Positions 1 through 64,000 of a DNA stretch of 64,000 bases are shown here, one piece after another; the stretch's first letter is position 1, and every line of letters begins with the position of its first letter. Source of the stretch: Lachnospiraceae bacterium P6B14 (GTDB lineage: Bacteria > Bacillota > Clostridia > Lachnospirales > Lachnospiraceae); NCBI GenBank assembly GCA_000687695.1, contig JHWZ01000003.1, forward strand, positions 1 to 64,000, in the 5' to 3' direction. Under the pieces are notes generated by a model. It saw only the letters and a program-made list of their open reading frames with translations. It ran no database searches and had not been told where the DNA came from. The position numbers and the translations under genes were made by a program.

Positions 1-3
1 TAG

Positions 4-49
4 GAAAAGGGATTCCGCGATTTATCTCATCACCGCGGAACCCTTTTCA
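4..49 (-). terminator. Rho-independent terminator-like hairpin
   Basis: A near-perfect inverted repeat pairs AAAAGGGATTCCGCG with CGCGGAACCCTTTT around a short loop. Read on the minus strand it ends in a T-rich run, so it fits a terminator for the small minus-strand transcript that starts near position 300. The candidate 38-residue ORF stops inside the loop. Confidence 0.55.
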
Positions 50-138
50 TCATGTACGGGGTACATAATCCCGTCAGCCCCCGGCGACTTCGGCTGGAGC
101 CGCCGATAGGTGCAGGTGGGATTAACAATCTCGTACAT
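22..138 (-). CDS. Candidate small protein of 38 residues
   Basis: I do not recognise this product. The frame begins MYEIVNPTCTYRR and ends GSAVMR, with its TAA stop in the loop of the terminator hairpin at 4-49. Transcription could come from the strong minus-strand promoter at 306-334. A GGAGGG lies 16 bases before the ATG, which is far; a GTG 11 bases upstream in another frame is better spaced but reads a different peptide. Support is the promoter-ORF-terminator arrangement, not homology. It may instead be a non-coding RNA. Confidence 0.3.
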   Translation of the reverse strand: MYEIVNPTCTYRRLQPKSPGADGIMYPVHDEKGSAVMR

Positions 139-305
139 GATAGGAACACGGTATCCCTCCGTTTCAAAAAAACCTTATTATTACAAACACATACTCGAAA
201 TTACAATGTCTTATTTGTATGTATGAGGGGGAGTAACAGTAGCCTCATACAACTATAAAGTTTTCAAAGATCCAAAAGAGATAAAGTTTTCTAAAATCAG
301 CATCT

Positions 306-334
306 ATTGTACTACATAATCGGGAATTTGTCAA
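306..334 (-). promoter_or_regulatory. Sigma-A promoter reading left, copy of the promoter at 7293-7321
   Basis: On the minus strand TTGACA is followed after 17 bases by TACAAT. The surrounding 235-340 segment is clearly related to 7225-7325, the promoter and leader of the minus-strand Ig-like gene: both share blocks such as AGCCTCATA and CGGGAATT. The promoter therefore looks like a duplicated copy whose original downstream gene is gone or replaced. Confidence 0.6.
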
Positions 335-385
335 ATCTATGTTTCCTATGTTTCCTATGGATATTATATCAATATATGTGTATAA

Positions 386-597
386 TAATGAGAGGAAAAG
401 TGCCTGGGAGCGTCATAGGAAACCGACGGCAACAACGGCAACACGGCAACATCCAGCACGATGACAAATGGACAAGTTCGGATGGCGTAGAAAAGCTTCT
501 TTTGATGCCAAGGTTAATCTTGTCCAGAAACGGTATAAGCCCTCCGGGGCAGATGCGAGAGTAGCATCCGGTCACGCGGCTGATCGGATCTTTTTTT
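386..597 (+). ncRNA. Candidate structured RNA ending in a terminator
   Basis: No convincing protein frame lies here. The strand can fold: TGGACAAG at 469-476 pairs with CTTGTCCA near 521-528, enclosing TGGCGT/ATGCCA and AAAAG/CTTTT stems. The segment ends in a good terminator at 566-597. A TATAAT-like box lies just before 386. CGGCAACA units repeat at about 428-452 and once more near 890. No known RNA family is recognised; 6S and tmRNA signatures are not seen. Confidence 0.3.
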
Positions 598-736
598 CTT
601 ACTTGATATAAGGAAGAATTCCGGGCAATTGGATTGTCGTGTTCTACCATATCTTATATCTCGGGTTCGGATGGCGGATGGAAAGCACAATATTAAGCTT
701 GGCATCAAAAGAAGCTTTTCTCCGCCAGACGAACTC
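474..736. repeat. Inverted repeat flanking a non-coding segment
   Basis: Positions 491-518 and 692-719 are reverse complements with a single mismatch over 28 bases. With more mismatches the arms extend to about 474-518 and 692-736. Each arm is itself a hairpin (TGGC...GCCA around AAAAG/CTTTT). The enclosed ~170 bases contain the terminator at 566-597 and no credible gene. This could be a small non-autonomous element. The stretch 737-909 holds nothing else recognisable except the ribosome binding site of the next gene. Confidence 0.5.
566..597 (+). terminator. Rho-independent terminator
   Basis: ATCCGGTCA pairs with TGATCGGAT (one G-U pair) around a 6-base loop and is followed by C and a run of seven T. 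It closes the structured region upstream. Confidence 0.65.
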
Positions 737-909
737 TTCAAATCTGTTAAGTTTTCGGGAAAAGTATCATTTTCTTGTATGTATTGTCGGATTGAAATCC
801 ATTACAATAAGGGTATAAACACAGGGGAGTTATCGTAAACGGAAACGCCCTTCGGCAACCGTACACTCTGCAAACTTGTTGTCAACACGGCAACAGATAG
901 GAGGCACTT

Positions 910-1293
910 ATGTATATTGAAATTGAAGATATGGCACGCTATATCTCAAAGCGGACAGGATGCTCGTTCGATGACGGAATGGATTATCAGTATTCCCAGC
1001 GTGATTATTTCGATTCCCTCGGATTGATCATATGGGATATAAAATCCGAAATTCCACTCGAGAGACCGAATGTTACCGTTGATTCAGATGAAATGTGTCG
1101 CTTCATAGCGGACGATATGGGAGTCCGCCTTGATCTGTGTAAACGGATGGCAATGGCTGAACTTGAGTATCTCTGTGTCTGCGGTCTGACAGCCGCAAAA
1201 CCTTTAGATGACCTTGATCTCCTCATCTGGTCACTCGACAAAAAACAGCGTAAAGAAGCACTCGCTGCGATCGAGGTGATTCTCTCAGCGTGA
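910..1293 (+). CDS. Hypothetical protein with duplicated ~40-residue motif (paralogue 1)
   Basis: 127 residues, function unknown. The start is set by AGGAGG six bases before ATG. The N-terminal half contains EDMARYISKRTGCSFDDG and the C-terminal half DEMCRFIADDMGVRLD...MAELEYL, which look like two copies of one motif: acidic-x-M, aromatic-I, G, then a tyrosine-containing helix. The next gene (1365-1754) is a clear paralogue with the same two-copy layout. No signal peptide or membrane segment. The genes at 910, 1365 and 1827 share strand and spacing and probably form one transcript ending at 2176-2210. The HTH partner suggests an accessory regulatory or defence-type cassette, but this is inference. 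Confidence 0.75.
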   Translation: MYIEIEDMARYISKRTGCSFDDGMDYQYSQRDYFDSLGLIIWDIKSEIPLERPNVTVDSDEMCRFIADDMGVRLDLCKRMAMAELEYLCVCGLTAAKPLDDLDLLIWSLDKKQRKEALAAIEVILSA

Positions 1294-1364
1294 TAGTATT
1301 ATAGATAACGAATACACCATTTCATAAAAAACGCCGCATGCCTGCGGCAGTCAGGAGGCATACC

Positions 1365-1754
1365 ATGAACAAATATCTACCGGAGGATATGGCCTACTAT
1401 ATCTCCAAGCGAACCGGCTGCACCTTAGATGAAGCACTTGATTACACCTTTTCGCAGAGACGCTATCTTCTCTCCATCGACATGATTCATCTGGCCGAGG
1501 ATTCCGACAGAATGGTCATCGAAGATAACGATGAGTTTATCTATGACAATGACGAGATGTGTCAGTTTATTTCTGAAAATCTCGGAATCAAGCTCTCACA
1601 GGTCGAAAAGATGTCCATGGCCGAGCTTGAATACACCGGTGTTGTCGGTGATGCGGATACCGCTGTCCTTGACAGGCTCGATCAGAAACTGGTCGAACTC
1701 ACGGATGAACAAAGGATGGAAGTATTATCTGTGCTTAAAACTCTCTACTCATAA
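1365..1754 (+). CDS. Hypothetical protein with duplicated ~40-residue motif (paralogue 2)
   Basis: 129 residues. I start at the ATG at 1365 because AGGAGG lies just upstream; an in-frame ATG at 1338 falls inside a hairpin (GCCGCA/TGCGGC) and has no ribosome binding site. It shares ISKRTGC, DEMCQFI and MAELEY with the preceding protein, so the pair arose by tandem duplication. Again two motif copies are visible, EDMAYYISKRTGCTLDEALD and DEMCQFISENLGIKLS, joined by an acidic linker. Cytoplasmic by composition. No domain is recognised with confidence. Confidence 0.75.
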   Translation: MNKYLPEDMAYYISKRTGCTLDEALDYTFSQRRYLLSIDMIHLAEDSDRMVIEDNDEFIYDNDEMCQFISENLGIKLSQVEKMSMAELEYTGVVGDADTAVLDRLDQKLVELTDEQRMEVLSVLKTLYS

Positions 1755-1769
1755 ACCACCTCTTTATTT

Positions 1770-1797
1770 CCGGCCGGTATCTAGGGGTACCGGTCGG
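1770..1797 (+). promoter_or_regulatory. Intergenic hairpin before the HTH gene
   Basis: CCGGCCGGTA pairs with TACCGGTCGG (one mismatch) between the second paralogue and the HTH gene. There is no T-run, so it is more likely an RNA processing or stability element than a terminator. Confidence 0.4.
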
Positions 1798-1826
1798 GAA
1801 CAACCATTATCAGGAGGACTTTGCTT

Positions 1827-2153
1827 ATGGAAGAAAAGACTATCTCATATAACCCGGAACCACTGACAACCGATCTCGTCAGAAAGAGAATCCGGGCAAG
1901 TCGTATCAGTTCAGGTGTAAGCCAAGCGGCACTCGCAAAAATGCTTCATGTTTCAAGACCAAAAATCTCTCGGATCGAGTCCGGAGAATGCAATCTGGAT
2001 TTTGATGATTTTCTTGATATTTCACATGCTTTAGGCATTTCACCGGGGATTCTCGTAAGTGAAACATCGAACCTCACCACAACCATGAAAAACATTACGG
2101 AAATCCTCAACGCCCTGAGCTTTCTCATTTTTCTCTTGAAAGACAGTTTTTAA
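1827..2153 (+). CDS. XRE-family helix-turn-helix regulator
   Basis: 108 residues. An HTH_3 (XRE) domain covers about residues 12-75: RIRASRISSGVSQAALAKML, then HVSRPKISRIESGECNLDFDD, with the conserved Q-A-L recognition pattern. A hydrophobic tail (LNALSFLIFLL) follows. ATG at 1827 is chosen because AGGAGG is 9 bases upstream; a TTG lies 6 bases earlier. It is the last gene of the operon at 910-2153 and probably controls it or partners with the two paralogues. A strong terminator follows. Confidence 0.8.
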   Translation: MEEKTISYNPEPLTTDLVRKRIRASRISSGVSQAALAKMLHVSRPKISRIESGECNLDFDDFLDISHALGISPGILVSETSNLTTTMKNITEILNALSFLIFLLKDSF

Positions 2154-2175
2154 TATACCCCCACACTCCTTCATC

Positions 2176-2210
2176 AAGGGATCCGGTTCACGCCGGATCC
2201 CTTTCTTTTT
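2176..2210 (+). terminator. Rho-independent terminator
   Basis: AAGGGATCCGG pairs perfectly with CCGGATCCCTT around TTCACG and is followed by TCTTTTT. It ends the 910-2153 operon. Confidence 0.85.
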
Positions 2211-2240
2211 CAAAAAACGGCGATTTTCCGTACTTTCCAC

Positions 2241-2269
2241 TTGCAAAACCACGAATTTCGTGGTATAAT
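2241..2269 (+). promoter_or_regulatory. Promoter with palindromic operator in its spacer
   Basis: TTGCAA and TATAAT are separated by exactly 17 bases. The spacer contains the perfect palindrome CCACGAA-T-TTCGTGG at 2249-2263. This placement would let a dimeric repressor block RNA polymerase. The small HTH protein encoded directly downstream is the obvious candidate for autoregulation. Confidence 0.75.
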
Positions 2270-2294
2270 AATTATAGGGAAGGATGGTGATGAA

Positions 2295-2522
2295 ATGGAT
2301 ATCATAGAACCAAAAGCAATACTGAAAAAAATGAGAAAAGAGGCAAAAATGACACAGGCGGAGTTCGCTACATACTTCAAAATCCCGAAAAGAACTGTTG
2401 AGGACTGGGAACGAGGCTACTGCAAACCTCCGGAGTATGTGATCCGACTGCTCTCCTACAGACTCGCAGCAGAGGGTCTGATTACAAAGGATGGTGATCT
2501 GTATGACGAAAAGCAAACGTAA
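2295..2522 (+). CDS. Small helix-turn-helix DNA-binding protein
   Basis: 75 residues. AILKKMRKEAKMTQAEFATY followed by FKIPKRTVEDWERGYCKPPE is an XRE-type HTH of the YiaG/HigA class, ending in a short helix (YVIRLLSYRLAAEGLI). ATG at 2295 follows GGGAAGGA by about ten bases; the longer frame from a TTG at 2241 begins inside the promoter and is rejected. Its 3' end overlaps the start of the transglutaminase-like gene by 20 bases, so the two are translated from one mRNA. It probably represses the promoter at 2241-2269. Confidence 0.8.
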   Translation: MDIIEPKAILKKMRKEAKMTQAEFATYFKIPKRTVEDWERGYCKPPEYVIRLLSYRLAAEGLITKDGDLYDEKQT

Positions 2523-3447
2523 ACGAAAGTATCTCATTGTCCTGCTGATTTTGGGACTGATGATTTCCCACCAGTCACCGGCAACTCCGTCAAGGGCCGG
2601 TACGAAGACACATCTGTCATCGACCAGACGAAGCTACTGTCTGAATGGTGTGTGGGACAAACTGAAGCTTAAGAACGCCCCCTCCAGCTCGAAAATCCGA
2701 TGGAAATCGTCTGACAAAAGGGTTGTCCGGATCCAGAGCAGGATCAAAAACGGAATATGGTATAAGGTAATCCGAAACGGTATAGCGAAGATCACGGCTA
2801 TTTGCAAGGGAAAACGCTACATTTGCCGGATCACAGTTAAAAAGGCAATGCCAAATTCAACGCCCATACCAACACCTTCCGATGATAATCGGGAAAATGA
2901 CAGCGAAATTCCTGTCGCAAGTGTAGAACCGGGCGAAAACGAGGGCGGTACGTCAACTCCCGAGGCTACCCCGACACCCATACCGACCGCATCACCCACG
3001 ATGACACCGACTTCCGATAGCAGAAAGGACTGTCTTAATGACATAATTCGTGATTTCAAGGACAGATACATCACGGTTGATATGTCCGATTACGACAAGG
3101 TCAATGCCGTTTGCCAGTATCTCTGTCAGGAGTTTGACTATCAATCAGCACAACCCGACTGGAATACGATGCTCGTCACCGGTGCCGGTGACTGCTTTGC
3201 CAGCCGTGTCGCCGTTTACTACCTTTGCAGAGAACTCGGGATAAAAGCCTACCCCTGCAATTCATACGAAGATCATGGCGGATGTATGGTTCGGATTTAT
3301 GATGATATCTATATGACTATCACTGGTTACGGTGGTACGAAACCAAGGAAATACGATCTTTTTATAATGTCGAAGGATGCCCTAGCCCTCAAACTAGCCC
3401 AATATCCACACGCTTCCGGTTCGCTCGGACTGACCTTTTCGTCCTGA
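2503..3447 (+). CDS. Secreted protein with Ig-like (Big2) and transglutaminase-like domains
   Basis: About 314 residues. KSKRKRKYLIVLLILGLMIS is a signal peptide or anchor. A Big2-like Ig domain follows (WKSSDKRVVRI ... ITAICKGKRYICRITV), then a Pro/Thr-rich linker with PTPIPTASPT-type repeats, then a transglutaminase-like core: GAGDCFASRVAVYYLCRELG gives the catalytic Cys and DHGGCMVRIYDD the His. Such proteins act at the cell surface as cysteine peptidases or cross-linkers. Start ATG at 2503 is chosen; an ATG at 2491 lies right behind the purine run and is too close. A strong terminator follows. Substrate unknown. Confidence 0.8.
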   Translation: MTKSKRKRKYLIVLLILGLMISHQSPATPSRAGTKTHLSSTRRSYCLNGVWDKLKLKNAPSSSKIRWKSSDKRVVRIQSRIKNGIWYKVIRNGIAKITAICKGKRYICRITVKKAMPNSTPIPTPSDDNRENDSEIPVASVEPGENEGGTSTPEATPTPIPTASPTMTPTSDSRKDCLNDIIRDFKDRYITVDMSDYDKVNAVCQYLCQEFDYQSAQPDWNTMLVTGAGDCFASRVAVYYLCRELGIKAYPCNSYEDHGGCMVRIYDDIYMTITGYGGTKPRKYDLFIMSKDALALKLAQYPHASGSLGLTFSS

Positions 3448-3468
3448 TGATACCCGCCCATAACAATG

Positions 3469-3495
3469 CCCCACACTGCGGTGTGGGGTGTTTTT
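3469..3495 (+). terminator. Rho-independent terminator
   Basis: CCCCACAC pairs with GTGTGGGG around a TGCG tetraloop, followed by TGTTTTT. Confidence 0.9.
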
Positions 3496-3671
3496 GTTTC
3501 CAATGTTTCCGATCAACCCTGTTGTCTACTGCAGTTTAAAGAGATCTGTATTTCTTTTTATCCGTCTCCCTTATAGTGGTGCATAATCTGTACACTACTG
3601 TATGATAATGAAATTCCATACTATTTCCCCTTGTGGCATACTATAATTGAAAGAATATCTCAAAGCCTACA

Positions 3672-3785
3672 GCGCGCTAAACGGCGGTGAGCATTTTTCA
3701 ACATACAGCATGTCATCGGAATGACCATATTGGTCACCATGACAACTGAATGGATGAAAACCCTGACTCACCGTAATTGGCGCGC
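3672..3785. repeat. 114-bp imperfect palindrome
   Basis: Nested inverted segments share one centre near 3729: GCGCGC at both ends, GGTGAG/CTCACC, TGTCAT/ATGACA, and a perfect core TGACCA-TAT-TGGTCA at 3722-3736. No gene lies in 3496-3869, so this structure is the main content of that gap. It could be a recombination or transfer site of the integrating element, an operator for the downstream HTH protein, or a cruciform-forming repeat. Confidence 0.6.
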
Positions 3786-3869
3786 TCTTAAAGTGCCCAT
3801 TTTTACGGAACTGTCCGGGAAGCTCTACCCTGTAGTATGCGTAAGCGTAGGGGAAAGGATGGTACCAAT

Positions 3870-4181
3870 ATGAACAAAACAGCGAAAACAAATCCTCTGG
3901 AGAGGAACCTCAAAATTCATATCGATCTCGAGAAGTACAAACGCTTTGACAGTGTTGCTAGAAGGGGACTCGGGTTTCGAATCTATGAAAGGATGGATGA
4001 ACTCGGCATGACCCTAGAGGATCTGCGTGTGATCATGGGTCATACGAGCAATTCCCAGCCATACCGGATTATCAACGGCGAATGCGGCTTCCACATCGAG
4101 AAACTCTACCTGTTAGCACAGGCTCTGGACATATCCTGCGACTATCTGTTGTTCGGATATGAGAGAGGAGGGCGCATATGA
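3870..4181 (+). CDS. XRE-family HTH protein, possible antitoxin or repressor
   Basis: 103 residues. The N-terminal third is charged; an HTH domain spans about residues 36-95 (RIYERMDELGMTLEDLRVIM ... SQPYRIINGECGFHIEKLYL ... LDISCDYLLFG), ending with the DYLLFG motif common in XRE regulators of mobile elements. ATG at 3870 is preceded by GGGGAAAGGA. The stop overlaps the next start as ATGA, so it is coupled to the MazF-like gene. It may neutralise or regulate that toxin, or control the whole xis-int module. Confidence 0.75.
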   Translation: MNKTAKTNPLERNLKIHIDLEKYKRFDSVARRGLGFRIYERMDELGMTLEDLRVIMGHTSNSQPYRIINGECGFHIEKLYLLAQALDISCDYLLFGYERGGRI

Positions 4182-4552
4182 GTCTCAATCGTCGAACCAT
4201 CGTGCGTCCCAGCGACATCATCATCTTTGATTTCGGATCGAACACGATACGGTCAGCGGCCAAAGGGCGCAAACCTGCCTATGTGGTCTCCGTGACGGAT
4301 ACGAGGATCCCCGGTACCCGTATGATGGTGATCCCTCTCTACCGTAATCCTTCCCGGATAAACCCGGAAGCTGATGTCTATATCAAATCAGCGATATGTC
4401 CCAGCATCACTAGGGATATGTATCTGAACCCCGGCAACATAACCCGTGTAGAACGGTATCGCGCTGTTCGCCGAATCGCACATTTAGACCATAAGGAGAC
4501 ACTCGATCAGATCCGGCGTGCGATAGGCAGAGAGGTCGGGTGTTCAAAATGA
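4178..4552 (+). CDS. PemK/MazF-like toxin family protein
   Basis: 124 residues. RPSDIIIFDFGSN, then KGRKPAYVVSVTD, RMMVIPLYRN and a C-terminal IAHLDHKETLDQIRRAIG match the order of the MazF/PemK fold (G/D-D-I, R-P-V-V-S, I-P-L, final helix). Family members are mostly mRNA endonucleases held by an antitoxin. AGGAGG precedes ATG; ATGA overlaps at both ends join it to the HTH gene before it and the excisionase after it. Placement inside an integrase module suggests element maintenance. Whether catalytic residues are intact cannot be judged without a structure-based alignment. Confidence 0.7.
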   Translation: MSLNRRTIVRPSDIIIFDFGSNTIRSAAKGRKPAYVVSVTDTRIPGTRMMVIPLYRNPSRINPEADVYIKSAICPSITRDMYLNPGNITRVERYRAVRRIAHLDHKETLDQIRRAIGREVGCSK

Positions 4553-4755
4553 GCGGACAGTATGAGATTCCCTTTTGGGAGAAGGCGGCCATGACCATCG
4601 AAGAGGCGGCAGCATTCAGCACCATCGGCATCGGCAAGATGCGGGAATTGACCAAGGATCCGAGGTGTTCGTTCGTTCTCCGCGTAGGTCCCGGCAAGCG
4701 CATCATCAAGAGGAAGGAATTTATCGAATTCCTCTCAAAAAACAACGAAATTTAG
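4549..4755 (+). CDS. xis: Excisionase (Tn916 Xis-like)
   Basis: 68 residues with the short winged-helix excisionase pattern: IPFWEKAAMTIEEAAAFSTI, then GIGKMREL and the final KRIIKRKEFIEFL. This matches Tn916-type Xis proteins, which bend DNA next to the attachment site and steer the integrase toward excision. It overlaps the MazF-like gene by ATGA and sits immediately before the integrase, the usual order in these elements. ATG at 4549 is used rather than the GTG at 4540. Confidence 0.85.
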   Translation: MSGQYEIPFWEKAAMTIEEAAAFSTIGIGKMRELTKDPRCSFVLRVGPGKRIIKRKEFIEFLSKNNEI

Positions 4756-4765
4756 CGGTTTATGG

Positions 4766-4794
4766 TTGATTTGTGGACTGATATATGCTATAAT
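4766..4794 (+). promoter_or_regulatory. Promoter of the integrase gene
   Basis: TTGATT, a 17-base spacer and TATAAT lie between the excisionase stop and the integrase start. The integrase can therefore be expressed independently of the upstream genes. Confidence 0.7.
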
Positions 4795-4846
4795 AGTTAT
4801 GATGATATATGCAGATGTCAGTTCCTGTTCACAGGAGGTGACATCT

Positions 4847-5974
4847 ATGGGAAAAGATTTAAGAGGAAAGGAGTTAGGGCAGGGTCTGTACCAGACCGAG
4901 AACGGTACATACAGAGCCAGATTTACCTATCTTGACAAGCAGTACACCAACACCTTCGATAAGCTCTCTGAAGCCAGGGAGTGGCTTGCAGAGACAAAAT
5001 ACGACTGTAGCCATTCCGGCATAGCCGCTTCCACACATATGACCGTGGATACATGGTTTGACTACTGGCTTGACAAGATCATCAGTCCGAGGCTGAAGTA
5101 CAACACGATCGTATCCTACCGTGGGCGGTATTCCAGCAAGATCAGTCCGCATATCGGAATGATGCAGATCAGCGAGGTCAAGCCTCTCCACTGCCAGCAT
5201 GTTCTGAATGCTGCACAGGAGGACGGCGAGGTGCCCGGTAGCGTATCCAAACTGAAGAGCATCATGCACGCGATGTTTGATTCCGCCGTGGAAAACCAGT
5301 TGATCCCGACCAATCCGATCACCAAGAGCGTCAAGTATGTTCACGGAAAATGCGAGAAGCGCACGATCCTCACGGTCGACCAGCAGGAGGACTTCATGAG
5401 GGAGGGCGAGGGCTATGTTCACTTTGATGCCTTTGTCTTCGTCCTCAATACAGGGCTCCGTTGCGGTGAGATGCAGGCACTCCGCTGGCAGGATGTCGAT
5501 TGGGCGAACCGTCTGATTTATGTGAAAGGCACGATGTATCATGACCGCAATACACATGAGTTTGTCGTGAACTCCCCGAAGACGAAGGCCGGTATCCGCA
5601 CAATTCCTTTGACCGAAGGGGCATTCAATGTGCTGATGATGAAAAAAGAAGCACAGAAGGGACGTCCGGTGTCCATGCAGTACCGTGAATATATCTTCAC
5701 TGGGAGTGACGGGATTCCGCTAAACACCAAGGCCTATAACAAGTGCTTGAGCCGGATTTCAGCAAAGATTGGTGTACCCAAGCTTACGATGCACTCTCTC
5801 CGTCACACTTTCGCCACGAGGTGCCTTGAAAACGGGATGAAGCCGAAGGTGCTTCAGGAGATTCTTGGTCACGCGAGTATCTCGATGACGATGGATCTGT
5901 ATGTACATGTGACAGAGGATGAGAAGATTTCCGAGATGAGAAAACTTATTTTACCCAGAGCGATGGGGGGCTAA
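4847..5974 (+). CDS. int: Tyrosine recombinase (Tn916-family integrase)
   Basis: 375 residues. An N-terminal arm-binding domain (about 1-55, GLYQTENGTYRARF) is followed by a SAM-like core-binding domain (about 65-165) and the catalytic domain. Visible catalytic residues are Arg205 (GLRCGE), Lys in the SPKTKAGIRT loop, His316 and Arg319 (HSLRH), His342 (LGHAS) and nucleophile Tyr352 (DLYVHV). AGGAGGTGAC sets ATG at 4847; the upstream in-frame TTG at 4766 lies in the promoter. It ends the HTH-mazF-xis-int module about 125 bases from tRNA-Trp. It looks intact and probably still functional. The far end of the element lies outside the window or has been lost. Confidence 0.92.
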   Translation: MGKDLRGKELGQGLYQTENGTYRARFTYLDKQYTNTFDKLSEAREWLAETKYDCSHSGIAASTHMTVDTWFDYWLDKIISPRLKYNTIVSYRGRYSSKISPHIGMMQISEVKPLHCQHVLNAAQEDGEVPGSVSKLKSIMHAMFDSAVENQLIPTNPITKSVKYVHGKCEKRTILTVDQQEDFMREGEGYVHFDAFVFVLNTGLRCGEMQALRWQDVDWANRLIYVKGTMYHDRNTHEFVVNSPKTKAGIRTIPLTEGAFNVLMMKKEAQKGRPVSMQYREYIFTGSDGIPLNTKAYNKCLSRISAKIGVPKLTMHSLRHTFATRCLENGMKPKVLQEILGHASISMTMDLYVHVTEDEKISEMRKLILPRAMGG

Positions 5975-6055
5975 TTCTTATTTTCGGAGACATGGGTTGC
6001 CCGCACTTTTTTCAAAAGTTTTTTTCAAACTTGCCCGGAAGTTGCCCGCAAGGGG

Positions 6056-6084
6056 TTGACAAACACTGAAAAGTGTAGTAAAAT
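6056..6084 (+). promoter_or_regulatory. Promoter of the tRNA-Trp gene
   Basis: TTGACA, 17 bases, TAAAAT, placed 15 bases before the tRNA 5' end. Confidence 0.75.
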
Positions 6085-6099
6085 AGGCAAAGTTTTGAT

Positions 6100-6170
6100 A
6101 GGGGACTAGTTCATCGGTAGAATAAGAGTCTCCAAAACTCCAGAGCCGGGTTCGATTCCTGGGTCCCCTG
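6100..6170 (+). tRNA. trnW: tRNA-Trp (CCA anticodon)
   Basis: The acceptor stem AGGGGAC/GTCCCCT pairs over all seven positions, with G as discriminator. The D arm (GTTC/GAAT), anticodon loop CTCCAAA with CCA at 6132-6134, and T arm CCGGG-TTCGATT-CCTGG can all be drawn. The lowest anticodon-stem pair is A-C and the T stem has one G-T pair. The CCA tail is not encoded. The gene lies directly downstream of the integrase, with its 5' end nearest int, the reverse of usual 3'-end targeting. Confidence 0.85.
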
Positions 6171-6220
6171 GTAAATAAAAAGAACTCCTTCGGGAGTTCT
6201 TTTTATTTACCAGGGGACCC
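6161..6220. repeat. 28-bp perfect inverted repeat including the tRNA 3' end; terminator
   Basis: Positions 6161-6188 and 6193-6220 are exact reverse complements around a TTCG loop. The left arm begins inside the tRNA (GGGTCCCCTG), so the last ten tRNA bases are duplicated in inverted orientation at 6211-6220. The T-rich second half of the stem would terminate tRNA transcription, and the reverse strand has the same property for the Ig-like gene transcribed toward it. Confidence 0.85.
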
Positions 6221-6334
6221 CCTTCGGAAGTGGTTCCGTCGGGGAACAAATGCGAAGCATTTGTTCGGGAACTGAGCCGTAGGCAAAGTTCCCTTCGATT
6301 CCCTGGGACCCCTTCGGAATAGGTTCCGTCGGGG
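6214..6334. repeat. Two copies of a ~30-bp repeat, each followed by a different hairpin
   Basis: Positions 6214-6244 and 6305-6334 share the order GGACCCC, TTCGGAA, two variable bases, GGTTCCGTCGGGG. The internal CGGAA/TTCCG can pair. Copy 1 is followed by a 10-bp hairpin with a GAA loop at 6254-6256, copy 2 by a 7-bp hairpin with a GGA loop at 6344-6346; the stems are unrelated. Just before copy 2, around 6294-6311, TTCGATTCC and CCTGGG recall the T arm and 3' end of the tRNA. Confidence 0.65.
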
Positions 6335-6352
6335 GAAGAACGCGGAGCGTTC

Positions 6353-7207
6353 TCAATCATCTTTCGTAAACTCGTCCTCCGACTCGTCTGTATCCTCTAC
6401 TTCGTTAGGATCATCTTCCTCTTCATCATCATCAAAGGTGTTTTCTTTCTCGTCAAGGATCTCGCCGGCCTGTTTCATAGTATCAAACTGTTCCTGCGTG
6501 AGGATATACAGATTAAATGAATCGCCGACCTCAGGTTCTTCTAGATAAGAACACTCGATATCAGTGATGCCATAATCTTTAACGACTATCACTTTGTTCT
6601 TCCTATCAACAGTGGCTTTGGAAGAAATCTCGCTCTCATTTATTGCATCATATGACGTAAACACAAAATCACTGAGCGTAGCATTAAAATTGGTCTTGAT
6701 ACCAAACTCATGGCCAAGTGCATCCTTATCACCCAGATTGATCTCCATAGGAACGGAAGGTATTACAAAGTAAAGATTAGAATACTTAAATACCATGTCC
6801 CTATCAGTGGTCACTTCAACATTAATCTCAGTCTTAATTTTCTTATTCACCTTGGATCTAACAACGATCTTTGCCTTTCCGGCAGTAGTGAAGCCGCTTG
6901 CCACACCATTTTTATCAACTTGTACTATATTTTTATTGTTTGTCTCAAAAGTAACTTTGCTCGAATCCTTTTTTTCCTTCTTGGATAATCCGCAATTGTC
7001 TTTGAACAAAACTTTATACTCTATCTTGATTTTTTTATTATTAAGCGAAATATCCTGGAAATCCTCAGGGTTGAGCACCTTAATTCCCTTTATCGATGCT
7101 TTAGGGCTCATCTTTGTCTTTGCCTCACTCTGCTTTACTGTCCCCAGTGAGAGTGCCATAGCCATCACCAAAGCGATGGTAGTTACTTTCTTGAAAAACT
7201 TTTTCAT
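6353..7207 (-). CDS. Secreted protein with Ig-like (Big) domain and acidic tail
   Basis: 284 residues. MKKFFKKVTTIALVMAMALS is a signal peptide ending near SEAKT. The middle resembles a bacterial Ig-like domain (VTFETNNKNIVQVDKNGVAS, then GKAKIVVRSKVN). The last ~35 residues are almost all Asp and Glu, suggesting a calcium-binding or wall-interacting tail. ATG at 7207 is chosen because GGAG lies about seven bases upstream; a second ATG two codons earlier sits too close. It has its own promoter at 7293-7321. The stop codon touches the GGA-loop hairpin at 6337-6353. Function beyond surface exposure is unknown. Confidence 0.75.
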   Translation of the reverse strand: MKKFFKKVTTIALVMAMALSLGTVKQSEAKTKMSPKASIKGIKVLNPEDFQDISLNNKKIKIEYKVLFKDNCGLSKKEKKDSSKVTFETNNKNIVQVDKNGVASGFTTAGKAKIVVRSKVNKKIKTEINVEVTTDRDMVFKYSNLYFVIPSVPMEINLGDKDALGHEFGIKTNFNATLSDFVFTSYDAINESEISSKATVDRKNKVIVVKDYGITDIECSYLEEPEVGDSFNLYILTQEQFDTMKQAGEILDEKENTFDDDEEEDDPNEVEDTDESEDEFTKDD

Positions 7208-7292
7208 AGACATGCTCCTTTCAAAAAACAGCCTCATATAACTATGGCGTTTAAAGAACCTAAAGAGGTATAAATCATCGGAATTAAGTATA

Positions 7293-7321
7293 ATTTTATT
7301 ATATAATCCGGGAATTGTCAA
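7293..7321 (-). promoter_or_regulatory. Promoter of the Ig-like secreted protein
   Basis: On the minus strand TTGACA, 17 bases, TAAAAT. A long ~90-base leader follows. The region is homologous to 235-340. Confidence 0.7.
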
Positions 7322-7357
7322 ATGAAACGAAAAGGAAGATTGCTGAGCAAGTTTTGG

Positions 7358-7386
7358 TTGTGTTTTTCCTCAAAAAATGTTAAAAT
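7358..7386 (+). promoter_or_regulatory. Promoter of the DUF6273-SBP-GGDEF operon
   Basis: TTGTGT, 17 bases, TAAAAT, about 50 bases upstream of ATG 7440. It is divergent from the promoter at 7293-7321. Confidence 0.6.
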
Positions 7387-7439
7387 ATATACCGTGGGTT
7401 ATTGCGCAGAAAGATTATATTGTTGGGGTTTTTTACTAT

Positions 7440-7940
7440 ATGGACAACTCGTACGTGAAAAAATCGTTTGTACTACAGATCGAGGGCCGCTATCGGCAGT
7501 GGGATGTTATCGCACAGCACGATGAGGGGTTTCTCGTGATGTCTCACGAAATCATGTACCATGTTTCATATGGTTCTACCAACAGGTGGAGAGATTGTTT
7601 TGTCAGGAACTATCTGCAGGATGTGTGGATGAGACCGATCAGGGAGGCTTTTGAGCTGAAAAACATCGATTCATCCGCGCTTCTTCATTATCAGACTGAA
7701 ACTACCAGAGATCGTATTTTTATCCTGAGTAAGGACGAACACACAGAATGGAAGCAGAACATACCGCCGAAGAGCGGATCGTTTTGGCTGAGGACATCGT
7801 ATGGGCATCTGCACACGCCGTATGTGTGGGTGGCTGCGCAGGACGGACGCCACATGGGAGAGCCTGTCAGTAACACATCGATAGGAATAGTCCCGGTTAT
7901 CTATGTGGCCGAGGACGCGATACGCGAGCTTATTCTGTAA
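7440..7940 (+). CDS. DUF6273-like protein
   Basis: 166 residues. The pattern RWRDCFVRNYLQDVWM, then TTRDRIFILSKDEH, SGSFWLRTSYG and SIGIVPVIYV follows the DUF6273 layout common in Lachnospiraceae, a fold related to formylglycine-type enzymes but without known activity. No signal peptide. ATG at 7440 lies downstream of the predicted transcription start; an in-frame ATG at 7377 overlaps the -10 box and is rejected. The ribosome binding site is weak (GGGG). It is first in an apparent operon with the sugar-binding lipoprotein and diguanylate cyclase, so a sensing role is plausible but unproven. Confidence 0.65.
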   Translation: MDNSYVKKSFVLQIEGRYRQWDVIAQHDEGFLVMSHEIMYHVSYGSTNRWRDCFVRNYLQDVWMRPIREAFELKNIDSSALLHYQTETTRDRIFILSKDEHTEWKQNIPPKSGSFWLRTSYGHLHTPYVWVAAQDGRHMGEPVSNTSIGIVPVIYVAEDAIRELIL

Positions 7941-7979
7941 GATGAGCTTTTTACGAAGACAGACGGATGAGGTAATGAC

Positions 7980-9092
7980 ATGAAAAAAATGATGAAAATA
8001 TCTGCGTTAGTGCTATTTTTCTCACTCCTTGTCACGGGGTGCGGCACCCCGGTTCTGCCCGGACCGAGGACTGCTGCTGACTCTGACACGGACGGGTCTG
8101 TTTTTGTTGAGGAAGACGCAAACGACCTCGTGGAGAGTGCGGTTTCGTTTAACCATTCACTGGATAGCTACAAGCCGAAAAAGAAGGTTTACAATTTTTA
8201 TTTCACATACAAGATGGTTCACCCGTGGTGGGACGCCGTGGCCATGGGGTTGGAGGATGCCTGTGATCAGTATGCCACGCAGGGTATCACCATAAACTAC
8301 GACTATCTGGCGCCGCTCGCGCCGTCTGCAGCGGATCAGAAAAAGAGGATTCTTTCTGCCGCTGCAAAAAAAGAATATGATGTAATCGGGGTGGATGTAG
8401 TGGACAGCGAGAAGATATCACCGGTCATCGACAAGGTCATGAAAAATGGACAGAAGGTGATCACTTTCTCAAGTTCTGATGCGGATCCGAAGGAGCATTG
8501 TAAGAGGATCGCTTACATCGGAAACACTCATAACTTTAAAGACGGATCAGAGATGGCAAAGATACTCTGCTCCAGGATAAACAACGAGGGCAAGGTCGGT
8601 ATCATAGTCGGTGATCCGGGTAATCCCTGTCATGAGGATCGACTGAATGGGGCGAAGTACGAGCTTGAAAAATGGTCAAAGATAAAGATAATCGGAATCG
8701 AGTATGACAAAGAGGATGAGAAGAAAGCGGAGAGTATCACTGAGAGATTCCTTGATCAGAACCCGGATCTCGCAGGGATCATCTGTTGTAACATGGTAAA
8801 TCCGGTAGCTGCTGCATCCGTGGTAAAGAGGCACAACCTCAGCAACCAGGTGACTATAGTGGGTATGGATCATGATGAGCACGCGCTGAAGCTGATGCAG
8901 GTCGGAGCCATATACTCGCTCGGAGTGCAGGACTGTGTATCAATAGGATTCGACACGCTCCAGACTGCGATCAAGGTTGCCGACGGGGTCAAGCCCGGCA
9001 AACTCTATAAAGAAAAAACGGATGAAAAAACCACCTTCATTTATCAGAAGGATGCACAAGCGATGCTTTATAAACTATATGGGACGGAGTAA
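7980..9092 (+). CDS. Sugar-binding lipoprotein (periplasmic-binding-protein type)
   Basis: 370 residues. The signal peptide ends in the lipobox LLVTGCGT with Cys21 as anchor. The mature part is a type 1 periplasmic binding fold (Peripla_BP_4, galactose/ribose class): YTKM-like opening strand FYFTYKMVHPWWDAVAMGLE, then DVIGVDVVDSE, GKVGIIVGDPGNPCHEDRLN, and the closing VTIVGMDHDEHALKLMQVGA. No ABC permease or ATPase genes are nearby. Three bases separate its stop from the diguanylate cyclase start, so it probably presents a ligand to that sensor rather than feeding a transporter. Ligand unknown. Confidence 0.85.
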   Translation: MKKMMKISALVLFFSLLVTGCGTPVLPGPRTAADSDTDGSVFVEEDANDLVESAVSFNHSLDSYKPKKKVYNFYFTYKMVHPWWDAVAMGLEDACDQYATQGITINYDYLAPLAPSAADQKKRILSAAAKKEYDVIGVDVVDSEKISPVIDKVMKNGQKVITFSSSDADPKEHCKRIAYIGNTHNFKDGSEMAKILCSRINNEGKVGIIVGDPGNPCHEDRLNGAKYELEKWSKIKIIGIEYDKEDEKKAESITERFLDQNPDLAGIICCNMVNPVAAASVVKRHNLSNQVTIVGMDHDEHALKLMQVGAIYSLGVQDCVSIGFDTLQTAIKVADGVKPGKLYKEKTDEKTTFIYQKDAQAMLYKLYGTE

Positions 9093-9095
9093 ACT

Positions 9096-10661
9096 GTGAA
9101 GAAGCCAAGGACTGTCAGAATGACTAAATCCGGAAGATTCAAGTACTGGGTAAAAAGATTGCTTAACAGCGTCACGATAGGTATTGTATGTATCATCGTG
9201 ATAGCTTTAGTTTTGCTTTATACTTCATTTCGAAACAGCCGTCTGTCCGAACAGAGCGCGGATGAGGGTGTGCACTCCATCAGTGAGTTCTATTTGGAGG
9301 AGTTGGGACAGCGCCGTTCACAGACTATCGCCAGCAGGCTGAATCAGGCTGCTCAGAATATGAATAATGTCTTTAATATCGCCAAACAGCAAAAGATCGA
9401 AAACCAAAAGGAGTTGAGGGCATTTTTGCAGATGGTCAAGGCTCTTTACGGATATGACAAAGTGGGTATCGTCGACGAGAATGAGCTTCTGTACACAGAG
9501 CATGCGACGATATCCGGTATCAGCCGGTACTCTTTCCTTGGGGACGAGATAGACAAGCCTACTGTTTACACGGTAAACCTCTATGGTGCGAGAAAACAGA
9601 TGGTGCTCGCGATGCCGGTAAAAGGTATCAAGCTCGGAAAGACCAAGCTGAAACTGTGCTTCATGCAGCTGGATCTGTCGCAGATGCTTGATGAGATCTC
9701 GCAGCAGTCGGCTGAGAGCAAAAATGACACGATCAGTAATGTTTACTATTCAAACGGCGAGGATATGATCAATTATTCATATCGCGAGAGTGAAGGGACG
9801 AACAATATCCTAAAGCTCCTTCGTAACGTTACCTATGTAGACAATCATTCATATAGGCAGCTGAACGATGATTTCAGATACGGGAAAAGCGGGTTCGTGT
9901 CATTTATAAGAGATGACGTAGTGAACTACATGTATTACACTCCGATCGAGAACACAAAGTGGATGTTCACCGTGACGATCACCGAGAGTTCTATCTCAAA
10001 CAATGTCAGCGGTATACGTGATGCGATGATGAAACACAATTCGCAGCAGCTGTTCACGATAATGGTTGTTATGGTCCTCGCGTTCGCGCTTTTTATCCTG
10101 TACTCGAGAAAACGGCAGAAGGACGAGAAAAAGACTCTGGTCAAGCTTTCGCAGACTGATGCGATGACCGGGCTTTATAACCGCGGTGGCGGTGAAAAGG
10201 CTATCCGTGGGATGCTTGAAAAGGGGAACGAGGGTCTGTTTATCCTGTTGGATGCGGACAAGTTTAAGTCGATAAATGATACCTTTGGACACGATGTCGG
10301 TGATATGGTGATCATTGCCATCGCTGACGCGCTGCGGGCGAGCTTCCGTGGTGAGGACATCCTGATGCGTCTGGGCGGTGATGAGTTCGCGGTGTATGCG
10401 CCGGGTATCGTTAACAAGGATGCGGCGACGCGCGTGGTTGAAAGGCTTTTCGGAGCGCTTGACGCTACGCGTATTCCGGAGCTCGGGGAACGTAAGATTT
10501 ACGTGAGCCTCGGTGCTGCGTTCTGGAACGGTGTCGAGCAGGTCAGCTTCGACGAGCTGTACAAACGCTCCGATGAGAGCCTGTATGACAGTAAGAAGGT
10601 TGAGGGGGATTGCGTCAACTTCTTTGAAGATAGGGCCTTTACTTTTGATGATATTGAGTGA
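9096..10661 (+). CDS. Membrane diguanylate cyclase with extracellular sensor domain
   Basis: 521 residues, GTG start six bases after GGGACGGAG. One transmembrane helix near 28-47, an extracellular dCache-like sensor of about 270 residues, a second helix (LFTIMVVMVLAFALFILYS), then a GGDEF domain. The active-site motif RLGGDEF is intact (GGDEF at 427-431) and the inhibitory I-site RGED is at 418-421, exactly five residues before it, so feedback inhibition by c-di-GMP is expected. It makes c-di-GMP from two GTP. Tight coupling with the sugar-binding lipoprotein suggests that a bound solute controls the enzyme. Confidence 0.9.
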   Translation: MKKPRTVRMTKSGRFKYWVKRLLNSVTIGIVCIIVIALVLLYTSFRNSRLSEQSADEGVHSISEFYLEELGQRRSQTIASRLNQAAQNMNNVFNIAKQQKIENQKELRAFLQMVKALYGYDKVGIVDENELLYTEHATISGISRYSFLGDEIDKPTVYTVNLYGARKQMVLAMPVKGIKLGKTKLKLCFMQLDLSQMLDEISQQSAESKNDTISNVYYSNGEDMINYSYRESEGTNNILKLLRNVTYVDNHSYRQLNDDFRYGKSGFVSFIRDDVVNYMYYTPIENTKWMFTVTITESSISNNVSGIRDAMMKHNSQQLFTIMVVMVLAFALFILYSRKRQKDEKKTLVKLSQTDAMTGLYNRGGGEKAIRGMLEKGNEGLFILLDADKFKSINDTFGHDVGDMVIIAIADALRASFRGEDILMRLGGDEFAVYAPGIVNKDAATRVVERLFGALDATRIPELGERKIYVSLGAAFWNGVEQVSFDELYKRSDESLYDSKKVEGDCVNFFEDRAFTFDDIE

Positions 10662-10696
10662 TAAATCAAAGCCGCCCTCCTTTATGTGGCCTGTTT
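10659..10696. repeat. Outer-arm remnant of the modular palindrome at convergent gene ends
   Basis: GATAAATCAAA, GCCGCCCT and GTGGCCTGT match in order the right outer arm of the type A palindrome at 58309-58465. The 38 bases hold the stop codons of both convergent genes: TGA of the diguanylate cyclase and, on the other strand, TAA of clpB. Confidence 0.65.
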
Positions 10697-13270
10697 CAGC
10701 GTTAATTCGCTACCTGATACATCCAGCGTTACTGTATCACCTGTATGGATATCATCAGAAAGAATTTGTTTAGCGAGCAAGGTTTCGACGTGCTTCTGCA
10801 AGTAGCGTTTGAGTGGGCGGGCACCGAAGCTCGGGTCGTACGCCTCGTCGGTGATGAGATCGGCTGCGGCGTCGGTTATCGTGAGAGTCAGCTCGCGGTC
10901 GGCTATCCTTTTGTTTATATCTGCTATCTGCAGGTCGATGATCTTTCGGATGTCGGCCTTTTTTAGTGGCTTGAACATGACGATCTCGTCGAGACGATTC
11001 AGGAACTCCGGTCTGAACTTCGTCCTTAAGAGTCCCTCGACTGCGTCCGTGACATCGCTTCCTATCTCGCCGTTCTCATCTATGCCGTCGAGAATAAAAT
11101 CCGCTCCGAGGTTCGAAGTCATGATGAGTATGGTGTTTTTGAAGTCGACTGTTCGGCCGTGCGAATCTGTGATACGTCCGTCATCGAGTATCTGCAAAAA
11201 GATGTTGAATACGTCGGGATGGGCTTTTTCGACCTCGTCGAAAAGAACGACGCAGTACGGCTTTCTGCGCACGGCTTCCGTCAGCTGTCCGCCCTCGTCG
11301 TAGCCTACATATCCCGGAGGCGCTCCTATGAGCCTCGATACCGAGAACTCGCTCATGTACTCGCTCATATCGATACGGACCATCGCGTTTTCGTCATCAA
11401 AAAGGCACTCTGCGAGGCTTTTTGCGAGCTCTGTCTTTCCGACTCCGGTTGGACCCAAAAACAAAAATGAACCGATAGGCTTTTTCGGGTCTTTTATCCC
11501 GGCACGTGAGCGGATGATGGCTTCGGTGACCTTTGTCACGCCATCGTCTTGACCGATGACTCTTTTATGAAGCTCGTCGTCTAGATGGAGTGTTTTGTTT
11601 CTCTCACTCTCGGTGAGCTTTGCAACCGGGATTCCCGTCCATCTAGATATGATGCGCGCGATCTCCTCGTCAGTCACGGACTCGGATACCATGCGGTCCT
11701 CGCCCTGAGCTTTTGCGGCCTCTTCGGCCTTGTTAAGTTCATCATTGAGCTGTGGGAGAGTGCCGTATTGCAGCTCTGCAGCCTTGTCGAGATCGTAGTG
11801 GCTTTGTGCCATCTCGATCTGTGAATGTACATCATCTATCTGAGCCTTTATCTCCTGGATACGATCAAGTCCGACTTTCTCTTCATCCCACTTTGCCATC
11901 TGTGCGGTGAAGGTCTCTCTGTCCTCGGCGAGCTCTTTTTGCAATTCCAAAAGTCGGTCGTGGCTGAGTGAGTCGGTCTCTTTTTTCAGAGCTGCCTCCT
12001 CGATTTCGAGCTGCATTATGTGACGTCTCAGTTCGTCGAGCTCGGTCGGCATCGAGTCGAGCTCCGTTTTTATCAGGGCGCAGGCCTCATCGACAAGGTC
12101 AATGGCCTTGTCAGGAAGAAATCTGTCGGATATGTATCGGTCTGAGAGGACGGCAGCGGAGACGAGTGCGCCGTCGGTGATCTTTACTCCGTGGAAAATC
12201 TCATAGCGGTCTTTTAACCCTCTTAATATGGAAATAGTGTCTTCGACATCCGGTTCGTCGACTCTGACCGGCTGGAATCGTCGCTCGAGTGCGGCGTCCT
12301 CCTCGATGTACTCGCGGTACTCATCAAGGGTAGTCGCGCCGATGCAGTGGAGCTCGCCACGGGCAAGCATTGGCTTTAACAGGTTTCCGGCGTCCATCGC
12401 GCCGTCGGTCTTCCCGGCACCTACTATGGTGTGGAGCTCATCTATGAACAGGATGATCCGGCCGTCTGACTCGCGTACCTCCTCGAGGACCGCCTTCAAT
12501 CGCTCCTCGAACTCGCCTCTGTATTTCGCGCCCGCGATGAGCGCGCCCATGTCGAGAGCGAAAACCTGTTTATCCTTCAGCGCCTGCGGGACGTCGCCTC
12601 TGACTATTCGCTGGGCGAGGCCTTCGACGACTGCTGTTTTTCCGACACCGGGCTCGCCGATGAGAACCGGGTTATTTTTGGTCTTACGTGAAAGAATCTG
12701 GATCATGTTTCTGATCTCGGAATCGCGTCCGATCACGGGATCAAGCTTCTGCTCGCGGGCTCTCTCGACAAGGTCGTAGCCGTATTTTTCCAGGCTGTCG
12801 TAAACTGCCTCCGGGTTATCCGATGTGACCTTCACATTTCCGCGGACATCCTGAAGTGCAGAGAGGAACCTGTCGCGGTCGAGATTAAACTCCTTGAAAA
12901 GCTCCTTTACTTCCTTTGACGGGCGTTTAAGCATGCTTAAAAAAAGGTGCTCGACCGAGATGTACTCGTCACCCATCCTTTTTGCTTCGTCCTCGGCGTA
13001 GATCAGCACCTTGTTCAGGGCATCACCCATGTAGACCTGGCCGCCTTCGACTCGAGGTCTTTTCCCTATCAGTCCTTCGACCTGCGCGGTAAATACCTTC
13101 GGGTCGATCTCCATCTTTTCAAGCAGTCTTGCGATCAGGCTGTCGTCGATGGTCAGCATGCTGTAGAGCAGGTGCTCCTGCACCAGCTCCTGGTTGCCGA
13201 AGTCGTAGGCGATCTTTTCGACGCCGTTGACGATCTCTATGCTTTTTTGCGTAAACTTCGATATGTTCAT
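10682..13270 (-). CDS. clpB: ATP-dependent disaggregase ClpB
   Basis: 862 residues, full length for ClpB. Clp-N repeats (about 1-145), AAA1 with Walker A GEPGVGKT and Walker B ILFIDELH, the long coiled-coil M domain (about 400-525), AAA2 with GPTGVGKT and VLFDEVEK, and the C-terminal D2-small domain. It works with DnaK to recover aggregated proteins and is cytoplasmic. GAGG is just before ATG. Upstream lies a perfect CIRCE element over the -35 region, so HrcA control is expected. The last residues, QAT and stop, are encoded by an outer-arm repeat remnant. Confidence 0.97.
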
Positions 13271-13358
13271 GATACCCCTCCTTTCCGAGCATCCTGTGAG
13301 GAGGCGCGAGCATCCGGTATGGGTGCTGCCGCCTCCGTTTTCCTTTCTTTATGAGAGC

Positions 13359-13400
13359 ATTATAACACATGGATTAGCACTCGTCAAGGGAGAGTGCTAA
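13359..13400 (-). promoter_or_regulatory. clpB promoter with CIRCE operator
   Basis: A perfect CIRCE, TTAGCACTC-N9-GAGTGCTAA, lies at 13374-13400. On the minus strand TTGACG (13382-13387), 17 bases, TATAAT (13359-13364) forms a strong promoter whose -35 box is inside the CIRCE. HrcA binding there would block clpB transcription until heat stress. Confidence 0.93.
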
Positions 13401-13415
13401 TAAAAATAGTTTTGG

Positions 13416-13444
13416 TTGCAAATTTTTTCTTCTTATTGTAAAAT
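13416..13444 (+). promoter_or_regulatory. Promoter of the VanW-family gene
   Basis: TTGCAA, 17 bases, TAAAAT, divergent from clpB. The CIRCE ends 15 bases upstream of its -35 box. Confidence 0.65.
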
Positions 13445-13487
13445 AGATGCGTTATCGTTTTAGTAGGAATTGAAGGGTGACATTATT

Positions 13488-14831
13488 ATGGAAGAGAAGC
13501 AAAAGAAAAGGGCCACGATACTGCTCGCGTTGATCGCGGGGGGTGTATTTTTGTTTGTTGTCCTGATCGTGCTCGTCACCAGGTCGGATAACAGGGAGAA
13601 GGCCGAGAGAGCCGAGATGCTCGCACGTGTGGAGGAGCACAGAAACCTCTGCTTTTCGAATAAATGGCTGATGGATGAGGAACTCGTTGACAAGGATGAG
13701 CATTATATCACGGAGCGTCTGGCTGAGATCATCAAATCTTACGAGGATCGCCGCGTTTCCATATGTATAAATAAGAATTATAATGACAGCTACAGTATGG
13801 ATGAGCTGAAGGAAAGCATCGGTTTTGTCTGTAATGAAGGCGGTGAGGAGTCGTTTTATCCGTCAGGACGTGAGAGTGCGCTTGCGAAGCATATTATCGA
13901 TATCGACAAGGATCTGCCGGTGGAGGAACAGAACGATATTTTGAACGGAAACAGGCAGACAAAGAAGGTAAATATCGTCGTGAGATGCCAGGCTAACCGA
14001 GATAATGTTACGAGAATAGTAAAAAAATATTCCGAAAAGTTTGATAAAGCTCCGAAAAATGCCACGATCAAAACAAACATGAAGATTACCAAGGAGCGAA
14101 ACGGCCGAGTGCTCGATACGACCAGGATCGCCAGGGAGCTGACGGAGTATCTGGACAGCAATTCGACCGATAATTTCGAAAGAAGCTACCAGACGAGTGT
14201 TGTCAAGGCGGAGGTGAAGGCCTCATATCTCAAACCGATCAACACGATCATCGGGTCTTTTGCGACTTCGTTTATTCCGAGCAATGTTCGCGGCAAGAAT
14301 ATAAAACTCGCTTCAACGAGGATCAACGGGACTCTCCTGAAACCGGGAGACGAGGTCTCCTATCTCGAGAAGCTATACGATGATTCGGACGGGAAGAAGT
14401 ACGGCAAGGCCGGTGGATTTTTGAAAAACAAGATAGTTCAGGTCGAGGGCGGTGGCATCTGTCAGGTTTCGACGACGAGCTATCTGGCGTTTTTGTCAGC
14501 GGGGATCATACCGAAGGAACGTCATCCGCACACGTGCAAGGTGAGCTATGCGCAGTCGGGGCTGGATGCGGCGCTGGCAGTCGGGACGAAGGATCTCGTG
14601 GTTGCGAATACGCTCGAGAGGCCGATCCTCATCAGGGCCAGAGTGAATGGCGGCAGGCTGATCGTGGAGGTTTTGTCGTATAAGGATGCGAAGCGCGGGT
14701 ATACTTACAAGGCGAGGACGAAGTCGAAGAGGGGCAGCCTCACGGTGAAGAGCTATCTTGATGTTTATAAGGGTGGCAAGAAGGTAGAGACGAAGCAGCT
14801 CGCGACGGATACATATAAGAAGCTGAGGTGA
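13488..14831 (+). CDS. VanW family membrane-anchored protein
   Basis: 447 residues. A cytoplasmic KRAT-type start, one transmembrane helix (ILLALIAGGVFLFVVLIVLV) and a large extracellular part. The C-terminal half is the VanW domain with its hallmark VEGGGICQVSTTSYLAFLSA, followed by ERHPHTCKVSYA and a final beta-rich segment. The region before it resembles the YoaR/peptidoglycan-binding_4 arrangement. Family members are wall-associated; one is linked to vancomycin resistance clusters but biochemical activity is not established. ATG at 13488 follows GGGTGA. Apparently monocistronic. Confidence 0.85.
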   Translation: MEEKQKKRATILLALIAGGVFLFVVLIVLVTRSDNREKAERAEMLARVEEHRNLCFSNKWLMDEELVDKDEHYITERLAEIIKSYEDRRVSICINKNYNDSYSMDELKESIGFVCNEGGEESFYPSGRESALAKHIIDIDKDLPVEEQNDILNGNRQTKKVNIVVRCQANRDNVTRIVKKYSEKFDKAPKNATIKTNMKITKERNGRVLDTTRIARELTEYLDSNSTDNFERSYQTSVVKAEVKASYLKPINTIIGSFATSFIPSNVRGKNIKLASTRINGTLLKPGDEVSYLEKLYDDSDGKKYGKAGGFLKNKIVQVEGGGICQVSTTSYLAFLSAGIIPKERHPHTCKVSYAQSGLDAALAVGTKDLVVANTLERPILIRARVNGGRLIVEVLSYKDAKRGYTYKARTKSKRGSLTVKSYLDVYKGGKKVETKQLATDTYKKLR

Positions 14832-14861
14832 AACGGCTGCATGGTGGACAGCCCTGTCTCG

Positions 14862-15048
14862 GATGTTTTGATTGTCCGCGATGGCACGCTTTCGCTTTTT
14901 TCTCGACCGTCACGTTGCACGCACGGAAAAGACCCGTGCTGCGCAACGACGCTCGAGACACATCCATCGCGGTGACAATTCAAAGCCATCCTCGAAGGGC
15001 TTTGCCCTGCTTTTGCAGCTAATCAAACCTGCCCTAGTGCAGCCTGCT
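14862..15048. repeat. Modular palindrome, type B (copy B1), with trailing outer arm
   Basis: TTTTGATTGTCCGCG at the left is answered by GTGACAATTCAAA at about 14973-14983. The middle arm pairs CGTCACGTTGC with GCGCAACGACG. The apex is GCACGG-AAAAGAC-CCGTGC at 14921-14939. A further outer right arm (AATCAAACCTGCCCTA) lies at 15021-15036. With 14986-15098 this fills most of the 411-base gap between VanW and sufC. Confidence 0.8.
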
Positions 15049-15098
15049 ACTTGAGAATACAATTCTAACAAAATCCATCCTCGAAGGGCTTTGCTCTG
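14986..15098 (+). repeat. 24-bp direct repeat pair
   Basis: Positions 14986-15009 and 15075-15098 are the same 24 bases apart from one change (core CCTCGAAGGGCTTTG). The first copy sits at the edge of the type B palindrome. Confidence 0.65.
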
Positions 15099-15124
15099 TT
15101 GTGCCTTGCGTGCTTCGGTTTAAC

Positions 15125-15153
15125 TTGACTTGACAGCTTTTATAAGGTATACT
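15125..15153 (+). promoter_or_regulatory. Promoter of the suf operon
   Basis: TTGACT, 17 bases, TATACT, about 90 bases before the sufC start. No recognisable IscR or Fur box is seen. Confidence 0.65.
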
Positions 15154-15243
15154 TGCGAGAGAAAAAAATGAAAAAATGGTAAAAGTGAGAAAATGGTAAA
15201 AAGTGAGAATATTGGAACTAATAATTATAGAAGGAGAAGAGTG

Positions 15244-16017
15244 ATGGCTACGATTTTGGAAATAAAGAATCTGTCTGTGGAGATCGAGGGTGGCGCAGGC
15301 GATGAGCCCATAAAGATCCTTGATGGCGTGAACATGACCATCGGTGCGGGTGAGACGCACGTTCTGATGGGACCGAACGGCGCAGGCAAATCCACTCTCG
15401 GCTATACGCTGATGGGTAATGAAAAATACACGATCACCGGTGGCGAGATCATATACAAGGGGCAGGACCTGCTTTCGTTAAATGTACATGAGCGCGCGAG
15501 AGCCGGGATATTTTTATCCTTCCAGAATCCTTTGGAGGTGCCCGGGGTGACCCTTTCAAACTTCATCCGCAGCGCAAAGGAGCAGAGATCTGATGAGCGC
15601 ATCAAGCTTTGGGATTTCCGCAAGGAGCTTAAAAGCAAGATGGAGCTTCTGTCGATGGATGAGTCTTATATGGATCGTGATCTGAATGTAGGATTCTCCG
15701 GCGGTGAGAAGAAAAAATCAGAGATACTGCAGCTTTTGATGCTCGCGCCTGAGTTTGCGATACTTGATGAGACGGATTCAGGACTTGATGTCGATGCGGT
15801 ACGTACTGTGTCGAAGGGCGTTGAGACTTTCCAGAAAGAGCAGGACGGTGCTCTTTTGATCATCACACATTCAACGAGGATACTTGAGTCGCTCAAGGTC
15901 GATCACACGCATGTGATGGTGAACGGTTCTATCGTGGCTGAGGGCGATGCGTCGCTCGTGGATGAGATCAATGAAAATGGATTTGAGCGATACTGCGCGA
16001 GTCCGTATGAAGGATAA
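15244..16017 (+). CDS. sufC: Fe-S assembly ATPase SufC
   Basis: 257 residues. ABC ATPase with Walker A GPNGAGKST, signature FSGGEKKKSE and Walker B FAILDETDSGLD, the variant DETDSGLD being typical of SufC. It binds SufB and SufD and drives scaffold rearrangement during Fe-S cluster building. ATG at 15244 follows AGGAGAAG; an upstream in-frame ATG at 15193 has no ribosome binding site. First gene of sufCBDSU. Its TAA stop lies within the stem of the first hairpin at 16012-16052. Confidence 0.95.
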   Translation: MATILEIKNLSVEIEGGAGDEPIKILDGVNMTIGAGETHVLMGPNGAGKSTLGYTLMGNEKYTITGGEIIYKGQDLLSLNVHERARAGIFLSFQNPLEVPGVTLSNFIRSAKEQRSDERIKLWDFRKELKSKMELLSMDESYMDRDLNVGFSGGEKKKSEILQLLMLAPEFAILDETDSGLDVDAVRTVSKGVETFQKEQDGALLIITHSTRILESLKVDHTHVMVNGSIVAEGDASLVDEINENGFERYCASPYEG

Positions 16018-16113
16018 GTGCATCGCATGCTTGCATGCGGATGCGCTTATCCAAATACGGAAGAGCCTAACGTACAACGAGGATTCCGGAAGAATCCGAG
16101 TTTGTACGTTAGG
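16012..16113 (+). repeat. Two long hairpins between sufC and sufB
   Basis: Hairpin 1 (16012-16052) has an ~18-bp stem starting GGATAAG and ending CTTATCC, with one bulge and a CTTG apex. Hairpin 2 (16066-16113) pairs CCTAACGTACAA with TTGTACGTTAGG and contains an inner GGATTC/GAATCC stem. Neither has a T-run, so both are likely mRNA segmentation or stability elements rather than terminators. Confidence 0.75.
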
Positions 16114-16144
16114 ACTCGCGCAGACTAAGCTTAGGAGATAAGTA

Positions 16145-17560
16145 ATGGAAGAAAAGACATATGTCGAGGATATAGACAGGAATCTCTACGATTTCAAAAA
16201 TGAAGAGACGGCCGAGAACTCGGTCCGTTTTGACGAGGGCCTGACGCCTGAGATCGTTGAGAAAATCTCTTCGGAAAAGGGTGACCCGGAGTGGATGAGA
16301 GATTTCCGCCTGGAGTCATTGCGTATTTATAATGAGATAGACGTCCCGGAATGGGGACCGCCGATAGACGGGCTGAACATGGATAACATCGCTACCTATG
16401 TGAAGCCGAAAACAAAGATGCACGCTGAGTGGGACGAGGTGCCTGATGAGATCAAGGACACGTTTGAACGTCTGGGCATCCCGAAGGCTGAGAGAGAGAG
16501 TCTCGCCGGAGTCGGTGCGCAGTATGATTCGGAGCTTGTCTATCACAATGTAAAGGAAGAAGTTTCGGCGCTCGGAGTCGTTTACACGGACCTCGAGAGT
16601 GCCATGCATACAGAGGAGCATGCCGAGAGGATCAGGTCGCACTTTATGAAGCTGGTGCCTCCGACAGATCACAAGTTCGCGGCGCTGCACGGTGCTGTAT
16701 GGTCGGGCGGATCGTATGTTTACGTGCCTCCGGGTGTCTCGGTGGAGATCCCGCTTCAGTCGTACTTCAGACTGAACGCGCCGGGTGCGGGCCAGTTCGA
16801 GCATACTCTGATCATCGTCGATGAGGGCGCGGACCTGCATTTCATCGAGGGATGCTCGGCACCGAAGTACAACATAGCAAACCTGCATGCCGGGTGTGTG
16901 GAGCTTTTTGTTGGTAAAAATGCCAAGCTCCGCTATTCGACCATAGAGAACTGGTCAAAAAACATGTACAATCTGAACACCAAGCGCGCCACTGTGGAGG
17001 AGGGCGGCGTGATGGAGTGGGTCTCGGGATCGTTTGGTTCGCACGTCTCCTATCTCTATCCGATGACCATCCTAAAGGGCGACAATTCACGCATGGAATT
17101 CACGGGTATCACCTTCGCCGGCAAAGGCCAGAACCTCGACACCGGAATGAAGGTCACACATATAGGTAAGTTTACGTCATCAGCTGTAAACACAAAGTCG
17201 ATATCGAAAGACGGCGGTATATCGACATTCCGCTCAGCGGTGGTTGTAGGTAAAAATGCCAAGAAGGCGAAGTCGACCGTTTCATGTGCTTCGCTGATGC
17301 TCGATCGTATATCGAGATCGGACACGATCCCGGCGATCGATGTGAGAACTGATGATGCGGATATAGGACACGAGGCAAGGATAGGAAAGATCAGCGATGA
17401 TGCCATCTTCTATCTGATGAGCAGAGGGATCAAGGAAGAGGAAGCCAGATCGATGATCGTAAGCGGATTTGCTGACAGTGTATCGAAGGAGCTGCCGCTC
17501 GAATATGCGCTCGAGATGAATAACCTAATCAGGCTCGAGATGAAGGGCAGTATAGGTTAG
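16145..17560 (+). CDS. sufB: Fe-S cluster scaffold protein SufB
   Basis: 471 residues, the usual length. The right-handed beta-helix core is visible (FIEGCSAPKYNIANLHAGCV, KLRYSTIENWSKNMYNLNTK, GVMEWVSGSFGS), as is the C-terminal helical part (AIFYLMSRGIKEEEARSMIV). With SufC and SufD it forms the SufBC2D scaffold that receives persulfide sulfur from SufS/SufU. Near-universal Cys in the SASLM region appears as VSCASLM. ATG at 16145 follows TTAGGAGATA. Located 127 bases after sufC, beyond two hairpins. Confidence 0.96.
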   Translation: MEEKTYVEDIDRNLYDFKNEETAENSVRFDEGLTPEIVEKISSEKGDPEWMRDFRLESLRIYNEIDVPEWGPPIDGLNMDNIATYVKPKTKMHAEWDEVPDEIKDTFERLGIPKAERESLAGVGAQYDSELVYHNVKEEVSALGVVYTDLESAMHTEEHAERIRSHFMKLVPPTDHKFAALHGAVWSGGSYVYVPPGVSVEIPLQSYFRLNAPGAGQFEHTLIIVDEGADLHFIEGCSAPKYNIANLHAGCVELFVGKNAKLRYSTIENWSKNMYNLNTKRATVEEGGVMEWVSGSFGSHVSYLYPMTILKGDNSRMEFTGITFAGKGQNLDTGMKVTHIGKFTSSAVNTKSISKDGGISTFRSAVVVGKNAKKAKSTVSCASLMLDRISRSDTIPAIDVRTDDADIGHEARIGKISDDAIFYLMSRGIKEEEARSMIVSGFADSVSKELPLEYALEMNNLIRLEMKGSIG

Positions 17561-17586
17561 GTTTTACGACATAGGAGTTTTATCAT

Positions 17587-18486
17587 ATGACTGAAAAAGC
17601 TATCAATGAGATGCCGGTTAAGACTTGGAACTGGCTGAAGATGAATGGGGCTATTATTGATGTGCCGGATGGGATATCACCTGCTGAGCCTATAGTTATT
17701 CATGCGGCTGAGGATAATGAGCAAAGCCGTTTGCCGTTTGAGTTTGAAAACGGGGCAAATACCGAAGGAACGGTTGATATATCGGTAGACGAGAATATAA
17801 ATCATACTGTTGTGATGGATTTCAAGAACGGGAGCGGTGAAAAAGGCGATGGTTTTGCGTCTGTCGGAGTGAAGATCTCACTCAAAAAGAAGGCAAAGCT
17901 GACGTTGGTTCAGGTTCACAGACTGGGTGATAAGTTTACCTTCACCGGAAGGATCGATGCTGACTTAGATGATAAGGCTGAGTTCCATCTGATCCACGCA
18001 TTTATCTGCGGAGGCAAGATTTATCAGGATGTTCACACGAACCTGAAGGGCAGAAAGAGTGCTCTGGTCATAGATACAGGCTATCTGACAAAAGGAAAAG
18101 AAGTTCTGGATCTGAACTATGAAGCATCGCATTTAGGCGAATCTTCTCTGTCTGACATCTCGGTGAGAGGTGCTCTTTGCGACGAAGCTGTAAAGAGATT
18201 CAGAGGTACCATCGATTTCAAGCTTGGCGCCATCGGTGCGAAGGGAAATGAGATAGAAGAGGTGCTGATGCTGGATGAGGGAGTCGTAAATCAGACCATC
18301 CCGATAATTCTTTGTGAGGAAGAGGATGTCGAGGGTAACCACGGCGCCTCCATCGGTCGTCTCGATGATGATATGCTCTATTATATGATGAGCCGCGGTA
18401 TGGACGAGGCTTCCATCCGCGAGATGATGAAGACGGCTTACTACGAGGCTGTCCTTCGAAAGTCGCCGGTAGAAATTAGTATTTGA
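17587..18486 (+). CDS. sufD: Fe-S assembly protein SufD
   Basis: 299 residues, shorter than many SufD proteins (about 350-430), chiefly in the N-terminal part. The SufBD core is present: HLIHAFICGGKIYQDVHTNL, FRGTIDFKLGAIGAKGNEIEE and the C-terminal HGASIGRLDDDMLYYMMSRG motif shared with SufB. It partners SufB and SufC. It lies 26 bases after sufB with AGGAG before ATG. Its stop codon overlaps a TTGACA that could be the -35 box of an RNA antisense to the small ORF downstream. Confidence 0.92.
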   Translation: MTEKAINEMPVKTWNWLKMNGAIIDVPDGISPAEPIVIHAAEDNEQSRLPFEFENGANTEGTVDISVDENINHTVVMDFKNGSGEKGDGFASVGVKISLKKKAKLTLVQVHRLGDKFTFTGRIDADLDDKAEFHLIHAFICGGKIYQDVHTNLKGRKSALVIDTGYLTKGKEVLDLNYEASHLGESSLSDISVRGALCDEAVKRFRGTIDFKLGAIGAKGNEIEEVLMLDEGVVNQTIPIILCEEEDVEGNHGASIGRLDDDMLYYMMSRGMDEASIREMMKTAYYEAVLRKSPVEISI

Positions 18487-18504
18487 CAAATATAATAACT
18501 GCGG

Positions 18505-18603
18505 TTATTTTTTTGACTTGCTACTCCGACCTATCGCATAGCCGAGGCTGATACATGAGATGCATAAGCTAAATATAGCTACGAAATCTGATAGTGTCAA
18601 CAT
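18505..18603 (-). CDS. Candidate 32-residue hydrophobic peptide, antisense inside the suf operon
   Basis: The minus-strand frame starts MLTLSDFVAIFSLC, continues with a single hydrophobic helix ending GYAIG, and closes with a basic tail SSKSKK. GGAGG lies eight bases before the ATG, an ideal ribosome binding site. The TAA stop enters the AATAAC/GTTATT hairpin. This is the shape of type I toxin or holin-like small membrane peptides (one helix, charged C-terminus). A plus-strand TTGACA-N17-TATTTT at 18483-18511 could drive an antisense RNA. No promoter for the peptide itself is obvious. Confidence 0.5.
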   Translation of the reverse strand: MLTLSDFVAIFSLCISCISLGYAIGRSSKSKK

Positions 18604-18690
18604 GTCAATGTCCTCCGTACGAAGATTCCTCAAAACGTATGTGTTGTCAATGAAAAAACGAACAAGTGCTCGAAAATATAGGAGATAAGA

Positions 18691-19968
18691 ATGATATCAG
18701 AGGTTCGCAAGGATTTTGCGTTTTTCAAGAATAACCCCGATGTAGCGTACTTAGATAACGCCGCGACGACTCAGCGTCCGGACTGTGTGCTGGAGGCGGT
18801 TTCGGAGTTTTATAAGACGGTAAACTCAAATCCTTTGAGAGGTCTGTATCAGATCAGTCTGGCTGCGACCGAGGCCTACGAGCAGGCCAGAGCCAGGGTT
18901 GTCGGATTTATCGGAGCAAAAAGGCCCGAAGAGATCATTTTTACGAAGAATGCATCGGAGTCTCTGAATCTGGTTGCGTTTAGTCTGTGCGAGGCGGTGC
19001 TGAAGGAGGGTGACGAGATCCTCGTCGGAATCATGGAACACCACTCAAACATGCTTCCGTGGAGAGCTGCAGCCGAGAGAAAGGGCGCGAAGGTCAGATA
19101 TCTGAAGCCCATGAAGAGAAAAACTGAGGGTGTGCAGGCCAGTGCGGATGACGCATATGCTGAGGATCCGACGGATGAAGGTCTCATCACACCGGAGCTG
19201 TTTGAAGCTTCCCTCACTGAAAAAACGAAGATAGTCGCGATCACTCATGTTTCAAACGTGTTCGGTCGCGAGAATGATATAAAGACATTTGCGAAGATCT
19301 GTCATGATCGCGGTATCGTGATAGTTGTCGACGGATCGCAGTCTGTGCCGCACACCCGTGTGGATGTGCAGGATATGGATGCTGATTTCCTCGCGTTTTC
19401 CGGACACAAGATGTGCGGACCGATGGGGATCGGAGTCCTGTACGGAAAGTATGAATGGCTTGAAAAGATCCCTCCGTTTTTAACAGGTGGAGAGATGATA
19501 GAGCTGGTAACATTAGACCGTATAACCTACGCTGAGATACCGCACAAATTCGAGGCCGGAACGGTCAACGCAGGTGGAGCGATAGGTCTTAAAGCGGCAA
19601 TCGATTATTATGAAAAGGTCGGTTTCGACAACATCATAGCACGTGAAAATGAGCTTACTGAGTACGCATATAAAAAGCTTACGGAGATCGAAGGAATCCG
19701 TATCATCGGAAGTGCAGATCCCACGGAGCATCACGGCATCCTCACCTTCACGCTGCAGGATGTGCATCCGCACGATATCGCGTACATCCTTGACGAGCAG
19801 GCAAACGTAGCGATCCGCGCCGGTCACCACTGTGCGCAGCCGCTGCTCAAATACTTGGGCACACCTTCAACAGCCCGCGCCTCCCTTGCTTTCTATAACA
19901 CGGAAGCAGAGGTTGATCGGTTAGCTGATTGTTTAAAAAATATGAGAAGCCAGCTGGGCTTTTGCTAG
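18691..19968 (+). CDS. sufS: Cysteine desulfurase SufS
   Basis: 425 residues. Type II (SufS/CsdA) fold: YLDNAATTQRPDCVLEAV opening, FTKNASESLNLVAF, HHSNMLPW, PLP lysine Lys240 in SGHKMCGPMGIGVLYGK and catalytic Cys381 in RAGHHCAQPLLKYLG. It converts L-cysteine to alanine and passes persulfide to SufU. An extra segment of about 27 residues (near 150-175, rich in Asp, Ala and Glu) interrupts the region before TPELFE and accounts for the longer than usual length. AGGAGATAAG precedes ATG. It follows a 204-base gap holding the antisense small ORF. Confidence 0.95.
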   Translation: MISEVRKDFAFFKNNPDVAYLDNAATTQRPDCVLEAVSEFYKTVNSNPLRGLYQISLAATEAYEQARARVVGFIGAKRPEEIIFTKNASESLNLVAFSLCEAVLKEGDEILVGIMEHHSNMLPWRAAAERKGAKVRYLKPMKRKTEGVQASADDAYAEDPTDEGLITPELFEASLTEKTKIVAITHVSNVFGRENDIKTFAKICHDRGIVIVVDGSQSVPHTRVDVQDMDADFLAFSGHKMCGPMGIGVLYGKYEWLEKIPPFLTGGEMIELVTLDRITYAEIPHKFEAGTVNAGGAIGLKAAIDYYEKVGFDNIIARENELTEYAYKKLTEIEGIRIIGSADPTEHHGILTFTLQDVHPHDIAYILDEQANVAIRAGHHCAQPLLKYLGTPSTARASLAFYNTEAEVDRLADCLKNMRSQLGFC

Positions 19969-20001
19969 ATACAGGCAACTACAGGTAAGGCACGCATGCA
20001 C

Positions 20002-20076
20002 CACTACGTGCTTGAAAAAAGCGCAAGCGCGCCCTCACGGACAATCAAAACATCCGACCATGGCGGCCGTCCCCTT
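20002..20076. repeat. Half copy of the type B palindrome (B4), reverse orientation
   Basis: On the minus strand this reads TCGGATGTTTTGATTGTCCG, then GAGGGCGCGCTTGCGCTTTTTT, matching the left half of copy B1. The opposite half is missing. It lies between sufS and sufU. Confidence 0.65.
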
Positions 20077-20114
20077 CAGACTAAATTCGCCTACGTGGTC
20101 GAACGGAGGAATAG

Positions 20115-20669
20115 ATGGAAAACAGAAGCTTTTATAACGAGATACTGACCGAGCACAATCTGCGTCCGGCGAATAAACATGAAATAGAAGGAGCCACCGT
20201 AACCCTCGAGGGCATCAATCCCTCCTGCGGTGATGACATCATCCTAAGCCTCAAAGTCGAGGATGGAGTGATAGTTGACGGTGGTTTCACAGGTGACGGA
20301 TGCGCGATATCACAGGCATCTGCGGATATGATGCTCGACCTGATCATAGGCAAGACCGAAGAGGAGGCGAGACGCCTCGGGGATATTTTTATGAGGATGA
20401 TAAGGGGCGAGGTCGATGACAGTGAGCTCGATGAGCTCGAGGAAAGTCAGGCGCTCCGAGATATCTCGCATATGCCGGCAAGAGTCAAATGTGCGGTGCT
20501 CGGGTGGCACACAATGGACGAGATGTTGAAGGTCTCCGGCGTCGCAGCCCGGACATCCGTGTCCGGGCAGGACGTGCTCACCGGAGCCCATGACGACGTC
20601 CTGTCTAAGGTCTCCGGCGTCCTGTCTAAGAATAGTGGAATTGACAGCGTTACAACTGAAGATATGTAA
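20115..20669 (+). CDS. sufU: SufU-type sulfur acceptor with C-terminal extension
   Basis: 184 residues; SufU proteins are about 145-150. The core carries zinc ligands in NPSCGDDI, FTGDGCAISQASADM and ARVKCAVLGW. SufU takes persulfide from SufS Cys and hands it to SufB. After TMDEMLKV the protein continues for about 40 residues of low complexity encoded by a perfect CCCGGACA/TGTCCGGG hairpin and a repeated GTCTCCGGCGTC segment, so the tail looks like a repeat insertion read through in frame. Start ATG 20115 follows ACGGAGGA. Last gene before the operon terminator. Confidence 0.93.
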   Translation: MENRSFYNEILTEHNLRPANKHEIEGATVTLEGINPSCGDDIILSLKVEDGVIVDGGFTGDGCAISQASADMMLDLIIGKTEEEARRLGDIFMRMIRGEVDDSELDELEESQALRDISHMPARVKCAVLGWHTMDEMLKVSGVAARTSVSGQDVLTGAHDDVLSKVSGVLSKNSGIDSVTTEDM

Positions 20670-20676
20670 AAACGAA

Positions 20677-20712
20677 GCGGGACGTTTGGTGGTGAGCGTC
20701 CCGCCTTTTTTT
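20677..20712 (+). terminator. Terminator of the suf operon
   Basis: GCGGGACG pairs with CGTCCCGC and is followed by CTTTTTTT. Confidence 0.9.
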
Positions 20713-20726
20713 GAATATCCTGCGTG

Positions 20727-21783
20727 TTATTTTTCGAAACAATCTTTTATCTGAGCTGCGCGCTCCTCGCGTAGTCCTACCGATGTGGCTATATCTGTCC
20801 ATTTTTCTATGGCGTTCTCAATCCTTTCAATATCATTCCTCATGTCCGAAGCGGAGATCCCGATGTTTTTGCCGGATGCGATCAAATCGTTATCATCTAT
20901 GCCTGCCATTTTTCCGTTTACAGTCATCTGATGACGCGAGGTCCAGGCTCCTGCCGGGTTGTATGAGAAGGTGATATCGTAAGCGGGTGCGAGAGACCAT
21001 GTTCCGTCTCGTTGCATTAAAAATGATATGTTTTTTACGTGGTCATCGTAGTTTTTTGCTTTGTGATTGAATACCATCCTGCGATACAGCTGCCGTATGT
21101 CATGATAATCACACCCTATTCTCCGAATGATATCAGCGATTTCTTCGTAGCTGTGTTCACCTGCTATATTATAGTCATAGTGCGCCATGCCTGCCAGCGA
21201 AAGCATGTGCAGTTTGCCGCCGTCAGCTGTTCGGTCAAATCTTTTGGTCAAAAAATGCTCGCCACTTTGAGACAGAATCTTGCACTCGCTCATATCTATA
21301 CCTGCCAGGATCGCCATTTGGTAGTATGCATATTCCGTGACGGTATGTTGGTGATCGTCGACATCTTCTTTGTCACGGTTATTTTTGATGCGATCAAACT
21401 TGATAAGCCAGTGTTCGTAATCCTTGCCGGCATCTATCTGTCCGGATCGAACTTCACCGGTTTTTTTGTTGATGGCTATAACGGCTTTGGCGCGTGCTCC
21501 TCCCGCTGATGTTCCTACGGAAATCAAATGTTCAAAAGAGCTTGAGTGTATACTTGTACGTAAACCCTCTCTTTGATTAAGAATATCTGAAGCAAGTTTA
21601 GAGAGTTCGTCGACTTTTAGTGCTTCGTCTGCAGTCGGATCTATACCGATTTCCGGGAAAAACTCAAGTGCACCCATCCCTCTGGTGCCGGTATAACAAA
21701 GTCTTTCTACTGCGTTCAGGGAACCGGGTGTGCGTCCATTTTTGCTTAACCAGGCATCTATCAATGTGTTTCCGAGTTGTCAT
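20727..21783 (-). pseudogene. hipA-like kinase gene, N-terminal deletion with frameshift
   Basis: The main frame (to 21764) contains most of a HipA kinase: RLCYTGTRGMGALEFFPEIG, the Gly/Ser loop SVGTSAGGARAKAV, catalytic NYDDHVKNISF and APAYDITFS. What is missing is the first ~90-100 residues. The natural start is probably the ATG overlapping the hipB stop as ATGA (21783), which reads MTTRKH and then leaves frame where the kinase frame resumes with GNTLIDAWL. An internal out-of-frame deletion near CGGAAACACA explains this. Only a TTG without ribosome binding site could start the kinase frame. Toxicity is probably lost, but a truncated product cannot be excluded. Confidence 0.65.
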
Positions 21784-22127
21784 TTTTCATCCCCCCATTT
21801 GAATCGTCCCTCCGGCTTTTTGCGATAGATTGGTGATGTGGCCCGCACGCGGTTTCGCCCGAGTTTATGAAGCTCTGCCGGGTGATCCATAACCTTGGGG
21901 ACCAATATATCCATATTTTGCTGCAAGCCCAAAGCGCGCAGGACCCTAATCAGATTTACCATCTGGACAGAGCGTCCCGCCTCGATATTTGTGATAGTAT
22001 GCACTGATAATCCTGTTTTTTGGGCAAGCTCTGTTTGTGTTAATGGAATCCGAATGCGATAGTCCGCCAATCGTTTACCGAGCTCGCTAAGAACGGCCGT
22101 GTCTGATTCAAAACTTCCGATCGTCAT
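21780..22127 (-). CDS. HipB-like XRE regulator (antitoxin)
   Basis: 115 residues. HTH domain at about 15-75: LGKRLADYRIRIPLTQTELA, QKTGLSVHTITNIEAGRSVQ, followed by ILVPKV and a basic C-terminal tail ending FKWGDEK. This is the HipB layout, normally paired with a HipA kinase, and here it directly precedes the hipA remnant with an ATGA junction. Its promoter at 22154-22202 carries a perfect palindrome, so autoregulation is likely. With the kinase damaged, it may persist as a repressor or as an orphan antitoxin. Confidence 0.85.
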   Translation of the reverse strand: MTIGSFESDTAVLSELGKRLADYRIRIPLTQTELAQKTGLSVHTITNIEAGRSVQMVNLIRVLRALGLQQNMDILVPKVMDHPAELHKLGRNRVRATSPIYRKKPEGRFKWGDEK

Positions 22128-22153
22128 ATATCCTCACTCCCATCTTGAAATTA

Positions 22154-22202
22154 ACATTCATATTTATGAATGTAGTATATCAAATATGAAGCTAACTGTC
22201 AA
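22154..22202 (-). promoter_or_regulatory. hipB promoter with palindromic operator
   Basis: On the minus strand TTGACA (22197-22202), 17 bases, TATACT (22174-22179). Directly downstream, at 22154-22173, lies ACATTCATA-TT-TATGAATGT (plus-strand reading), a perfect 9-bp-arm palindrome abutting the -10 box. Additional ATATGAA half sites occur at about 22184 and 22203. Confidence 0.8.
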
Positions 22203-22245
22203 GTATATGAAGATTAATATCGTCAAAAATGAACCGCTGTTTCGG

Positions 22246-22274
22246 TTGACTTTTTCCGTGAAATGGGTTATCAT
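22246..22274 (+). promoter_or_regulatory. Rubrerythrin promoter
   Basis: TTGACT, 17 bases, TATCAT. The leader contains inverted repeats TCATTAGT (22271-22278) and ACTAATGA (22301-22308) that could form a stem in the mRNA or bind a regulator. No clear PerR box. Confidence 0.65.
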
Positions 22275-22324
22275 TAGTCTAATACTTTTGTACGTAAAAC
22301 ACTAATGAAAGTGAGGTATTGATT

Positions 22325-22867
22325 ATGGCTAAATGGGTATGTAGCGTATGTGGCTATGTTCATGAAGGGGACGAGCCGCCTGAGAAGTGTCCGGTATGCA
22401 AGGCTCCTGCTGAGAAGTTTAACAAGCAGGAAGGTGAGATGACCTGGGCTGCCGAGCATGTTGTAGGCGTAGCAAAGGGAGTTCCGGAGGATATCCTGAA
22501 GGATCTCCGTGCGAACTTCGAGGGCGAGTGCTCAGAGGTTGGTATGTATCTTGCGATGGCCAGAGTGGCATTCCGCGAGGGCTATCCGGAGGTTGGTCTT
22601 TATTATGAGAAGGCTGCTTTCGAGGAGGCTGAGCATGCGGCTAAGTTTGCAGAGCTTCTCGGCGAGGTGGTGACTGACTCTACAAAGAAAAATCTTCAGA
22701 TGCGCGTTGATGCTGAGAATGGCGCAACGGCAGGAAAAGCAGATCTTGCGAAACGTGCCAAGGAGCTGAATCTGGATGCTATACATGACACTGTTCACGA
22801 GATGGCCAGAGACGAGGCTCGTCACGGAAAAGCGTTCAAGGGACTTTTGGATCGCTACTTTAGTTGA
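22325..22867 (+). CDS. Reverse rubrerythrin
   Basis: 180 residues. The rubredoxin-like iron site comes first (Cys6, Cys9, Cys22, Cys25 in CSVCGY and CPVCKA), followed by a ferritin-like diiron four-helix domain with [33 protein letters not shown] and [16 protein letters not shown]. This order is that of reverse rubrerythrins of anaerobes, NADH-linked peroxide reductases that protect from oxygen. GTGAGG precedes ATG 22325. Monocistronic, with its own promoter and terminator. Confidence 0.93.
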
Positions 22868-22886
22868 GAATAGGCAACAAATACGT

Positions 22887-22920
22887 ATATCCCCGGACAT
22901 CGCGCCGGGGATATTTTTTT
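22887..22920 (+). terminator. Rubrerythrin terminator
   Basis: ATATCCCCGG pairs with CCGGGGATAT, followed by a T-run. Confidence 0.9.
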
Positions 22921-22930
22921 GAAAAAATGC

Positions 22931-22959
22931 TTGTTTTCTGTAGACTTATATGCTATACT
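22931..22959 (+). promoter_or_regulatory. secDF promoter
   Basis: TTGTTT, 17 bases, TATACT, 83 bases before the start codon. Confidence 0.65.
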
Positions 22960-23042
22960 ATGTGCTTAGGTGTGTGAAGATGTACTTCGGCACATTTTTA
23001 TAAGAAGAAAAAGATAAGTAGAAGCAAAGGAGAGTAAGTAAG

Positions 23043-25385
23043 ATGAACAGTAAGTTGAGAGGCGCACTGCAGATTCTGCTGGTGCTGATCATGATCGCGG
23101 CATTCGCTTTCGTGGCATTTGTCGGTGTCGGAAAGTGGCATAAGGGAAGTGCCGAGAACATCCGCCTGGGTCTGGACCTGAAGGGCGGTGTCAGTGTTAC
23201 CTATCAGGCAACCAAGGATAACCCGACGAAGCAGGAGATGGAGGATACCATCTACAAGATGCAGAAGCGTGTCGAGAGTTATTCTACTGAGGCGGCCGTA
23301 TATCAGGAAGGTGAGAACCGTATCACCATCGATATCCCGGGTGCTACAAACTCACAGGAGATCCTCAAGCAGTTAGGTAAGGCGGGCGCGCTTTATTTCG
23401 TAATGCTTGATAAGCTTTCAGCTAAGGCTGATGCAGCTGATGTAGCCAGTGGTGCTGCAGTATCCACGACTCCGGATGAGGGTGAGTCAGTTACATTCTC
23501 AAAGGATGATGTCCTTATGGATGGTTCGACCATCAAGGAGGCTGTCGCTACAACCCGTACCGAGACAAGTGGTAAGTCAGAGAATATTGTAAACATCAAG
23601 TTCACCGGAAAGGGTGCAAAGAAGTTCGGTGATATCACATCCGATCATGTTGGCGAGAATATGGCTATCGTTTATGATGACAAGCTTGTCAGCGCTCCGA
23701 ACATCCGTGAGGCAATCACCGGTGGTGAGTGCCAGATCTCAGGTGGTTTTGAGGAGTTCCAGGAGGCTGAGCACCTCGCATCAACACTTCGTATCGGTGC
23801 ACTTCCGCTCGAGCTTGAGAACATACATGATAACGTCGTTGGAGCTACGCTTGGTAGCACGGCGCTTGATACATCACTTTGGGCAGGTCTTATCGGATTC
23901 ATCCTCGTGATCCTGTTCATGATCGTTATGTACAGACTTCCGGGTCTGGCAGCATCTATCGCGTTGGTATTCTATGTCCTTATGATGCTCGTGGTACTGA
24001 ACGTACTTAATGTAACACTTACATTGCCGGGTATCGCAGGTATCATCCTGAGTGTAGGTATGGCGGTCGATGCAAACTGTATCATATTCACACGTATCCG
24101 CGAGGAGCTGGCAAAGGGACAGACTATCAACTCTGCCATTAAGAACGGATTTAAAAATGCACTCTCCGCGATCATCGATGGTAACGTGACAACCTTGATC
24201 GCTGCTTTCGTATTATATTTGAGAGGATCAGGTACCGTAAAGGGATTCGCTCAGACTCTTGCAATCGGTATTATCCTTTCCATGATCACTGCGATCTTCG
24301 TGACCAGATGGCTCATGTATGCGTTCGCAGGATTCGGTGCTGAGAATGTAAAACTCTACGGAGTTCAGAAGCAGAGAAAGACATTCGACTTCATCGGAAA
24401 GTGGAAGATATTCACCGGAGTATTCGGTGTGATCGTAGTAGCTTTGGTTGCAGGTCTTATCATCAACGTGAACTCACGCGGCAGCATCCTTGACTACTCA
24501 CTCGACTTCGTCGGTGGTACATCAACGGCAGTTTCCATCGATAAGGGTACAGAGATCACGGATGAGCTCAAGGACGACGTGGTTGATGTCGTTAAGCAGG
24601 TTACAGGCCTGAACGGTGAGGTTTCCTCATCAGATGATCAGGGCGTGAAGAAGATCACTATCCGCACCACAGCTCTTACAGAGAAGCAGGCAGGTGACGT
24701 AAGAACAGAGCTTGCAAAGAAGTTTAACACCAGTGAGGATCAGGTTGAGTCAGAGACGATATCTGCTTCCGTATCTGATGAGATGAAGGTAGATGCGATC
24801 ATCGCGACCATCATCGCCATCGCATGTATGCTTTTATATATCTGGATCCGTTTCCGTCATATCGCGACAGCCGGTGCGGCAGTTCTTGCACTGTGCCACG
24901 ACGTGCTCGTAGTATTTACGGTATATGTTATTGGAAGCGCATTCATCCAGGTTGGTTCAACATTTATCGCGGTCATGCTGACCATCGTCGGTTACTCCAT
25001 AAACGATACCATCGTCGTGTTCGACCGTATCAGAGAGAACCGCAACAAGGCGAACTCACGTGATGATCTGAAAGAGATCATCAACCGTTCGATCTCCGAG
25101 ACGCTGTCACGTTCGTTGAATACATCCATCACGACGTTCATCATGGTATTCATGCTGGCTATACTCGGTGTATCGAGCGTAAGACAGTTTGCTATTCCGC
25201 TTATCGTCGGTGTGCTCGCAGGTACATATTCATCAATCTGTGTAGCTTCACCGCTGTGGTATCTGTTTGCAGGTCGCGGAAAGGCTACTGCAAAGAAGGC
25301 TGAGACCTATGCTAAGCACGACTCCAAAAAGGGAGTTGAGGGCGGAAGCAGAAACCGCAAAAGAGAAGCCGGAAAGAAGCAGTGA
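23043..25385 (+). CDS. secDF: Fused protein-export membrane protein SecDF
   Basis: 780 residues, SecD and SecF in one chain. First half: N-terminal helix, LGLDLKGGVSVTYQ, large extracytoplasmic P1 region, then six helices with the RND motif GMAVDANCIIFTRIREEL. Second half: LDFVGGTSTAVSI and the SecF helices with VGYSINDTIVVFDRIRENRN. It uses the ion gradient to help pull proteins through SecYEG. The C-terminal tail is strongly basic (GGSRNRKREAGKKQ). AGGAGAGTAAGTAAG precedes ATG. Own promoter and terminator. Confidence 0.96.
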   Translation: MNSKLRGALQILLVLIMIAAFAFVAFVGVGKWHKGSAENIRLGLDLKGGVSVTYQATKDNPTKQEMEDTIYKMQKRVESYSTEAAVYQEGENRITIDIPGATNSQEILKQLGKAGALYFVMLDKLSAKADAADVASGAAVSTTPDEGESVTFSKDDVLMDGSTIKEAVATTRTETSGKSENIVNIKFTGKGAKKFGDITSDHVGENMAIVYDDKLVSAPNIREAITGGECQISGGFEEFQEAEHLASTLRIGALPLELENIHDNVVGATLGSTALDTSLWAGLIGFILVILFMIVMYRLPGLAASIALVFYVLMMLVVLNVLNVTLTLPGIAGIILSVGMAVDANCIIFTRIREELAKGQTINSAIKNGFKNALSAIIDGNVTTLIAAFVLYLRGSGTVKGFAQTLAIGIILSMITAIFVTRWLMYAFAGFGAENVKLYGVQKQRKTFDFIGKWKIFTGVFGVIVVALVAGLIINVNSRGSILDYSLDFVGGTSTAVSIDKGTEITDELKDDVVDVVKQVTGLNGEVSSSDDQGVKKITIRTTALTEKQAGDVRTELAKKFNTSEDQVESETISASVSDEMKVDAIIATIIAIACMLLYIWIRFRHIATAGAAVLALCHDVLVVFTVYVIGSAFIQVGSTFIAVMLTIVGYSINDTIVVFDRIRENRNKANSRDDLKEIINRSISETLSRSLNTSITTFIMVFMLAILGVSSVRQFAIPLIVGVLAGTYSSICVASPLWYLFAGRGKATAKKAETYAKHDSKKGVEGGSRNRKREAGKKQ

Positions 25386-25411
25386 TAGAGTCACATTAGA
25401 ATAGTTTATCC

Positions 25412-25449
25412 ATGGGAGAAAAATGGCAAGCACGCCGTTTTTCTCCCAT
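25412..25449 (+). terminator. secDF terminator
   Basis: ATGGGAGAAAAA and GGC pair with GCC and TTTTTCTCCCAT with one mismatch. The arrangement can stop transcription in either direction. Confidence 0.8.
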
Positions 25450-25470
25450 ATAAGTTTTGAAAAAAAGTAC

Positions 25471-25498
25471 GGCCACATAGGCGGTCAGTTGTGGCCTG
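25471..25498. repeat. Minimal copy of the modular palindrome: both ends, no centre
   Basis: GGCCACATAGGCGGTCAGTT is the left outer end of type A and is followed at once by GTGGCCTGT, the right outer end. The whole interior of the element is absent. It lies in the leader of mrp. Confidence 0.65.
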
Positions 25499-25534
25499 TA
25501 TAAAACAAGTATTAGTTTCGAAAGGAGACTGATT

Positions 25535-26395
25535 ATGGCAGATAATGAGAATCAAACACCCGAAGGGTGCACACATGATTGCTCGAGTTGCGGAGCAAGC
25601 TGTGCGTCGAGAACGAATCCCGCTGATTTGATTGCCAGCCCTCATGAGGGGAGCTTAATAAAGAATGTCATCGGAGTCCTCTCCGGTAAGGGCGGCGTCG
25701 GAAAAAGCGCCATCACCGAGCTTTTAGCAGTACAGCTTGCGAGAGCCGGAAAGAAGGTCGGAATACTCGACGCTGATATCACCGGTCCGTCAATCCCGAA
25801 GGCTTTCGGACTCACCGAGAGAGCTGTAGGGGATGAGAGTACGATCTTTCCGGTACCGAGTAAGAAGCTTGGCATCGATGTAATGAGTATCAATCTGCTT
25901 CTTGACAATCCGAGTGATCCTGTCGTATGGAGAGGCGCTTTGATAGGTGGTACTGTCCGTCAGTTCTATACGGACGTTCTTTGGAAGGACATCGATTATC
26001 TCCTTGTAGACATGCCTCCGGGGACGGGAGATGTCGCATTGACCGTATTCCAGAGTATTCCTCTTGACGGCATCGTGGTTGTCACCACACCGCAGGATCT
26101 GGTTTCGATGATAGTTGGAAAAGCAATAAAAATGGCCGGACTCATGGATATCCCCGTACTCGGTCTCATCGAGAACATGAGCTATGTAGCATGCCCTGAC
26201 TGCGGTAAAAAGATAGAGATATTCGGCGAGAGCAAGCTTGATCAGGTTGCAGAGGAGTATGGTGTACCGGTGCTGGCAAGGCTGCCGATCGATCCGAATT
26301 TGACGGCGGCGGTTGATGTGGGTGCCATAGAGTCGTATTCAAACGACGCGGTCACTGATGAAATTGATAAGGCTATAGATATTATCAAGGAATAA
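25535..26395 (+). CDS. mrp: Mrp/NBP35 family Fe-S carrier P-loop ATPase
   Basis: 286 residues. A Cys-rich N-terminus (GCTHDCSSCGASCASR) resembles the NBP35 N-terminal Fe-S site; the deviant Walker A is GKGGVGKS, followed by GILDADITGPSIPKAFG and the switch VDMPPGTGDVALTVFQSIP. The C-terminal CPDCGKK gives the CxxC pair that bridges a shared [4Fe-4S] cluster in the dimer. It is an ATP-dependent cluster carrier in the cytoplasm. AGGAG precedes ATG. It is two bases from thiN, so the two are cotranscribed. Confidence 0.92.
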   Translation: MADNENQTPEGCTHDCSSCGASCASRTNPADLIASPHEGSLIKNVIGVLSGKGGVGKSAITELLAVQLARAGKKVGILDADITGPSIPKAFGLTERAVGDESTIFPVPSKKLGIDVMSINLLLDNPSDPVVWRGALIGGTVRQFYTDVLWKDIDYLLVDMPPGTGDVALTVFQSIPLDGIVVVTTPQDLVSMIVGKAIKMAGLMDIPVLGLIENMSYVACPDCGKKIEIFGESKLDQVAEEYGVPVLARLPIDPNLTAAVDVGAIESYSNDAVTDEIDKAIDIIKE

Positions 26396-26397
26396 TT

Positions 26398-27030
26398 ATG
26401 GATAAGATATGTTATATTTTTGGAGCGGGAGACCGTTCATCGCATACTATAGAGTTATCGCCTGACGATCTGGTGATCGCTGCTGATGGGGGATTTGATT
26501 ATCTCGAGGAGATAGGTCTGCGGGCGGATATCGTGCTCGGAGATTTTGACTCGGTGGTTTCTTACGACCTGCCATCGGATGCAATCAGATATCCGAAGGA
26601 TAAAGACGACACTGATATGATGATTGCGGTTAAACTTGGACTTGAAAAGGGCTACAAGGAGTTTGCCATTTTTGGTGGGCTTGGCGGTCGGCTTGATCAC
26701 ACGCTCGGAAACATCCAATTACTTACATATATTTCAAAGCAGGGTGCAGCAGGGACTCTCTACTGTGATGAATATGCTATCCAGGTTGTAAACGCAGGCA
26801 GCATCGTTCTCGGTAAGGACACTACCTTTAATGTAGCAGGGAATCTTTGTTCTGTCTTTGCGTTAGACCGACATTGCCACAACGTTACTATACAGGGGCT
26901 GAAATATGAGGTTACCGGTGCTGATTGGTATAACCATCTGCCAATCGGCGTATCGAATGAGTTTACAGGCAAGCGCGCAGTTGTTTCGTGTACAAAAGGA
27001 TCAATAGCAGTTCTCTATCATATGGCCTGA
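26398..27030 (+). CDS. thiN: Thiamine pyrophosphokinase
   Basis: 210 residues. Conserved TPK motifs: VIAADGGFDYLEEIGLRADI, VLGDFDSV, YPKDKDDTDMMIAVKLGL, FGGLGGRLDHTLGNIQLL and the C-terminal beta sandwich with GLKYEV and GVSNEF. It transfers pyrophosphate from ATP to thiamine to make TPP. ATG two bases after the mrp stop; translation is probably coupled. A bidirectional terminator follows. Confidence 0.94.
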   Translation: MDKICYIFGAGDRSSHTIELSPDDLVIAADGGFDYLEEIGLRADIVLGDFDSVVSYDLPSDAIRYPKDKDDTDMMIAVKLGLEKGYKEFAIFGGLGGRLDHTLGNIQLLTYISKQGAAGTLYCDEYAIQVVNAGSIVLGKDTTFNVAGNLCSVFALDRHCHNVTIQGLKYEVTGADWYNHLPIGVSNEFTGKRAVVSCTKGSIAVLYHMA

Positions 27031-27053
27031 CTCGTTTATCTGAAAAGAATAAA

Positions 27054-27097
27054 AAAAAAGCAACCCGACCTCTACCAAAGACTAGGGTTGCTTTTTT
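27054..27097. terminator. Bidirectional terminator
   Basis: AAAAAAGCAACCC pairs with GGGTTGCTTTTTT around an 18-base loop. Confidence 0.85.
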
Positions 27098-27168
27098 AAG
27101 TAACTGAGTTAAGGTAACCGCCGACTTCAGTGGCTTCCTTTACATATTCGTGCGTCCGCAGGTCAGTA

Positions 27169-27198
27169 TTGACGAGCATGTTCTATTTATGATATAAT
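27169..27198 (+). promoter_or_regulatory. hprK operon promoter
   Basis: TTGACG, 18 bases, TATAAT, 38 bases before the hprK start. Confidence 0.7.
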
Positions 27199-27235
27199 AT
27201 CGTGTATGTGTAATCCTTGATGTGGAGGGATATAG

Positions 27236-28171
27236 ATGGATACCGTTTCTATAAGAACACTCGCTGAACAACAGCAGTTAAAGGTCCTGACTTGCGAGAA
27301 TGACCTTGACAGCGTGCAGATCACTCAGTCGGACATAAACCGCCCGGCGTTGCAGCTGGCAGGATTCTTTGATTATTTCGATCATCACCGTGTGCAGATC
27401 ATAGGACAGGTCGAGTACACGTTTATGGAAAAACAGGGCATAGAAAAAAGTGCCGAGATGATGGAGCAGATCATGAGCTACCGTGTACCGTGTATCGTGT
27501 TCTGTCGAGATCTGCCGGTAGCGGATGAGTTTTTGAAGCTGTCGGAGAAGTTCACGGTGCCTATTCTTCAGACGCCCGTAGAGACATCGACGTTTTCGGC
27601 TGAGGTAACCAGATGGTTGCATGTACAGCTGGCTCCGATGATCAGCATCCACGGAGTACTGGTAGATATCTTCGGTGAGGGAGTGCTCATCACAGGTGAG
27701 AGCGGCATAGGAAAATCAGAGGTTGCGCTCGAGCTGATCCACAGAGGACATCGTCTGGTATCTGATGATGTGGTAGAGATCAGGAAGGTTTCTGATGAGA
27801 CACTGATCGGTCAGGCACCGGATATAACGAGACATTTTATTGAGCTTAGGGGAATCGGTATCATCGACGCGAAGACACTTTTCGGTGTCGAGAGCGTGAA
27901 GGATACGATGACGATAGATCTGGTGCTCCAGCTGGAGGAGTGGAACAGAGAAAAAGAATACGACCGCATGGGATTGGAGGATAACTTCATAGAGTACCTC
28001 GGAAACAGAGTTCCCATACATCACATTCCGATCAGACCGGGACGAAACGGCGCGATCATCTGCGAGAGTGCAGCGGTCAACTTCAGACAGAAGAAGATGG
28101 GTTATAACGCAGCAGAAGAGCTTTACAAGAGACTTTCAAATCATGTAGGTCAAGAGTTCTTTAATGACTAA
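27236..28171 (+). CDS. hprK: HPr kinase/phosphorylase
   Basis: 311 residues, full length. N-terminal domain about 1-130, then the P-loop GESGIGKS at 154-161, RGHRLVSDDVVEIRKV, the signature LIGQAPDITRHFIELRGIGI and VPIHHIPIRPGRN. It phosphorylates a serine of HPr-type proteins when glycolytic intermediates are high and reverses it when phosphate is high, controlling carbon catabolite repression. A Crh-like HPr with the target serine is encoded 3.9 kb downstream in the same gene run. GGAGGGATATAG precedes ATG. Confidence 0.95.
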   Translation: MDTVSIRTLAEQQQLKVLTCENDLDSVQITQSDINRPALQLAGFFDYFDHHRVQIIGQVEYTFMEKQGIEKSAEMMEQIMSYRVPCIVFCRDLPVADEFLKLSEKFTVPILQTPVETSTFSAEVTRWLHVQLAPMISIHGVLVDIFGEGVLITGESGIGKSEVALELIHRGHRLVSDDVVEIRKVSDETLIGQAPDITRHFIELRGIGIIDAKTLFGVESVKDTMTIDLVLQLEEWNREKEYDRMGLEDNFIEYLGNRVPIHHIPIRPGRNGAIICESAAVNFRQKKMGYNAAEELYKRLSNHVGQEFFND

Positions 28172-28181
28172 GGAGGAATAA

Positions 28182-29129
28182 ATGGCAAACTATTATATTG
28201 GTGTAGATGTCGGCGGGACGACTGTAAAAATGGGTCTTTTTTCAGAAGAGGGTGAGCTTCTGGAAAAGTGGGAGATCCCGACCAGAACTGAGGATGCCGG
28301 AGTCAAAATTCTTCCGGATATCGTAAAGAGCATCATGAATAAAAAAGAAGCGCTCGGAGGCCAGATCATGGGAATCGGTATGGGAGTTCCGGGGCCTGTT
28401 ACTGACGACGGTGTCGTACTTAAGTGCGCAAACCTCGGCTGGGGCGTATTTTCCGCGAAAAATGAACTCGCGTCGCTCACTGAAGTTGAGAATGTTCAGG
28501 TAGCCAATGACGCAAACATCGCCGCACTCGGTGAGATGTGGAAGGGTGGCGGAAGAGGCTTTGATTCGATAGTTATGGTAACTCTTGGTACCGGAGTCGG
28601 CGGAGGTATCATCGTCCGCGGAAAGATCCTTACCGGAGCCATGGGAGCCGGAGGCGAGATCGGTCATCTGAAGGTTCGTTCCGAGGATGAGGAGGATCTG
28701 TGTAACTGCGGTGGCAGAGGCTGTCTTGAGCAGTATGCTTCGGCAACGGGTATCGTACGTATGGCTACGAACAAGCTTCATCCGGGTGCAGCAAAGCTCG
28801 AGGATTCATGTCTTTCTGAGCTGCAGGAGATAACAGCAAAGGCCATCTTTGACGGTGCAAAGGATAAGGATGAGTACTGCATGGAGGTTGTCGAGGAGTT
28901 CGGAAGAGTTCTCGGACTCGGACTCGCAAATGTAGCTCAGGTAGTTGATCCTGAGGCATTTGTAATCGGCGGAGGAGTATCAAAGGCCGGCGACATCATC
29001 CTTGAAGTGATAAAGAGATACTACAGCGACCACGTTATGTTTGCTCTTCAGAATAAAGAGTTCAGACTTGCCGAGCTCGGAAATGACGCCGGAATCTACG
29101 GTGCGGCAAGACTGGTTATCGAAAAATGA
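28182..29129 (+). CDS. glcK: ROK-family glucokinase
   Basis: 315 residues. ATP motif IGVDVGGTTVKMGLF, glucose-binding NDANIAALGE and GTGVGGGI, the ROK zinc motif CNCGGRGCLEQYASATG, and GGGVSKAG near the end. It phosphorylates glucose to glucose 6-phosphate. AGGAGGA is ideally placed before ATG 28182, ten bases after hprK. Its stop overlaps the next micro-ORF as ATGA. The grouping with hprK and the Crh-like protein fits control of sugar entry into glycolysis. Confidence 0.93.
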   Translation: MANYYIGVDVGGTTVKMGLFSEEGELLEKWEIPTRTEDAGVKILPDIVKSIMNKKEALGGQIMGIGMGVPGPVTDDGVVLKCANLGWGVFSAKNELASLTEVENVQVANDANIAALGEMWKGGGRGFDSIVMVTLGTGVGGGIIVRGKILTGAMGAGGEIGHLKVRSEDEEDLCNCGGRGCLEQYASATGIVRMATNKLHPGAAKLEDSCLSELQEITAKAIFDGAKDKDEYCMEVVEEFGRVLGLGLANVAQVVDPEAFVIGGGVSKAGDIILEVIKRYYSDHVMFALQNKEFRLAELGNDAGIYGAARLVIEK

Positions 29130-29200
29130 GCGAAAAAAGCGTGAGACTGTCACCGGATGTGGACAGCGCAGTATCACGTGTAAAGGAGTGGGGTAAATGA
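29126..29200 (+). CDS. Candidate 24-residue micro-ORF between glcK and murB
   Basis: The frame MSEKSVRLSPDVD...VKEWGK begins in an ATGA overlap with the glcK stop and ends in an ATGA overlap with the murB start, so it fills the gap exactly. The murB ribosome binding site (AAAGGAGTGGGG) lies inside it. Such a layout suggests translational coupling that carries ribosomes to murB; it could also be a vestige of an older gene. The peptide is charged and has no recognised motif. Confidence 0.45.
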   Translation: MSEKSVRLSPDVDSAVSRVKEWGK

Positions 29201-30087
29201 TCATACGAGAGCAGGAGCTGATGAGTCGTCACACGACTTTTCGTGTGGGCGGTCCCGCCAGATACTATCTGATCCCGGAGACTACGGGAGAGGTGCGTTT
29301 CGCGTTGGACTTCGCCGATGCGAGACAGCTCCCTTTTATGATTGTAGGAAACGGCAGCAACCTTTTGTTTGCCGACAGAGAGTATCATGGTATAGTGATC
29401 GAGATTGGAGAGAAGTTTTCCGAGATGTCCGTCCATATGGGGAACAAGATCACCGTTAAGGCCGGCATGAAGCTTTCTTCGATGGCATCGCGTCTTGCGA
29501 AGCTCGGGCTCGACGGATTCGCCTTTGCGGGAGGGATACCCGGTACGGTCGGCGGCGCCATAACCATGAACGCCGGAGCCTACGACGGAGAGATAAAGGA
29601 TGTTTTGAGAGAGATCACGGTGATGACTGAGATGGGCGAATTGAAGACCCTCTCAGCAGATGAACTACAATTGTCGTACAGACACAGTATCCTTCAGGAA
29701 AAGAATTGGGTGGTACTTTCCGCCACATTTGAGTTTACCCCGGGAAATCCGGAGGAGATCACTGCTCATATGAAGGAGCTCAATGAGAGACGCCGAGAGA
29801 AACAGCCGTTGGAGTTCGCTTCGGCGGGATCGACGTTTAAAAGACCCGAAGGCTATTTCGCCGGCAAGCTTATCGAGGATGCAGGTCTCAGAGGCTATCG
29901 CATCGGAGATGCTCAGGTGAGTGAGAAGCATTGCGGGTTTGTCATCAACAGAGGGAATGCTACAGCGAGCGAGATACACTCGCTGATTGTAAATGTGAAA
30001 CGAATCGTGAACGAGAAGTTCGGTGTCGAGCTCGAGCCGGAGGTTCGAATGATAGGGGACTTTTCCTGGGATCTGGACGTGTTCTGA
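29197..30087 (+). CDS. murB: UDP-N-acetylenolpyruvoylglucosamine reductase MurB
   Basis: 296 residues. FAD-binding PCMH fold: HTTFRVGGPARYYLIP, VGNGSNLLFADREYHGIVIE, GFAFAGGIPGTVGGAITMNAG, the catalytic serine region EFASAGSTFKRP and C-terminal KHCGFVINRGNATA. It reduces the enolpyruvyl group to make UDP-MurNAc for peptidoglycan. The N-terminus is short (MIIREQELMSRHTTF), about ten residues less than many homologues. It overlaps the micro-ORF by four bases. Confidence 0.95.
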   Translation: MIIREQELMSRHTTFRVGGPARYYLIPETTGEVRFALDFADARQLPFMIVGNGSNLLFADREYHGIVIEIGEKFSEMSVHMGNKITVKAGMKLSSMASRLAKLGLDGFAFAGGIPGTVGGAITMNAGAYDGEIKDVLREITVMTEMGELKTLSADELQLSYRHSILQEKNWVVLSATFEFTPGNPEEITAHMKELNERRREKQPLEFASAGSTFKRPEGYFAGKLIEDAGLRGYRIGDAQVSEKHCGFVINRGNATASEIHSLIVNVKRIVNEKFGVELEPEVRMIGDFSWDLDVF

Positions 30088-30140
30088 AAGAACACGGGAA
30101 GAGCCCTGGGATTATAGATATTTTCTGATAGGAGAAACTC

Positions 30141-31079
30141 ATGCGCTGTGTGATTGTTAGCGGACTTAGCGGGGCCGGGAAAAGCTCCGTGATGAAAATA
30201 CTTGAGGATGACGGGTATTACTGCGTGGACAACCTGCCGGCGGAGTTGATCTCGACTTTTCTACAACTTGCGAATGATTCAAATGAGCTTGATGAGAAGA
30301 TTGCCGTCGGGCTTGATATCAGAGGAATTGAGTTCAGAGGTAAGTCCAGGGGAAAAGAAAAGCTGAAGGAAACTCTCGAAAAAGTGGAGGAGTTCAGACA
30401 GCTGGGATATACGATAGAAATCATTTTTTTGGAGGCTTCTACTCCTGTCTTAATAAAGAGATATAAGGAGACCAGGAGGATCCATCCGCTGTCGAGACTG
30501 AGTCTCGATGCCGAGGGTCAGAGCGAACGAGTCGGTGATGCGATCGAGGATGAGAGAGCACTTTTGATGCCGCTCAGGAAAAAGGCGGATGTGGTGCTCG
30601 ATACGTCATCACTTCTTGTCAGGGATCTGAAACAGGAGATAGACAGGAAGTTCGCGGGAGATGAGAGATACTGCAATTTCTATCTGACATTCGTTTCATT
30701 CGGATACAAATACGGGATCCCGACGGATGCCGATCTGGTCTTCGACGTGAGATTTTTGCCGAATCCGTACTATGTGGATGAGCTGAAGCCGTTGACCGGA
30801 AACGATGCGGCGGTATCGGACTACGTGATGGATTCAGAGGTTGCGAAGGAGTTTCTTCAGAAGCTGACAGGCCTCATAGATTTTCTGATACCGAACTACA
30901 GGATCGAGGGAAAAACCGGACTGGTTGTGGCTGTGGGATGTACCGGAGGCAAGCACAGGTCAGTGACATTTGCCAACGAGTTATATAAATACTACAAGGG
31001 TAGTGAGTTTGGATGCAAGAAGGATCACAGAGATATCGACAGGGATAGAATCAGGAAACAGGGTGATCTGATGAGATAA
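30141..31079 (+). CDS. rapZ: RNase adapter / nucleotide-binding protein RapZ (YvcJ)
   Basis: 312 residues, somewhat longer than the usual 285-290. Walker A GLSGAGKSSVMKILEDDGYYC, then VDNLPAELI, FLEASTPVLIKRYKETRRIHPL, and the C-terminal SFGYKYGIPTDADLVFDVRFLPNPYYV and GCTGGKHRSV. In Gram-negatives RapZ senses GlcN6P precursors through small RNAs; in Firmicutes the role of YvcJ is less defined and linked to competence and cell-wall metabolism. AGGAGAAACTC precedes ATG. Followed 58 bases later by whiA, without an intervening yvcK gene. Confidence 0.95.
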   Translation: MRCVIVSGLSGAGKSSVMKILEDDGYYCVDNLPAELISTFLQLANDSNELDEKIAVGLDIRGIEFRGKSRGKEKLKETLEKVEEFRQLGYTIEIIFLEASTPVLIKRYKETRRIHPLSRLSLDAEGQSERVGDAIEDERALLMPLRKKADVVLDTSSLLVRDLKQEIDRKFAGDERYCNFYLTFVSFGYKYGIPTDADLVFDVRFLPNPYYVDELKPLTGNDAAVSDYVMDSEVAKEFLQKLTGLIDFLIPNYRIEGKTGLVVAVGCTGGKHRSVTFANELYKYYKGSEFGCKKDHRDIDRDRIRKQGDLMR

Positions 31080-31137
31080 AGGAGCCATGGTGCTGCGCCG
31101 TGCGGAATATGCATGTGAGTAGAGCGTGGAGGACGGG

Positions 31138-32028
31138 ATGGAAGAAAGCAGATCGTTTGCAAGCAAGGTCAGAAGTGAGCTGGCAGAGCATATAAGTAAG
31201 GGGCGCCATTGCAGGAAGGCGGAGCTTAGGGCTCTCTACGAGGGCTGTTATCACAAAAAACAGGATGAGCATGTTTTTTCCGTTTTATCTGAAGGCTTGA
31301 CAATTCCTCAAAAATGTTATAGTCTTCTTAACAAAGCTTATAACGCGAATCCGGTGATCGATCGGGTCGAGCATGAAAACAGAGTGAGTGTGCCGACCGG
31401 GGGATCGCGAATCCTAAAGGATCTCATGAAGGATGAGATACTGGAAAGAGAGTGCTGCAAAAGAGCTTATCTCAGAGGATGGTTTTTGGCAGCGGGTACG
31501 GTAACCGATCCCGAGGGACACTACCAGCTTGAGATCGTGACGAGGACTCGTGAGAAGGCATTATTTATTAATGAAATCCTAAGGTCTTTTGATATAGAAG
31601 GAAAGATAACAGAGCGTAAAGGTAATTCTGTTCTTTATTTAAAGGAAGGACAGAAGGTGGTGGATTTTCTGGGACTCGTCGGAGCGACAGTAGCTCTCAT
31701 GGAGTTCGAGAACGCGCGCATCGTCAAGGAAGTCAGAGGCCGCATAAACAGGCAGGTTAACTGCGAGGCCGCCAACATAAAAAAGACGATAAACGCTTCC
31801 TCAAGACAGGTTGAGGAGATCGAGTATATACGTGAGACCATAGGCTTTGATCAGCTTTCGGATTCGCTCGCGCAGATAGCGAGAACGAGACTGGAGTATC
31901 CGGATGTCAGTTTGAAGGAACTCGGAGAGATGATGGATCCGCCACTCGGTAAGTCGGCTGTTAATCACAGACTGAGAAGACTGAGCGAGATGGCAGCTGA
32001 TCTTCGGGCAGGAGAAGAAAAACGCTGA
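31138..32028 (+). CDS. whiA: DNA-binding protein WhiA
   Basis: 296 residues. N-terminal degenerate LAGLIDADG part (SFASKVRSELAEH ... CCKRAYLRGWFLAAGTVTDP), a linker with NRQVNCEAANIKKTINAS, and a C-terminal HTH (LKELGEMMDPPLGKSAVNHRLRRLSEMA). WhiA affects division and chromosome segregation in Firmicutes. ATG at 31138 is preceded by AGGACGGG; the GTG at 31126 is an alternative. Same run as rapZ and the Crh-like gene, as in Bacillus yvcJ-yvcK-whiA-crh, except that yvcK is missing. Confidence 0.93.
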   Translation: MEESRSFASKVRSELAEHISKGRHCRKAELRALYEGCYHKKQDEHVFSVLSEGLTIPQKCYSLLNKAYNANPVIDRVEHENRVSVPTGGSRILKDLMKDEILERECCKRAYLRGWFLAAGTVTDPEGHYQLEIVTRTREKALFINEILRSFDIEGKITERKGNSVLYLKEGQKVVDFLGLVGATVALMEFENARIVKEVRGRINRQVNCEAANIKKTINASSRQVEEIEYIRETIGFDQLSDSLAQIARTRLEYPDVSLKELGEMMDPPLGKSAVNHRLRRLSEMAADLRAGEEKR

Positions 32029-32060
32029 GCACGCAGTGCTCGGGATAAAGGAGAGAGAAA

Positions 32061-32312
32061 GTGAAAGATAAGAGTATCACATTTGTTGAAAAGAAGGAAG
32101 CTGAACGTGTGGTTCCGATGCTGGTTCAGATAGCCAGCCAGTTTAAAAGCCATATCAGCTTTACCAAAAATGAAAAGACAGCAAATGCAAAGAGTATCAT
32201 GGGAATGCTGAACTTCGGTCTCATCCCGGGTGAGCCGATCGGTGTTCATGTCGACGGCGAGGATGAGGATGAAGCGCTCGCGCGCCTGGAGGAGTTCTTG
32301 ATGTCGAATTAA
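32061..32312 (+). CDS. Crh-like HPr family protein without the PTS histidine
   Basis: 83 residues, GTG start after GGAGAGAGAAA. The HPr fold is recognisable by TANAKSIMGMLNFGLIPG, which carries the regulatory serine (Ser45, equal to Ser46 of HPr), and by GEDEDEALARLEEFL at the end. The segment that should contain the phosphate-carrying His15 (GLHARPA) reads KKEAERVVPM here, with no His. It therefore cannot act in PTS phosphotransfer and is expected to be, like Crh, a target of HPr kinase that serves as CcpA cofactor or metabolic regulator. Cotranscribed with whiA. Confidence 0.85.
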   Translation: MKDKSITFVEKKEAERVVPMLVQIASQFKSHISFTKNEKTANAKSIMGMLNFGLIPGEPIGVHVDGEDEDEALARLEEFLMSN

Positions 32313-32383
32313 ATCAATACCGGGATATTTTGGAAAGGGGTCGGGTCAGTCGGCCCTTTTTTGCCATCTGAAAGGAACAAAAT

Positions 32384-35300
32384 ATGGATTTCGTTCATCT
32401 CCATGTCCATACTGGATACAGTCTGCTCGACGGCGCATGTCGCGTCTCCGAGCTTGTTTCACGTACGGCCGAGCTCGGGATGAAGCATCTGGCGATCACT
32501 GATCACGGCAACATGTTCGGTGTGATCCATTTTTACAGAGAGTGTCTGAATCAGGGGATTCACCCCATCATCGGTTGCGAGGTCTACGTTGCGCCGACTT
32601 CCAGATTTGATAAGGAAAAAAGTGAGGAGCATGGTCGTTACAACCACCTTATTCTTCTCGCGGAAAACAACACGGGCTATAAAAATCTCATGAAGCTCGT
32701 GACTTTGGGTTACACTGAAGGTTTTTATTCCAAGCCGCGTATCGACTACGAGCTTATGGAGCGTTACCACGAAGGACTGATCTGCTGCAGTGCCTGTCTC
32801 GCCGGTATCATTCCTATGTATCTGAAAAGAGATCTGTATGAGGAAGCGAAGGCAGAAGCAAATCGGTTTGTTGATATTTTTGGGAAGGATAACTTCTTTT
32901 TAGAGCTGCAGGATCACGGTATGCCGGATCAGAAGATGGTCAACCAGGGGCTGATGAGGCTGCATAATGAGCTTGGGATCGAGCTGGTGGCGACAAACGA
33001 TGTGCATTACATCCTGGAGGAGGATGCTGAGGCGCATGATGTTCTCATCTGTGTGCAGACAAGGAAGCAGGTTACCGACGCCGACAGGATGAGGTATGAG
33101 CCGAGACAGTTTTTCTTAAAAAGTCCCGAACAGATGGCGGAGGCTTTTCCGTATGCTCCGGAGGCTCTCGAAAACACGGTAAAGATCGCCGAGCGCTGTC
33201 AGGTGGAGATCGAGTTCGGTCAGTATAAACTGCCGAGGTTCGATGTGCCGGATGGAAAGACAGCATCGGAGTATCTGAGGGAGCTGTGTCACGACGGCCT
33301 TAAAAAAAGATATGGTGACGAGTCATTTTTATATGAAGAAAAGCTCGAGGGCGAGCTGAAGATAATCGAGGAGATGGGCTTCGTTGACTATTTCCTCATC
33401 GTGTGGGATTTCATAAGGTATGCAAGGGAGAACGGGATTCCTGTCGGGCCGGGACGTGGTTCGGCAGCGGGGTCTCTGGTTGCATATACTCTGTGGATCA
33501 CGGACCTGGTGGATCCGATCAGGTATCAGCTGATCTTCGAGCGTTTCCTGAATCCGGAGCGAGTGACCATGCCGGATATCGACGTGGACTTCGAGCCGGA
33601 CGGTCGTGAGGAAGTCATCAATTACGTTCGTGAAAAATACGGGCATGATCATGTTGCGCAGATCATCGCCATCGGAACGCTAAAGAGCCGTGCTGTCGTG
33701 AGCGATGTGGGGCGCGCGTTCGGTCTGTCGCCGCAGTACGTAAAGCAGGTGACAAAGACCATACCGCAGTTCTCACCTCTGGCTGACGGACTGAAGGAGA
33801 GTCCGGATTTCAGAGAGTTTTATGAGAATGACCCCATGATAAAAAAGGTTGTCGATCTGTCCATGCGACTTGAGGGACTGCCCAGACATACAACGAAGCA
33901 TGCAGCGGGGGTTCTGATCGCACCGGAGGCAGTGCTTAACTATGTGCCTTTGGCTGTCTCGCAGGACAAGGACGAAGACGTTATCGTTACCCAGTACGAG
34001 GCACCTCTTCTCGAGGAGCAGGGGCTACTGAAGATGGACTTTTTGGGACTCAGAAACCTGACCGTCATACGTGACGCCGCGGAGGGCAATGTCCCCGACA
34101 TGCGTGCGATCGACTATGACGATCCGAAGGTTTTCGAGCTGATCGCTTCAGGCCGGACCGGGGGTATTTTTCAGCTTGAGTCTGAAGGTATGACGAACTT
34201 CATGAAGAGGCTAAAGCCGGATTGCATAGAGGATCTGATAGCGGGTATTTCTCTGTATCGTCCGGGACCGATGGACTTCATCCCGCAGTATATCGAGGGA
34301 AAACAGAACCAGGATAAGATTACATATATGACGCCGGAGCTCGAGCCGATACTAAAGCCCACCTACGGGTGTATAGTGTATCAGGAGCAGGTTATGCAGA
34401 TCGTGCGTGATCTCGCGGGTTATTCGTACGGCGGAAGCGACAACGTGCGTCGTGCGATGTCAAAGAAAAAGGTTTCCGTTATGCAGGCGGAGCGTGAGAA
34501 GTTCGTGCATGGGTGCGAGTCTGAGGGGATAAAGGGATGCGTTGCGAACGGGATCTCCGAGGACGTGGCGAATCGTCTTTGGGATCAGATGATGAGCTTC
34601 GCAGCGTACGCTTTTAACAAATCACACGCCGCGGCCTACGCGATGGTGGCCTATCAGACGGCCTATCTGAAGTGTCACTTCCCGTTCCATTTTATGGCGG
34701 CGATGATGACCTCCTATATGGAGTCAAAGGACAAGTTTTTGCGCTATTTGACCGAGTGCAAAAAGCAGGGCATAAAAATCCTCCCGCCGGATGTTAATCT
34801 GAGCGGATACAGATTTATGGCTGATAAATACGTAGATCCCGAAACCGGTAAAGAGGAAGACGTGATCCGCTACGGACTTGTAGCTATCAAGGGTATCGGC
34901 GGAACGGTCGTCGATGAGATAGTAGAGGAGCGCAAAAAAAATGGCGCGTACAAATCTCTGAAGGATCTGTGTGTGAGACTTCCGCAGTCGGTGGTAAACA
35001 AAAAAACTATTGAAGCTCTCATCCAAAGCGGAGCCCTTGATTCACTTCCGGGTACACGACTGCAGAAGATGCATGTTCATATGCAGGTCATCGACGCGAC
35101 AAACGCTGAGAAGAAAACAAGGATGAGCGGCCAGCTGTCTCTTTTTGATATGATGGAGCCTGAGGAGCAGGAGGTTTTGGATATATCGTTCCCGAATGTG
35201 GGTGAGTATCCCAAGAGTGAGCTGTTGGCCTTCGAAAAGGAGATCATCGGGTTCTATGTCAGCGGGCATCCTCTCGATGATGATATGGATTATCTGAAAA

Positions 35301-35869
35301 AGCACGTGACCAGATATGCGGTTGATTTTGCTGTCTCTGAGGAGGAGGGCGAGTCTGAATCTGAGCCTGTGGCGCGTGACGATGAGCAGGCTGTGATCGC
35401 GGGGATCGTGAATAAGGTTACCGTGAAGAATACGAAGAGTAACCAGATCATGGCATTTTTGAGTATGGAAGATATGACGGGTGACGTTGAGGTCATCGTG
35501 TTCCCGAAACAGTATGAGCAGTACAGGATGCTCCTCGCCGAGGGCAGGAAGCTGATGATAAGAGGTCGCGTGTCGCACGAGCTTAACCGCGACGCGAAGC
35601 TGATATCGTCGGTTATCACCTGCTTTGACGAGCGCCCGAAGATGATTTGGGTGAAGTTTGATACGCTTGAGGGCTACAAGGAACACGAGAGTGAACTGAT
35701 GAAAGCAATCGATGCCTACGACGGGCAGGATCTCGTGACGGTTTATATCGCGGACGGGCAGAGGATGAAGCAGCTTTCGGCGGCGCATTCGACGAGTGCA
35801 TGCGAGGGGCTGTTGGCGAAGCTGAGGGATCTTTATGGCGACGAAGCAGTTGTAGTCAAAGAGGCGTGA
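32384..35869 (+). CDS. dnaE: DNA polymerase III alpha subunit DnaE
   Basis: 1161 residues. N-terminal PHP domain with metal ligands conserved (HLHVHTGYSLLDG, ITDHGNM), PolIII palm with catalytic acidic motif DIDVDF (Asp398, Asp400 and Asp402), fingers, tandem HhH region (VAIKGIGGTVVDEIVEER) and C-terminal OB domain (GIVNKVTVKNTKSNQIMAFL). This is the DnaE-type replicase, which in Firmicutes works beside PolC, mainly extending primers. Ribosome binding site GAAAGGAAC precedes ATG. A type A palindrome begins directly after the stop, followed by pfkA. Confidence 0.96.
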   Translation: MDFVHLHVHTGYSLLDGACRVSELVSRTAELGMKHLAITDHGNMFGVIHFYRECLNQGIHPIIGCEVYVAPTSRFDKEKSEEHGRYNHLILLAENNTGYKNLMKLVTLGYTEGFYSKPRIDYELMERYHEGLICCSACLAGIIPMYLKRDLYEEAKAEANRFVDIFGKDNFFLELQDHGMPDQKMVNQGLMRLHNELGIELVATNDVHYILEEDAEAHDVLICVQTRKQVTDADRMRYEPRQFFLKSPEQMAEAFPYAPEALENTVKIAERCQVEIEFGQYKLPRFDVPDGKTASEYLRELCHDGLKKRYGDESFLYEEKLEGELKIIEEMGFVDYFLIVWDFIRYARENGIPVGPGRGSAAGSLVAYTLWITDLVDPIRYQLIFERFLNPERVTMPDIDVDFEPDGREEVINYVREKYGHDHVAQIIAIGTLKSRAVVSDVGRAFGLSPQYVKQVTKTIPQFSPLADGLKESPDFREFYENDPMIKKVVDLSMRLEGLPRHTTKHAAGVLIAPEAVLNYVPLAVSQDKDEDVIVTQYEAPLLEEQGLLKMDFLGLRNLTVIRDAAEGNVPDMRAIDYDDPKVFELIASGRTGGIFQLESEGMTNFMKRLKPDCIEDLIAGISLYRPGPMDFIPQYIEGKQNQDKITYMTPELEPILKPTYGCIVYQEQVMQIVRDLAGYSYGGSDNVRRAMSKKKVSVMQAEREKFVHGCESEGIKGCVANGISEDVANRLWDQMMSFAAYAFNKSHAAAYAMVAYQTAYLKCHFPFHFMAAMMTSYMESKDKFLRYLTECKKQGIKILPPDVNLSGYRFMADKYVDPETGKEEDVIRYGLVAIKGIGGTVVDEIVEERKKNGAYKSLKDLCVRLPQSVVNKKTIEALIQSGALDSLPGTRLQKMHVHMQVIDATNAEKKTRMSGQLSLFDMMEPEEQEVLDISFPNVGEYPKSELLAFEKEIIGFYVSGHPLDDDMDYLKKHVTRYAVDFAVSEEEGESESEPVARDDEQAVIAGIVNKVTVKNTKSNQIMAFLSMEDMTGDVEVIVFPKQYEQYRMLLAEGRKLMIRGRVSHELNRDAKLISSVITCFDERPKMIWVKFDTLEGYKEHESELMKAIDAYDGQDLVTVYIADGQRMKQLSAAHSTSACEGLLAKLRDLYGDEAVVVKEA

Positions 35870-35870
35870 A

Positions 35871-36030
35871 GGTCACGTAGGCGGTCGGTTATGATTTATC
35901 TGCTCGGGACTCCGTTTCCACCATGGAAAAACGCAGCACTGCCGGGAACTCGAAGAGTTCCCTTCGCAGATGACGTTTTCCCGAGGCCCCTCGTATGATA
36001 AATCAAACCTGCCCTATAACGGCCTGTCAT
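35871..36030. repeat. Modular palindrome, type A (copy A1)
   Basis: The left arm (CACGTAGGCGGTCGGTT, TGATTTATCTGCTCGGGACT, CCATGGAAAAACG) and right arm (ACGTTTTCCCGAGG, GATAAATCAAACCTGCCCTA, GGCCTGTC) are nearly identical to copy A2 at 58305-58466. The centre is unrelated to A2 and forms GGGAACTC-GAA-GAGTTCCC at 35944-35962. Confidence 0.85.
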
Positions 36031-36058
36031 AGCCTTTTGAAAATAATTAAAATTTTAC

Positions 36059-36087
36059 TTGTAAAATGAAATGAAATATAGTATAAT
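36059..36087 (+). promoter_or_regulatory. pfkA promoter
   Basis: TTGTAA, 17 bases, TATAAT, about 55 bases before the pfkA start and just outside the palindrome. Confidence 0.7.
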
Positions 36088-36141
36088 CTGTTAGATTTAT
36101 CAATTATGAAATTTGGGATATATATTAATGGAGGAAAAAAT

Positions 36142-37113
36142 ATGAGCGACATTAAAACTATCGGTGTGCTGACAAGTGGCGGTGATGCGCCGGGTATGAA
36201 TGCGGCGATCCGTGCTGTTGTAAGAGCCGGTTTGAACAATGGATTAAAGGTGAAGGGAATCCACAAAGGATATCTCGGACTTATCGAGGAAGAGATCACG
36301 GATATGGATACGATGAGCGTGTCTGATATCGTGCATCGCGGTGGTACCATCCTCAATTCATCACGATGCAAGGAGATGATGACTCCTGAGGGACAGAAAC
36401 TCGCAGCTGATAATGCGAGAAAAGCAGGTATCGACGGAATTGTAGTTATCGGGGGTGACGGATCATTTAAGGGAGCACAGAGGCTTTCAGAGAACGGCAT
36501 CAACACGATCGCTCTGCCGGGAACCATCGATCTTGATATAGCTTGTACCGAGTATACCATCGGATTTGATACGGCAGTGAACACTGCCATGGAAGCTATC
36601 GACAAGATCCGTGATACGTCTGCTTCTCATGAGAGATGCTCCATCATCGAGGTTATGGGACGTACTGCAGGTCATATCGCACTTTGGTGCGGTATCGCGA
36701 GCGGTGCAGACTATGTTCTTATCCCGGAGAGATATGATGGTGATGAGTCAAAGATCATCGACAAGATCCTCAGCCGTCGTAAGGTTGGAAAGATGCATCA
36801 TATCGTCATCAATGCTGAGGGTTGCGGAGATTCTGACGGAATCGCAAAGCGTATCGAGGCTGCAACAGGTATTGAGACTCGCGCTACCGTTATCGGACAT
36901 ATGCAGCGAGGAGGAAACCCGACCTGTCATGATCGTGTTTATGCTTCGGCATTTGGAGCAAAGGCGGTTGACCTGCTCATCGAGGGAAAGACAAATCGAG
37001 TTGTAGCTTACAAGGACGGCGAGTTTATTGACTATGATATCGATGAGGCTCTCGCCATGAAGAAAGACATCGACGAGTTACTCTATGATCAGGTACGTCG
37101 TTTGTCCCGCTAA
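36142..37113 (+). CDS. pfkA: ATP-dependent 6-phosphofructokinase
   Basis: 323 residues. Nucleotide-binding GVLTSGGDAPGMNAAIRAVV; GGDGSFKGA keeps the Gly typical of ATP-using rather than pyrophosphate-using enzymes; the catalytic loop reads PGTIDLDIACTEYTIGFDTA, where most homologues have TIDND and GTD, so the two aspartates remain but the Asn between them is Leu. RTAGHIALWCGIA and HMQRGGNPTCHDR (fructose-6-phosphate binding) are conserved. ATG 36142 follows GGAGG; the ATG 36 bases earlier has no ribosome binding site. It follows dnaE with its own promoter. Confidence 0.94.
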   Translation: MSDIKTIGVLTSGGDAPGMNAAIRAVVRAGLNNGLKVKGIHKGYLGLIEEEITDMDTMSVSDIVHRGGTILNSSRCKEMMTPEGQKLAADNARKAGIDGIVVIGGDGSFKGAQRLSENGINTIALPGTIDLDIACTEYTIGFDTAVNTAMEAIDKIRDTSASHERCSIIEVMGRTAGHIALWCGIASGADYVLIPERYDGDESKIIDKILSRRKVGKMHHIVINAEGCGDSDGIAKRIEAATGIETRATVIGHMQRGGNPTCHDRVYASAFGAKAVDLLIEGKTNRVVAYKDGEFIDYDIDEALAMKKDIDELLYDQVRRLSR

Positions 37114-37218
37114 CATTTTTGAAAAAACACTTTACAATCCGCCCGATTTCTTATAAAATAGAAAATGAGCTCGTGAAGTGTCGGGGATATAAAGGGACGC
37201 TTCGGATTGGAGGACATG

Positions 37219-37782
37219 ATGAAAAAGTTTTTTAAGTTTATTTTCAGCCTCGCCATCGTTTCGGCGATCGTTGCGGGAGTTTTGTATTTCGTGAAGAACG
37301 TCCTTATGAAGGACTATCTCGACGACTATGATGATGATTTTGATAACGACCTCTATGATGAGAACTCGGACGAGGATCGCGATTATGTGACTATCCGTCC
37401 TGATGGTAAAAATGACAAGAAGGACGAGGATGCCACAGAGGCAAAGGCTACTACCGAGGCTAAGACTGCTCCTGAAAAGAAGGAAGAGCCGAAGGCAGCC
37501 GCTCCTGAAAAGAAGGAAGAGCCGAAGGCAGTCGCTCCTGAGAAGAAGGAAGAGCCAAAGGTAGATGTTAAGGCTGATGATAAGAAGACCGATCGTGCCG
37601 AGAAGGTTAAGGAGACACTTGATGATGTCAAGGAGAAGGTCGACGCAGCCAAGGATAAAGCAAAGGACGTAAAAGAAGACATCAAGCTTAAGGCTGAGGA
37701 TATCAAGGATGATGTCAAGGACAAGGTTGACGGTGCCAAGGACAAGATCACCACATTCTCAGGATACAGTAAGGATGCTTGA
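37219..37782 (+). CDS. Membrane-anchored protein with Pro-Glu-Lys repeats and amphipathic C-terminus
   Basis: 187 residues. An N-terminal helix (KFIFSLAIVSAIVAGVLYFV) is followed by an acidic stretch (DYLDDYDDDFDNDLYDE), three tandem units of APEKKEEPKA type, and a charged helix with repeated DDVKEKVDAAKDKAKDVKED pattern like LEA or apolipoprotein-type helices. It probably sits in the membrane with the repetitive part extending outward or along the wall. ATG at 37219 is five bases after TTGGAGG. Function unknown. Repeat number may vary between strains. Confidence 0.7.
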   Translation: MKKFFKFIFSLAIVSAIVAGVLYFVKNVLMKDYLDDYDDDFDNDLYDENSDEDRDYVTIRPDGKNDKKDEDATEAKATTEAKTAPEKKEEPKAAAPEKKEEPKAVAPEKKEEPKVDVKADDKKTDRAEKVKETLDDVKEKVDAAKDKAKDVKEDIKLKAEDIKDDVKDKVDGAKDKITTFSGYSKDA

Positions 37783-37804
37783 TATTTTTAAAAGATGAGA
37801 TTCG

Positions 37805-37835
37805 AACAACCGGTCAGATGGCCGGTTGTTTTTTT
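37805..37835 (+). terminator. Rho-independent terminator
   Basis: AACAACCGG pairs with CCGGTTGTT and continues into TTTTT. Confidence 0.88.
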
Positions 37836-37866
37836 GAGCCTATCTCTGCTTGTCCTGAAAAAATTC

Positions 37867-37895
37867 TTGCTATACAAACGCACATGTGCTATAAT
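37867..37895 (+). promoter_or_regulatory. dapL promoter
   Basis: TTGCTA, 17 bases, TATAAT, 38 bases before the start codon. Confidence 0.7.
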
Positions 37896-37932
37896 TACTC
37901 GTCGAAAAAGTAACAATGAAGGGGGAATAAAA

Positions 37933-39153
37933 ATGTTTAAGATAAACGATAACTTTTTGAAACTGCCGGGAAGCTATCTTTTTTCGACTATTGCGAAAAA
38001 GGTCAGCGAGTACAAGGCGGCTAATCCGGACCGTGAGGTGATCAGTCTCGGTATCGGTGATGTGACGAAGCCTCTGGCACCTGCCGTGATCGATGCTATG
38101 CATAAGGCTGTCGATGAGATGGGAACCGCTGAGGGCTTTCACGGATACTCACCGGATCTGGGTTATGAGTTTCTGCGCAACGCCATCGCCGAGCATGACT
38201 ATGCAAAAAGAGGTGTGAAGTTGGACCTCGATGAGATCTTTATCAGTGATGGTGCGAAGAGTGACTGCGGAAACATCGTTGATATTTTTGCGACTGATAA
38301 CCGTATCGCAGTGACGGATCCGGTATATCCGGTTTACGTTGATTCGAACGCTATGGCGGGTAAGACCGGCGATTATGACAAGGCAAAGGAAGCGTGGACG
38401 GATGTAATCTACATGCCGTGTACCGCGGAGAACAACTTTGTTCCGGCATTCCCGGCGCAGACACCGGATATCATTTACATTTGCTGCCCGAACAATCCGA
38501 CAGGTACGACGCTTACGAAGTCCGAGCTTCAGGCGTGGGTTGACTATGCGATAGAGAAGCAGGCGGTGATCCTTTATGATGCGGCTTATGAGGCGTACAT
38601 CCATGAGGATGATGTACCGCATACGATATATGAGTGCGAGGGAGCGAAAACCTGCGCCATTGAGATGAGGAGCTTTTCGAAAAATGCAGGCTTCACAGGA
38701 ACCAGACTTGGTTTCACCGTGATCCCGAAGGAGCTTACGGCGCCGGGTTCTGACGTACAGCTGAACAGCCTTTGGGCACGTCGCCACGGAACCAAGTTCA
38801 ACGGCGCTCCGTACATCATTCAGCGTGCGGGTGAGGCAGTATACTCAGCCGAGGGTCAGGCACAGACAAAAGAGCAGATCGCATCCTATATGAAAAATGC
38901 CACGACAATACGTGACGGACTTACAAAGGCGGGTTACACGGTTTATGGCGGAGTGAACGCTCCTTACATTTGGATGCAGACACCGGACGGTATGAGCTCA
39001 TGGGATTTCTTTGATAAGCTTTTGACCGAGGCGAATGTAGTCGGTACTCCGGGATCGGGCTTTGGTCCGAGCGGAGAAGGGTATCTGCGACTGACGGCTT
39101 TCGGTACTGCAGAGAACACTGCTAAGGCAGTGGAGAGGATATGTAAACTCTGA
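37933..39153 (+). CDS. dapL: LL-diaminopimelate aminotransferase
   Basis: 406 residues. Class I/II PLP aminotransferase: [60 protein letters not shown] and PLP lysine Lys250 in [15 protein letters not shown]. The DVTKPL and GAKSDCGNI signatures are typical of DapL, which makes LL-DAP in one step from tetrahydrodipicolinate for lysine and peptidoglycan synthesis. GAAGGGGGA precedes ATG 37933; longer upstream frames cross the terminator and promoter and are rejected. Confidence 0.94.
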
Positions 39154-39255
39154 CAGGTATCCGTCCTGCAGACGTGCAGGTTCATGATACATTTGTAGAA
39201 GGCAGTAAATGTTTGATTGGCGGATATGATCATCCGCAGTGATTGGAGGAAGAAA

Positions 39256-40182
39256 ATGAAACTGATAAAGAAGATCATGGCCACAGGGCTTGCTCTGGTG
39301 ATGGCCATGTCAGCAGTTGCTGCAGCAGCACCGGCTAAGACAGCACAGGCGTCTACTGATGTAGTTCCGTATATATCATTCGGTGAGAACCTGAAGGATG
39401 CTGAGAAGAAGACCGTTATGGAGCTTCTCGATGTAACAAAGGATGAGCTTGAGGATTACAAGGTTATCGAGATCTCAAATGAAGAGGAGCACAAATACCT
39501 CGACAAATATATTGATTCCTCAGTGATCGGTTCACGCGCACTCTCATCGGTAAAGATTGAGGAGAATGCAGATAACGACGGTATCAATGTGACTACGAAG
39601 AATATCAACTTCTGTACGGAGGCCATGTATGTAAATGCGCTCTCCACGGCAGGTATATCTGATGCTGAGGTCACGGTCGCAGGACCGTTTCCGCTGTCCG
39701 GTACTGCAGCTTTGGTTGGTGCCATCAAGGCTTATTCGGCTATGAATGATGAGTCCGTGGATGATGAAAAGATGGATGCGGCCATCGATGAGCTGGTCAC
39801 CACCGGTGATATGATCGAAAGGCTGGGTAGTGACAAAGCAGCAAAGCTCATGGCCATCATCAAGGATGCCGTGGTAAAGGGCGAGCTTGATTCGGATGAG
39901 GAAATCTTAAAGGCTATAGATGACGGAGCAAAAAAGCTTGACGTCGAGCTCACTGACGCGGAGAAGCAGAAGATCCTTACTGTTATGAAAAAGATCGGAG
40001 ATCTGGATCTCGATATCTCGGATCTCGAGAAGAGTGCACAGAAGGTGTATGACGCGATCACGAGCTCCGGTATAGATCTAGAGGATGCGAAGAACTGGTT
40101 TGAGAAGATATTCGGCGGTATCGGTGATTTCTTCGGAAATATCTTCAGCAGTATCGGTGACTTTTTCAAAGGTCTGTTCTAA
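39256..40182 (+). CDS. Secreted DUF1002-family protein
   Basis: 308 residues. A signal peptide (MKLIKKIMATGLALVMAMSA, cleavage near AQA) precedes a DUF1002-type region: FGENLKDAEKKTVMELLDV, EISNEEEHKYLDKYI, SVIGSRALSSVKIEEN, GINVTTKNINFCTEAMYVNALSTAGI. The last ~25 residues form an amphipathic, Phe-rich helix pair (IGDFFGNIFSSIGDFFKGLF) that could touch membranes. Function of the family is not established. TTGGAGGAAGAAA precedes ATG 39256. A hairpin that may serve as terminator follows at 40239-40271. Confidence 0.8.
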   Translation: MKLIKKIMATGLALVMAMSAVAAAAPAKTAQASTDVVPYISFGENLKDAEKKTVMELLDVTKDELEDYKVIEISNEEEHKYLDKYIDSSVIGSRALSSVKIEENADNDGINVTTKNINFCTEAMYVNALSTAGISDAEVTVAGPFPLSGTAALVGAIKAYSAMNDESVDDEKMDAAIDELVTTGDMIERLGSDKAAKLMAIIKDAVVKGELDSDEEILKAIDDGAKKLDVELTDAEKQKILTVMKKIGDLDLDISDLEKSAQKVYDAITSSGIDLEDAKNWFEKIFGGIGDFFGNIFSSIGDFFKGLF

Positions 40183-40201
40183 ATGTGATTATGTAACAGA
40201 A

Positions 40202-40280
40202 TCGACATTTGGGTAATTATTCTTATATAAGATAACATCAAAATGCTGTATAGTGATATTGCAGCATTTTGATTTTTATT
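40202..40280 (+). promoter_or_regulatory. Possible GH16 promoter followed by a hairpin at the mRNA 5' end
   Basis: TCGACA, 18 bases, TATAAG (40202-40231) is a reasonable promoter. The hairpin CAAAATGCTG/CAGCATTTTG at 40239-40271 starts where the transcript would begin and is followed by ATTTTTATT and the GH16 ribosome binding site. It may terminate the DUF1002 transcript, stabilise the GH16 mRNA 5' end, or attenuate it. Confidence 0.45.
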
Positions 40281-40295
40281 AAGGGAGGAACGCAT

Positions 40296-41747
40296 ATGAT
40301 TAAAAAAAGCATCGCGCTGGCGTTGGTTTTGGGATTATCAATGGCCGTATTCACGGGATGTGGAAGTGAAGAAGCAAAAAAGGGAAACGACGCTGCCAGC
40401 GGATCAGCAGTCAGCGAAGCCGCTGTAGAGGATACAACTGCTGCTGATGAGTCGTCGGTGGCTGAGGAGGATATCCAGGCGCCTGAGGGATATCATCTTG
40501 TATGGCATGATGAGTTCGATGGCGACAAGCTGAATGAAGAGGATTGGAATCGTGAGACTCACCCGATAGGATGGGTAAACAATGAGTGGCAGGAGTATGT
40601 TCCCAGCGAAGACTATGCTTATGTAAAGGACGGCGAGCTCGTGATCCAGCCAAAGAAGGAAACACTCGAGAACGGAAACACCATTTACCGTTCAGGTCGT
40701 GTAAATACACAGGACAAGCATGACATCAAATACGGACGTATCGAGGCAAAGATCAAAGTGCCCGAGGGCAAAGGATTCCTTCCGGCATTCTGGATGATGC
40801 CGCAGGTGCAGGAGCACTACGGTATGTGGCCGCGATGCGGTGAGATAGATATCATGGAGGTTCTCGGTGATCAGTTAAACACCAACTACGGAACACTTCA
40901 TTTCGGTGCGCCTCACAAGCAGACACAGGGAACCATCCAGCTTACCGAGGGTGACTATGCTCACGAGTATCATACATTCGCTATCGAGTGGGAGCCGGGA
41001 CATATCAGCTGGTTTATGGATGATCAGAAGTATTTCGAGACAGATGACTGGTTCACTGCTAACGAGGGTGAGGATCCGAAGCCTTATCCGGCACCGTTTG
41101 ATCAGCCGTTCCATGTTATACTGAACGTCGCAGTCGGTGGTGACTGGCCGGGAGATCCGGACGAGACAACACCTTTTGATGAGCGTGCAGCAATGAGAGT
41201 AGACTACGTCCGCATGTTCCAGAAGGAAAGCTACGACGAGAATGTGGAAAAGCCCGTGAAGGTAAGAAACTTCAAGGAAGCAGATAAGTCAGGAAACTTC
41301 ATAACAAACGGAAAGTTCAAGGATGAAGAGAACTTAAATGATGATGAGGCATGGAAGTTCCTTCTATTTAAAGGAGGCGAAGGAGAAGCCAAGATCGAAA
41401 ACGGTGAGATCGTCATCTCTATGACCAACACCGGTTCGGAAGACTATGGCGTACAGCTCGTACAGCCGGGCATGCCGATGAAGAAAGGCTCATCCTACAA
41501 GCTTTCATTCGAGGCATACGCAGAAGACAACCGCACCATGAAGACGGCAGTGACCGCCCCGGATGTCGACTGGATCCGTTACCTCGAGGACACGGAGCTC
41601 AAGCTCGGTAAGAAATGGAAGAAATACTCCTACGAATTCGAAATGAAAGACGAGGACGATGACAACGCCCGCGTCGAGTTCAACATGGGTAAGGTTGATT
41701 CCACCGCTACGATACATATCAAAAACGTTAGACTGGAAGAGATTTAA
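40296..41747 (+). CDS. GH16 family beta-glucanase lipoprotein with C-terminal CBM-like domain
   Basis: 483 residues. Signal peptide with lipobox MAVFTGCGS (Cys22 anchor), an Ala/Ser/Glu linker, then a GH16 jelly-roll domain: YHLVWHDEFDGDKLNEEDWN opening, GRIEAKIKVPEGKGFLPAFW and the catalytic motif EIDIMEVLGD, with Glu183 as nucleophile, Asp185, and Glu188 as acid/base. FHVILNVAVGGDWPGDP closes it. Residues about 345-483 resemble a CBM4/9-type carbohydrate module. Probably a surface laminarinase or lichenase acting on beta-1,3 or mixed-linkage glucans. AGGGAGGA precedes ATG. Confidence 0.9.
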   Translation: MIKKSIALALVLGLSMAVFTGCGSEEAKKGNDAASGSAVSEAAVEDTTAADESSVAEEDIQAPEGYHLVWHDEFDGDKLNEEDWNRETHPIGWVNNEWQEYVPSEDYAYVKDGELVIQPKKETLENGNTIYRSGRVNTQDKHDIKYGRIEAKIKVPEGKGFLPAFWMMPQVQEHYGMWPRCGEIDIMEVLGDQLNTNYGTLHFGAPHKQTQGTIQLTEGDYAHEYHTFAIEWEPGHISWFMDDQKYFETDDWFTANEGEDPKPYPAPFDQPFHVILNVAVGGDWPGDPDETTPFDERAAMRVDYVRMFQKESYDENVEKPVKVRNFKEADKSGNFITNGKFKDEENLNDDEAWKFLLFKGGEGEAKIENGEIVISMTNTGSEDYGVQLVQPGMPMKKGSSYKLSFEAYAEDNRTMKTAVTAPDVDWIRYLEDTELKLGKKWKKYSYEFEMKDEDDDNARVEFNMGKVDSTATIHIKNVRLEEI

Positions 41748-41773
41748 TTATATTTACATAAAAAGAACAACAT

Positions 41774-41960
41774 CAGACAGGACCTGCGTAGGGCAGTTTG
41801 GAATTGTCCGGTGAGGGATGTGTATCGTACGTCGTTGCGCAGCTGTGTGTATAAAACTCGAAGAGTTTTGTTTACACAGCGCACAACGTGACGTACGATA
41901 AAAAAGCGAAAGCGTGCCCGAACGGACAAACCAAATCTGCCCGTACAGGGTCCGTCCTGA
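41774..41960. repeat. Modular palindrome, type B (copy B2), reverse orientation
   Basis: Outer arms pair GTAGGGCAGTTTGGAATTGTCC with the matching GGACAAACCAAATCTGCCC. The middle arm has CGTCGTTGCGCAG and its partner CGCACAACGTGACG, plus the AAAAAAGCGAAAGCGTGCCC block shared with B1 and B3. The apex (41842-41880) is an 18-bp imperfect stem with a GAA loop. It lies between GH16 and the ribosomal promoter and fills most of that 600-base gap. Confidence 0.82.
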
Positions 41961-41987
41961 TTTTTTAAAAAAAATTTAAAAAAAAGC

Positions 41988-42016
41988 TTGCATTTACCGT
42001 TTTGATATGTTAGAAT
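41988..42016 (+). promoter_or_regulatory. Promoter of the S10 ribosomal operon
   Basis: TTGCAT, 17 bases, TAGAAT. It lies about 345 bases upstream of rpsJ. Confidence 0.7.
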
Positions 42017-42022
42017 AGCGAT

Positions 42023-42361
42023 TGCTGTGACATGATAGCGAAGAAGCGGAGGTTGCCGCCCAGGCAGTTAGATACCTACTGTGTGGTATCAGGAACACCG
42101 TTACAAAGGCGGGTTTTTCGTGGAGCGAATGTCAAGGGTTGTTTCAAAATCAGATCAGCAATCAGGTTCGGAACAACCGGCAATCATGACGACAAGTCAC
42201 TGTACAGATGCATATTTTCTGCCACCGAGCAGATAAACGTGTGGATCCCGAGGAGGCTCGGGCATAATTTTTGAAAAGGTTATGGACACACACGGATGAG
42301 TGTACAGTCACCGCTTGTCGTACTACATTATCTATAGTACGAAAAGGAGGCGACTATTTTT
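42023..42361 (+). promoter_or_regulatory. Long structured S10 operon leader
   Basis: A leader of about 340 bases without a convincing gene. It includes GCGGAGGTTGCCGCC near 42046 and a long-range pairing of ACGACAAG...ACTGTACA (about 42191-42210) with TGTACAGTCACCGCTTGTCGT near 42311-42332, allowing for a 3-base bulge. This is where autogenous control of the S10 operon is expected; the family cannot be named from reading alone. Confidence 0.5.
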
Positions 42362-42685
42362 ATGGCAAGTAAAAAAAGTCAAAAAATGAGAATCATTCTG
42401 AAGGCGTATGATCACCAGATCATCGACATGGCAGCGTCCAAGCTTGTTGACACTGTAAACAAGACAGGCGCAAAGGTATCAGGACCGGTACCGATGCCGA
42501 CCAAGCGTGAGGTTGTAACAATCCTTCGTGCGGTACACAAGTACAAGGACTCACGTGAGCAGTTCGAGCAGAGAACACATAAGCGTCTTATCGACGTGCT
42601 CAGCCCGACACAGAAGACGGTAGATGCTCTTTCAAAAGTAGATCTGCCGGCAGGAGTTGCCATCGACATTCAGATGAAGAAGTAA
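42362..42685 (+). CDS. rpsJ: 30S ribosomal protein S10
   Basis: 107 residues. [20 protein letters not shown] and [20 protein letters not shown] are S10 hallmarks, followed by [18 protein letters not shown]. It also acts in NusB-NusE antitermination. First gene of the cluster; AAAGGAGG lies 11 bases before ATG. A structured 113-base gap separates it from rplC. Confidence 0.97.
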
Positions 42686-42690
42686 TTCCA

Positions 42691-42775
42691 TAAGGAAAGA
42701 ACTTCGGCACGTACATAGCGCCCCAGTGAAAACGATATGTTTTCCGCCTAGGGAAGTGGCGAAGTAGAGTATTAT
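42691..42775 (+). promoter_or_regulatory. Structured spacer between rpsJ and rplC
   Basis: ACTTCGGCAC pairs with GTGGCGAAGT (one mismatch), enclosing a GAAAAC-GATAT-GTTTTC hairpin. The position, before the L3 and L4 genes, suggests a possible regulatory or processing element. Confidence 0.45.
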
Positions 42776-42798
42776 CATTATTATAGGAGGAAACAAAA

Positions 42799-43434
42799 AT
42801 GAAAAAGGCTATCGTAGCAACAAAGATTGGAATGACACAGGTTTACGACGAGAACGGAGTAATGACACCGGTTACAGTCCTTAAGGCAGGTCCGGTATAT
42901 GTTACTCAGGTAAAGACTGAGGAGAACGACGGTTACTCAGCAGTTCAGGTCGCTTACGGCGATACGAGAGAGAAACTTCTCACCAAGCCGGTTAAGGGAC
43001 ACCTCGCTAAGGCCGGTGTAGAGAATAAGAGATTCCTGACAGAGTTCAAGTTTGAGAATGCAGAGGAGTTCACTCCGGGTCAGGAGATCAAAGCAGACAT
43101 TTTTGAAGCAGGCGACATGGTTGATGTTTCTGCAAAGACAAAGGGTAAGGGCTTCCAGGGTGCCATCAAGCGTCACGGACAGAGCCGCGGACCTATGGGA
43201 CATGGTTCAAAGTTCCATCGTCATGCAGGATCAAACGGCTCAGCTTCCGATCCGAGTAAGGTATTCAAAGGCAAGAAGATGCCCGGTCAGATGGGTGCGG
43301 TAAACGTAACCATCCAGAATCTCCAGATCGTCCGTGTGGACGCTGAGGAGGGACTGCTTCTGATCAAGGGTGCCGTACCGGGACCGAAGAAGTCAACAGT
43401 CATCGTAAAAGAGGCTGTCAAAGCCAACGCATAA
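42799..43434 (+). CDS. rplC: 50S ribosomal protein L3
   Basis: 211 residues, normal length. [20 protein letters not shown] at the start, [27 protein letters not shown] for the rRNA-binding extension that reaches the peptidyl transferase centre, and [33 protein letters not shown] precedes ATG. Confidence 0.97.
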
Positions 43435-43477
43435 TATCATATAAGAATAAGACGAAAAGAAAAAGGAGGAAAGACAG

Positions 43478-44161
43478 ATGGCAAGCGTATCTGTTTACAA
43501 TATGGACGGCAAAGAAGTCGAGAAGATGGATGTAAACGACTCGGTATTCGCCGCTCCGATCAATGAGCATCTGCTTCATAAAGCAGTGGTTCTGCAGCTG
43601 GCCAACAAGCGCCAGGGTACACAGAAGGCAAAGACCCGCTCAGAAGTACGCGGCGGTGGTCGTAAGCCTTGGAGACAGAAGGGAACCGGTCATGCAAGAC
43701 AGGGTTCGATCCGTTCACCACAGTGGACAGGAGGTGGTGTGGTATTCGCACCGACTCCGCGTGACTACAGCTTCAAGATGAACAAGAAGGAGAAAGAGGC
43801 AGCTCTCAAGGCAGCACTTTCTGCAAAGGTTAAGGATTCACAGCTGTACGTCGTTGACGAGTTCAAGTTTGACGAGCCAAAGACAAAGACAATGAACGAG
43901 CTGCTCACAAAGATGGGTGCAGGAAAAGCGTTCATCGTACTTGGCGGTGAGGGTGCAGCACCTTCTGATGCTCAGAAGAATGCAGCTCTTTCAGCCAGAA
44001 ATATTCAGGGTGTGAGAAGCACTTACTTCCTTCGTGAGGAGAACAAGGAAGCAGGAAACGCAACAGTCACAAGCGGACTTAACGTATACGACATTCTCAA
44101 GTATGACGCGCTCGTGATCGAGAAGAATGCAATCAAAGCGATCGAGGAGGTGTATGCATAA
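43478..44161 (+). CDS. rplD: 50S ribosomal protein L4
   Basis: 227 residues, about 20 more than average. The exit-tunnel loop RSEVRGGGRKPWRQKGTGHARQGSIRSPQ is intact, a site where macrolide-resistance changes occur in other bacteria. L4 is the autoregulator of the S10 operon in some bacteria. AAAGGAGG precedes ATG; the stop overlaps the rplW start by one base. Confidence 0.97.
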   Translation: MASVSVYNMDGKEVEKMDVNDSVFAAPINEHLLHKAVVLQLANKRQGTQKAKTRSEVRGGGRKPWRQKGTGHARQGSIRSPQWTGGGVVFAPTPRDYSFKMNKKEKEAALKAALSAKVKDSQLYVVDEFKFDEPKTKTMNELLTKMGAGKAFIVLGGEGAAPSDAQKNAALSARNIQGVRSTYFLREENKEAGNATVTSGLNVYDILKYDALVIEKNAIKAIEEVYA

Positions 44162-44460
44162 TGGCTGATATCAAGTATTATGACGTAATCTTAAAGCCGG
44201 TCATCACCGAGAGCTCGATGGAAGGTATGGATTACAAGAAATATACATTCTATGTACATACAGATGCAACAAAGACGATGATCAAGGATGCAGTTGAAAA
44301 AATGTTCCCGGGCACAGAGGTTGCCAAGGTAAACACAATGAACGTATCCGGCAAAAGCAAGCGCCGCGGTCGTACACAGGGCCAGACAGCAAAACGCAAA
44401 AAGGCAATCGTATGGCTTACAGAGGAAAGCGCTGACATCGAGATTTTTGAAGGTTTATGA
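44161..44460 (+). CDS. rplW: 50S ribosomal protein L23
   Basis: 99 residues. YYDVILKPVITESSMEGMDY, KYTFYVHTDATKTMIKDAVE and the extended loop SGKSKRRGRTQGQTAKRKKA. It surrounds the exit tunnel and docks signal recognition particle and trigger factor. Starts on the last base of rplD, so translation is coupled. Confidence 0.97.
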   Translation: MADIKYYDVILKPVITESSMEGMDYKKYTFYVHTDATKTMIKDAVEKMFPGTEVAKVNTMNVSGKSKRRGRTQGQTAKRKKAIVWLTEESADIEIFEGL

Positions 44461-44481
44461 TAGTAAGGAAAGGAGATCATC

Positions 44482-45327
44482 ATGGGAATCAAAAGCTATA
44501 ACCCATATACCCCTTCGAGGAGAAATATGACAGGTTATGATTTCGCTGAGATCACAACCGATACACCGGAGAAAAGCCTCCTTGCTCCTTTGAAGAAGCA
44601 TGCAGGCCGAAACGCACAGGGAAAGATCACTGTACGTCATCGCGGTGGTGGTAGTCGAAGGAAATACAGAATTATCGATTTCAAGAGAAATAAAGACGGG
44701 ATCCCTGCTACAGTTAAGAGCATCGAGTATGATCCTAACCGTACAGCAAACATCGCACTTCTTTCATACGCAGACGGTGAGAAGAGATACATCATCGCAC
44801 CGGCAGGCTTAAAGGTAGGCGACGTGCTCATGAACGGTGAGGGCGCAGAGATCCGCGTAGGTAACTGCATGGAGATGAAGGATATGCCGGTTGGTACTCA
44901 GGTACACAACATCGAGATGTATCCGGGACACGGCGGACAGCTCGTCCGTGCTGCAGGAACCAGCGCACAGCTTATGGCTAAGGAAGGCAAATATGCTATC
45001 CTGCGTATGCCGTCCGGAGAGATGCGTATGGTACCGATCGTGTGCCGCGCAACCATCGGAGTTATCGGAAACGGTGAGCACAACCTTGTGAACATCGGTA
45101 AGGCAGGTAGAAAACGTCATATGGGTATCCGCCCGACAGTCCGCGGTTCAGTCATGAACCCGAACGACCATCCGCATGGTGGTGGTGAGGGTAAGGCACC
45201 GGTAGGTCGCCCGGGACCGTGTACACCTTGGGGTAAACCGGCACTCGGTTATAAGACCCGTAAAAAGAACAAGCAGTCGAACAAGATGATCATCCGTCGT
45301 AGAGACGGCAAGGCTCTTGCTAAGTGA
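44482..45327 (+). CDS. rplB: 50S ribosomal protein L2
   Basis: 281 residues. [35 protein letters not shown] and the catalytic-centre-near [19 protein letters not shown] with its conserved His. L2 is needed for subunit joining and peptidyl transfer. AAAGGAG precedes ATG. Confidence 0.98.
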
Positions 45328-45359
45328 TGATCAGGTTGGAATAGAATGGAGGATATCAT

Positions 45360-45632
45360 ATGTCACGTTCATTAAAGAAAGGACCTTTCGCTGATCAGTC
45401 TCTTCTTAAGAAGATTGACGCGATGAACGAGTCCGGAGATAAATCTGTGATCAAGACCTGGTCACGTCGTTCCACCATCTTCCCGGCATGGGTTGGTCAT
45501 ACGATCGCCGTTCATGACGGAAGAAAGCATGTTCCGGTATATATCACCGAGGATATGGTTGGTCACAAGCTTGGTGAGTTCGTAGCAACAAGAACTTACC
45601 GTGGCCATGGTAAAGACGAGAAGAAACGCTAA
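45360..45632 (+). CDS. rpsS: 30S ribosomal protein S19
   Basis: 90 residues. [40 protein letters not shown] and the C-terminal [17 protein letters not shown]. It binds the head of the small subunit with S13. Follows rplB by 32 bases with a GGAGG site. Confidence 0.97.
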
Positions 45633-45665
45633 TTCAACTAAGAAGTTTGAAAGGAGGTCTCTAAA

Positions 45666-46055
45666 GTGGCTAAGGGACATAGAACACAGATTAAAAAAGA
45701 GAGAAATCAAGAGAATAGAGAGACCAGACCGTACGCAAAGCTTCGTTTCGCACGTATGTCGGCACAGAAAGCAGAGTATGTTCTGGCAGCTATCCGCGGA
45801 AAGGACGTCATGACCGCTCAGGCGATCCTGGCATACAATCCGAGATATGCATCAACAGTGATCGGTAAGCTTTTAAAGTCTGCCATCGCTAATGCAGAAA
45901 ACAATAACGGCCTTGATCCGGAGAATCTCTACGTAGATGAGTGCTTCGCAGGAAAGGCAACAACAATGAAACGTATCAGACCGCGTGCTCGTGGAATGGC
46001 ATATCGCATCGAGAAAAGAACATGCCATATCACGATTATACTGAATGAGAGATAA
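45666..46055 (+). CDS. rplV: 50S ribosomal protein L22
   Basis: 129 residues, GTG start preceded by [51 protein letters not shown] and the tunnel hairpin [19 protein letters not shown]. The first ~15 residues ([19 protein letters not shown]) are an extension over the minimal family. Confidence 0.96.
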
Positions 46056-46069
46056 GAAAGGAGATCAAG

Positions 46070-46744
46070 ATGGGACAGAAGGTAAATCCTCACGGCTTAA
46101 GAGTCGGTATCATCAAGGACTGGGATTCCAGATGGTATGCAGACGGAAAGGATTTCTCAGATAATCTTGTAGAGGACTACAAGATCCGTGAGTTTTTGAA
46201 GAAACGTTTGTACAGTGCCGGGATCTCCAAGATCGAGATCGAGCGTTCAACAGATCGCGTGAGAGTTCTGGTATTTACCGCTAAGCCGGGTGTTGTTATC
46301 GGTAAGGGCGGTGCTGAGATCGAGAAGCTCAAGAGTGAGCTCTCAGCATACTCAACAAAAAAGGTACTTGTAGACATTAAGGAAGTTAAGCGTGCAGATT
46401 GTGATGCACAGCTCGTAGCCGAGAATATCGCAGAGCAGCTTGAGCGCCGTATTTCCTTCCGTCGTGCGATGAAGTCCTGCATGGGCCGTGCGATGAAGGC
46501 AGGAGCAAAGGGTATCAAGACATCCGTTTCAGGACGTCTCGGTGGTGCCGATATGGCTCGTACGGAGTTCTACTCAGAGGGAAATATTCCTCTTCAGACA
46601 CTGCGTGCAGATATCGACTACGGATTTGCAGAGGCAGATACGACCTATGGTAAGATCGGTGTTAAGACATGGATCTATCATGGAGAGGTCCTTCCTACTA
46701 AGGATAATAAGAAAAAGAGTCAGAAGGAAGGGAGTGATAAGTAA
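46070..46744 (+). CDS. rpsC: 30S ribosomal protein S3
   Basis: 224 residues. [22 protein letters not shown] domain [19 protein letters not shown], and C-terminal [20 protein letters not shown] with [18 protein letters not shown]. It helps form the mRNA entry site. Stop overlaps the rplP start by one base. Confidence 0.97.
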
Positions 46745-47181
46745 TGTTAATGCCAAAGAGAGTAAAGCGTCGTAAGCAGTTCCGCGGTTCTATGAGAGGA
46801 AAGGCTTTACGTGGTAATAAGATCACTTACGGTGAGTTCGGACTCGTGGCTATGGAGCCTCACTGGATCAAGTCAAATCAGATCGAGGCAGCCCGTATCG
46901 CCATGACACGTCACACCAAGCGTGGTGGTAAAGTTTGGATTAAGATTTTCCCGGATAAGCCGGTCACAAAGACTCCGGCTGAGACCCGAATGGGTAAAGG
47001 TAAAGGTGCTCTCGAGTACTGGGTAGCAGTAGTTAAGCCGGGACGCGTGATGTTCGAGATCGCAGGCGTTCCTGAGGAGGTAGCAAGAGAAGCGCTCCGT
47101 CTGGCTATGCACAAGCTTCCCGTAAAGTGCAAGATTGTATCAAAGGCAGATCTGGAAGGAGGTGCGGGAAGTGAAGAGTAA
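46744..47181 (+). CDS. rplP: 50S ribosomal protein L16
   Basis: 145 residues. [40 protein letters not shown], and [20 protein letters not shown]. It supports the A-site tRNA region. It overlaps the rpmC start by 11 bases, so the pair is coupled. Confidence 0.97.
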
Positions 47182-47380
47182 GGATTTTACAAACAACCTC
47201 AAGGGAATGAGCGTTGAGGAGCTCACTGATGAGCTGACCGCAGCAAAGAAGGAGCTTTTCAACTTAAGATTTCAGAATGCAACAAATCAGCTTGATAACA
47301 CAAGCCGCATTAAAGAAGTTAGAAGGAACATTGCCCGTATACAGACCGTGCTGAACGAGACTCAGCGCGCACAGGCGTAA
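47171..47380 (+). CDS. rpmC: 50S ribosomal protein L29
   Basis: 69 residues. A GTG at 47171 gives [20 protein letters not shown], then [20 protein letters not shown], the typical two-helix L29. GGAGGTGCGGG just upstream supports this start; longer frames run inside rplP. Confidence 0.94.
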
Positions 47381-47394
47381 GGAGGTAACGTATC

Positions 47395-47649
47395 GTGGAA
47401 AGAAATCTTAGAAAAACACGTACCGGTAAGGTTGTCTCAGACAAGATGGACAAGACGATCACGGTTGCGGTAGTTGATAACGTTAAACATCCTCTTTATG
47501 GCAAGATCATGAAGAGAACCTATAAGCTGAAGGCTCACGATGAGGAGAATCAGGCAGGCATCGGAGATCGCGTGCGCGTGATGGAGACAAGACCGCTTTC
47601 AAAGGATAAGAGATGGCGTCTTGTAGAGATCATCGAAAAAGCAAAATAA
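47395..47649 (+). CDS. rpsQ: 30S ribosomal protein S17
   Basis: 84 residues, GTG start after [71 protein letters not shown] are the S17 OB-fold motifs. Confidence 0.96.
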
Positions 47650-47684
47650 TTTTTTGAGTCAAAGTATCAGATAGGAGGAAAGTG

Positions 47685-48053
47685 ATGGTACAGCAGGAAA
47701 CCAGACTGAAGGTTGCCGACAATACCGGCGCGAAGGAACTCCTTTGCATCCGCGTTCTCGGCGGTTCAGTGAGAAGATATGCCGCTGTTGGTGACATCAT
47801 CGTTGCCACAGTTAAAGATGCAACACCGGGTGGTGTTGTTAAAAAGGGCGATGTGGTTAAAGCGGTTGTAGTACGTACCGTAAAGCAGATTCGTCGTCCG
47901 GATGGTTCATACATCCGCTTTGATGAGAACGCAGCAGTGATCATCAAGGAGGACAAGACACCGAGAGGAACTCGTATTTTTGGACCGGTAGCAAGAGAGC
48001 TTCGTGACAAGCAGTTCATGAAGATAGTATCACTCGCACCGGAAGTATTGTAA
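47685..48053 (+). CDS. rplN: 50S ribosomal protein L14
   Basis: 122 residues. [40 protein letters not shown], and [26 protein letters not shown] points to ATG 47685 rather than the GTG one codon upstream. L14 contacts S-subunit bridge B5 and the silencing factor RsfS. Confidence 0.97.
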
Positions 48054-48066
48054 GGAGGAACGCGTT

Positions 48067-48372
48067 ATGGCAACGTCAAAGATCAAGAAGAATGACACCG
48101 TTCGCGTTATCACCGGTGTCGACAAAGGCAAAGAAGGTAAGGTCATCGAGGTTAAGGATGGCAAGGTAAAAGTAGAAGGCGTAAACAAGGCTACCATGCA
48201 TGTTAAGCCGAACCAGTCCAACACAAAGGGCGGTATCATCGAGGAGGAGAGATTTTTCGATATCTCTAACGTGATGCTCGTCGTAGAAGGTAAGACTACA
48301 CGCGTTGGATTCCGCGAGGAGAATGGAAACAAGGTTCGCTATGCTAAGGCTACAGGCGCCCTGATCGATTAA
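48067..48372 (+). CDS. rplX: 50S ribosomal protein L24
   Basis: 101 residues. KIKKNDTVRVITGVDKGKEG is the KOW motif; KGGIIEEERFFDISNVMLV follows. An early assembly protein of the large subunit. AAGGAGGAAC precedes ATG. Confidence 0.96.
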   Translation: MATSKIKKNDTVRVITGVDKGKEGKVIEVKDGKVKVEGVNKATMHVKPNQSNTKGGIIEEERFFDISNVMLVVEGKTTRVGFREENGNKVRYAKATGALID

Positions 48373-48390
48373 TAGAGAGGAGGTAACACT

Positions 48391-48930
48391 GTGTCAAGAT
48401 TAAGAGAACAGTTCGACAAAGAGATCGTCGACGCAATGATGAAAAAGTTCGAATACAAAAATAAAATGCAGGTACCGAAGCTCGATAAGATCGTTATCAA
48501 TATGGGTGTAGGTGAGGCCAAGGAGAACTCCAAGGTTCTTGATTCCGCCATCAGTGACTTAGAGATCATCTCAGGTCAGAAAGCAGTTGTGTGCCGTGCA
48601 AAGAAATCAGTCGCTAACTTCCGTCTTCGTGAGGGACAGGCGATCGGTTGTAAGGTAACACTTCGCGGCGAGAAGATGTATGAGTTTGCAGATCGTCTTA
48701 TAAATCTCGCTCTTCCGCGTGTCCGCGACTTCCGTGGTGTTAACCCGAACGCATTTGACGGTCGTGGTAACTATTCACTCGGAATCAAGGAGCAGCTGAT
48801 CTTCCCTGAGATCGAGTATGACAAGGTGGACAAGGTCAGAGGTATGGATATTATCTTCGTGACTACGGCACATACCGACGAAGAAGCAAGAGAGCTTCTC
48901 ACACAGTTTGGTATGCCGTTCAAGAAGTAA
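48391..48930 (+). CDS. rplE: 50S ribosomal protein L5
   Basis: 179 residues, GTG start after [51 protein letters not shown] and [20 protein letters not shown]. Binds 5S rRNA. Directly followed by rpsN. Confidence 0.97.
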
Positions 48931-48955
48931 TTACCGAAAGGAATGGAGGAAAATC

Positions 48956-49141
48956 ATGGCAAAAACAGCGATGAAAATAAAGCAGCAGCGTAAGCCGAAG
49001 TTCTCAACCCGTGCTTACACACGTTGCAAGCTGTGTGGACGCCCACATGGCTATCTGAGAAAGTATGGTATTTGCAGAATCTGTTTCCGCGAGCTGGCTT
49101 ACAAGGGTCAGATCCCGGGAGTTAAGAAATCAAGTTGGTAA
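48956..49141 (+). CDS. rpsN: 30S ribosomal protein S14, zinc type
   Basis: 61 residues, the short zinc-binding form. [20 protein letters not shown] supplies the four cysteines. GGAATGGAGG before ATG 48956 fixes the start. The short zinc form is the standard one in Clostridia; a zinc-free paralogue, if any, lies elsewhere. Confidence 0.97.
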
Positions 49142-49159
49142 GAAGGAGGTATTTTTATC

Positions 49160-49564
49160 ATGACTATGAGTGATCCGATCGCGGATATGCTGACGAGAAT
49201 CCGCAACGCGAATACAGCAAAGCATGACACGGTAGATATCCCTTCTTCAAAGATGAAGGTTTCTATCGCAGAGATCCTCAAGAAAGAGGGTTATATCAAA
49301 GATTATGAATTAGTACAGGACGAGAAGGGCTTTTCAACTATCCATGTAACCATGAAGTATGGTAAGGATAAGAATGAAAAGATCATCTCCGGTCTGAAGA
49401 GAATCTCAAAGCCGGGTCTTCGTGTTTATGCAAACACGGATGAGCTGCCGAAGGTGCTTGGTGGTCTCGGAATCGCCATCATCTCTACAAACAAGGGAGT
49501 TCTCACAGACAAGGAAGCACGTAAGCAGAACGTTGGCGGTGAAGTACTCGCCTTCGTATGGTAA
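49160..49564 (+). CDS. rpsH: 30S ribosomal protein S8
   Basis: 134 residues. [40 protein letters not shown], and C-terminal [20 protein letters not shown] with [10 protein letters not shown]8 is an early 16S binder and the spc operon autoregulator in E. coli. GAAGGAGG precedes ATG 49160; a second ATG two codons later is possible. Confidence 0.96.
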
Positions 49565-49584
49565 AAAAATAGGAGGATAACGGC

Positions 49585-50124
49585 ATGTCACGAATTGGAA
49601 GAATGCCTATCGCGGTACCGGCCGGTGTAACGGTTGATATTGCAGAAAATAATCAGGTGACGGTTAAAGGTCCGAAGGGCGAGCTTAAGAGAGTCCTTCC
49701 GGCCGAGATGAAGATCGAAAAGGACGGCGAGGAGATCAAGGTCACACGTCCTAATGATCTTAAGAAAATGAAGAGTCTGCATGGTCTGACCAGAACGCTT
49801 ATCAACAACATGATCGTTGGTGTTACCGACGGATATGAGAAGCGTCTCGAGGTAAACGGTGTCGGATATCGTGCAGCAAAGCAGGGAAATAAACTTACTC
49901 TTTCTCTTGGATATTCTCATCCGGTAGAGATGGAGGATCCGGAAGGTGTTGAGGTTACCGTAGATGGTCAGAACCTGATCATCGTAAAGGGAATCGACAA
50001 GGAGAAGGTTGGACAGTATGCAGCCGAGATCCGTGAGAAGAGACCGCCGGAGCCGTACAAGGGCAAGGGTATCAAGTATGATTACGAAGTGATCCGCCGC
50101 AAGGCTGGAAAGACCGGTAAGTAA
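49585..50124 (+). CDS. rplF: 50S ribosomal protein L6
   Basis: 179 residues. [40 protein letters not shown] and the C-terminal [20 protein letters not shown] signature. Two copies of the L6 fold, near the factor-binding stalk. AGGAGGATAAC precedes ATG. Confidence 0.97.
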
Positions 50125-50142
50125 GGAAAGGAGTGAACGAAA

Positions 50143-50511
50143 ATGGTAAAGAAGACAGCACGAAGTGTAGTTCGTGAGAACAAGCACAGACGCATCCGCA
50201 GCCGTTTAGCAGGCACTCCGGAGAAGCCGCGTCTGGCTGTGTTCCGCAGCAACAATCACATGTATGCACAGGTAATCGATGATGAAGCAGGCAACACGAT
50301 CGTTTCAGCCTCTACTGTCCAGGAGGACGTAAAGAAAGGGCTCGACAAGACCAACAATGTGGAAGCCGCTAAAAAGCTCGGTGAGGTTATCGCAAAGAAG
50401 GCTCTTGATAACGGAATCAAGACTGTAGTCTTCGATCGCGGAGGATACATCTATCAGGGCAAGGTTAAAGCATTGGCAGAGGCCGCAAGAGAAGCCGGCC
50501 TGGAATTCTAA
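50143..50511 (+). CDS. rplR: 50S ribosomal protein L18
   Basis: 122 residues. [40 protein letters not shown] and [20 protein letters not shown]. Binds 5S rRNA with L5. GGAAAGGAG precedes ATG. Confidence 0.97.
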
Positions 50512-50527
50512 TGGAGGTTAGTATAAT

Positions 50528-51046
50528 ATGAGACGAGATAATCGTGATAACAGAAATGAAGAAGAAAACGAATTCGAAGATACCGTCGTTACGATCAAGC
50601 GTGTCACCAAGGTTGTAAAGGGTGGACGTAACATGCGCTTTACCGCACTCGTTGTAGTAGGCGACAAGAACGGCCGTGTCGGAGCAGGACTTGGTAAAGC
50701 AGCCGAGATCCCTGAGGCAATTCGTAAGGGTAAGGAAGCAGCGATCAAAAGCATGATCAATGTTCCGCTTGATGAGAACAAGTCAATCCCGCATGATAAT
50801 ATCGGAAACTTCGGAAGCGCAAACGTGCTTATGAAGAGAAGCCCTGAGGGTACCGGTATCATCGCCGGTGGTCCGGCTCGTGCGGTACTTGAGCTTGCAG
50901 GATTCAAGAATATTCGTACAAAGTCACTTGGTTCACGTAACAAGCAGAACGTAGTACTTGCTACTATCGAAGGCCTTCGTGGACTTAAAACACCTGAGGA
51001 GGTCGCAAGACTTCGCGGTCTGTCAGTAGACGAAGTTTTGGGATAA
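50528..51046 (+). CDS. rpsE: 30S ribosomal protein S5
   Basis: 172 residues. [40 protein letters not shown], and [20 protein letters not shown]. The N-terminus is acidic ([11 protein letters not shown]). S5 contributes to decoding accuracy. GGAGG precedes ATG. Confidence 0.97.
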
Positions 51047-51076
51047 TTAATGCCCGAAATATGGAGGATTTGAAAA

Positions 51077-51256
51077 ATGGCTAATTTAAAAATCACACTT
51101 GTGAAATCGCCTATCGGAGCAATCCCGAAGCACCGCAAGACTGTCGAGGCTATGGGACTCCGCAAGCTGAATAAAACTGTTGAGATGCCGGATAACCCGG
51201 CAGTTCGCGGAATGATCGATCAGGTTAGACACCTGGTAAAGGTAGAGGAGGCATAA
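51077..51256 (+). CDS. rpmD: 50S ribosomal protein L30
   Basis: 59 residues. [40 protein letters not shown] and [15 protein letters not shown] match L30 throughout. ATGGAGGATTTG precedes ATG 51077. It sits between rpsE and rplO as in other Firmicutes. Confidence 0.96.
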
Positions 51257-51299
51257 GCGTAAACTTCGTTTACGCCCCGGTTTGAGCAGTGCTCAAACC
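51257..51299 (+). repeat. Two short perfect hairpins between rpmD and rplO
   Basis: GCGTAAAC-TTC-GTTTACGC (51257-51275; GAA loop on the minus strand) is followed by GGTTTGAG and CTCAAACC (51279-51299). They begin on the base after the L30 stop codon. No T-run follows. Confidence 0.7.
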
Positions 51300-51329
51300 T
51301 ACTTGCTTAAAATAGTTAGGAGGCAAACT

Positions 51330-51770
51330 ATGAACTTAAGTAATTTATCGCCGGCTGAAGGCGCAAAGCATGATAACACCTTCCGCCGCGGACGTGGTCA
51401 CGGATCCGGCAACGGAAAGACTGCCGGTAAGGGACATAAAGGCCAGAAGGCTCGTTCCGGAGCACCGAGACTCGGATTCGAGGGTGGACAGCTTCCGCTG
51501 TATCGCCGTCTTCCGAAGAGAGGCTTCAACAACATCAATTCCAAAGAGATCATCGGAATCGGTGTAGGACGTCTGAATGCCTTTGATGATGGTGCAGAGG
51601 TTACTGTAAAGGCTCTTATCGAGAAGGGTATCGTAAGCAATCCTAAGGATGGCGTAAAGATTCTCGGAAACGGTGAGCTTTCAAAGAAATTAACAGTGAA
51701 AGTGAATGCTTTCTCAAAGAGCGCAGCTGAGAAGATCGAGGCTGCCGGTGGAAAAGCAGAGGTGATCTAA
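51330..51770 (+). CDS. rplO: 50S ribosomal protein L15
   Basis: 146 residues. [40 protein letters not shown] and [30 protein letters not shown] precedes ATG 51330; the longer upstream frame crosses the hairpins. Stop shares one base with the secY start. Confidence 0.96.
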
Positions 51771-53107
51771 TGTTTGAGACCATTCAGAATGCGTTAAAGA
51801 CTAAAGAAATCCGTATGAAGCTTCTGTATGTGCTGTTGGCGATCGTTGTTATCCGTATCGGATGTAACATCCCGGTACCCGGCGCAAACGTAGACTTCAT
51901 GAAGGAGATTTTTGACAGCAACAAATCGCTGGGACTTCTCGATGTCATGACAGGTGGTTCGTTCTCGCGTATGTCAATTTTTGCGCTGAACATCACACCG
52001 TACATCACTGCATCGATCATCCTTCAGCTCCTCACTATCGCGATCCCGCGTCTCGAGGAAATGCAGAAAGATGGTGAGGACGGCCGCAAAAAGATCAATG
52101 AGTACACCCGTTATCTTTCGATCGTACTTGCGATCATCGAGGGTGTTGCGATCGTCATCGGTTTCCGCAACCAGGGACTGTTTAAGTCAGATATGGGCTG
52201 GACAGGACTTGTTGTCGCAGTTGTAGCTCTTACTGCAGGTGCTGCATTCCTTATGTGGCTCGGTGAGCAGATCACGGAGAAGGGTGTCGGAAACGGTATC
52301 TCAATCGTGCTTCTTGTAAACATCGTTGCACGTATCCCGAGCGATCTGTCTAACCTGTATAAGACTTATATTGCAGGTGCATCAAATATCACAAACGCTA
52401 TCGTAGCAGGTGTGATCATTGTCGGTGTCATCGTAGCGATGTATGTTTTCATTGTGTGGCTGCAGGACGGCGAGCGTCGTATTCCGGTACAGTATGCTAA
52501 AAAGATCCAGGGTAATAAAATGACAGGCGGAAACGCTTCTCATATTCCGCTCAAGGTTAACACCGCGGGCGTTATCCCGGTCATCTTCGCCAGCTCAATG
52601 ATGAGTTTGCCGGTTATCATCGCAAGCTTTGCGGGTGTAACCCCGAAGACCGGTCCGAACGCTACATTGTTCCAGAAGTTTTTGACAGTATGTAACCAGT
52701 CTGACTGGTGTAAGATCGGAAGCTGGTCAGAGTTTAAATATACTCTCGGACTTTTGATCTATATCGTACTGGTTATATTCTTCGCATATTTTTACACTTC
52801 TGTAACCTTCAATCCGTTGGAGATTTCCAACAACATGAAGAGACAGGGTGGATTTATCCCGGGTATTCGTCCGGGTAAGCCGACGACAGAGTATCTTACC
52901 ACCGTGCTTAACAGTATCATCTTTATCGGTGCGATCGGTATGTGTATCGTCTGCGTGCTTCCGATCTTTTTCTCGGGAGCGTTTGGAGCGGATGTATCGT
53001 TCTCCGGTACGTCGCTTATCATCGTGGTCGGTGTCATTATCGAGACGGTGAAGCAGATAGAATCTCTCGTGCTCGTTAGACATTACAAAGGTTTCTTAGG
53101 CGATTGA
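51770..53107 (+). CDS. secY: Preprotein translocase subunit SecY
   Basis: 445 residues with ten transmembrane helices. RIGCNIPVPGANVDFMKEIF after helix 1, GGSFSRMSIFALNITPYITA (plug and helix 2), the cytoplasmic loop QYAKKIQGNKMTGGNASHIP, and the C5 loop GGFIPGIRPGKPTTEYLTTV needed for SecA. Forms the protein-conducting channel with SecE and SecG; SecDF is encoded elsewhere in the window. Overlaps rplO by one base. Confidence 0.97.
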   Translation: MFETIQNALKTKEIRMKLLYVLLAIVVIRIGCNIPVPGANVDFMKEIFDSNKSLGLLDVMTGGSFSRMSIFALNITPYITASIILQLLTIAIPRLEEMQKDGEDGRKKINEYTRYLSIVLAIIEGVAIVIGFRNQGLFKSDMGWTGLVVAVVALTAGAAFLMWLGEQITEKGVGNGISIVLLVNIVARIPSDLSNLYKTYIAGASNITNAIVAGVIIVGVIVAMYVFIVWLQDGERRIPVQYAKKIQGNKMTGGNASHIPLKVNTAGVIPVIFASSMMSLPVIIASFAGVTPKTGPNATLFQKFLTVCNQSDWCKIGSWSEFKYTLGLLIYIVLVIFFAYFYTSVTFNPLEISNNMKRQGGFIPGIRPGKPTTEYLTTVLNSIIFIGAIGMCIVCVLPIFFSGAFGADVSFSGTSLIIVVGVIIETVKQIESLVLVRHYKGFLGD

Positions 53108-53119
53108 TAGGAGGTATGT

Positions 53120-53761
53120 ATGAAGATAGTTATGTTAGGTGCACCCGGTGCAGGAAAAGGTACTCAGGCTAAGATGATCTCTGAAAAGTATGATATACCA
53201 CACATCTCTACAGGAGATATTTTCAGAGCAAATATCAAAGAGGGAACAGAACTCGGAAAGAAAGCTAAGGCTTATATGGACGAGGGTAAGCTTGTTCCTG
53301 ATGAGCTGACATGTGATCTCGTTGTAGATCGTATCGCTCAGGATGATGCTAAAAACGGATATGTACTTGATGGTTTTCCGCGTACTATTCCGCAGGCTGA
53401 GGCTCTTACCAATGCACTCAATGCTCGTGGTGAGAAGCTTGACTATGCTATCGACGTTGAGGTTCCTGATGAGAACATCGTTAACCGTATGAGCGGTCGC
53501 CGTGCTTGTGTAAGCTGTGGCGGAACCTATCATATCAAGTATAACCCGACAAAGGTAGAGGGCGTCTGCGACGCATGTGGCGGACAGCTTACACTGCGTG
53601 ATGATGACAAGCCGGAGGTGGTTGCTGACCGTCTCAAGGTATATCACGAGCAGACACAGCCTCTTATTGATTATTACAATAAAGAGGGAATACTGAAAGA
53701 GGTAGACGGAACCGTAGATTTGAAAGATGTCTTTGATGCCATCGTAGGCATTTTGGGCTAA
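53120..53761 (+). CDS. adk: Adenylate kinase, zinc-lid type
   Basis: 213 residues. P-loop [45 protein letters not shown], and a LID domain with four cysteines (CVSCGGTYH and CDACGGQL) that bind structural zinc. It balances ATP, ADP and AMP. It follows secY as usual, but the methionine aminopeptidase gene that commonly sits between adk and infA is absent. Confidence 0.97.
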
Positions 53762-53775
53762 GAAAGAAGGTCATT

Positions 53776-53994
53776 ATGTCAAAGTCAGATATGATCGAGA
53801 TCGAAGGAACCGTTATCGAGAAGCTTCCGAATGCCATGTTCCAGGTTGAGCTTGAGAACGGGCACAAGGTACTCGCCCACATCAGTGGAAAGCTTCGTAT
53901 GAATTACATCCGTATATTACCGGGTGACAAAGTAACGTTGGAGCTTTCGCCATACGACCTTACAAAGGGGCGTATAGTATGGCGCGATAAATAA
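53776..53994 (+). CDS. infA: Translation initiation factor IF-1
   Basis: 72 residues. [40 protein letters not shown] and [20 protein letters not shown] are IF-1 motifs; OB fold that occupies the A site during initiation. AGAAGGTC precedes ATG. Followed by a chain of hairpins before rpmJ. Confidence 0.97.
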
Positions 53995-53996
53995 AC

Positions 53997-54143
53997 TCCA
54001 TGATTTCAACACTTTGAAAAGACCAAAGTGTGAAATCACCGAGCAGAGCTCGGGAGTTTATAACGCTTTCTGCAAGCAGAAAGCTCACATGAACTCCATG
54101 ATATAAGCCTTCTCCTTGAGGAGAAGGTGACCACGAAGTGGTC
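53997..54143 (+). repeat. Chain of four hairpins between infA and rpmJ
   Basis: TGATTTCA/TGAAATCA encloses ACTTTG-AAAAGAC-CAAAGT (54001-54038); then CTTTCTG-CAAG-CAGAAAG near 54066-54083; CCTTCTCC-TTGA-GGAGAAGG at 54108-54127; GACCAC-GAA-GTGGTC at 54129-54143. AACTCC and GGAGTT flank the first. The loops AAAAGAC and GAA match those of the dispersed palindromes. Confidence 0.7.
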
Positions 54144-54172
54144 AGATGAGGTGTATAGAAAGGAGGTCACTC

Positions 54173-54286
54173 ATGAAGGTCAGATCGTCAGTAAAGCCGA
54201 TTTGCGAAAAATGCAAGGTGATCAAAAGAAAGGGTCGTATCAGAATTATCTGTGAGAACCCGAAGCACAAGCAGCGTCAAGGCTAA
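54173..54286 (+). CDS. rpmJ: 50S ribosomal protein L36, zinc type
   Basis: 37 residues. [20 protein letters not shown] and [17 protein letters not shown] give the CxxC...CxxxxH zinc site. AAAGGAGG precedes ATG 54173. Too short for many gene finders but unambiguous. Confidence 0.97.
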
Positions 54287-54470
54287 GTAAACTCTTTGAG
54301 TTTTACAAAAGGATGACTGAGTCATTCTTTCAAGCCTATCATATACATGATGCTTTTTGTGTTATGATATCTGCGGATATCATGATACCGCGGGAGTGCG
54401 AACTCCAGGATATTTTTCCCAGTCCCGACTGATTTGGGGCGACGCGGTTTAAGGCAACTTATTAACATTT
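54287..54470 (+). other. Structured spacer before rpsM
   Basis: No gene. Several short inverted repeats occur in a row: GTAAACTC/GAGTTTTAC directly after the L36 stop, GGATGA/TCATTC, ATGATATC-TGCG-GATATCAT, and GGAGT-GCGA-ACTCC. A promoter could not be placed with confidence. The region may separate spc and alpha operon mRNAs. Confidence 0.5.
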
Positions 54471-54496
54471 TTTCAGAAGGAAAGAGAGGAAAACAC

Positions 54497-54865
54497 ATGG
54501 CTCGTATTAGCGGTGTAGATTTACCGAGAGAGAAACGCGTAGAGATAGGTCTTACCTATATTTATGGTATTGGTCTTTCGAGCTCACAGAGAATCCTTAA
54601 GGAGGCCGGCGTAGATCCGGACATCCGTTGCAAGGATCTCTCAGATGATGATGTGGACAAGATCCGTAAAGTCATCGAGGACACTCAGGTAGTTGAGGGT
54701 GATCTCCGCAGAGAGGTTGCACTGAACATCAAACGTCTTCAGGAAATCGGATGCTATCGCGGTATCCGTCACAGAAAGGGACTTCCGGTCCGTGGACAGA
54801 AGACAAAGACCAATGCTCGTACTCGCAAGGGACCAAAACGTACTGTTGCGAATAAGAAAAAATAA
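54497..54865 (+). CDS. rpsM: 30S ribosomal protein S13
   Basis: 122 residues. [40 protein letters not shown], and [23 protein letters not shown] 54497 follows GAGAGGAAAAC; the GTG 63 bases upstream lacks support. Contacts S19 and P-site tRNA. Confidence 0.97.
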
Positions 54866-54879
54866 TGGAGGTAAGATAA

Positions 54880-55275
54880 ATGGCTAAGCAGGTTGCGAAG
54901 AAATCAACTAAAAAGCGTGCCAAGAAGAATATAGACCGTGGACAGGCGCATATTCAGGCATCGTTTAACAATACGATCGTAACGCTGACCGACATGGAAG
55001 GTAACGCGATCTCATGGGCAAGTGCCGGCGGACTTGGTTTCAGAGGAAGCAAAAAGTCCACACCTTATGCGGCGCAGATGGCAGCAGAGACAGCTGCAAA
55101 GGCAGCTCTCCCTCATGGTTTAAAGACTGTTGAGGTTATGGTAAAGGGACCGGGATCAGGTCGTGAGGCAGCGATCCGCGCGATCCAGGCTTGCGGAATT
55201 GAGGTAACAAGTATCCGCGACGTAACACCGGTACCGCACAACGGTTGTAGACCACCGAAGAGAAGGAGGGTATAA
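54880..55275 (+). CDS. rpsK: 30S ribosomal protein S11
   Basis: 131 residues. [40 protein letters not shown] and [16 protein letters not shown]. Part of the platform near the Shine-Dalgarno helix. TGGAGG precedes ATG; two bases separate it from rpsD. Confidence 0.97.
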
Positions 55276-55277
55276 TA

Positions 55278-55871
55278 ATGGCTAGAGATATGACTCCGGT
55301 TCTTAAGAGATGTCGTTCACTGGATCTCGATCCTGTATATCTCGGAATCGATAAGAAATCAAAGAGAAATGCCCGTCAGGGAAAGAAGCTTTCCGAGTAC
55401 GGACAGCAGCTTCGTGAGAAGCAGAAGGCAAAGTTCATCTACGGTGTTCTTGAGAAGCCGTTCCGTAACTACTTTGCTCGTGCACAGAAGGCTAAGTGGG
55501 GTACGACAGGTGATAACCTGATGATCCTCCTTGAGCTTCGTCTTGACAACGTTCTTTTCCGTCTCGGTTTCGCGAGAACAAGAAAAGAGGCAAGACAGAT
55601 CGTTGATCACAAGCACGTTTTGGTAAATGGAAAATGTGTAAATATTCCGTCATATTCGCTCAAGAAGGGTGATGTGATCGAGATTAAGGAAAAACATAAG
55701 GGTGGTCCCCGTTATAAGGAGATCCTCGAGGTAACCAAGGGAAGACTCGTTCCTGCATGGCTTGAGTCAAATCCTGAAGCACTTTCCGGAGAGGTTAAGG
55801 AGTATCCGACCAGAACGGAAATTGATGTACCGGTTAATGACGTGTTGATTGTCGAGTTGTACTCGAAATAA
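55278..55871 (+). CDS. rpsD: 30S ribosomal protein S4
   Basis: 197 residues. An N-terminal domain with only one Cys (so the zinc-free form) and the S4 RNA-binding domain RLDNVLFRLGFARTRKEARQ, IVDHKHVLVNGKCVNIPSYS. A primary 16S binder; S4 autoregulates some Firmicutes operons. Placement between rpsK and rpoA is normal for Clostridia. AGGAGGGTATAAT precedes ATG. Confidence 0.97.
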   Translation: MARDMTPVLKRCRSLDLDPVYLGIDKKSKRNARQGKKLSEYGQQLREKQKAKFIYGVLEKPFRNYFARAQKAKWGTTGDNLMILLELRLDNVLFRLGFARTRKEARQIVDHKHVLVNGKCVNIPSYSLKKGDVIEIKEKHKGGPRYKEILEVTKGRLVPAWLESNPEALSGEVKEYPTRTEIDVPVNDVLIVELYSK

Positions 55872-55898
55872 TCCTTTGTCTGATAAGGGGGTACCTAC

Positions 55899-56858
55899 GT
55901 GTTTGAATTTAATAAACCAAAAATTGACATTGTTGAGATTTCAGAGGATCACAAGTTTGGTCGTTTTGTAGTAGAGCCGTTAGAGCGCGGATACGGAACG
56001 ACATTGGGTAACTCACTTCGCAGGATCATGCTTTCATCTCTGCCGGGTGCTGCAGTATCGAGCATCAAGGTAGACGGCGTGGTACATGAGTTTTCATCAA
56101 TCCCGGGCGTAAAGGAAGATGTGACCGAGATCGTGATGAACATCAAAAACCTTGCGATCAAAAACAATGCTGAGGACCCGAGCGTACCTGTTACGATCTA
56201 TGTTGACGCACAGGGCGAGGGCGTGGTAACTGCAGCTGATATCAAAAAGAGCTCGGACATCGAGATCATCAACGAGGATCAGCTGATCGCCACACTTAAC
56301 GGCAGCGATGCCAAGCTTTATATCGAGATGACAGTAACAAGCGGACGCGGTTATGTCAGCTCGGATAAGAACAAGAAAAATGAGCAGCTCGACGTGGATG
56401 CGATCGCCATCGACTCCATCTACACACCGATCGAGCGTGTGAACATCAAGGTAGAGGATACCCGTGTCGGACATATCACTGACTTCGATAAGCTGACACT
56501 CGATGTATTCACCAACGGTACACTCGCACCGGACGAGGCAGTGAGCCTTGCGGCGAAGGTAATGAGTGAGCATCTGAAGTCCTTCATCGATCTTTCAGAG
56601 AAGGCAAAGAATGCTGAGGTTATCGTTGAGCCGAACGCGGACGATACAAAGAAGGTTATGGATATGAGCATCGATGAGCTCGAGCTTTCTGTTCGTTCGT
56701 ATAACTGCCTGATGAGAGCCAACATCAAGACTGTAGAAGAGCTTACAAACAAGACTACTGACGAGATGATGAAGGTTCGTAACCTCGGACGCAAGTCCCT
56801 GGATGAGGTAGTTGCAAAGTTGAAGGAACTCGGTCTGTCATTATCCGATGGAGATTGA
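55899..56858 (+). CDS. rpoA: RNA polymerase alpha subunit
   Basis: 319 residues, GTG start after AAGGGGGTACC. N-terminal dimerisation domain ([40 protein letters not shown]) and C-terminal domain for UP elements and activators ([40 protein letters not shown]). Full length. Confidence 0.98.
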
Positions 56859-56924
56859 CGCAGACTGACGCGCCGGATGCGATCGGCGCTGTAAGTAGAT
56901 GTAAATTGATTGGAGGAAAAAGTT

Positions 56925-57461
56925 ATGGCTGGATATAGAAAGTTAGGCAGAACTTCGAGCCAGAGAAAGGCGCTTCTTCGTGGCCAGGTTACTAACCTGA
57001 TCTATCACGGACGTATCGTGACTACAGAGGCAAAGGCTAAGGAGATCCGCAAGATCGCTGAGAACCTCATCGCTATGGCAGTTCGTGAGAAGGACAACTT
57101 CGAGACAGTTACTGTTGAGCAGAAGGTTCCGAAGAAGGATGTTGACGGAAAGCGCGTAAAGGAAGAGAAGGACGGAAAGAAGGTTACGGTTTATGATACC
57201 GTTTCCAAGGAGATCAAGAAGGATGCTCCTTCACGTCTTCATGCTCGTCGTCAGATGAACAAGGTTCTTTACAAGATCACTGAGGTTCCGACTGAGGCAG
57301 CAGGCCGCAAAAAGAGAACCAAGGAGATCGACCTTACTAACAAGCTTTTTGATGAGCTCGCTCCTAAGTATGCAAACCGCAACGGCGGTTACACCCGTAT
57401 CGTAAAGGTTGGTCCGCGTAAGGGTGATGCAGCTATGGAAGTTGTTATCGAGTTAGTATAA
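56925..57461 (+). CDS. rplQ: 50S ribosomal protein L17
   Basis: 178 residues; many bacterial L17 are about 115-130. AGYRKLGRTSSQRKALLRGQ and the C-terminal NRNGGYTRIVKVGPRKGDAA are standard. The extra ~50 residues form a Lys-rich insertion in the middle (VPKKDVDGKRVKEEKDGKK...). Similar insertions occur in Lachnospiraceae L17. TTGGAGG sets ATG 56925. Confidence 0.95.
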   Translation: MAGYRKLGRTSSQRKALLRGQVTNLIYHGRIVTTEAKAKEIRKIAENLIAMAVREKDNFETVTVEQKVPKKDVDGKRVKEEKDGKKVTVYDTVSKEIKKDAPSRLHARRQMNKVLYKITEVPTEAAGRKKRTKEIDLTNKLFDELAPKYANRNGGYTRIVKVGPRKGDAAMEVVIELV

Positions 57462-57489
57462 TTATTACCTGTTTTGAGGTGGTCAGCCT

Positions 57490-58317
57490 ATGATAGAGGC
57501 TAAGGATATTAAATACGAATATATCCGTCGCGATGATCACGACGAGGTAGTAGCGGTGGAGACAGCGTTGAACGCTGTCTCTTTTCGCATTGAAGCAGGT
57601 GAGTTTATCGGCATCATCGGAGCGAACGGATCAGGCAAGTCTACACTTGCAAAGCATCTGAATGCTCTCCTTCTCCCGGAGGAGGGGGCTGTTTTTGTTG
57701 ACGATATTGACACATCGGACGGCAATATGGTTTTTGAGATCAGAAGCCGCGTCGGGATGATTTTTCAGAATCCGGACAATCAGATTGTACATGATATCAT
57801 CGAGGATGATGTGGCGTTCGGACCCGAGAACATGGGAGTGCCCCGAAAAGAGCTTCGTAAGCGCGTAGATGATGCTCTGGCTATGGTAGGCATGAGTGAT
57901 TGGGCTACGGCCTCTCCGATGCGTTTATCGGGCGGACAGAAGGCTCGTGTGGCGATCGCGGGTGTGCTTGCCATGAAGCCGAAGTGTATGGTGTTCGATG
58001 AGTCGACTGCGATGCTGGATCCTATAGGTCGCAGAGATGTGCTCGCCGAGGTGAAACGTCTGAACCGTGAGGAGGGGATCACGGTCATATGGATCACGCA
58101 TTTTCCCGAGGAGGTTGTTTCATGCGACGCCGTGTTTGTTATGGATGCCGGAGAGCTTGTGCTGACGGGGACGCCTGCGGAGGTTTTTTCCGAGGCGGAT
58201 TGGCTTACGGAGTTGGGACTTGATCTGCCGGTCAGCGTCGGTATATCACGGGAGCTCGGGTTACCTGTGGCGCTTACTTCTGATGAATTAGTTACAGCCA
58301 TACAGACGGCCACGTAG
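57490..58317 (+). CDS. ecfA1: ECF transporter ATPase EcfA1
   Basis: 275 residues. Walker A GANGSGKSTLAKHLNALLLP, Q-loop FQNPDNQIVHDIIEDDVAFG, signature RLSGGQKARVAIAGVLAMKP and Walker B MVFDESTAMLDPIGRRDV. With EcfA2 and EcfT it forms the shared energy module for vitamin and metal S components encoded elsewhere. GAGGTGGTC precedes ATG. The last residues QTAT and the TAG stop lie in the left end of a type A palindrome. Confidence 0.95.
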   Translation: MIEAKDIKYEYIRRDDHDEVVAVETALNAVSFRIEAGEFIGIIGANGSGKSTLAKHLNALLLPEEGAVFVDDIDTSDGNMVFEIRSRVGMIFQNPDNQIVHDIIEDDVAFGPENMGVPRKELRKRVDDALAMVGMSDWATASPMRLSGGQKARVAIAGVLAMKPKCMVFDESTAMLDPIGRRDVLAEVKRLNREEGITVIWITHFPEEVVSCDAVFVMDAGELVLTGTPAEVFSEADWLTELGLDLPVSVGISRELGLPVALTSDELVTAIQTAT

Positions 58318-58466
58318 GCGGTCGGTTCTGATTTATCTGCTCGGGACTCCGTTTCCACCATGGAAAAACGTAGCGGTGCATGGCGCCAGAATACGGCGCC
58401 TACGCACCGACGTTTTCCCGAGGTCCCTCGCACGATAAATCAAACCTGCCCTACTGTGGCCTGTCT
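58305..58466. repeat. Modular palindrome, type A (copy A2)
   Basis: The left end GACGGCCACGTAGGCGG overlaps the ecfA1 stop; the right end GTGGCCTGTC lies two bases before the ecfA2 ribosome binding site. Arms match copy A1 almost base for base. The apex is GGCGCC-AGAATAC-GGCGCC at 58382-58400, unrelated to the A1 apex. It fills nearly the whole ecfA1-ecfA2 gap. Confidence 0.87.
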
Positions 58467-58478
58467 GCTGGAGGTTTT

Positions 58479-59330
58479 ATGGAAATATTATTGAATCAGG
58501 TATCGTATATCTATGACGAGGGGACAGCGTATGAGAAGCATGCGCTGGCCGGTATTGACGTGCGCATCGGACAAGGCGAGTTCATCGGGGTTATAGGTAA
58601 GACAGGATCAGGAAAGTCCACGTTGGTTAAGATGTTTAATGCGTTATTAAAGCCGAGCTATGGCGGTGTATATGTGGACGGTGAGGATATCTGGGACAGG
58701 GATTATGAGAGAGCGGCTCTACGCGGTCGTATAGGGATGGTTTTTCAGTATCCCGAGCAGCAGCTTTTTGAGAGCACTGTTGTGAAGGATGTGCAGTTTG
58801 GTCCGACCAATCAGGGATTGGATGAGTTACAGGTGGAGTTGAGGTCTTTTGAGGCGCTGAAGCAGGTTGGGATCGGTGAGGATCTGCTGGATGTGTCACC
58901 GTTGGAACTTTCGGGCGGTCAAAAAAGACGTGTGGCGATAGCGGGTGTGCTCGCGATGCAGCCTGAGGTGCTCATACTTGACGAGCCTACAGCGGGACTT
59001 GATAAAGAGGGACAGAACGCTATTTTTGAGCTTTTGTTAAGACTTAACAGAGAAAAGAATACCACCATTATTCTTATCACGCATCGAATGGAGGATGTAT
59101 GTGAGTACACGAATCGTGTTCTGGTTATGAATGATGGAAGGATTGTTATAGATGATGCTCCCAAAGAGGTGTTTTACGGCACTGATGAGCTCAGTAAATA
59201 CGGGCTTAGGGCGCCTGAGGTTACATACATCATGGAGAGGCTAAGAGCTGGTGGTATCGACATACCCAAGGGAGTTATTAAAAAAGAGGATGCTGTCGCG
59301 GTGATAAAAAGCGTGATGGCGGCCAGATAG
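58479..59330 (+). CDS. ecfA2: ECF transporter ATPase EcfA2
   Basis: 283 residues. Walker A GKTGSGKSTLVKMFNALLKP, Q-loop FQYPEQQLFESTVVKDVQFG, LSGGQKRRVAIAGVLAMQPE and LILDEPTAGLDKEGQ. ATG 58479 follows CTGGAGG, directly after the type A palindrome; frames starting inside the palindrome are rejected. In most relatives ecfA1 and ecfA2 nearly touch, so the 162-bp insertion is notable. Confidence 0.95.
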   Translation: MEILLNQVSYIYDEGTAYEKHALAGIDVRIGQGEFIGVIGKTGSGKSTLVKMFNALLKPSYGGVYVDGEDIWDRDYERAALRGRIGMVFQYPEQQLFESTVVKDVQFGPTNQGLDELQVELRSFEALKQVGIGEDLLDVSPLELSGGQKRRVAIAGVLAMQPEVLILDEPTAGLDKEGQNAIFELLLRLNREKNTTIILITHRMEDVCEYTNRVLVMNDGRIVIDDAPKEVFYGTDELSKYGLRAPEVTYIMERLRAGGIDIPKGVIKKEDAVAVIKSVMAAR

Positions 59331-59382
59331 ATTTTTATGTTAATGTAGTTATTATAGTATCGAAGCAGGTGGAGGATAATTT

Positions 59383-60195
59383 ATGATCCGTAACATGACG
59401 ATAGGGATGTACTATCCTGTGGATTCACCGATCCACAGACTGGATCCGCGAGTGAAGCTGATCGCGGTTCTGGTGTTTTTGGTGTCCTTATTTTTGTTCT
59501 CGGATTTTATGGGATATGCTGTTGTAAGTGTGGTATTATTAACAGTTATTTTCCTTTCGAAAGTGCCTTTATCTCATATTCTTAAGGGTATGAGGGCTAT
59601 TGTATTTCTGCTTATTTTTACTTCGTTTTTTAACATATTTTTTACCAAGGGTGACATACTCTGGGAGTGGCAGTTTATTCATATTACTTACCAGGGATTG
59701 AGACAGGCATTGTTTATGGCGATGCGTCTTATATACCTTGTTATTGGATCGTCAATGCTGACTTATACAACGACTCCCGGAAAGCTGACGGATGCCATAG
59801 AGTCGCTGCTTGGTTGGTTAAAGATTTTCAGAGTGCCTGTTCATGATTTCGCGATGATGATGAGTTTGGCGCTCAGGTTTATACCGCTTCTTTTGGCGGA
59901 GGCAAATCGTATCCTGGATGCACAGAGTGCGAGAGGTGCTGATGTCGATAGCGGAGGTATCGTGAAGAAGTTGAGGACCATGGTGTCGATCATCGTGCCG
60001 CTTTTGGTGTCGGCGACGAGGCGGGCGTATGAGCTCGGACTAGCTATGGAAGCGAGATGCTATGGCGGGACGAAAAAGCCCACGAAACTGAAGCCACTTC
60101 GGTTCAGGTTCAGCGACTTTTTGATGTTGCCACTGATGGTTGCTTATGTCATCGCAATATTATATGTCGATGAATTAGTCAAAATAATGCCGTAG
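59383..60195 (+). CDS. ecfT: ECF transporter transmembrane protein EcfT
   Basis: 270 residues, five to seven hydrophobic helices. DSPIHRLDPRVKLIAVLVFL opening and the coupling-helix motifs with Ala-Arg-Gly (AQSARGADVDSGG, AMEARCYGG) that dock on the two ATPases. GGTGGAGGATAATTT precedes ATG. The stop TAG lies at the start of a type B palindrome. Confidence 0.95.
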   Translation: MIRNMTIGMYYPVDSPIHRLDPRVKLIAVLVFLVSLFLFSDFMGYAVVSVVLLTVIFLSKVPLSHILKGMRAIVFLLIFTSFFNIFFTKGDILWEWQFIHITYQGLRQALFMAMRLIYLVIGSSMLTYTTTPGKLTDAIESLLGWLKIFRVPVHDFAMMMSLALRFIPLLLAEANRILDAQSARGADVDSGGIVKKLRTMVSIIVPLLVSATRRAYELGLAMEARCYGGTKKPTKLKPLRFRFSDFLMLPLMVAYVIAILYVDELVKIMP

Positions 60196-60367
60196 GCAGG
60201 GCACGGCCCCTATACGGGTAGCTTTTGTTTGTCAGCGAGGGCACGCTTGCGCTTTTTTCTCTGACGTCACGTTGCACGACACCATAATACGGTGTCTGCG
60301 CAACGACGTCAGAGAGACATCCCTCGCTTCGACAAATCAAAACTACCCTACACGGGGCCTGTTACCT
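60195..60367. repeat. Modular palindrome, type B (copy B3)
   Basis: Outer arms CGGCCCC...GGGTAGCTTTTG and AAAACTACCCTACACGGGGCC pair; the middle arm CTCTGACGTCACGTTGC pairs with GCGCAACGACGTCAGAGAG. The apex is GACACC-ATAATAC-GGTGTC at 60278-60296. It fills the gap between ecfT and truA. Confidence 0.87.
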
Positions 60368-60404
60368 GAAGATTATTTTTTTCCAAAATATATGAGGAAA
60401 ATAT

Positions 60405-61229
60405 ATGAGAAGAATCCGATTGATAATTGCATATGACGGGACCAACTATAGCGGGTGGCAGATCCAGGAAAATGCCACTACCGTAGAGGGTGTGCTTCAT
60501 GATGCACTCAGTGAGCTTTTGAGTGATATGGGCCATGATGGTGAGGTTGAACTGATCGGGGCGAGCAGGACCGATGCAGGGGTGCATGCCGAAGGTAATG
60601 TGGTGGTCTTTGATACCGAGGTTCAGATGCCGGCGGAGAAGTTTGCTTATGCTTTGAACGCGAGATTACCGGAGGATATAAGAGTCTTACAATCCGAAGA
60701 GGTGTCAGACAACTTTCATCCAAGGTATACGCAGAGTCACAAGACGTATGTATATCAGATCCTGAATACACGTATTCCAATTCCGACACTTACAAGATAT
60801 ATGCATCATTTATATGAAGATATTGATATAAATTTGATGAGGCAGGCGGAAGATATTTTTATCGGTGAGCATGATTTTTCTGCATTTTGCTCTGCCGGGG
60901 CACAGGTCAAGTCGAAGGTCAGAACCATAGAATCGTTGAAGGTTTACGAGGAGTCGATTTCCGGTTTTGGGGGAGAGTCGGAAAACGGCAAAGCGTTGAC
61001 GAATACCGCAAATCGTGGTAAAATCATAAGGATTGAGGTTACCGGTACGGGCTTTCTTTACAACATGGTTCGTATCATCGCCGGGACGCTGATCGAGGTG
61101 GGACTCGGTCGAAGGGATATTGATACTGTCAGACGGGCAATCTCAGAGGGTGAGCGTACGCTCGCTGGTCCGACGGCTCCTGCCAGAGGTTTGGTCCTAA
61201 AGCGGATCATTTACGACGAGCAAAAGTAA
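60405..61229 (+). CDS. truA: tRNA pseudouridine synthase A
   Basis: 274 residues, with a ~20-residue insertion rich in Ser/Gly/Glu before the last motif. IAYDGTNYSGWQIQENATTV, catalytic Asp in GASRTDAGVHAEGNVVVFDT, and FLYNMVRIIAGTLIEVGLGR. It makes pseudouridines 38-40 in tRNA anticodon stems. GAGGAAAATAT precedes ATG. It follows ecfT as in most Clostridia, though rplM and rpsI, often next, are absent here. Confidence 0.95.
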   Translation: MRRIRLIIAYDGTNYSGWQIQENATTVEGVLHDALSELLSDMGHDGEVELIGASRTDAGVHAEGNVVVFDTEVQMPAEKFAYALNARLPEDIRVLQSEEVSDNFHPRYTQSHKTYVYQILNTRIPIPTLTRYMHHLYEDIDINLMRQAEDIFIGEHDFSAFCSAGAQVKSKVRTIESLKVYEESISGFGGESENGKALTNTANRGKIIRIEVTGTGFLYNMVRIIAGTLIEVGLGRRDIDTVRRAISEGERTLAGPTAPARGLVLKRIIYDEQK

Positions 61230-61273
61230 AAGCATTGAAAGATATATTCAATAATCAACGGTTGGAGGCTTAA

Positions 61274-63067
61274 ATGGGACTGCATACAGTGGAAGCTATG
61301 GAAAACAAGGTTCAGGATATGTTGAACAGCATGGGGGATACCTTTAGCTGGCAATCAATAGTTTACCTGAGCCTTTTTGTGTTTGTTATGATCCTTTTGG
61401 TAATATACGCCGGCAGGTGGCAAAAAGGATTCAGTGTTTATTTCACGCTTATCTTTACGATCGTTCCGATCGCAGTTCTCGCGACCTATTATCAGTCCAT
61501 ATCAAAAACAGCCGATGAAGCGTTCAATGCTCAAAAACTGATTTACGTCGGCGGTGTATTTTTAGTATATTTCATTACTTTAGCCATTTTTGATCTATGT
61601 AATATCACTGTTCCCAAATGGATAAGAATATGGGTGCTTTTGGAAAGCGGCTTTATGTTTTTGATCATACAGACCACGGAGTATACGGGTCTTTTTTACA
61701 GTAAATACGGCATAACGACTGTGAATGACGGAGTGTATCTGACGCGTACTTATGGGCCCATGCATTCAGTATATTTGTTTGTTATGGCCGTCTATTTAGT
61801 GATTGTGTTGTTTGCTGTTTTGTATTCACTGTGTTTCAAGAAAAATGTCCCCAAAAAGAGGGCGCTTTTATTGTTGATAACCGAAACGATCTGCTTTGCG
61901 GCATATGCTGTTGAAAAGACAATTTCTCTAAATCTCAGCCTGACCGTTTTGTCATATGCGTTTGCAGAGATCATTTTCCTTTTCATCATCAGGCGAATCT
62001 CGTTGTACAGTGTAAGAGATTCGGTGGTGGATTCGATAGTTGCGATGAATGATGACGGGTACATCACATTTGATAAGCGTCTTCGTTATCTGGGATGTAT
62101 CGGAAATGCGGAGAGGGTTTATCCGGATTTAAAGAAAACCCGTGTTGATAAAAAAGTAAAAAAGAGCGAGTTTATGAAGTCGGAATTTTTGCCGCTGATA
62201 AATGATTTCAGACAAAACGGCCACTCCGTGCCAACGCATATCAGACGTGGTGAGACTATTTATCAGTTAACGGTTATCCCGCTTTTTACAGGAAAAAGAC
62301 GCGCCGGATATCAGATTAGAATCGTCGATGATACCGTGGAACGCAGACAGATCGATATGCTTGACAAGTTCAACGATTATCTTCAGGAAAAGGTTGAGGA
62401 AAAGACACATAACCTGAATGTGATGCACGACAACCTGATACTTTCGATGGCGACCGTAGTCGAGTCGAGGGATAACTCTACGGGCGGTCATGTACGCAGA
62501 TCCAGTGATTGCGTGAGGATACTAATCGATGAGATGAAAAATGATCCGGAGTGCGAGGTTGTAAAGGACGAAATGTTCTGTAAGAATATAATTAAGGCTG
62601 CGCCTATGCATGACCTCGGAAAGATCGCCGTGCCGGATGCTATCCTGCAAAAGCCGGGCAAGTTCGAGGATTGGGAGTTCGAGAAAATGAAAGCTCATGC
62701 GGCCGAGGGTGCGAGGATCGTTCATGAGATATTAAAGGATCTTGATAAATCAGACAACAAAGAATACAGGGCGTTCCATGAGCTGGCTGAGAACGTGGCT
62801 CATTATCATCACGAGCGTATGGATGGTTCGGGTTATCCGGAGGGACTTGTCGGTGATCGGATCCCGATAGAGGCCAGGATAATGGCTATCGCTGATGTGT
62901 ATGACGCACTTGTGAGTAAGCGTGTTTATAAAGAGAGGATGTCCTTTGAAAAGGCGGATGGCATCATGATGGACAGCTTTGGTAAGCATTTTGATCCGGA
63001 GCTTGAGAAGTATTATGTGGCTGCCAGACCAAGACTTGAGGCGTACTATCTTGCAGAAGATGAATGA
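61274..63067 (+). CDS. Membrane HD-GYP phosphodiesterase with 7TM N-terminus
   Basis: 597 residues. Seven hydrophobic segments (about 20-240) of the 7TM histidine-kinase-sensor type, a PAS-like region (DGYITFDKRLRYLGCIGNAE), a coiled linker, then an HD-GYP domain: STGGHVRRSSDCVRILIDEM, HDLGKIAVPDAILQKPGKFE, HHERMDGSGYPEG and IADVYDALVSKRVYKERMSF. The HD and GYP motifs are complete, so c-di-GMP hydrolysis is expected. TTGGAGG sets ATG 61274. It opposes the GGDEF protein at 9096 and probably works with the response regulator and kinase that follow. Confidence 0.9.
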   Translation: MGLHTVEAMENKVQDMLNSMGDTFSWQSIVYLSLFVFVMILLVIYAGRWQKGFSVYFTLIFTIVPIAVLATYYQSISKTADEAFNAQKLIYVGGVFLVYFITLAIFDLCNITVPKWIRIWVLLESGFMFLIIQTTEYTGLFYSKYGITTVNDGVYLTRTYGPMHSVYLFVMAVYLVIVLFAVLYSLCFKKNVPKKRALLLLITETICFAAYAVEKTISLNLSLTVLSYAFAEIIFLFIIRRISLYSVRDSVVDSIVAMNDDGYITFDKRLRYLGCIGNAERVYPDLKKTRVDKKVKKSEFMKSEFLPLINDFRQNGHSVPTHIRRGETIYQLTVIPLFTGKRRAGYQIRIVDDTVERRQIDMLDKFNDYLQEKVEEKTHNLNVMHDNLILSMATVVESRDNSTGGHVRRSSDCVRILIDEMKNDPECEVVKDEMFCKNIIKAAPMHDLGKIAVPDAILQKPGKFEDWEFEKMKAHAAEGARIVHEILKDLDKSDNKEYRAFHELAENVAHYHHERMDGSGYPEGLVGDRIPIEARIMAIADVYDALVSKRVYKERMSFEKADGIMMDSFGKHFDPELEKYYVAARPRLEAYYLAEDE

Positions 63068-63072
63068 TAAGC

Positions 63073-63131
63073 ATAGGCGGCTCTGATTTGATGGGCAACT
63101 ATACAGGCAGGCGGTTCTGATTTATTGTGGG
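63073..63131. repeat. Two eroded left-end pieces of the type A palindrome
   Basis: CATAGGCGGCTCTGATTTGA and AGGCGGTTCTGATTTATTG, about 35 bases apart, both resemble the left outer arm of copies A1 and A2. Neither has a matching right arm. Confidence 0.5.
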
Positions 63132-63156
63132 TTACCCTGAATTGTTGGAGGAAATC

Positions 63157-63909
63157 ATGGAGCAGTATAAGGTTCTTATCATAGATGATGACGAAGTTAT
63201 CGCCAGCTCGACAGCGGAGTACTTTAACATGTTTGATGTCAAAAGTGCGTTTGTTACGAGCTATGATGACGCTGTCGATTTTCTGGATAATAACCTTGTA
63301 AGTTTGTTGCTTCTCGATATCAATCTCGGTGACAAGTCGGGCTTTGATCTGTGTAAAAAAGTCAGAGAAAACTACGACATGCCGATCCTTTTTATCAGCG
63401 CGAGAACGAGTGATGATGATGTACTTATCGCACTTAATATCGGTGGTGATGATTACATAAAAAAACCGTTTTCATTGAATATATTATTAGCGAAGGTTAA
63501 GGCAATACTAGACAGATATGAAAAGGCTAAGGAGGCCGCTATCTCGGCAGTAACCGAAGGTGATAAAACTGTAAAAGAGGCGACAGATAAAACTGATAAA
63601 GATGTAGAGATTAGCCTTATGGATGATATTATTCTTGATACACGTTCTCATCAGCTAAAGAGAGATAAAGAGGATATAGCTCTGAAAGCAATGGAGTATA
63701 AGCTCCTGGAATATTTGTGTGTAAACAGAGGCAGAGTTATAACTAAGGATGAGCTATTAAAGGATGTTTGGAACGATGAGTTTATCGGCGAAGGAACGCT
63801 TGCTGTCCATATCAGACATCTGCGTGAAAAGATAGAAAAAGACCCGAAAAATCCGGTGCTTATTAAAACTATTTGGGGCGTTGGATATATGATGGAACAG
63901 GAATTGTAA
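63157..63909 (+). CDS. OmpR-family response regulator
   Basis: 250 residues. Receiver domain: LIIDDDEVIASSTAEYFNMF, phosphoacceptor Asp in LLLLDINLGDKSGFDL, conserved Thr/Ser region FISARTS and Lys in YIKKPFSLN. A ~35-residue charged linker is longer than usual. The winged-helix output domain ends with LAVHIRHLREKIEKDPKNPV and TIWGVGYMME. ATG 63157 follows GGAGG. A sensor kinase gene probably starts 16 bases downstream. Confidence 0.93.
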   Translation: MEQYKVLIIDDDEVIASSTAEYFNMFDVKSAFVTSYDDAVDFLDNNLVSLLLLDINLGDKSGFDLCKKVRENYDMPILFISARTSDDDVLIALNIGGDDYIKKPFSLNILLAKVKAILDRYEKAKEAAISAVTEGDKTVKEATDKTDKDVEISLMDDIILDTRSHQLKRDKEDIALKAMEYKLLEYLCVNRGRVITKDELLKDVWNDEFIGEGTLAVHIRHLREKIEKDPKNPVLIKTIWGVGYMMEQEL

Positions 63910-63924
63910 AAGGAAAGGATCACT

Positions 63925-64000
63925 ATGAACAGCTATAAAAATAAGGTGATCATACTCGGCATCATTTATTTTGTTGCCGTGATTTTTTTTGCCGTTTTTA
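63925..64000 (+). CDS. Start of a probable sensor histidine kinase (cut by window end)
   Basis: Only 25 residues are present: MNSYKNKVIILGIIYFVAVI followed by more hydrophobic residues, a first transmembrane helix. AAAGGAAAGG precedes ATG. Position right after an OmpR-type regulator makes a kinase likely, but no kinase motif is visible. Confidence 0.6.
   Translation, partial: MNSYKNKVIILGIIYFVAVIFFAVF

Follow-up and report, generated by a model that had tools for sequence, protein, structure and literature searches.

The window, a stretch of 64,000 nt from Lachnospiraceae bacterium P6B14 (contig JHWZ01000003.1, positions 1 to 64,000), contains related palindromic sequence at all six places between 14862 and 60367 where it had been reported in the original prediction, and this observation was confirmed (Table 1). 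The strand of each copy is defined as the one carrying the GNRA loop. The copy at 35871 directly follows the dnaE stop codon and gave the weakest core match among the five full window copies (32.7 bits), and a partial duplicate arm (15071-15098) lies beside the copy at 14862. For five of the six copies, folding is far stronger than in 200 dinucleotide shuffles each, with z-scores of -5.0 (14862), -3.2 (35871; 1 of 200 shuffles as low), -10.6 (41774), -9.2 (58305) and -11.1 (60195). The sequence at 20002-20076 is a half copy (z-score -1.4; 19 of 200 shuffles as low), and the relative G025 carries an intact copy at this site (L065).

Table 1. Element copies and selected parts in the window.
Feature	Coordinates	Strand	Core model match
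Element copy, type B, short P3	14862..15048	(-)	14877-14978
Half copy: 3' half of core with CACCACTACG and P4 mini-hairpin GC-GCAA-GC	20002..20076	(+)	
Element copy, type A, divergent centre	35871..36030	(-)	35901-36002
Element copy, type B, long P3 (extra hairpin AAAACTCGAAGAGTTTT)	41774..41960	(+)	41803-41924
P4 mini-hairpin GC-GAAA-GC (GNRA loop) of copy 41774	41906..41913	(+)	
Element copy, type A, P4 = GT-GGAA-AC	58305..58466	(-)	58338-58439
Element copy, type B	60195..60367	(-)	60234-60335

On one strand the elements share a plan consisting of a long, variable outer stem (P1), an internal loop, a P2/P3 hairpin with a conserved mid-stem between P2 and P3 and the loop GTNNNNT, and an adjacent mini-hairpin (P4) closed by a GNRA loop. 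The middle arms A and B, previously taken to be unrelated, are variants within this common architecture. The apical stems do differ between copies, as had been claimed, yet P3 falls into a short and a long length class, and the loop GTNNNNT was present in 73 of 73 short ones. A hairpin AACTC...GAGTT lies within P3 in 12 of the 44 source-genome copies identified by motif and replaces P4 in 3 of 98 cores. P4 with its GNRA loop and a Watson-Crick stem was found in 94 of the 98 distinct cores of the window's genus, and likewise in all 35 copies from 15 genomes outside this genus. Excluded from these 35 were three duplicate rows (L173, L175, L177) and the eight copies that belong to the genus of the window. 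The arms of the copies termed A1 and A2 had been described as almost identical over about 60 bases per side, which holds for one side (54/56 identical) and less well for the other (51/60). Their centre, said to be wholly different, is identical at 28 of 45 positions.

The source-genome alignment (alignment A1) included 31 of the 44 copies, 29 of them distinct, leaving out the P4-expanded copy C4:150559 and 12 long-P3 copies. In these 29, 95.6% of the cells were paired versus 72.3% after shuffling, covariation reached 0.621 versus 0.181, and 24 of 32 pairs showed double-sided change. Across 14 genera (43 distinct copies) the corresponding values were 89.5% versus 61.4% and 0.677 versus 0.174, with double-sided change in 34 of 34 pairs. 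Compensatory stems and conserved loops on one strand, as expected of a structured RNA, are therefore both present. Like the structured RNAs in Rfam, the elements combine covarying stems with a GNRA loop, but no Rfam 15 family reached its gathering score over the elements in the window or at nine loci from other genera, and a known Rfam family was rejected on this ground; relaxed searches with two window stretches returned weak matches only, far below the cut-off. A scan around one copy detected a single promoter-like site, which lies within the core and is a yield not exceeding that of shuffled sequences; nothing resembling a terminator was seen on the core.

The proposed REP/MITE-like family of dispersed palindromes was supported and extends to at least 53 copies in the source genome. 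This number comprises 44 copies identified by motif in the stretches fetched, the copy at 35871, five diverged copies and three further places; genome-wide searches gave 14 matches to copy 35871, 37 to copy 14862 and 41 match pieces to copy 41774. Judged by within-genome repeat blocks, the elements are about 155-210 bp long and have no gene of their own; when ORFs of at least 80 aa were called mechanically, 13 of the 44 cores overlapped one and 31 did not. Source-genome copies are mostly located between co-directional or convergent genes (relative to the GNRA strand, 23 (-,-), 9 (+,+), 8 (+,-), 2 (-,+) and 2 one-sided), and the counts for the 35 copies from other genera were 15, 12, 3, 3 and 2 one-sided. 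Three opposed copy pairs were found, on C15, C1 and C4.

The family, taken as Lachnospiraceae by its named relatives, was represented by 397 genomes, of which the model matched 87; a class-wide sample yielded one weak match outside the family. The fetched element set covers 13 genera other than the window's own, and one genome (G147) contains tandem arrays with cores starting 137-165 bp apart. Copy number differs between congeners: within genus g207, G244 and G610 have at least 10 copies each, G651 and G772 two each, and G806 none. A viral pattern search gave one match (L076), scoring 16.3 bits with the model at an E value of 0.11, and a second viral pattern gave none; the plasmid and phage collections were each queried with one element from another genus, and neither gave a match. 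A fold conserved in 79 of 334 sampled genera, about a quarter, of a dominant gut family and lacking an Rfam match represents a large area of uncharted biology.

Orthologous sites in relatives provided the occupied and empty states that the original prediction had called for. At 35871 the spacer measures 230 bp in the source genome versus 83 bp in G025 and 70 bp in G018, the site being empty in both. The comparison of orthologs comprised 53 rows: 16 without core, 4 with a second neighbouring element, 10 in which the arms were not kept and 23 in which they were. Among the latter, 18 had an apical stem with an identity of 91% or more, and in the other five this stem had been replaced, so that replacement of the centre under kept, locus-specific arms does occur, at 4 of 19 sites. 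The outcome named in the original prediction as refuting it, centres diverging no faster than arms, was seen in 18 of the 23 comparisons; centre replacement is thus a sudden event confined to a minority of the sites and not a steady, fast divergence. Such swaps would be explained equally well by conversion from copy to copy as by the single-stranded DNA intermediate suggested before. In the 10 comparisons without kept arms, arms and centre differ together, a pattern that separate insertions at the same place would produce as well.

At the site of the type A copy 58305, the element in G018 is of type B. The type B element at 60195 recurs in G025; at this site G018 carries type A, and an A/B hybrid is found in G004. 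Three different arms in G018 enclose one and the same 58-nt P2-P3 module without any difference, and at two of these three sites the source genome (G000) has other centres. Three copies are inverted at orthologous sites; some of these inversions could be assembly errors, the relatives being draft assemblies. When close orthologs were examined for arm-to-arm correction, coordinated double changes were not generally in excess (4 double versus 21 single changes); all four double changes fell in one comparison, and 13 of the 21 single changes in two rows that are apparently indel-shifted.

The palindromic arms form terminal inverted repeats throughout. In G132, G395 and G080 the cores lie inside longer inverted repeats; an example from G132 is AGGCGATTGCGAAACT, and the other two carry variants. 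Four copies with outer inverted repeats, drawn from two other genera and three genomes altogether, include two that are bounded by direct repeats (11 bp at L170, 10 bp at L195); no clear direct repeats were found at L194 and L174, and none were seen at nine source-genome copies, the ends of which were set by motif. Short, multicopy, dispersed, gene-less and with terminal inverted repeats, the elements resemble MITEs. Among the stretches fetched, no autonomous parent was noticed. The transposase search addressed Y1_Tnp in the window's genus. None of the seven genus genomes with type B hits, two of them incomplete (61% and 84%), had Y1_Tnp over the cut-off; it was present in 10 of 39 genus genomes, and these ten were without a hit to the type B DNA query, the only one used. 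The anticipated RAYT or IS200-like partner was rejected on the basis of these seven carriers, which argues against a standard REP/RAYT system.

Altogether, these data are probably best explained by one family of short, gene-less palindromic elements across Lachnospiraceae that is mobile and MITE-like, has a conserved fold and passes modules between its copies. The elements would be non-autonomous mobile DNA moved by a putative enzyme, and the fold may be kept since mobility involves recognition of this fold or of its RNA. Modules may pass between dispersed copies through gene conversion over short homologies or template switching during replication. Exchange would enter and leave at the conserved internal loops, by which both arms of a hairpin would change together, and the palindromic arms would also permit inversion of the whole element. 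More tentatively, mobility or maintenance might depend on the RNA-like branched fold with its GNRA mini-hairpin, with hairpins traded as whole cassettes by a putative enzyme, possibly via a folded RNA, as in SINEs, or single-stranded DNA; we give this more specific version low confidence. Whole-hairpin replacement under kept, locus-specific arms at some orthologous sites offers natural before-and-after pairs for one-step compensated change and palindrome evolution. The repeat also poses the problem of finding the enzyme behind the movement of a structured palindrome for which no Y1 transposase was found.

A structured RNA that serves the host from many copies, as trans-acting genes or as cis elements in 3' UTRs, would be under selection at every copy, with dispersal being incidental. 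It would account for the covariation in all pairs across genera, for the GNRA loops, in which any base occurs at N, R in third and A in fourth position, for the tandem G-A mismatches, which lie on that strand as well, and for the counts among mismatches (G-A 76 versus T-C 15). However, orientation to neighbouring genes varies among both the 44 source-genome and the 35 other copies, orthologs can be inverted, the empty site at 35871 is tolerated, copy number in g207 ranges from 0 to at least 10, and an Rfam match is missing, which makes this reading unlikely. We consider it quite improbable that small hairpin modules insert into loops of existing palindromes via a putative activity, thereby building nested layers. 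Consistent with such insertions are the coreless outer-arm hairpin that G018 has, as its only part, at the site of copy 41774 (L078), a longer nested array with doubled arms at the 14862 site in G025 (L065), the AACTC...GAGTT hairpin in P3 or in place of P4, and the cores within longer inverted repeats. Each case, however, also fits centre deletion or conversion between copies; half-deleted remnants exist (L117, L118).

REP, BIME and REPIN sequences associated with a RAYT (TnpA-REP) are described as dispersed extragenic palindromes, some in opposed pairs and few in divergent intergenic regions (PMC3116915, PMC2817692, PMC8266576), features shared by the elements studied here. An ordinary REP/BIME system whose RAYT (Y1 HUH) transposase has since been lost by the hosts is nevertheless very unlikely: genus carriers and genomes with Y1_Tnp did not coincide, GTAG/CTAC lies near the stem in just 12 of 44 copies, and the units are several times longer than hairpins of 20-40 bp, exchange modules and adopt a branched three-helix fold with a GNRA mini-hairpin. 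Integron attC sites have a variable terminal part, and the combination of a folded single strand, a conserved core and a variable tip, as well as the arrays in G147, recalls them; in attC the folded single strand is recognised by its structure (PMC2727003). Neither strand of any of the 44 copies contained the RYYYAAC/GTTRRRY box pair (control 0/44), the core spacing in G147 is too small for gene cassettes, and the elements are without cassettes. An attC-type recombination site was accordingly rejected, and we regard it as extremely improbable.

The family was found in no catalogue searched, and no paper describing it was recognised among open-licence papers, represented mostly by their abstracts. 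ERIC/RU-type repeats of enterobacteria are similarly described as intergenic repeats of 100-200 bp with many copies and have been likened to MITEs (PMC2759123). They differ from the present elements in their hosts. To our knowledge, neither a GNRA core nor module exchange has been reported for them. GTAG- and CGTC-tagged palindromic repeats are described as 20-40 bp long and tagged at one end, the CGTC class being said to be without a dedicated transposase, and the main text of that report lacks the words Firmicutes, Clostridi, Eubacterium, Roseburia and Butyrivibrio (PMC3733652). Unlike these, the elements are far longer, and CGTC sits at the 3' end of the folded strand. Part of the copies nevertheless share with them a CAG-stem...stem-CGTC frame, present in 15 of the 35 copies from other genera (permuted mean 2.0) and in 7 of the 44 source-genome copies (permuted mean 0.7).

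At each of the six intervals named in the original prediction (14862, 20002, 35871, 41774, 58305 and 60195), sequence comparison revealed related palindromes, and five of the six copies fold far more stably than dinucleotide shuffles. The copy at 20002 is a half element, and the relative G025 has a whole copy there. The proposed division into two different middle arms, types A and B, gave way to one common plan on one strand. On the folded strand this plan runs from the outer stem P1 through a lower stem with internal loop, P2, a mid-stem, P3 with a 7-nt loop, P2, a short linker, the mini-hairpin P4 and the lower stem back to P1. The lower stem and internal loop read GGGATGTG in most type B and GGGACCT in most type A copies, while the mid-stem pairs CGTCGTTGCGCA with CAACGTGACG or CGTCGGTGCGTA with CACCGCTACG, intermediates also occurring. 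The host genome, a draft assembly of 2.69 Mb containing the window, yielded 44 copies in a core motif search of fetched stretches; together with the 35871 copy, five diverged copies and three further places the total is at least 53.

Pairing of P2 was 0.951 within a copy compared to 0.605 between copies, and none of 10,000 permutations reached the within-copy value. Across 29 distinct short-P3 copies of the host genome 95.6% of cells were paired, versus 72.3% in shuffled and 23-57% in slid controls, with double-sided changes at 24 of 32 pairs. Between close orthologs, coordinated double changes were not generally in excess. Among 98 distinct cores of the genus, 94 carried a P4 whose GNRA loop is closed by two Watson-Crick pairs (GC/GC, AC/GT or GT/AC); three of the exceptions have a longer hairpin in its place and one a mismatch. 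The search pattern does not require stem pairing and is expected, by our own arithmetic, in about 3% of random stretches. The short-P3 loop was GTNNNNT in all cases (73/73). RNA loops typically follow the GNRA rule seen here, in which N is free, the third base a purine and the fourth an A. Mismatches likewise favour the GNRA strand as the folded strand: G-A mismatches made up 24 of 924 cells in the host genome alignment, 17 of them at two adjacent pairs, and across genera G-A outnumbered T-C (76 vs 15). A-C and G-T mismatches across genera (17 vs 13) showed no lopsidedness. The folded species would be RNA or single-stranded DNA.

Occupied and empty orthologous sites, which the original prediction had proposed to look for, were found at 35871 and at C2:273258, the latter being empty in the relative G018. 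At 35871 only the host genome among the relatives compared has the element: its dnaE-pfkA spacer measures 230 bp, compared to 83 bp in G025 and 70 bp in G018, both without the palindrome, and reading this spacer in six further relatives (stretch L082 is outside this count) revealed no such palindrome. Site 58305 holds type B in G018 and no element in a further relative, G004; at 60195 the type B of the host genome recurs in G025, G018 carries type A instead and the G004 copy is a hybrid, and at 41774 G018 has the outer hairpin alone. The orthologue comparison comprised 53 rows, 37 with a core: 23 with arms kept, 10 with arms not kept and 4 neighbouring elements. Arms counted as kept at an identity of at least 0.80 on both sides, plus two rows (C4:150559 and C9:55175) shifted on one side by a P4 insertion. 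Locus-specific arms were thus retained in 23 comparisons at 19 sites, where P3 identity was at least 0.91 in 18 and at most 0.59 in 5, with nothing between. Centre replacement therefore stands as a jump at some sites and not as a generally fast rate. Three of the 23 comparisons showed inversion of the whole element. In the other 10, arms and centre both differed (P3 identity 0.41-0.73), two being inverted. One 58-nt module was identical at three G018 loci with different arms. The conserved internal loops are a proposed route for such exchange, by which modules would pass between copies via short-homology conversion or template switching.

The exact core pattern, scanned against 84,980 species genomes, matched 37 stretches in four genomes, so the element at first appeared restricted to few species; the named carriers are assemblies of uncultured Lachnospiraceae, Clostridiales and Eubacterium, on which basis we term the carrier family Lachnospiraceae. 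A covariance model trained on host genome copies showed a wide spread, matching 87 of 397 family genomes, the host included, in 79 of 334 genera; ten of these genomes have at least ten scored matches each, and members of one genus carry anywhere from 0 to at least 10 copies. The P4 loop was GNRA in 35/35 copies read from 15 genomes of 13 genera besides the window's own, including loops absent from the training set (GAGA, GUAA, GGGA). Aligned across genera, 43 distinct copies, some of them from the window's genus, were 89.5% paired versus 61.4% shuffled, with double-sided change at 34/34 pairs; this alignment was made by fitting to the model, with a bias in the model's favour. Of 391 genomes sampled across the class 11 matched, ten from the carrier family; the eleventh match is single and weak, in a genome 6% contaminated. 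Rfam returned no match over any element searched in the window or at loci of other genera, and with relaxed settings two stretches of the window yielded weak matches at best. In G147, tandem arrays have core starts 163-165 bp (L191) or 137 bp (L190) apart.

Ends in the host genome were set by the motif CAGG(C/T)C to (C/T)GT, fitted by nine copies, at which no flanking repeats were seen by reading. Longer inverted repeats, AGGCGATTGCGAAACT and variants, lie outside the elements in G132, G395 and G080, three genomes that belong to two other genera. Direct repeats, 10 bp long in one case and 11 bp in the other, border one copy in G132 and one in G395. Of the 35 other-genera copies 15 had a CAG-stem...stem-CGTC frame, against a permuted mean of 2.0 with a maximum of 5; in the host genome the frame was present in 7 of 44 copies, against 0.7 with a maximum of 3. 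Both counts include related copies. The anticipated RAYT/IS200 partner gene did not appear: Y1_Tnp exceeded the cut-off in none of the seven genus genomes with type B matches, of which two have a completeness of 61% and 84%; ten genus genomes without such matches have a Y1_Tnp above it.

The element could alternatively act in cis on messenger RNA, but its mixed orientation towards neighbouring genes, in the host genome and other genera, argues against this. We infer a MITE-like element mobilised in trans; a putative trans-acting enzyme would need the fold to move it. It is of the same general kind as REP/MITE elements. It lacks, however, the defining REP/RAYT features tested, and is distinguished by its fold and by the exchange of modules.

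The spacer before the S10-Clostridia leader holds an element in the host genome and in G349, from another genus, and in G006 and G004 copies occur close to the equivalent region; this spacer is possibly a recurrent insertion site. These loci and further repeats are tabulated.

Locations of replaced or inverted elements and of other repeats (C, host genome contig:position; L, fetched stretch)
Feature	Location	Remark
Replaced P3, arms kept	C17:25292	
Replaced P3, arms kept	C4:150413	
Replaced P3, arms kept	C4:150559	
Replaced P3, arms kept	C8:71982	twice
Inverted, arms kept	C17:25292	
Inverted, arms kept	C3:128678	
Inverted, arms kept	C7:64628	
S10-Clostridia leader region	window 42033-42183	
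S10-Clostridia leader region	L171 523-919	
S10-Clostridia leader region	L079 11160	
S10-Clostridia leader region	L094 4769-5041	
Longer type A copy	C9:57060 (L009/L097)	extra hairpins beside P4; 86% identity over 155 bp with next
Longer type A copy	C7:17950 (L013)	extra hairpins beside P4
Larger palindrome	L087 about 4830-5134	G025 orthologue of 58305; unrelated centre, similar outer ends
Perfect 28-bp inverted repeat	window 6099-6220	arms 6161-6188 / 6193-6220; overlaps tRNA-Trp 3' end
Inverted repeat	window 475-735	49-nt arms, 90% complementary, 163 nt between
Second multicopy structured repeat	L098 12650-12786	about 137 bp; matches in G018, G025, G004, G005
Different palindrome, host genome	L097 10498-10583	about 86 bp missing in G025; flanking matches overlap slightly
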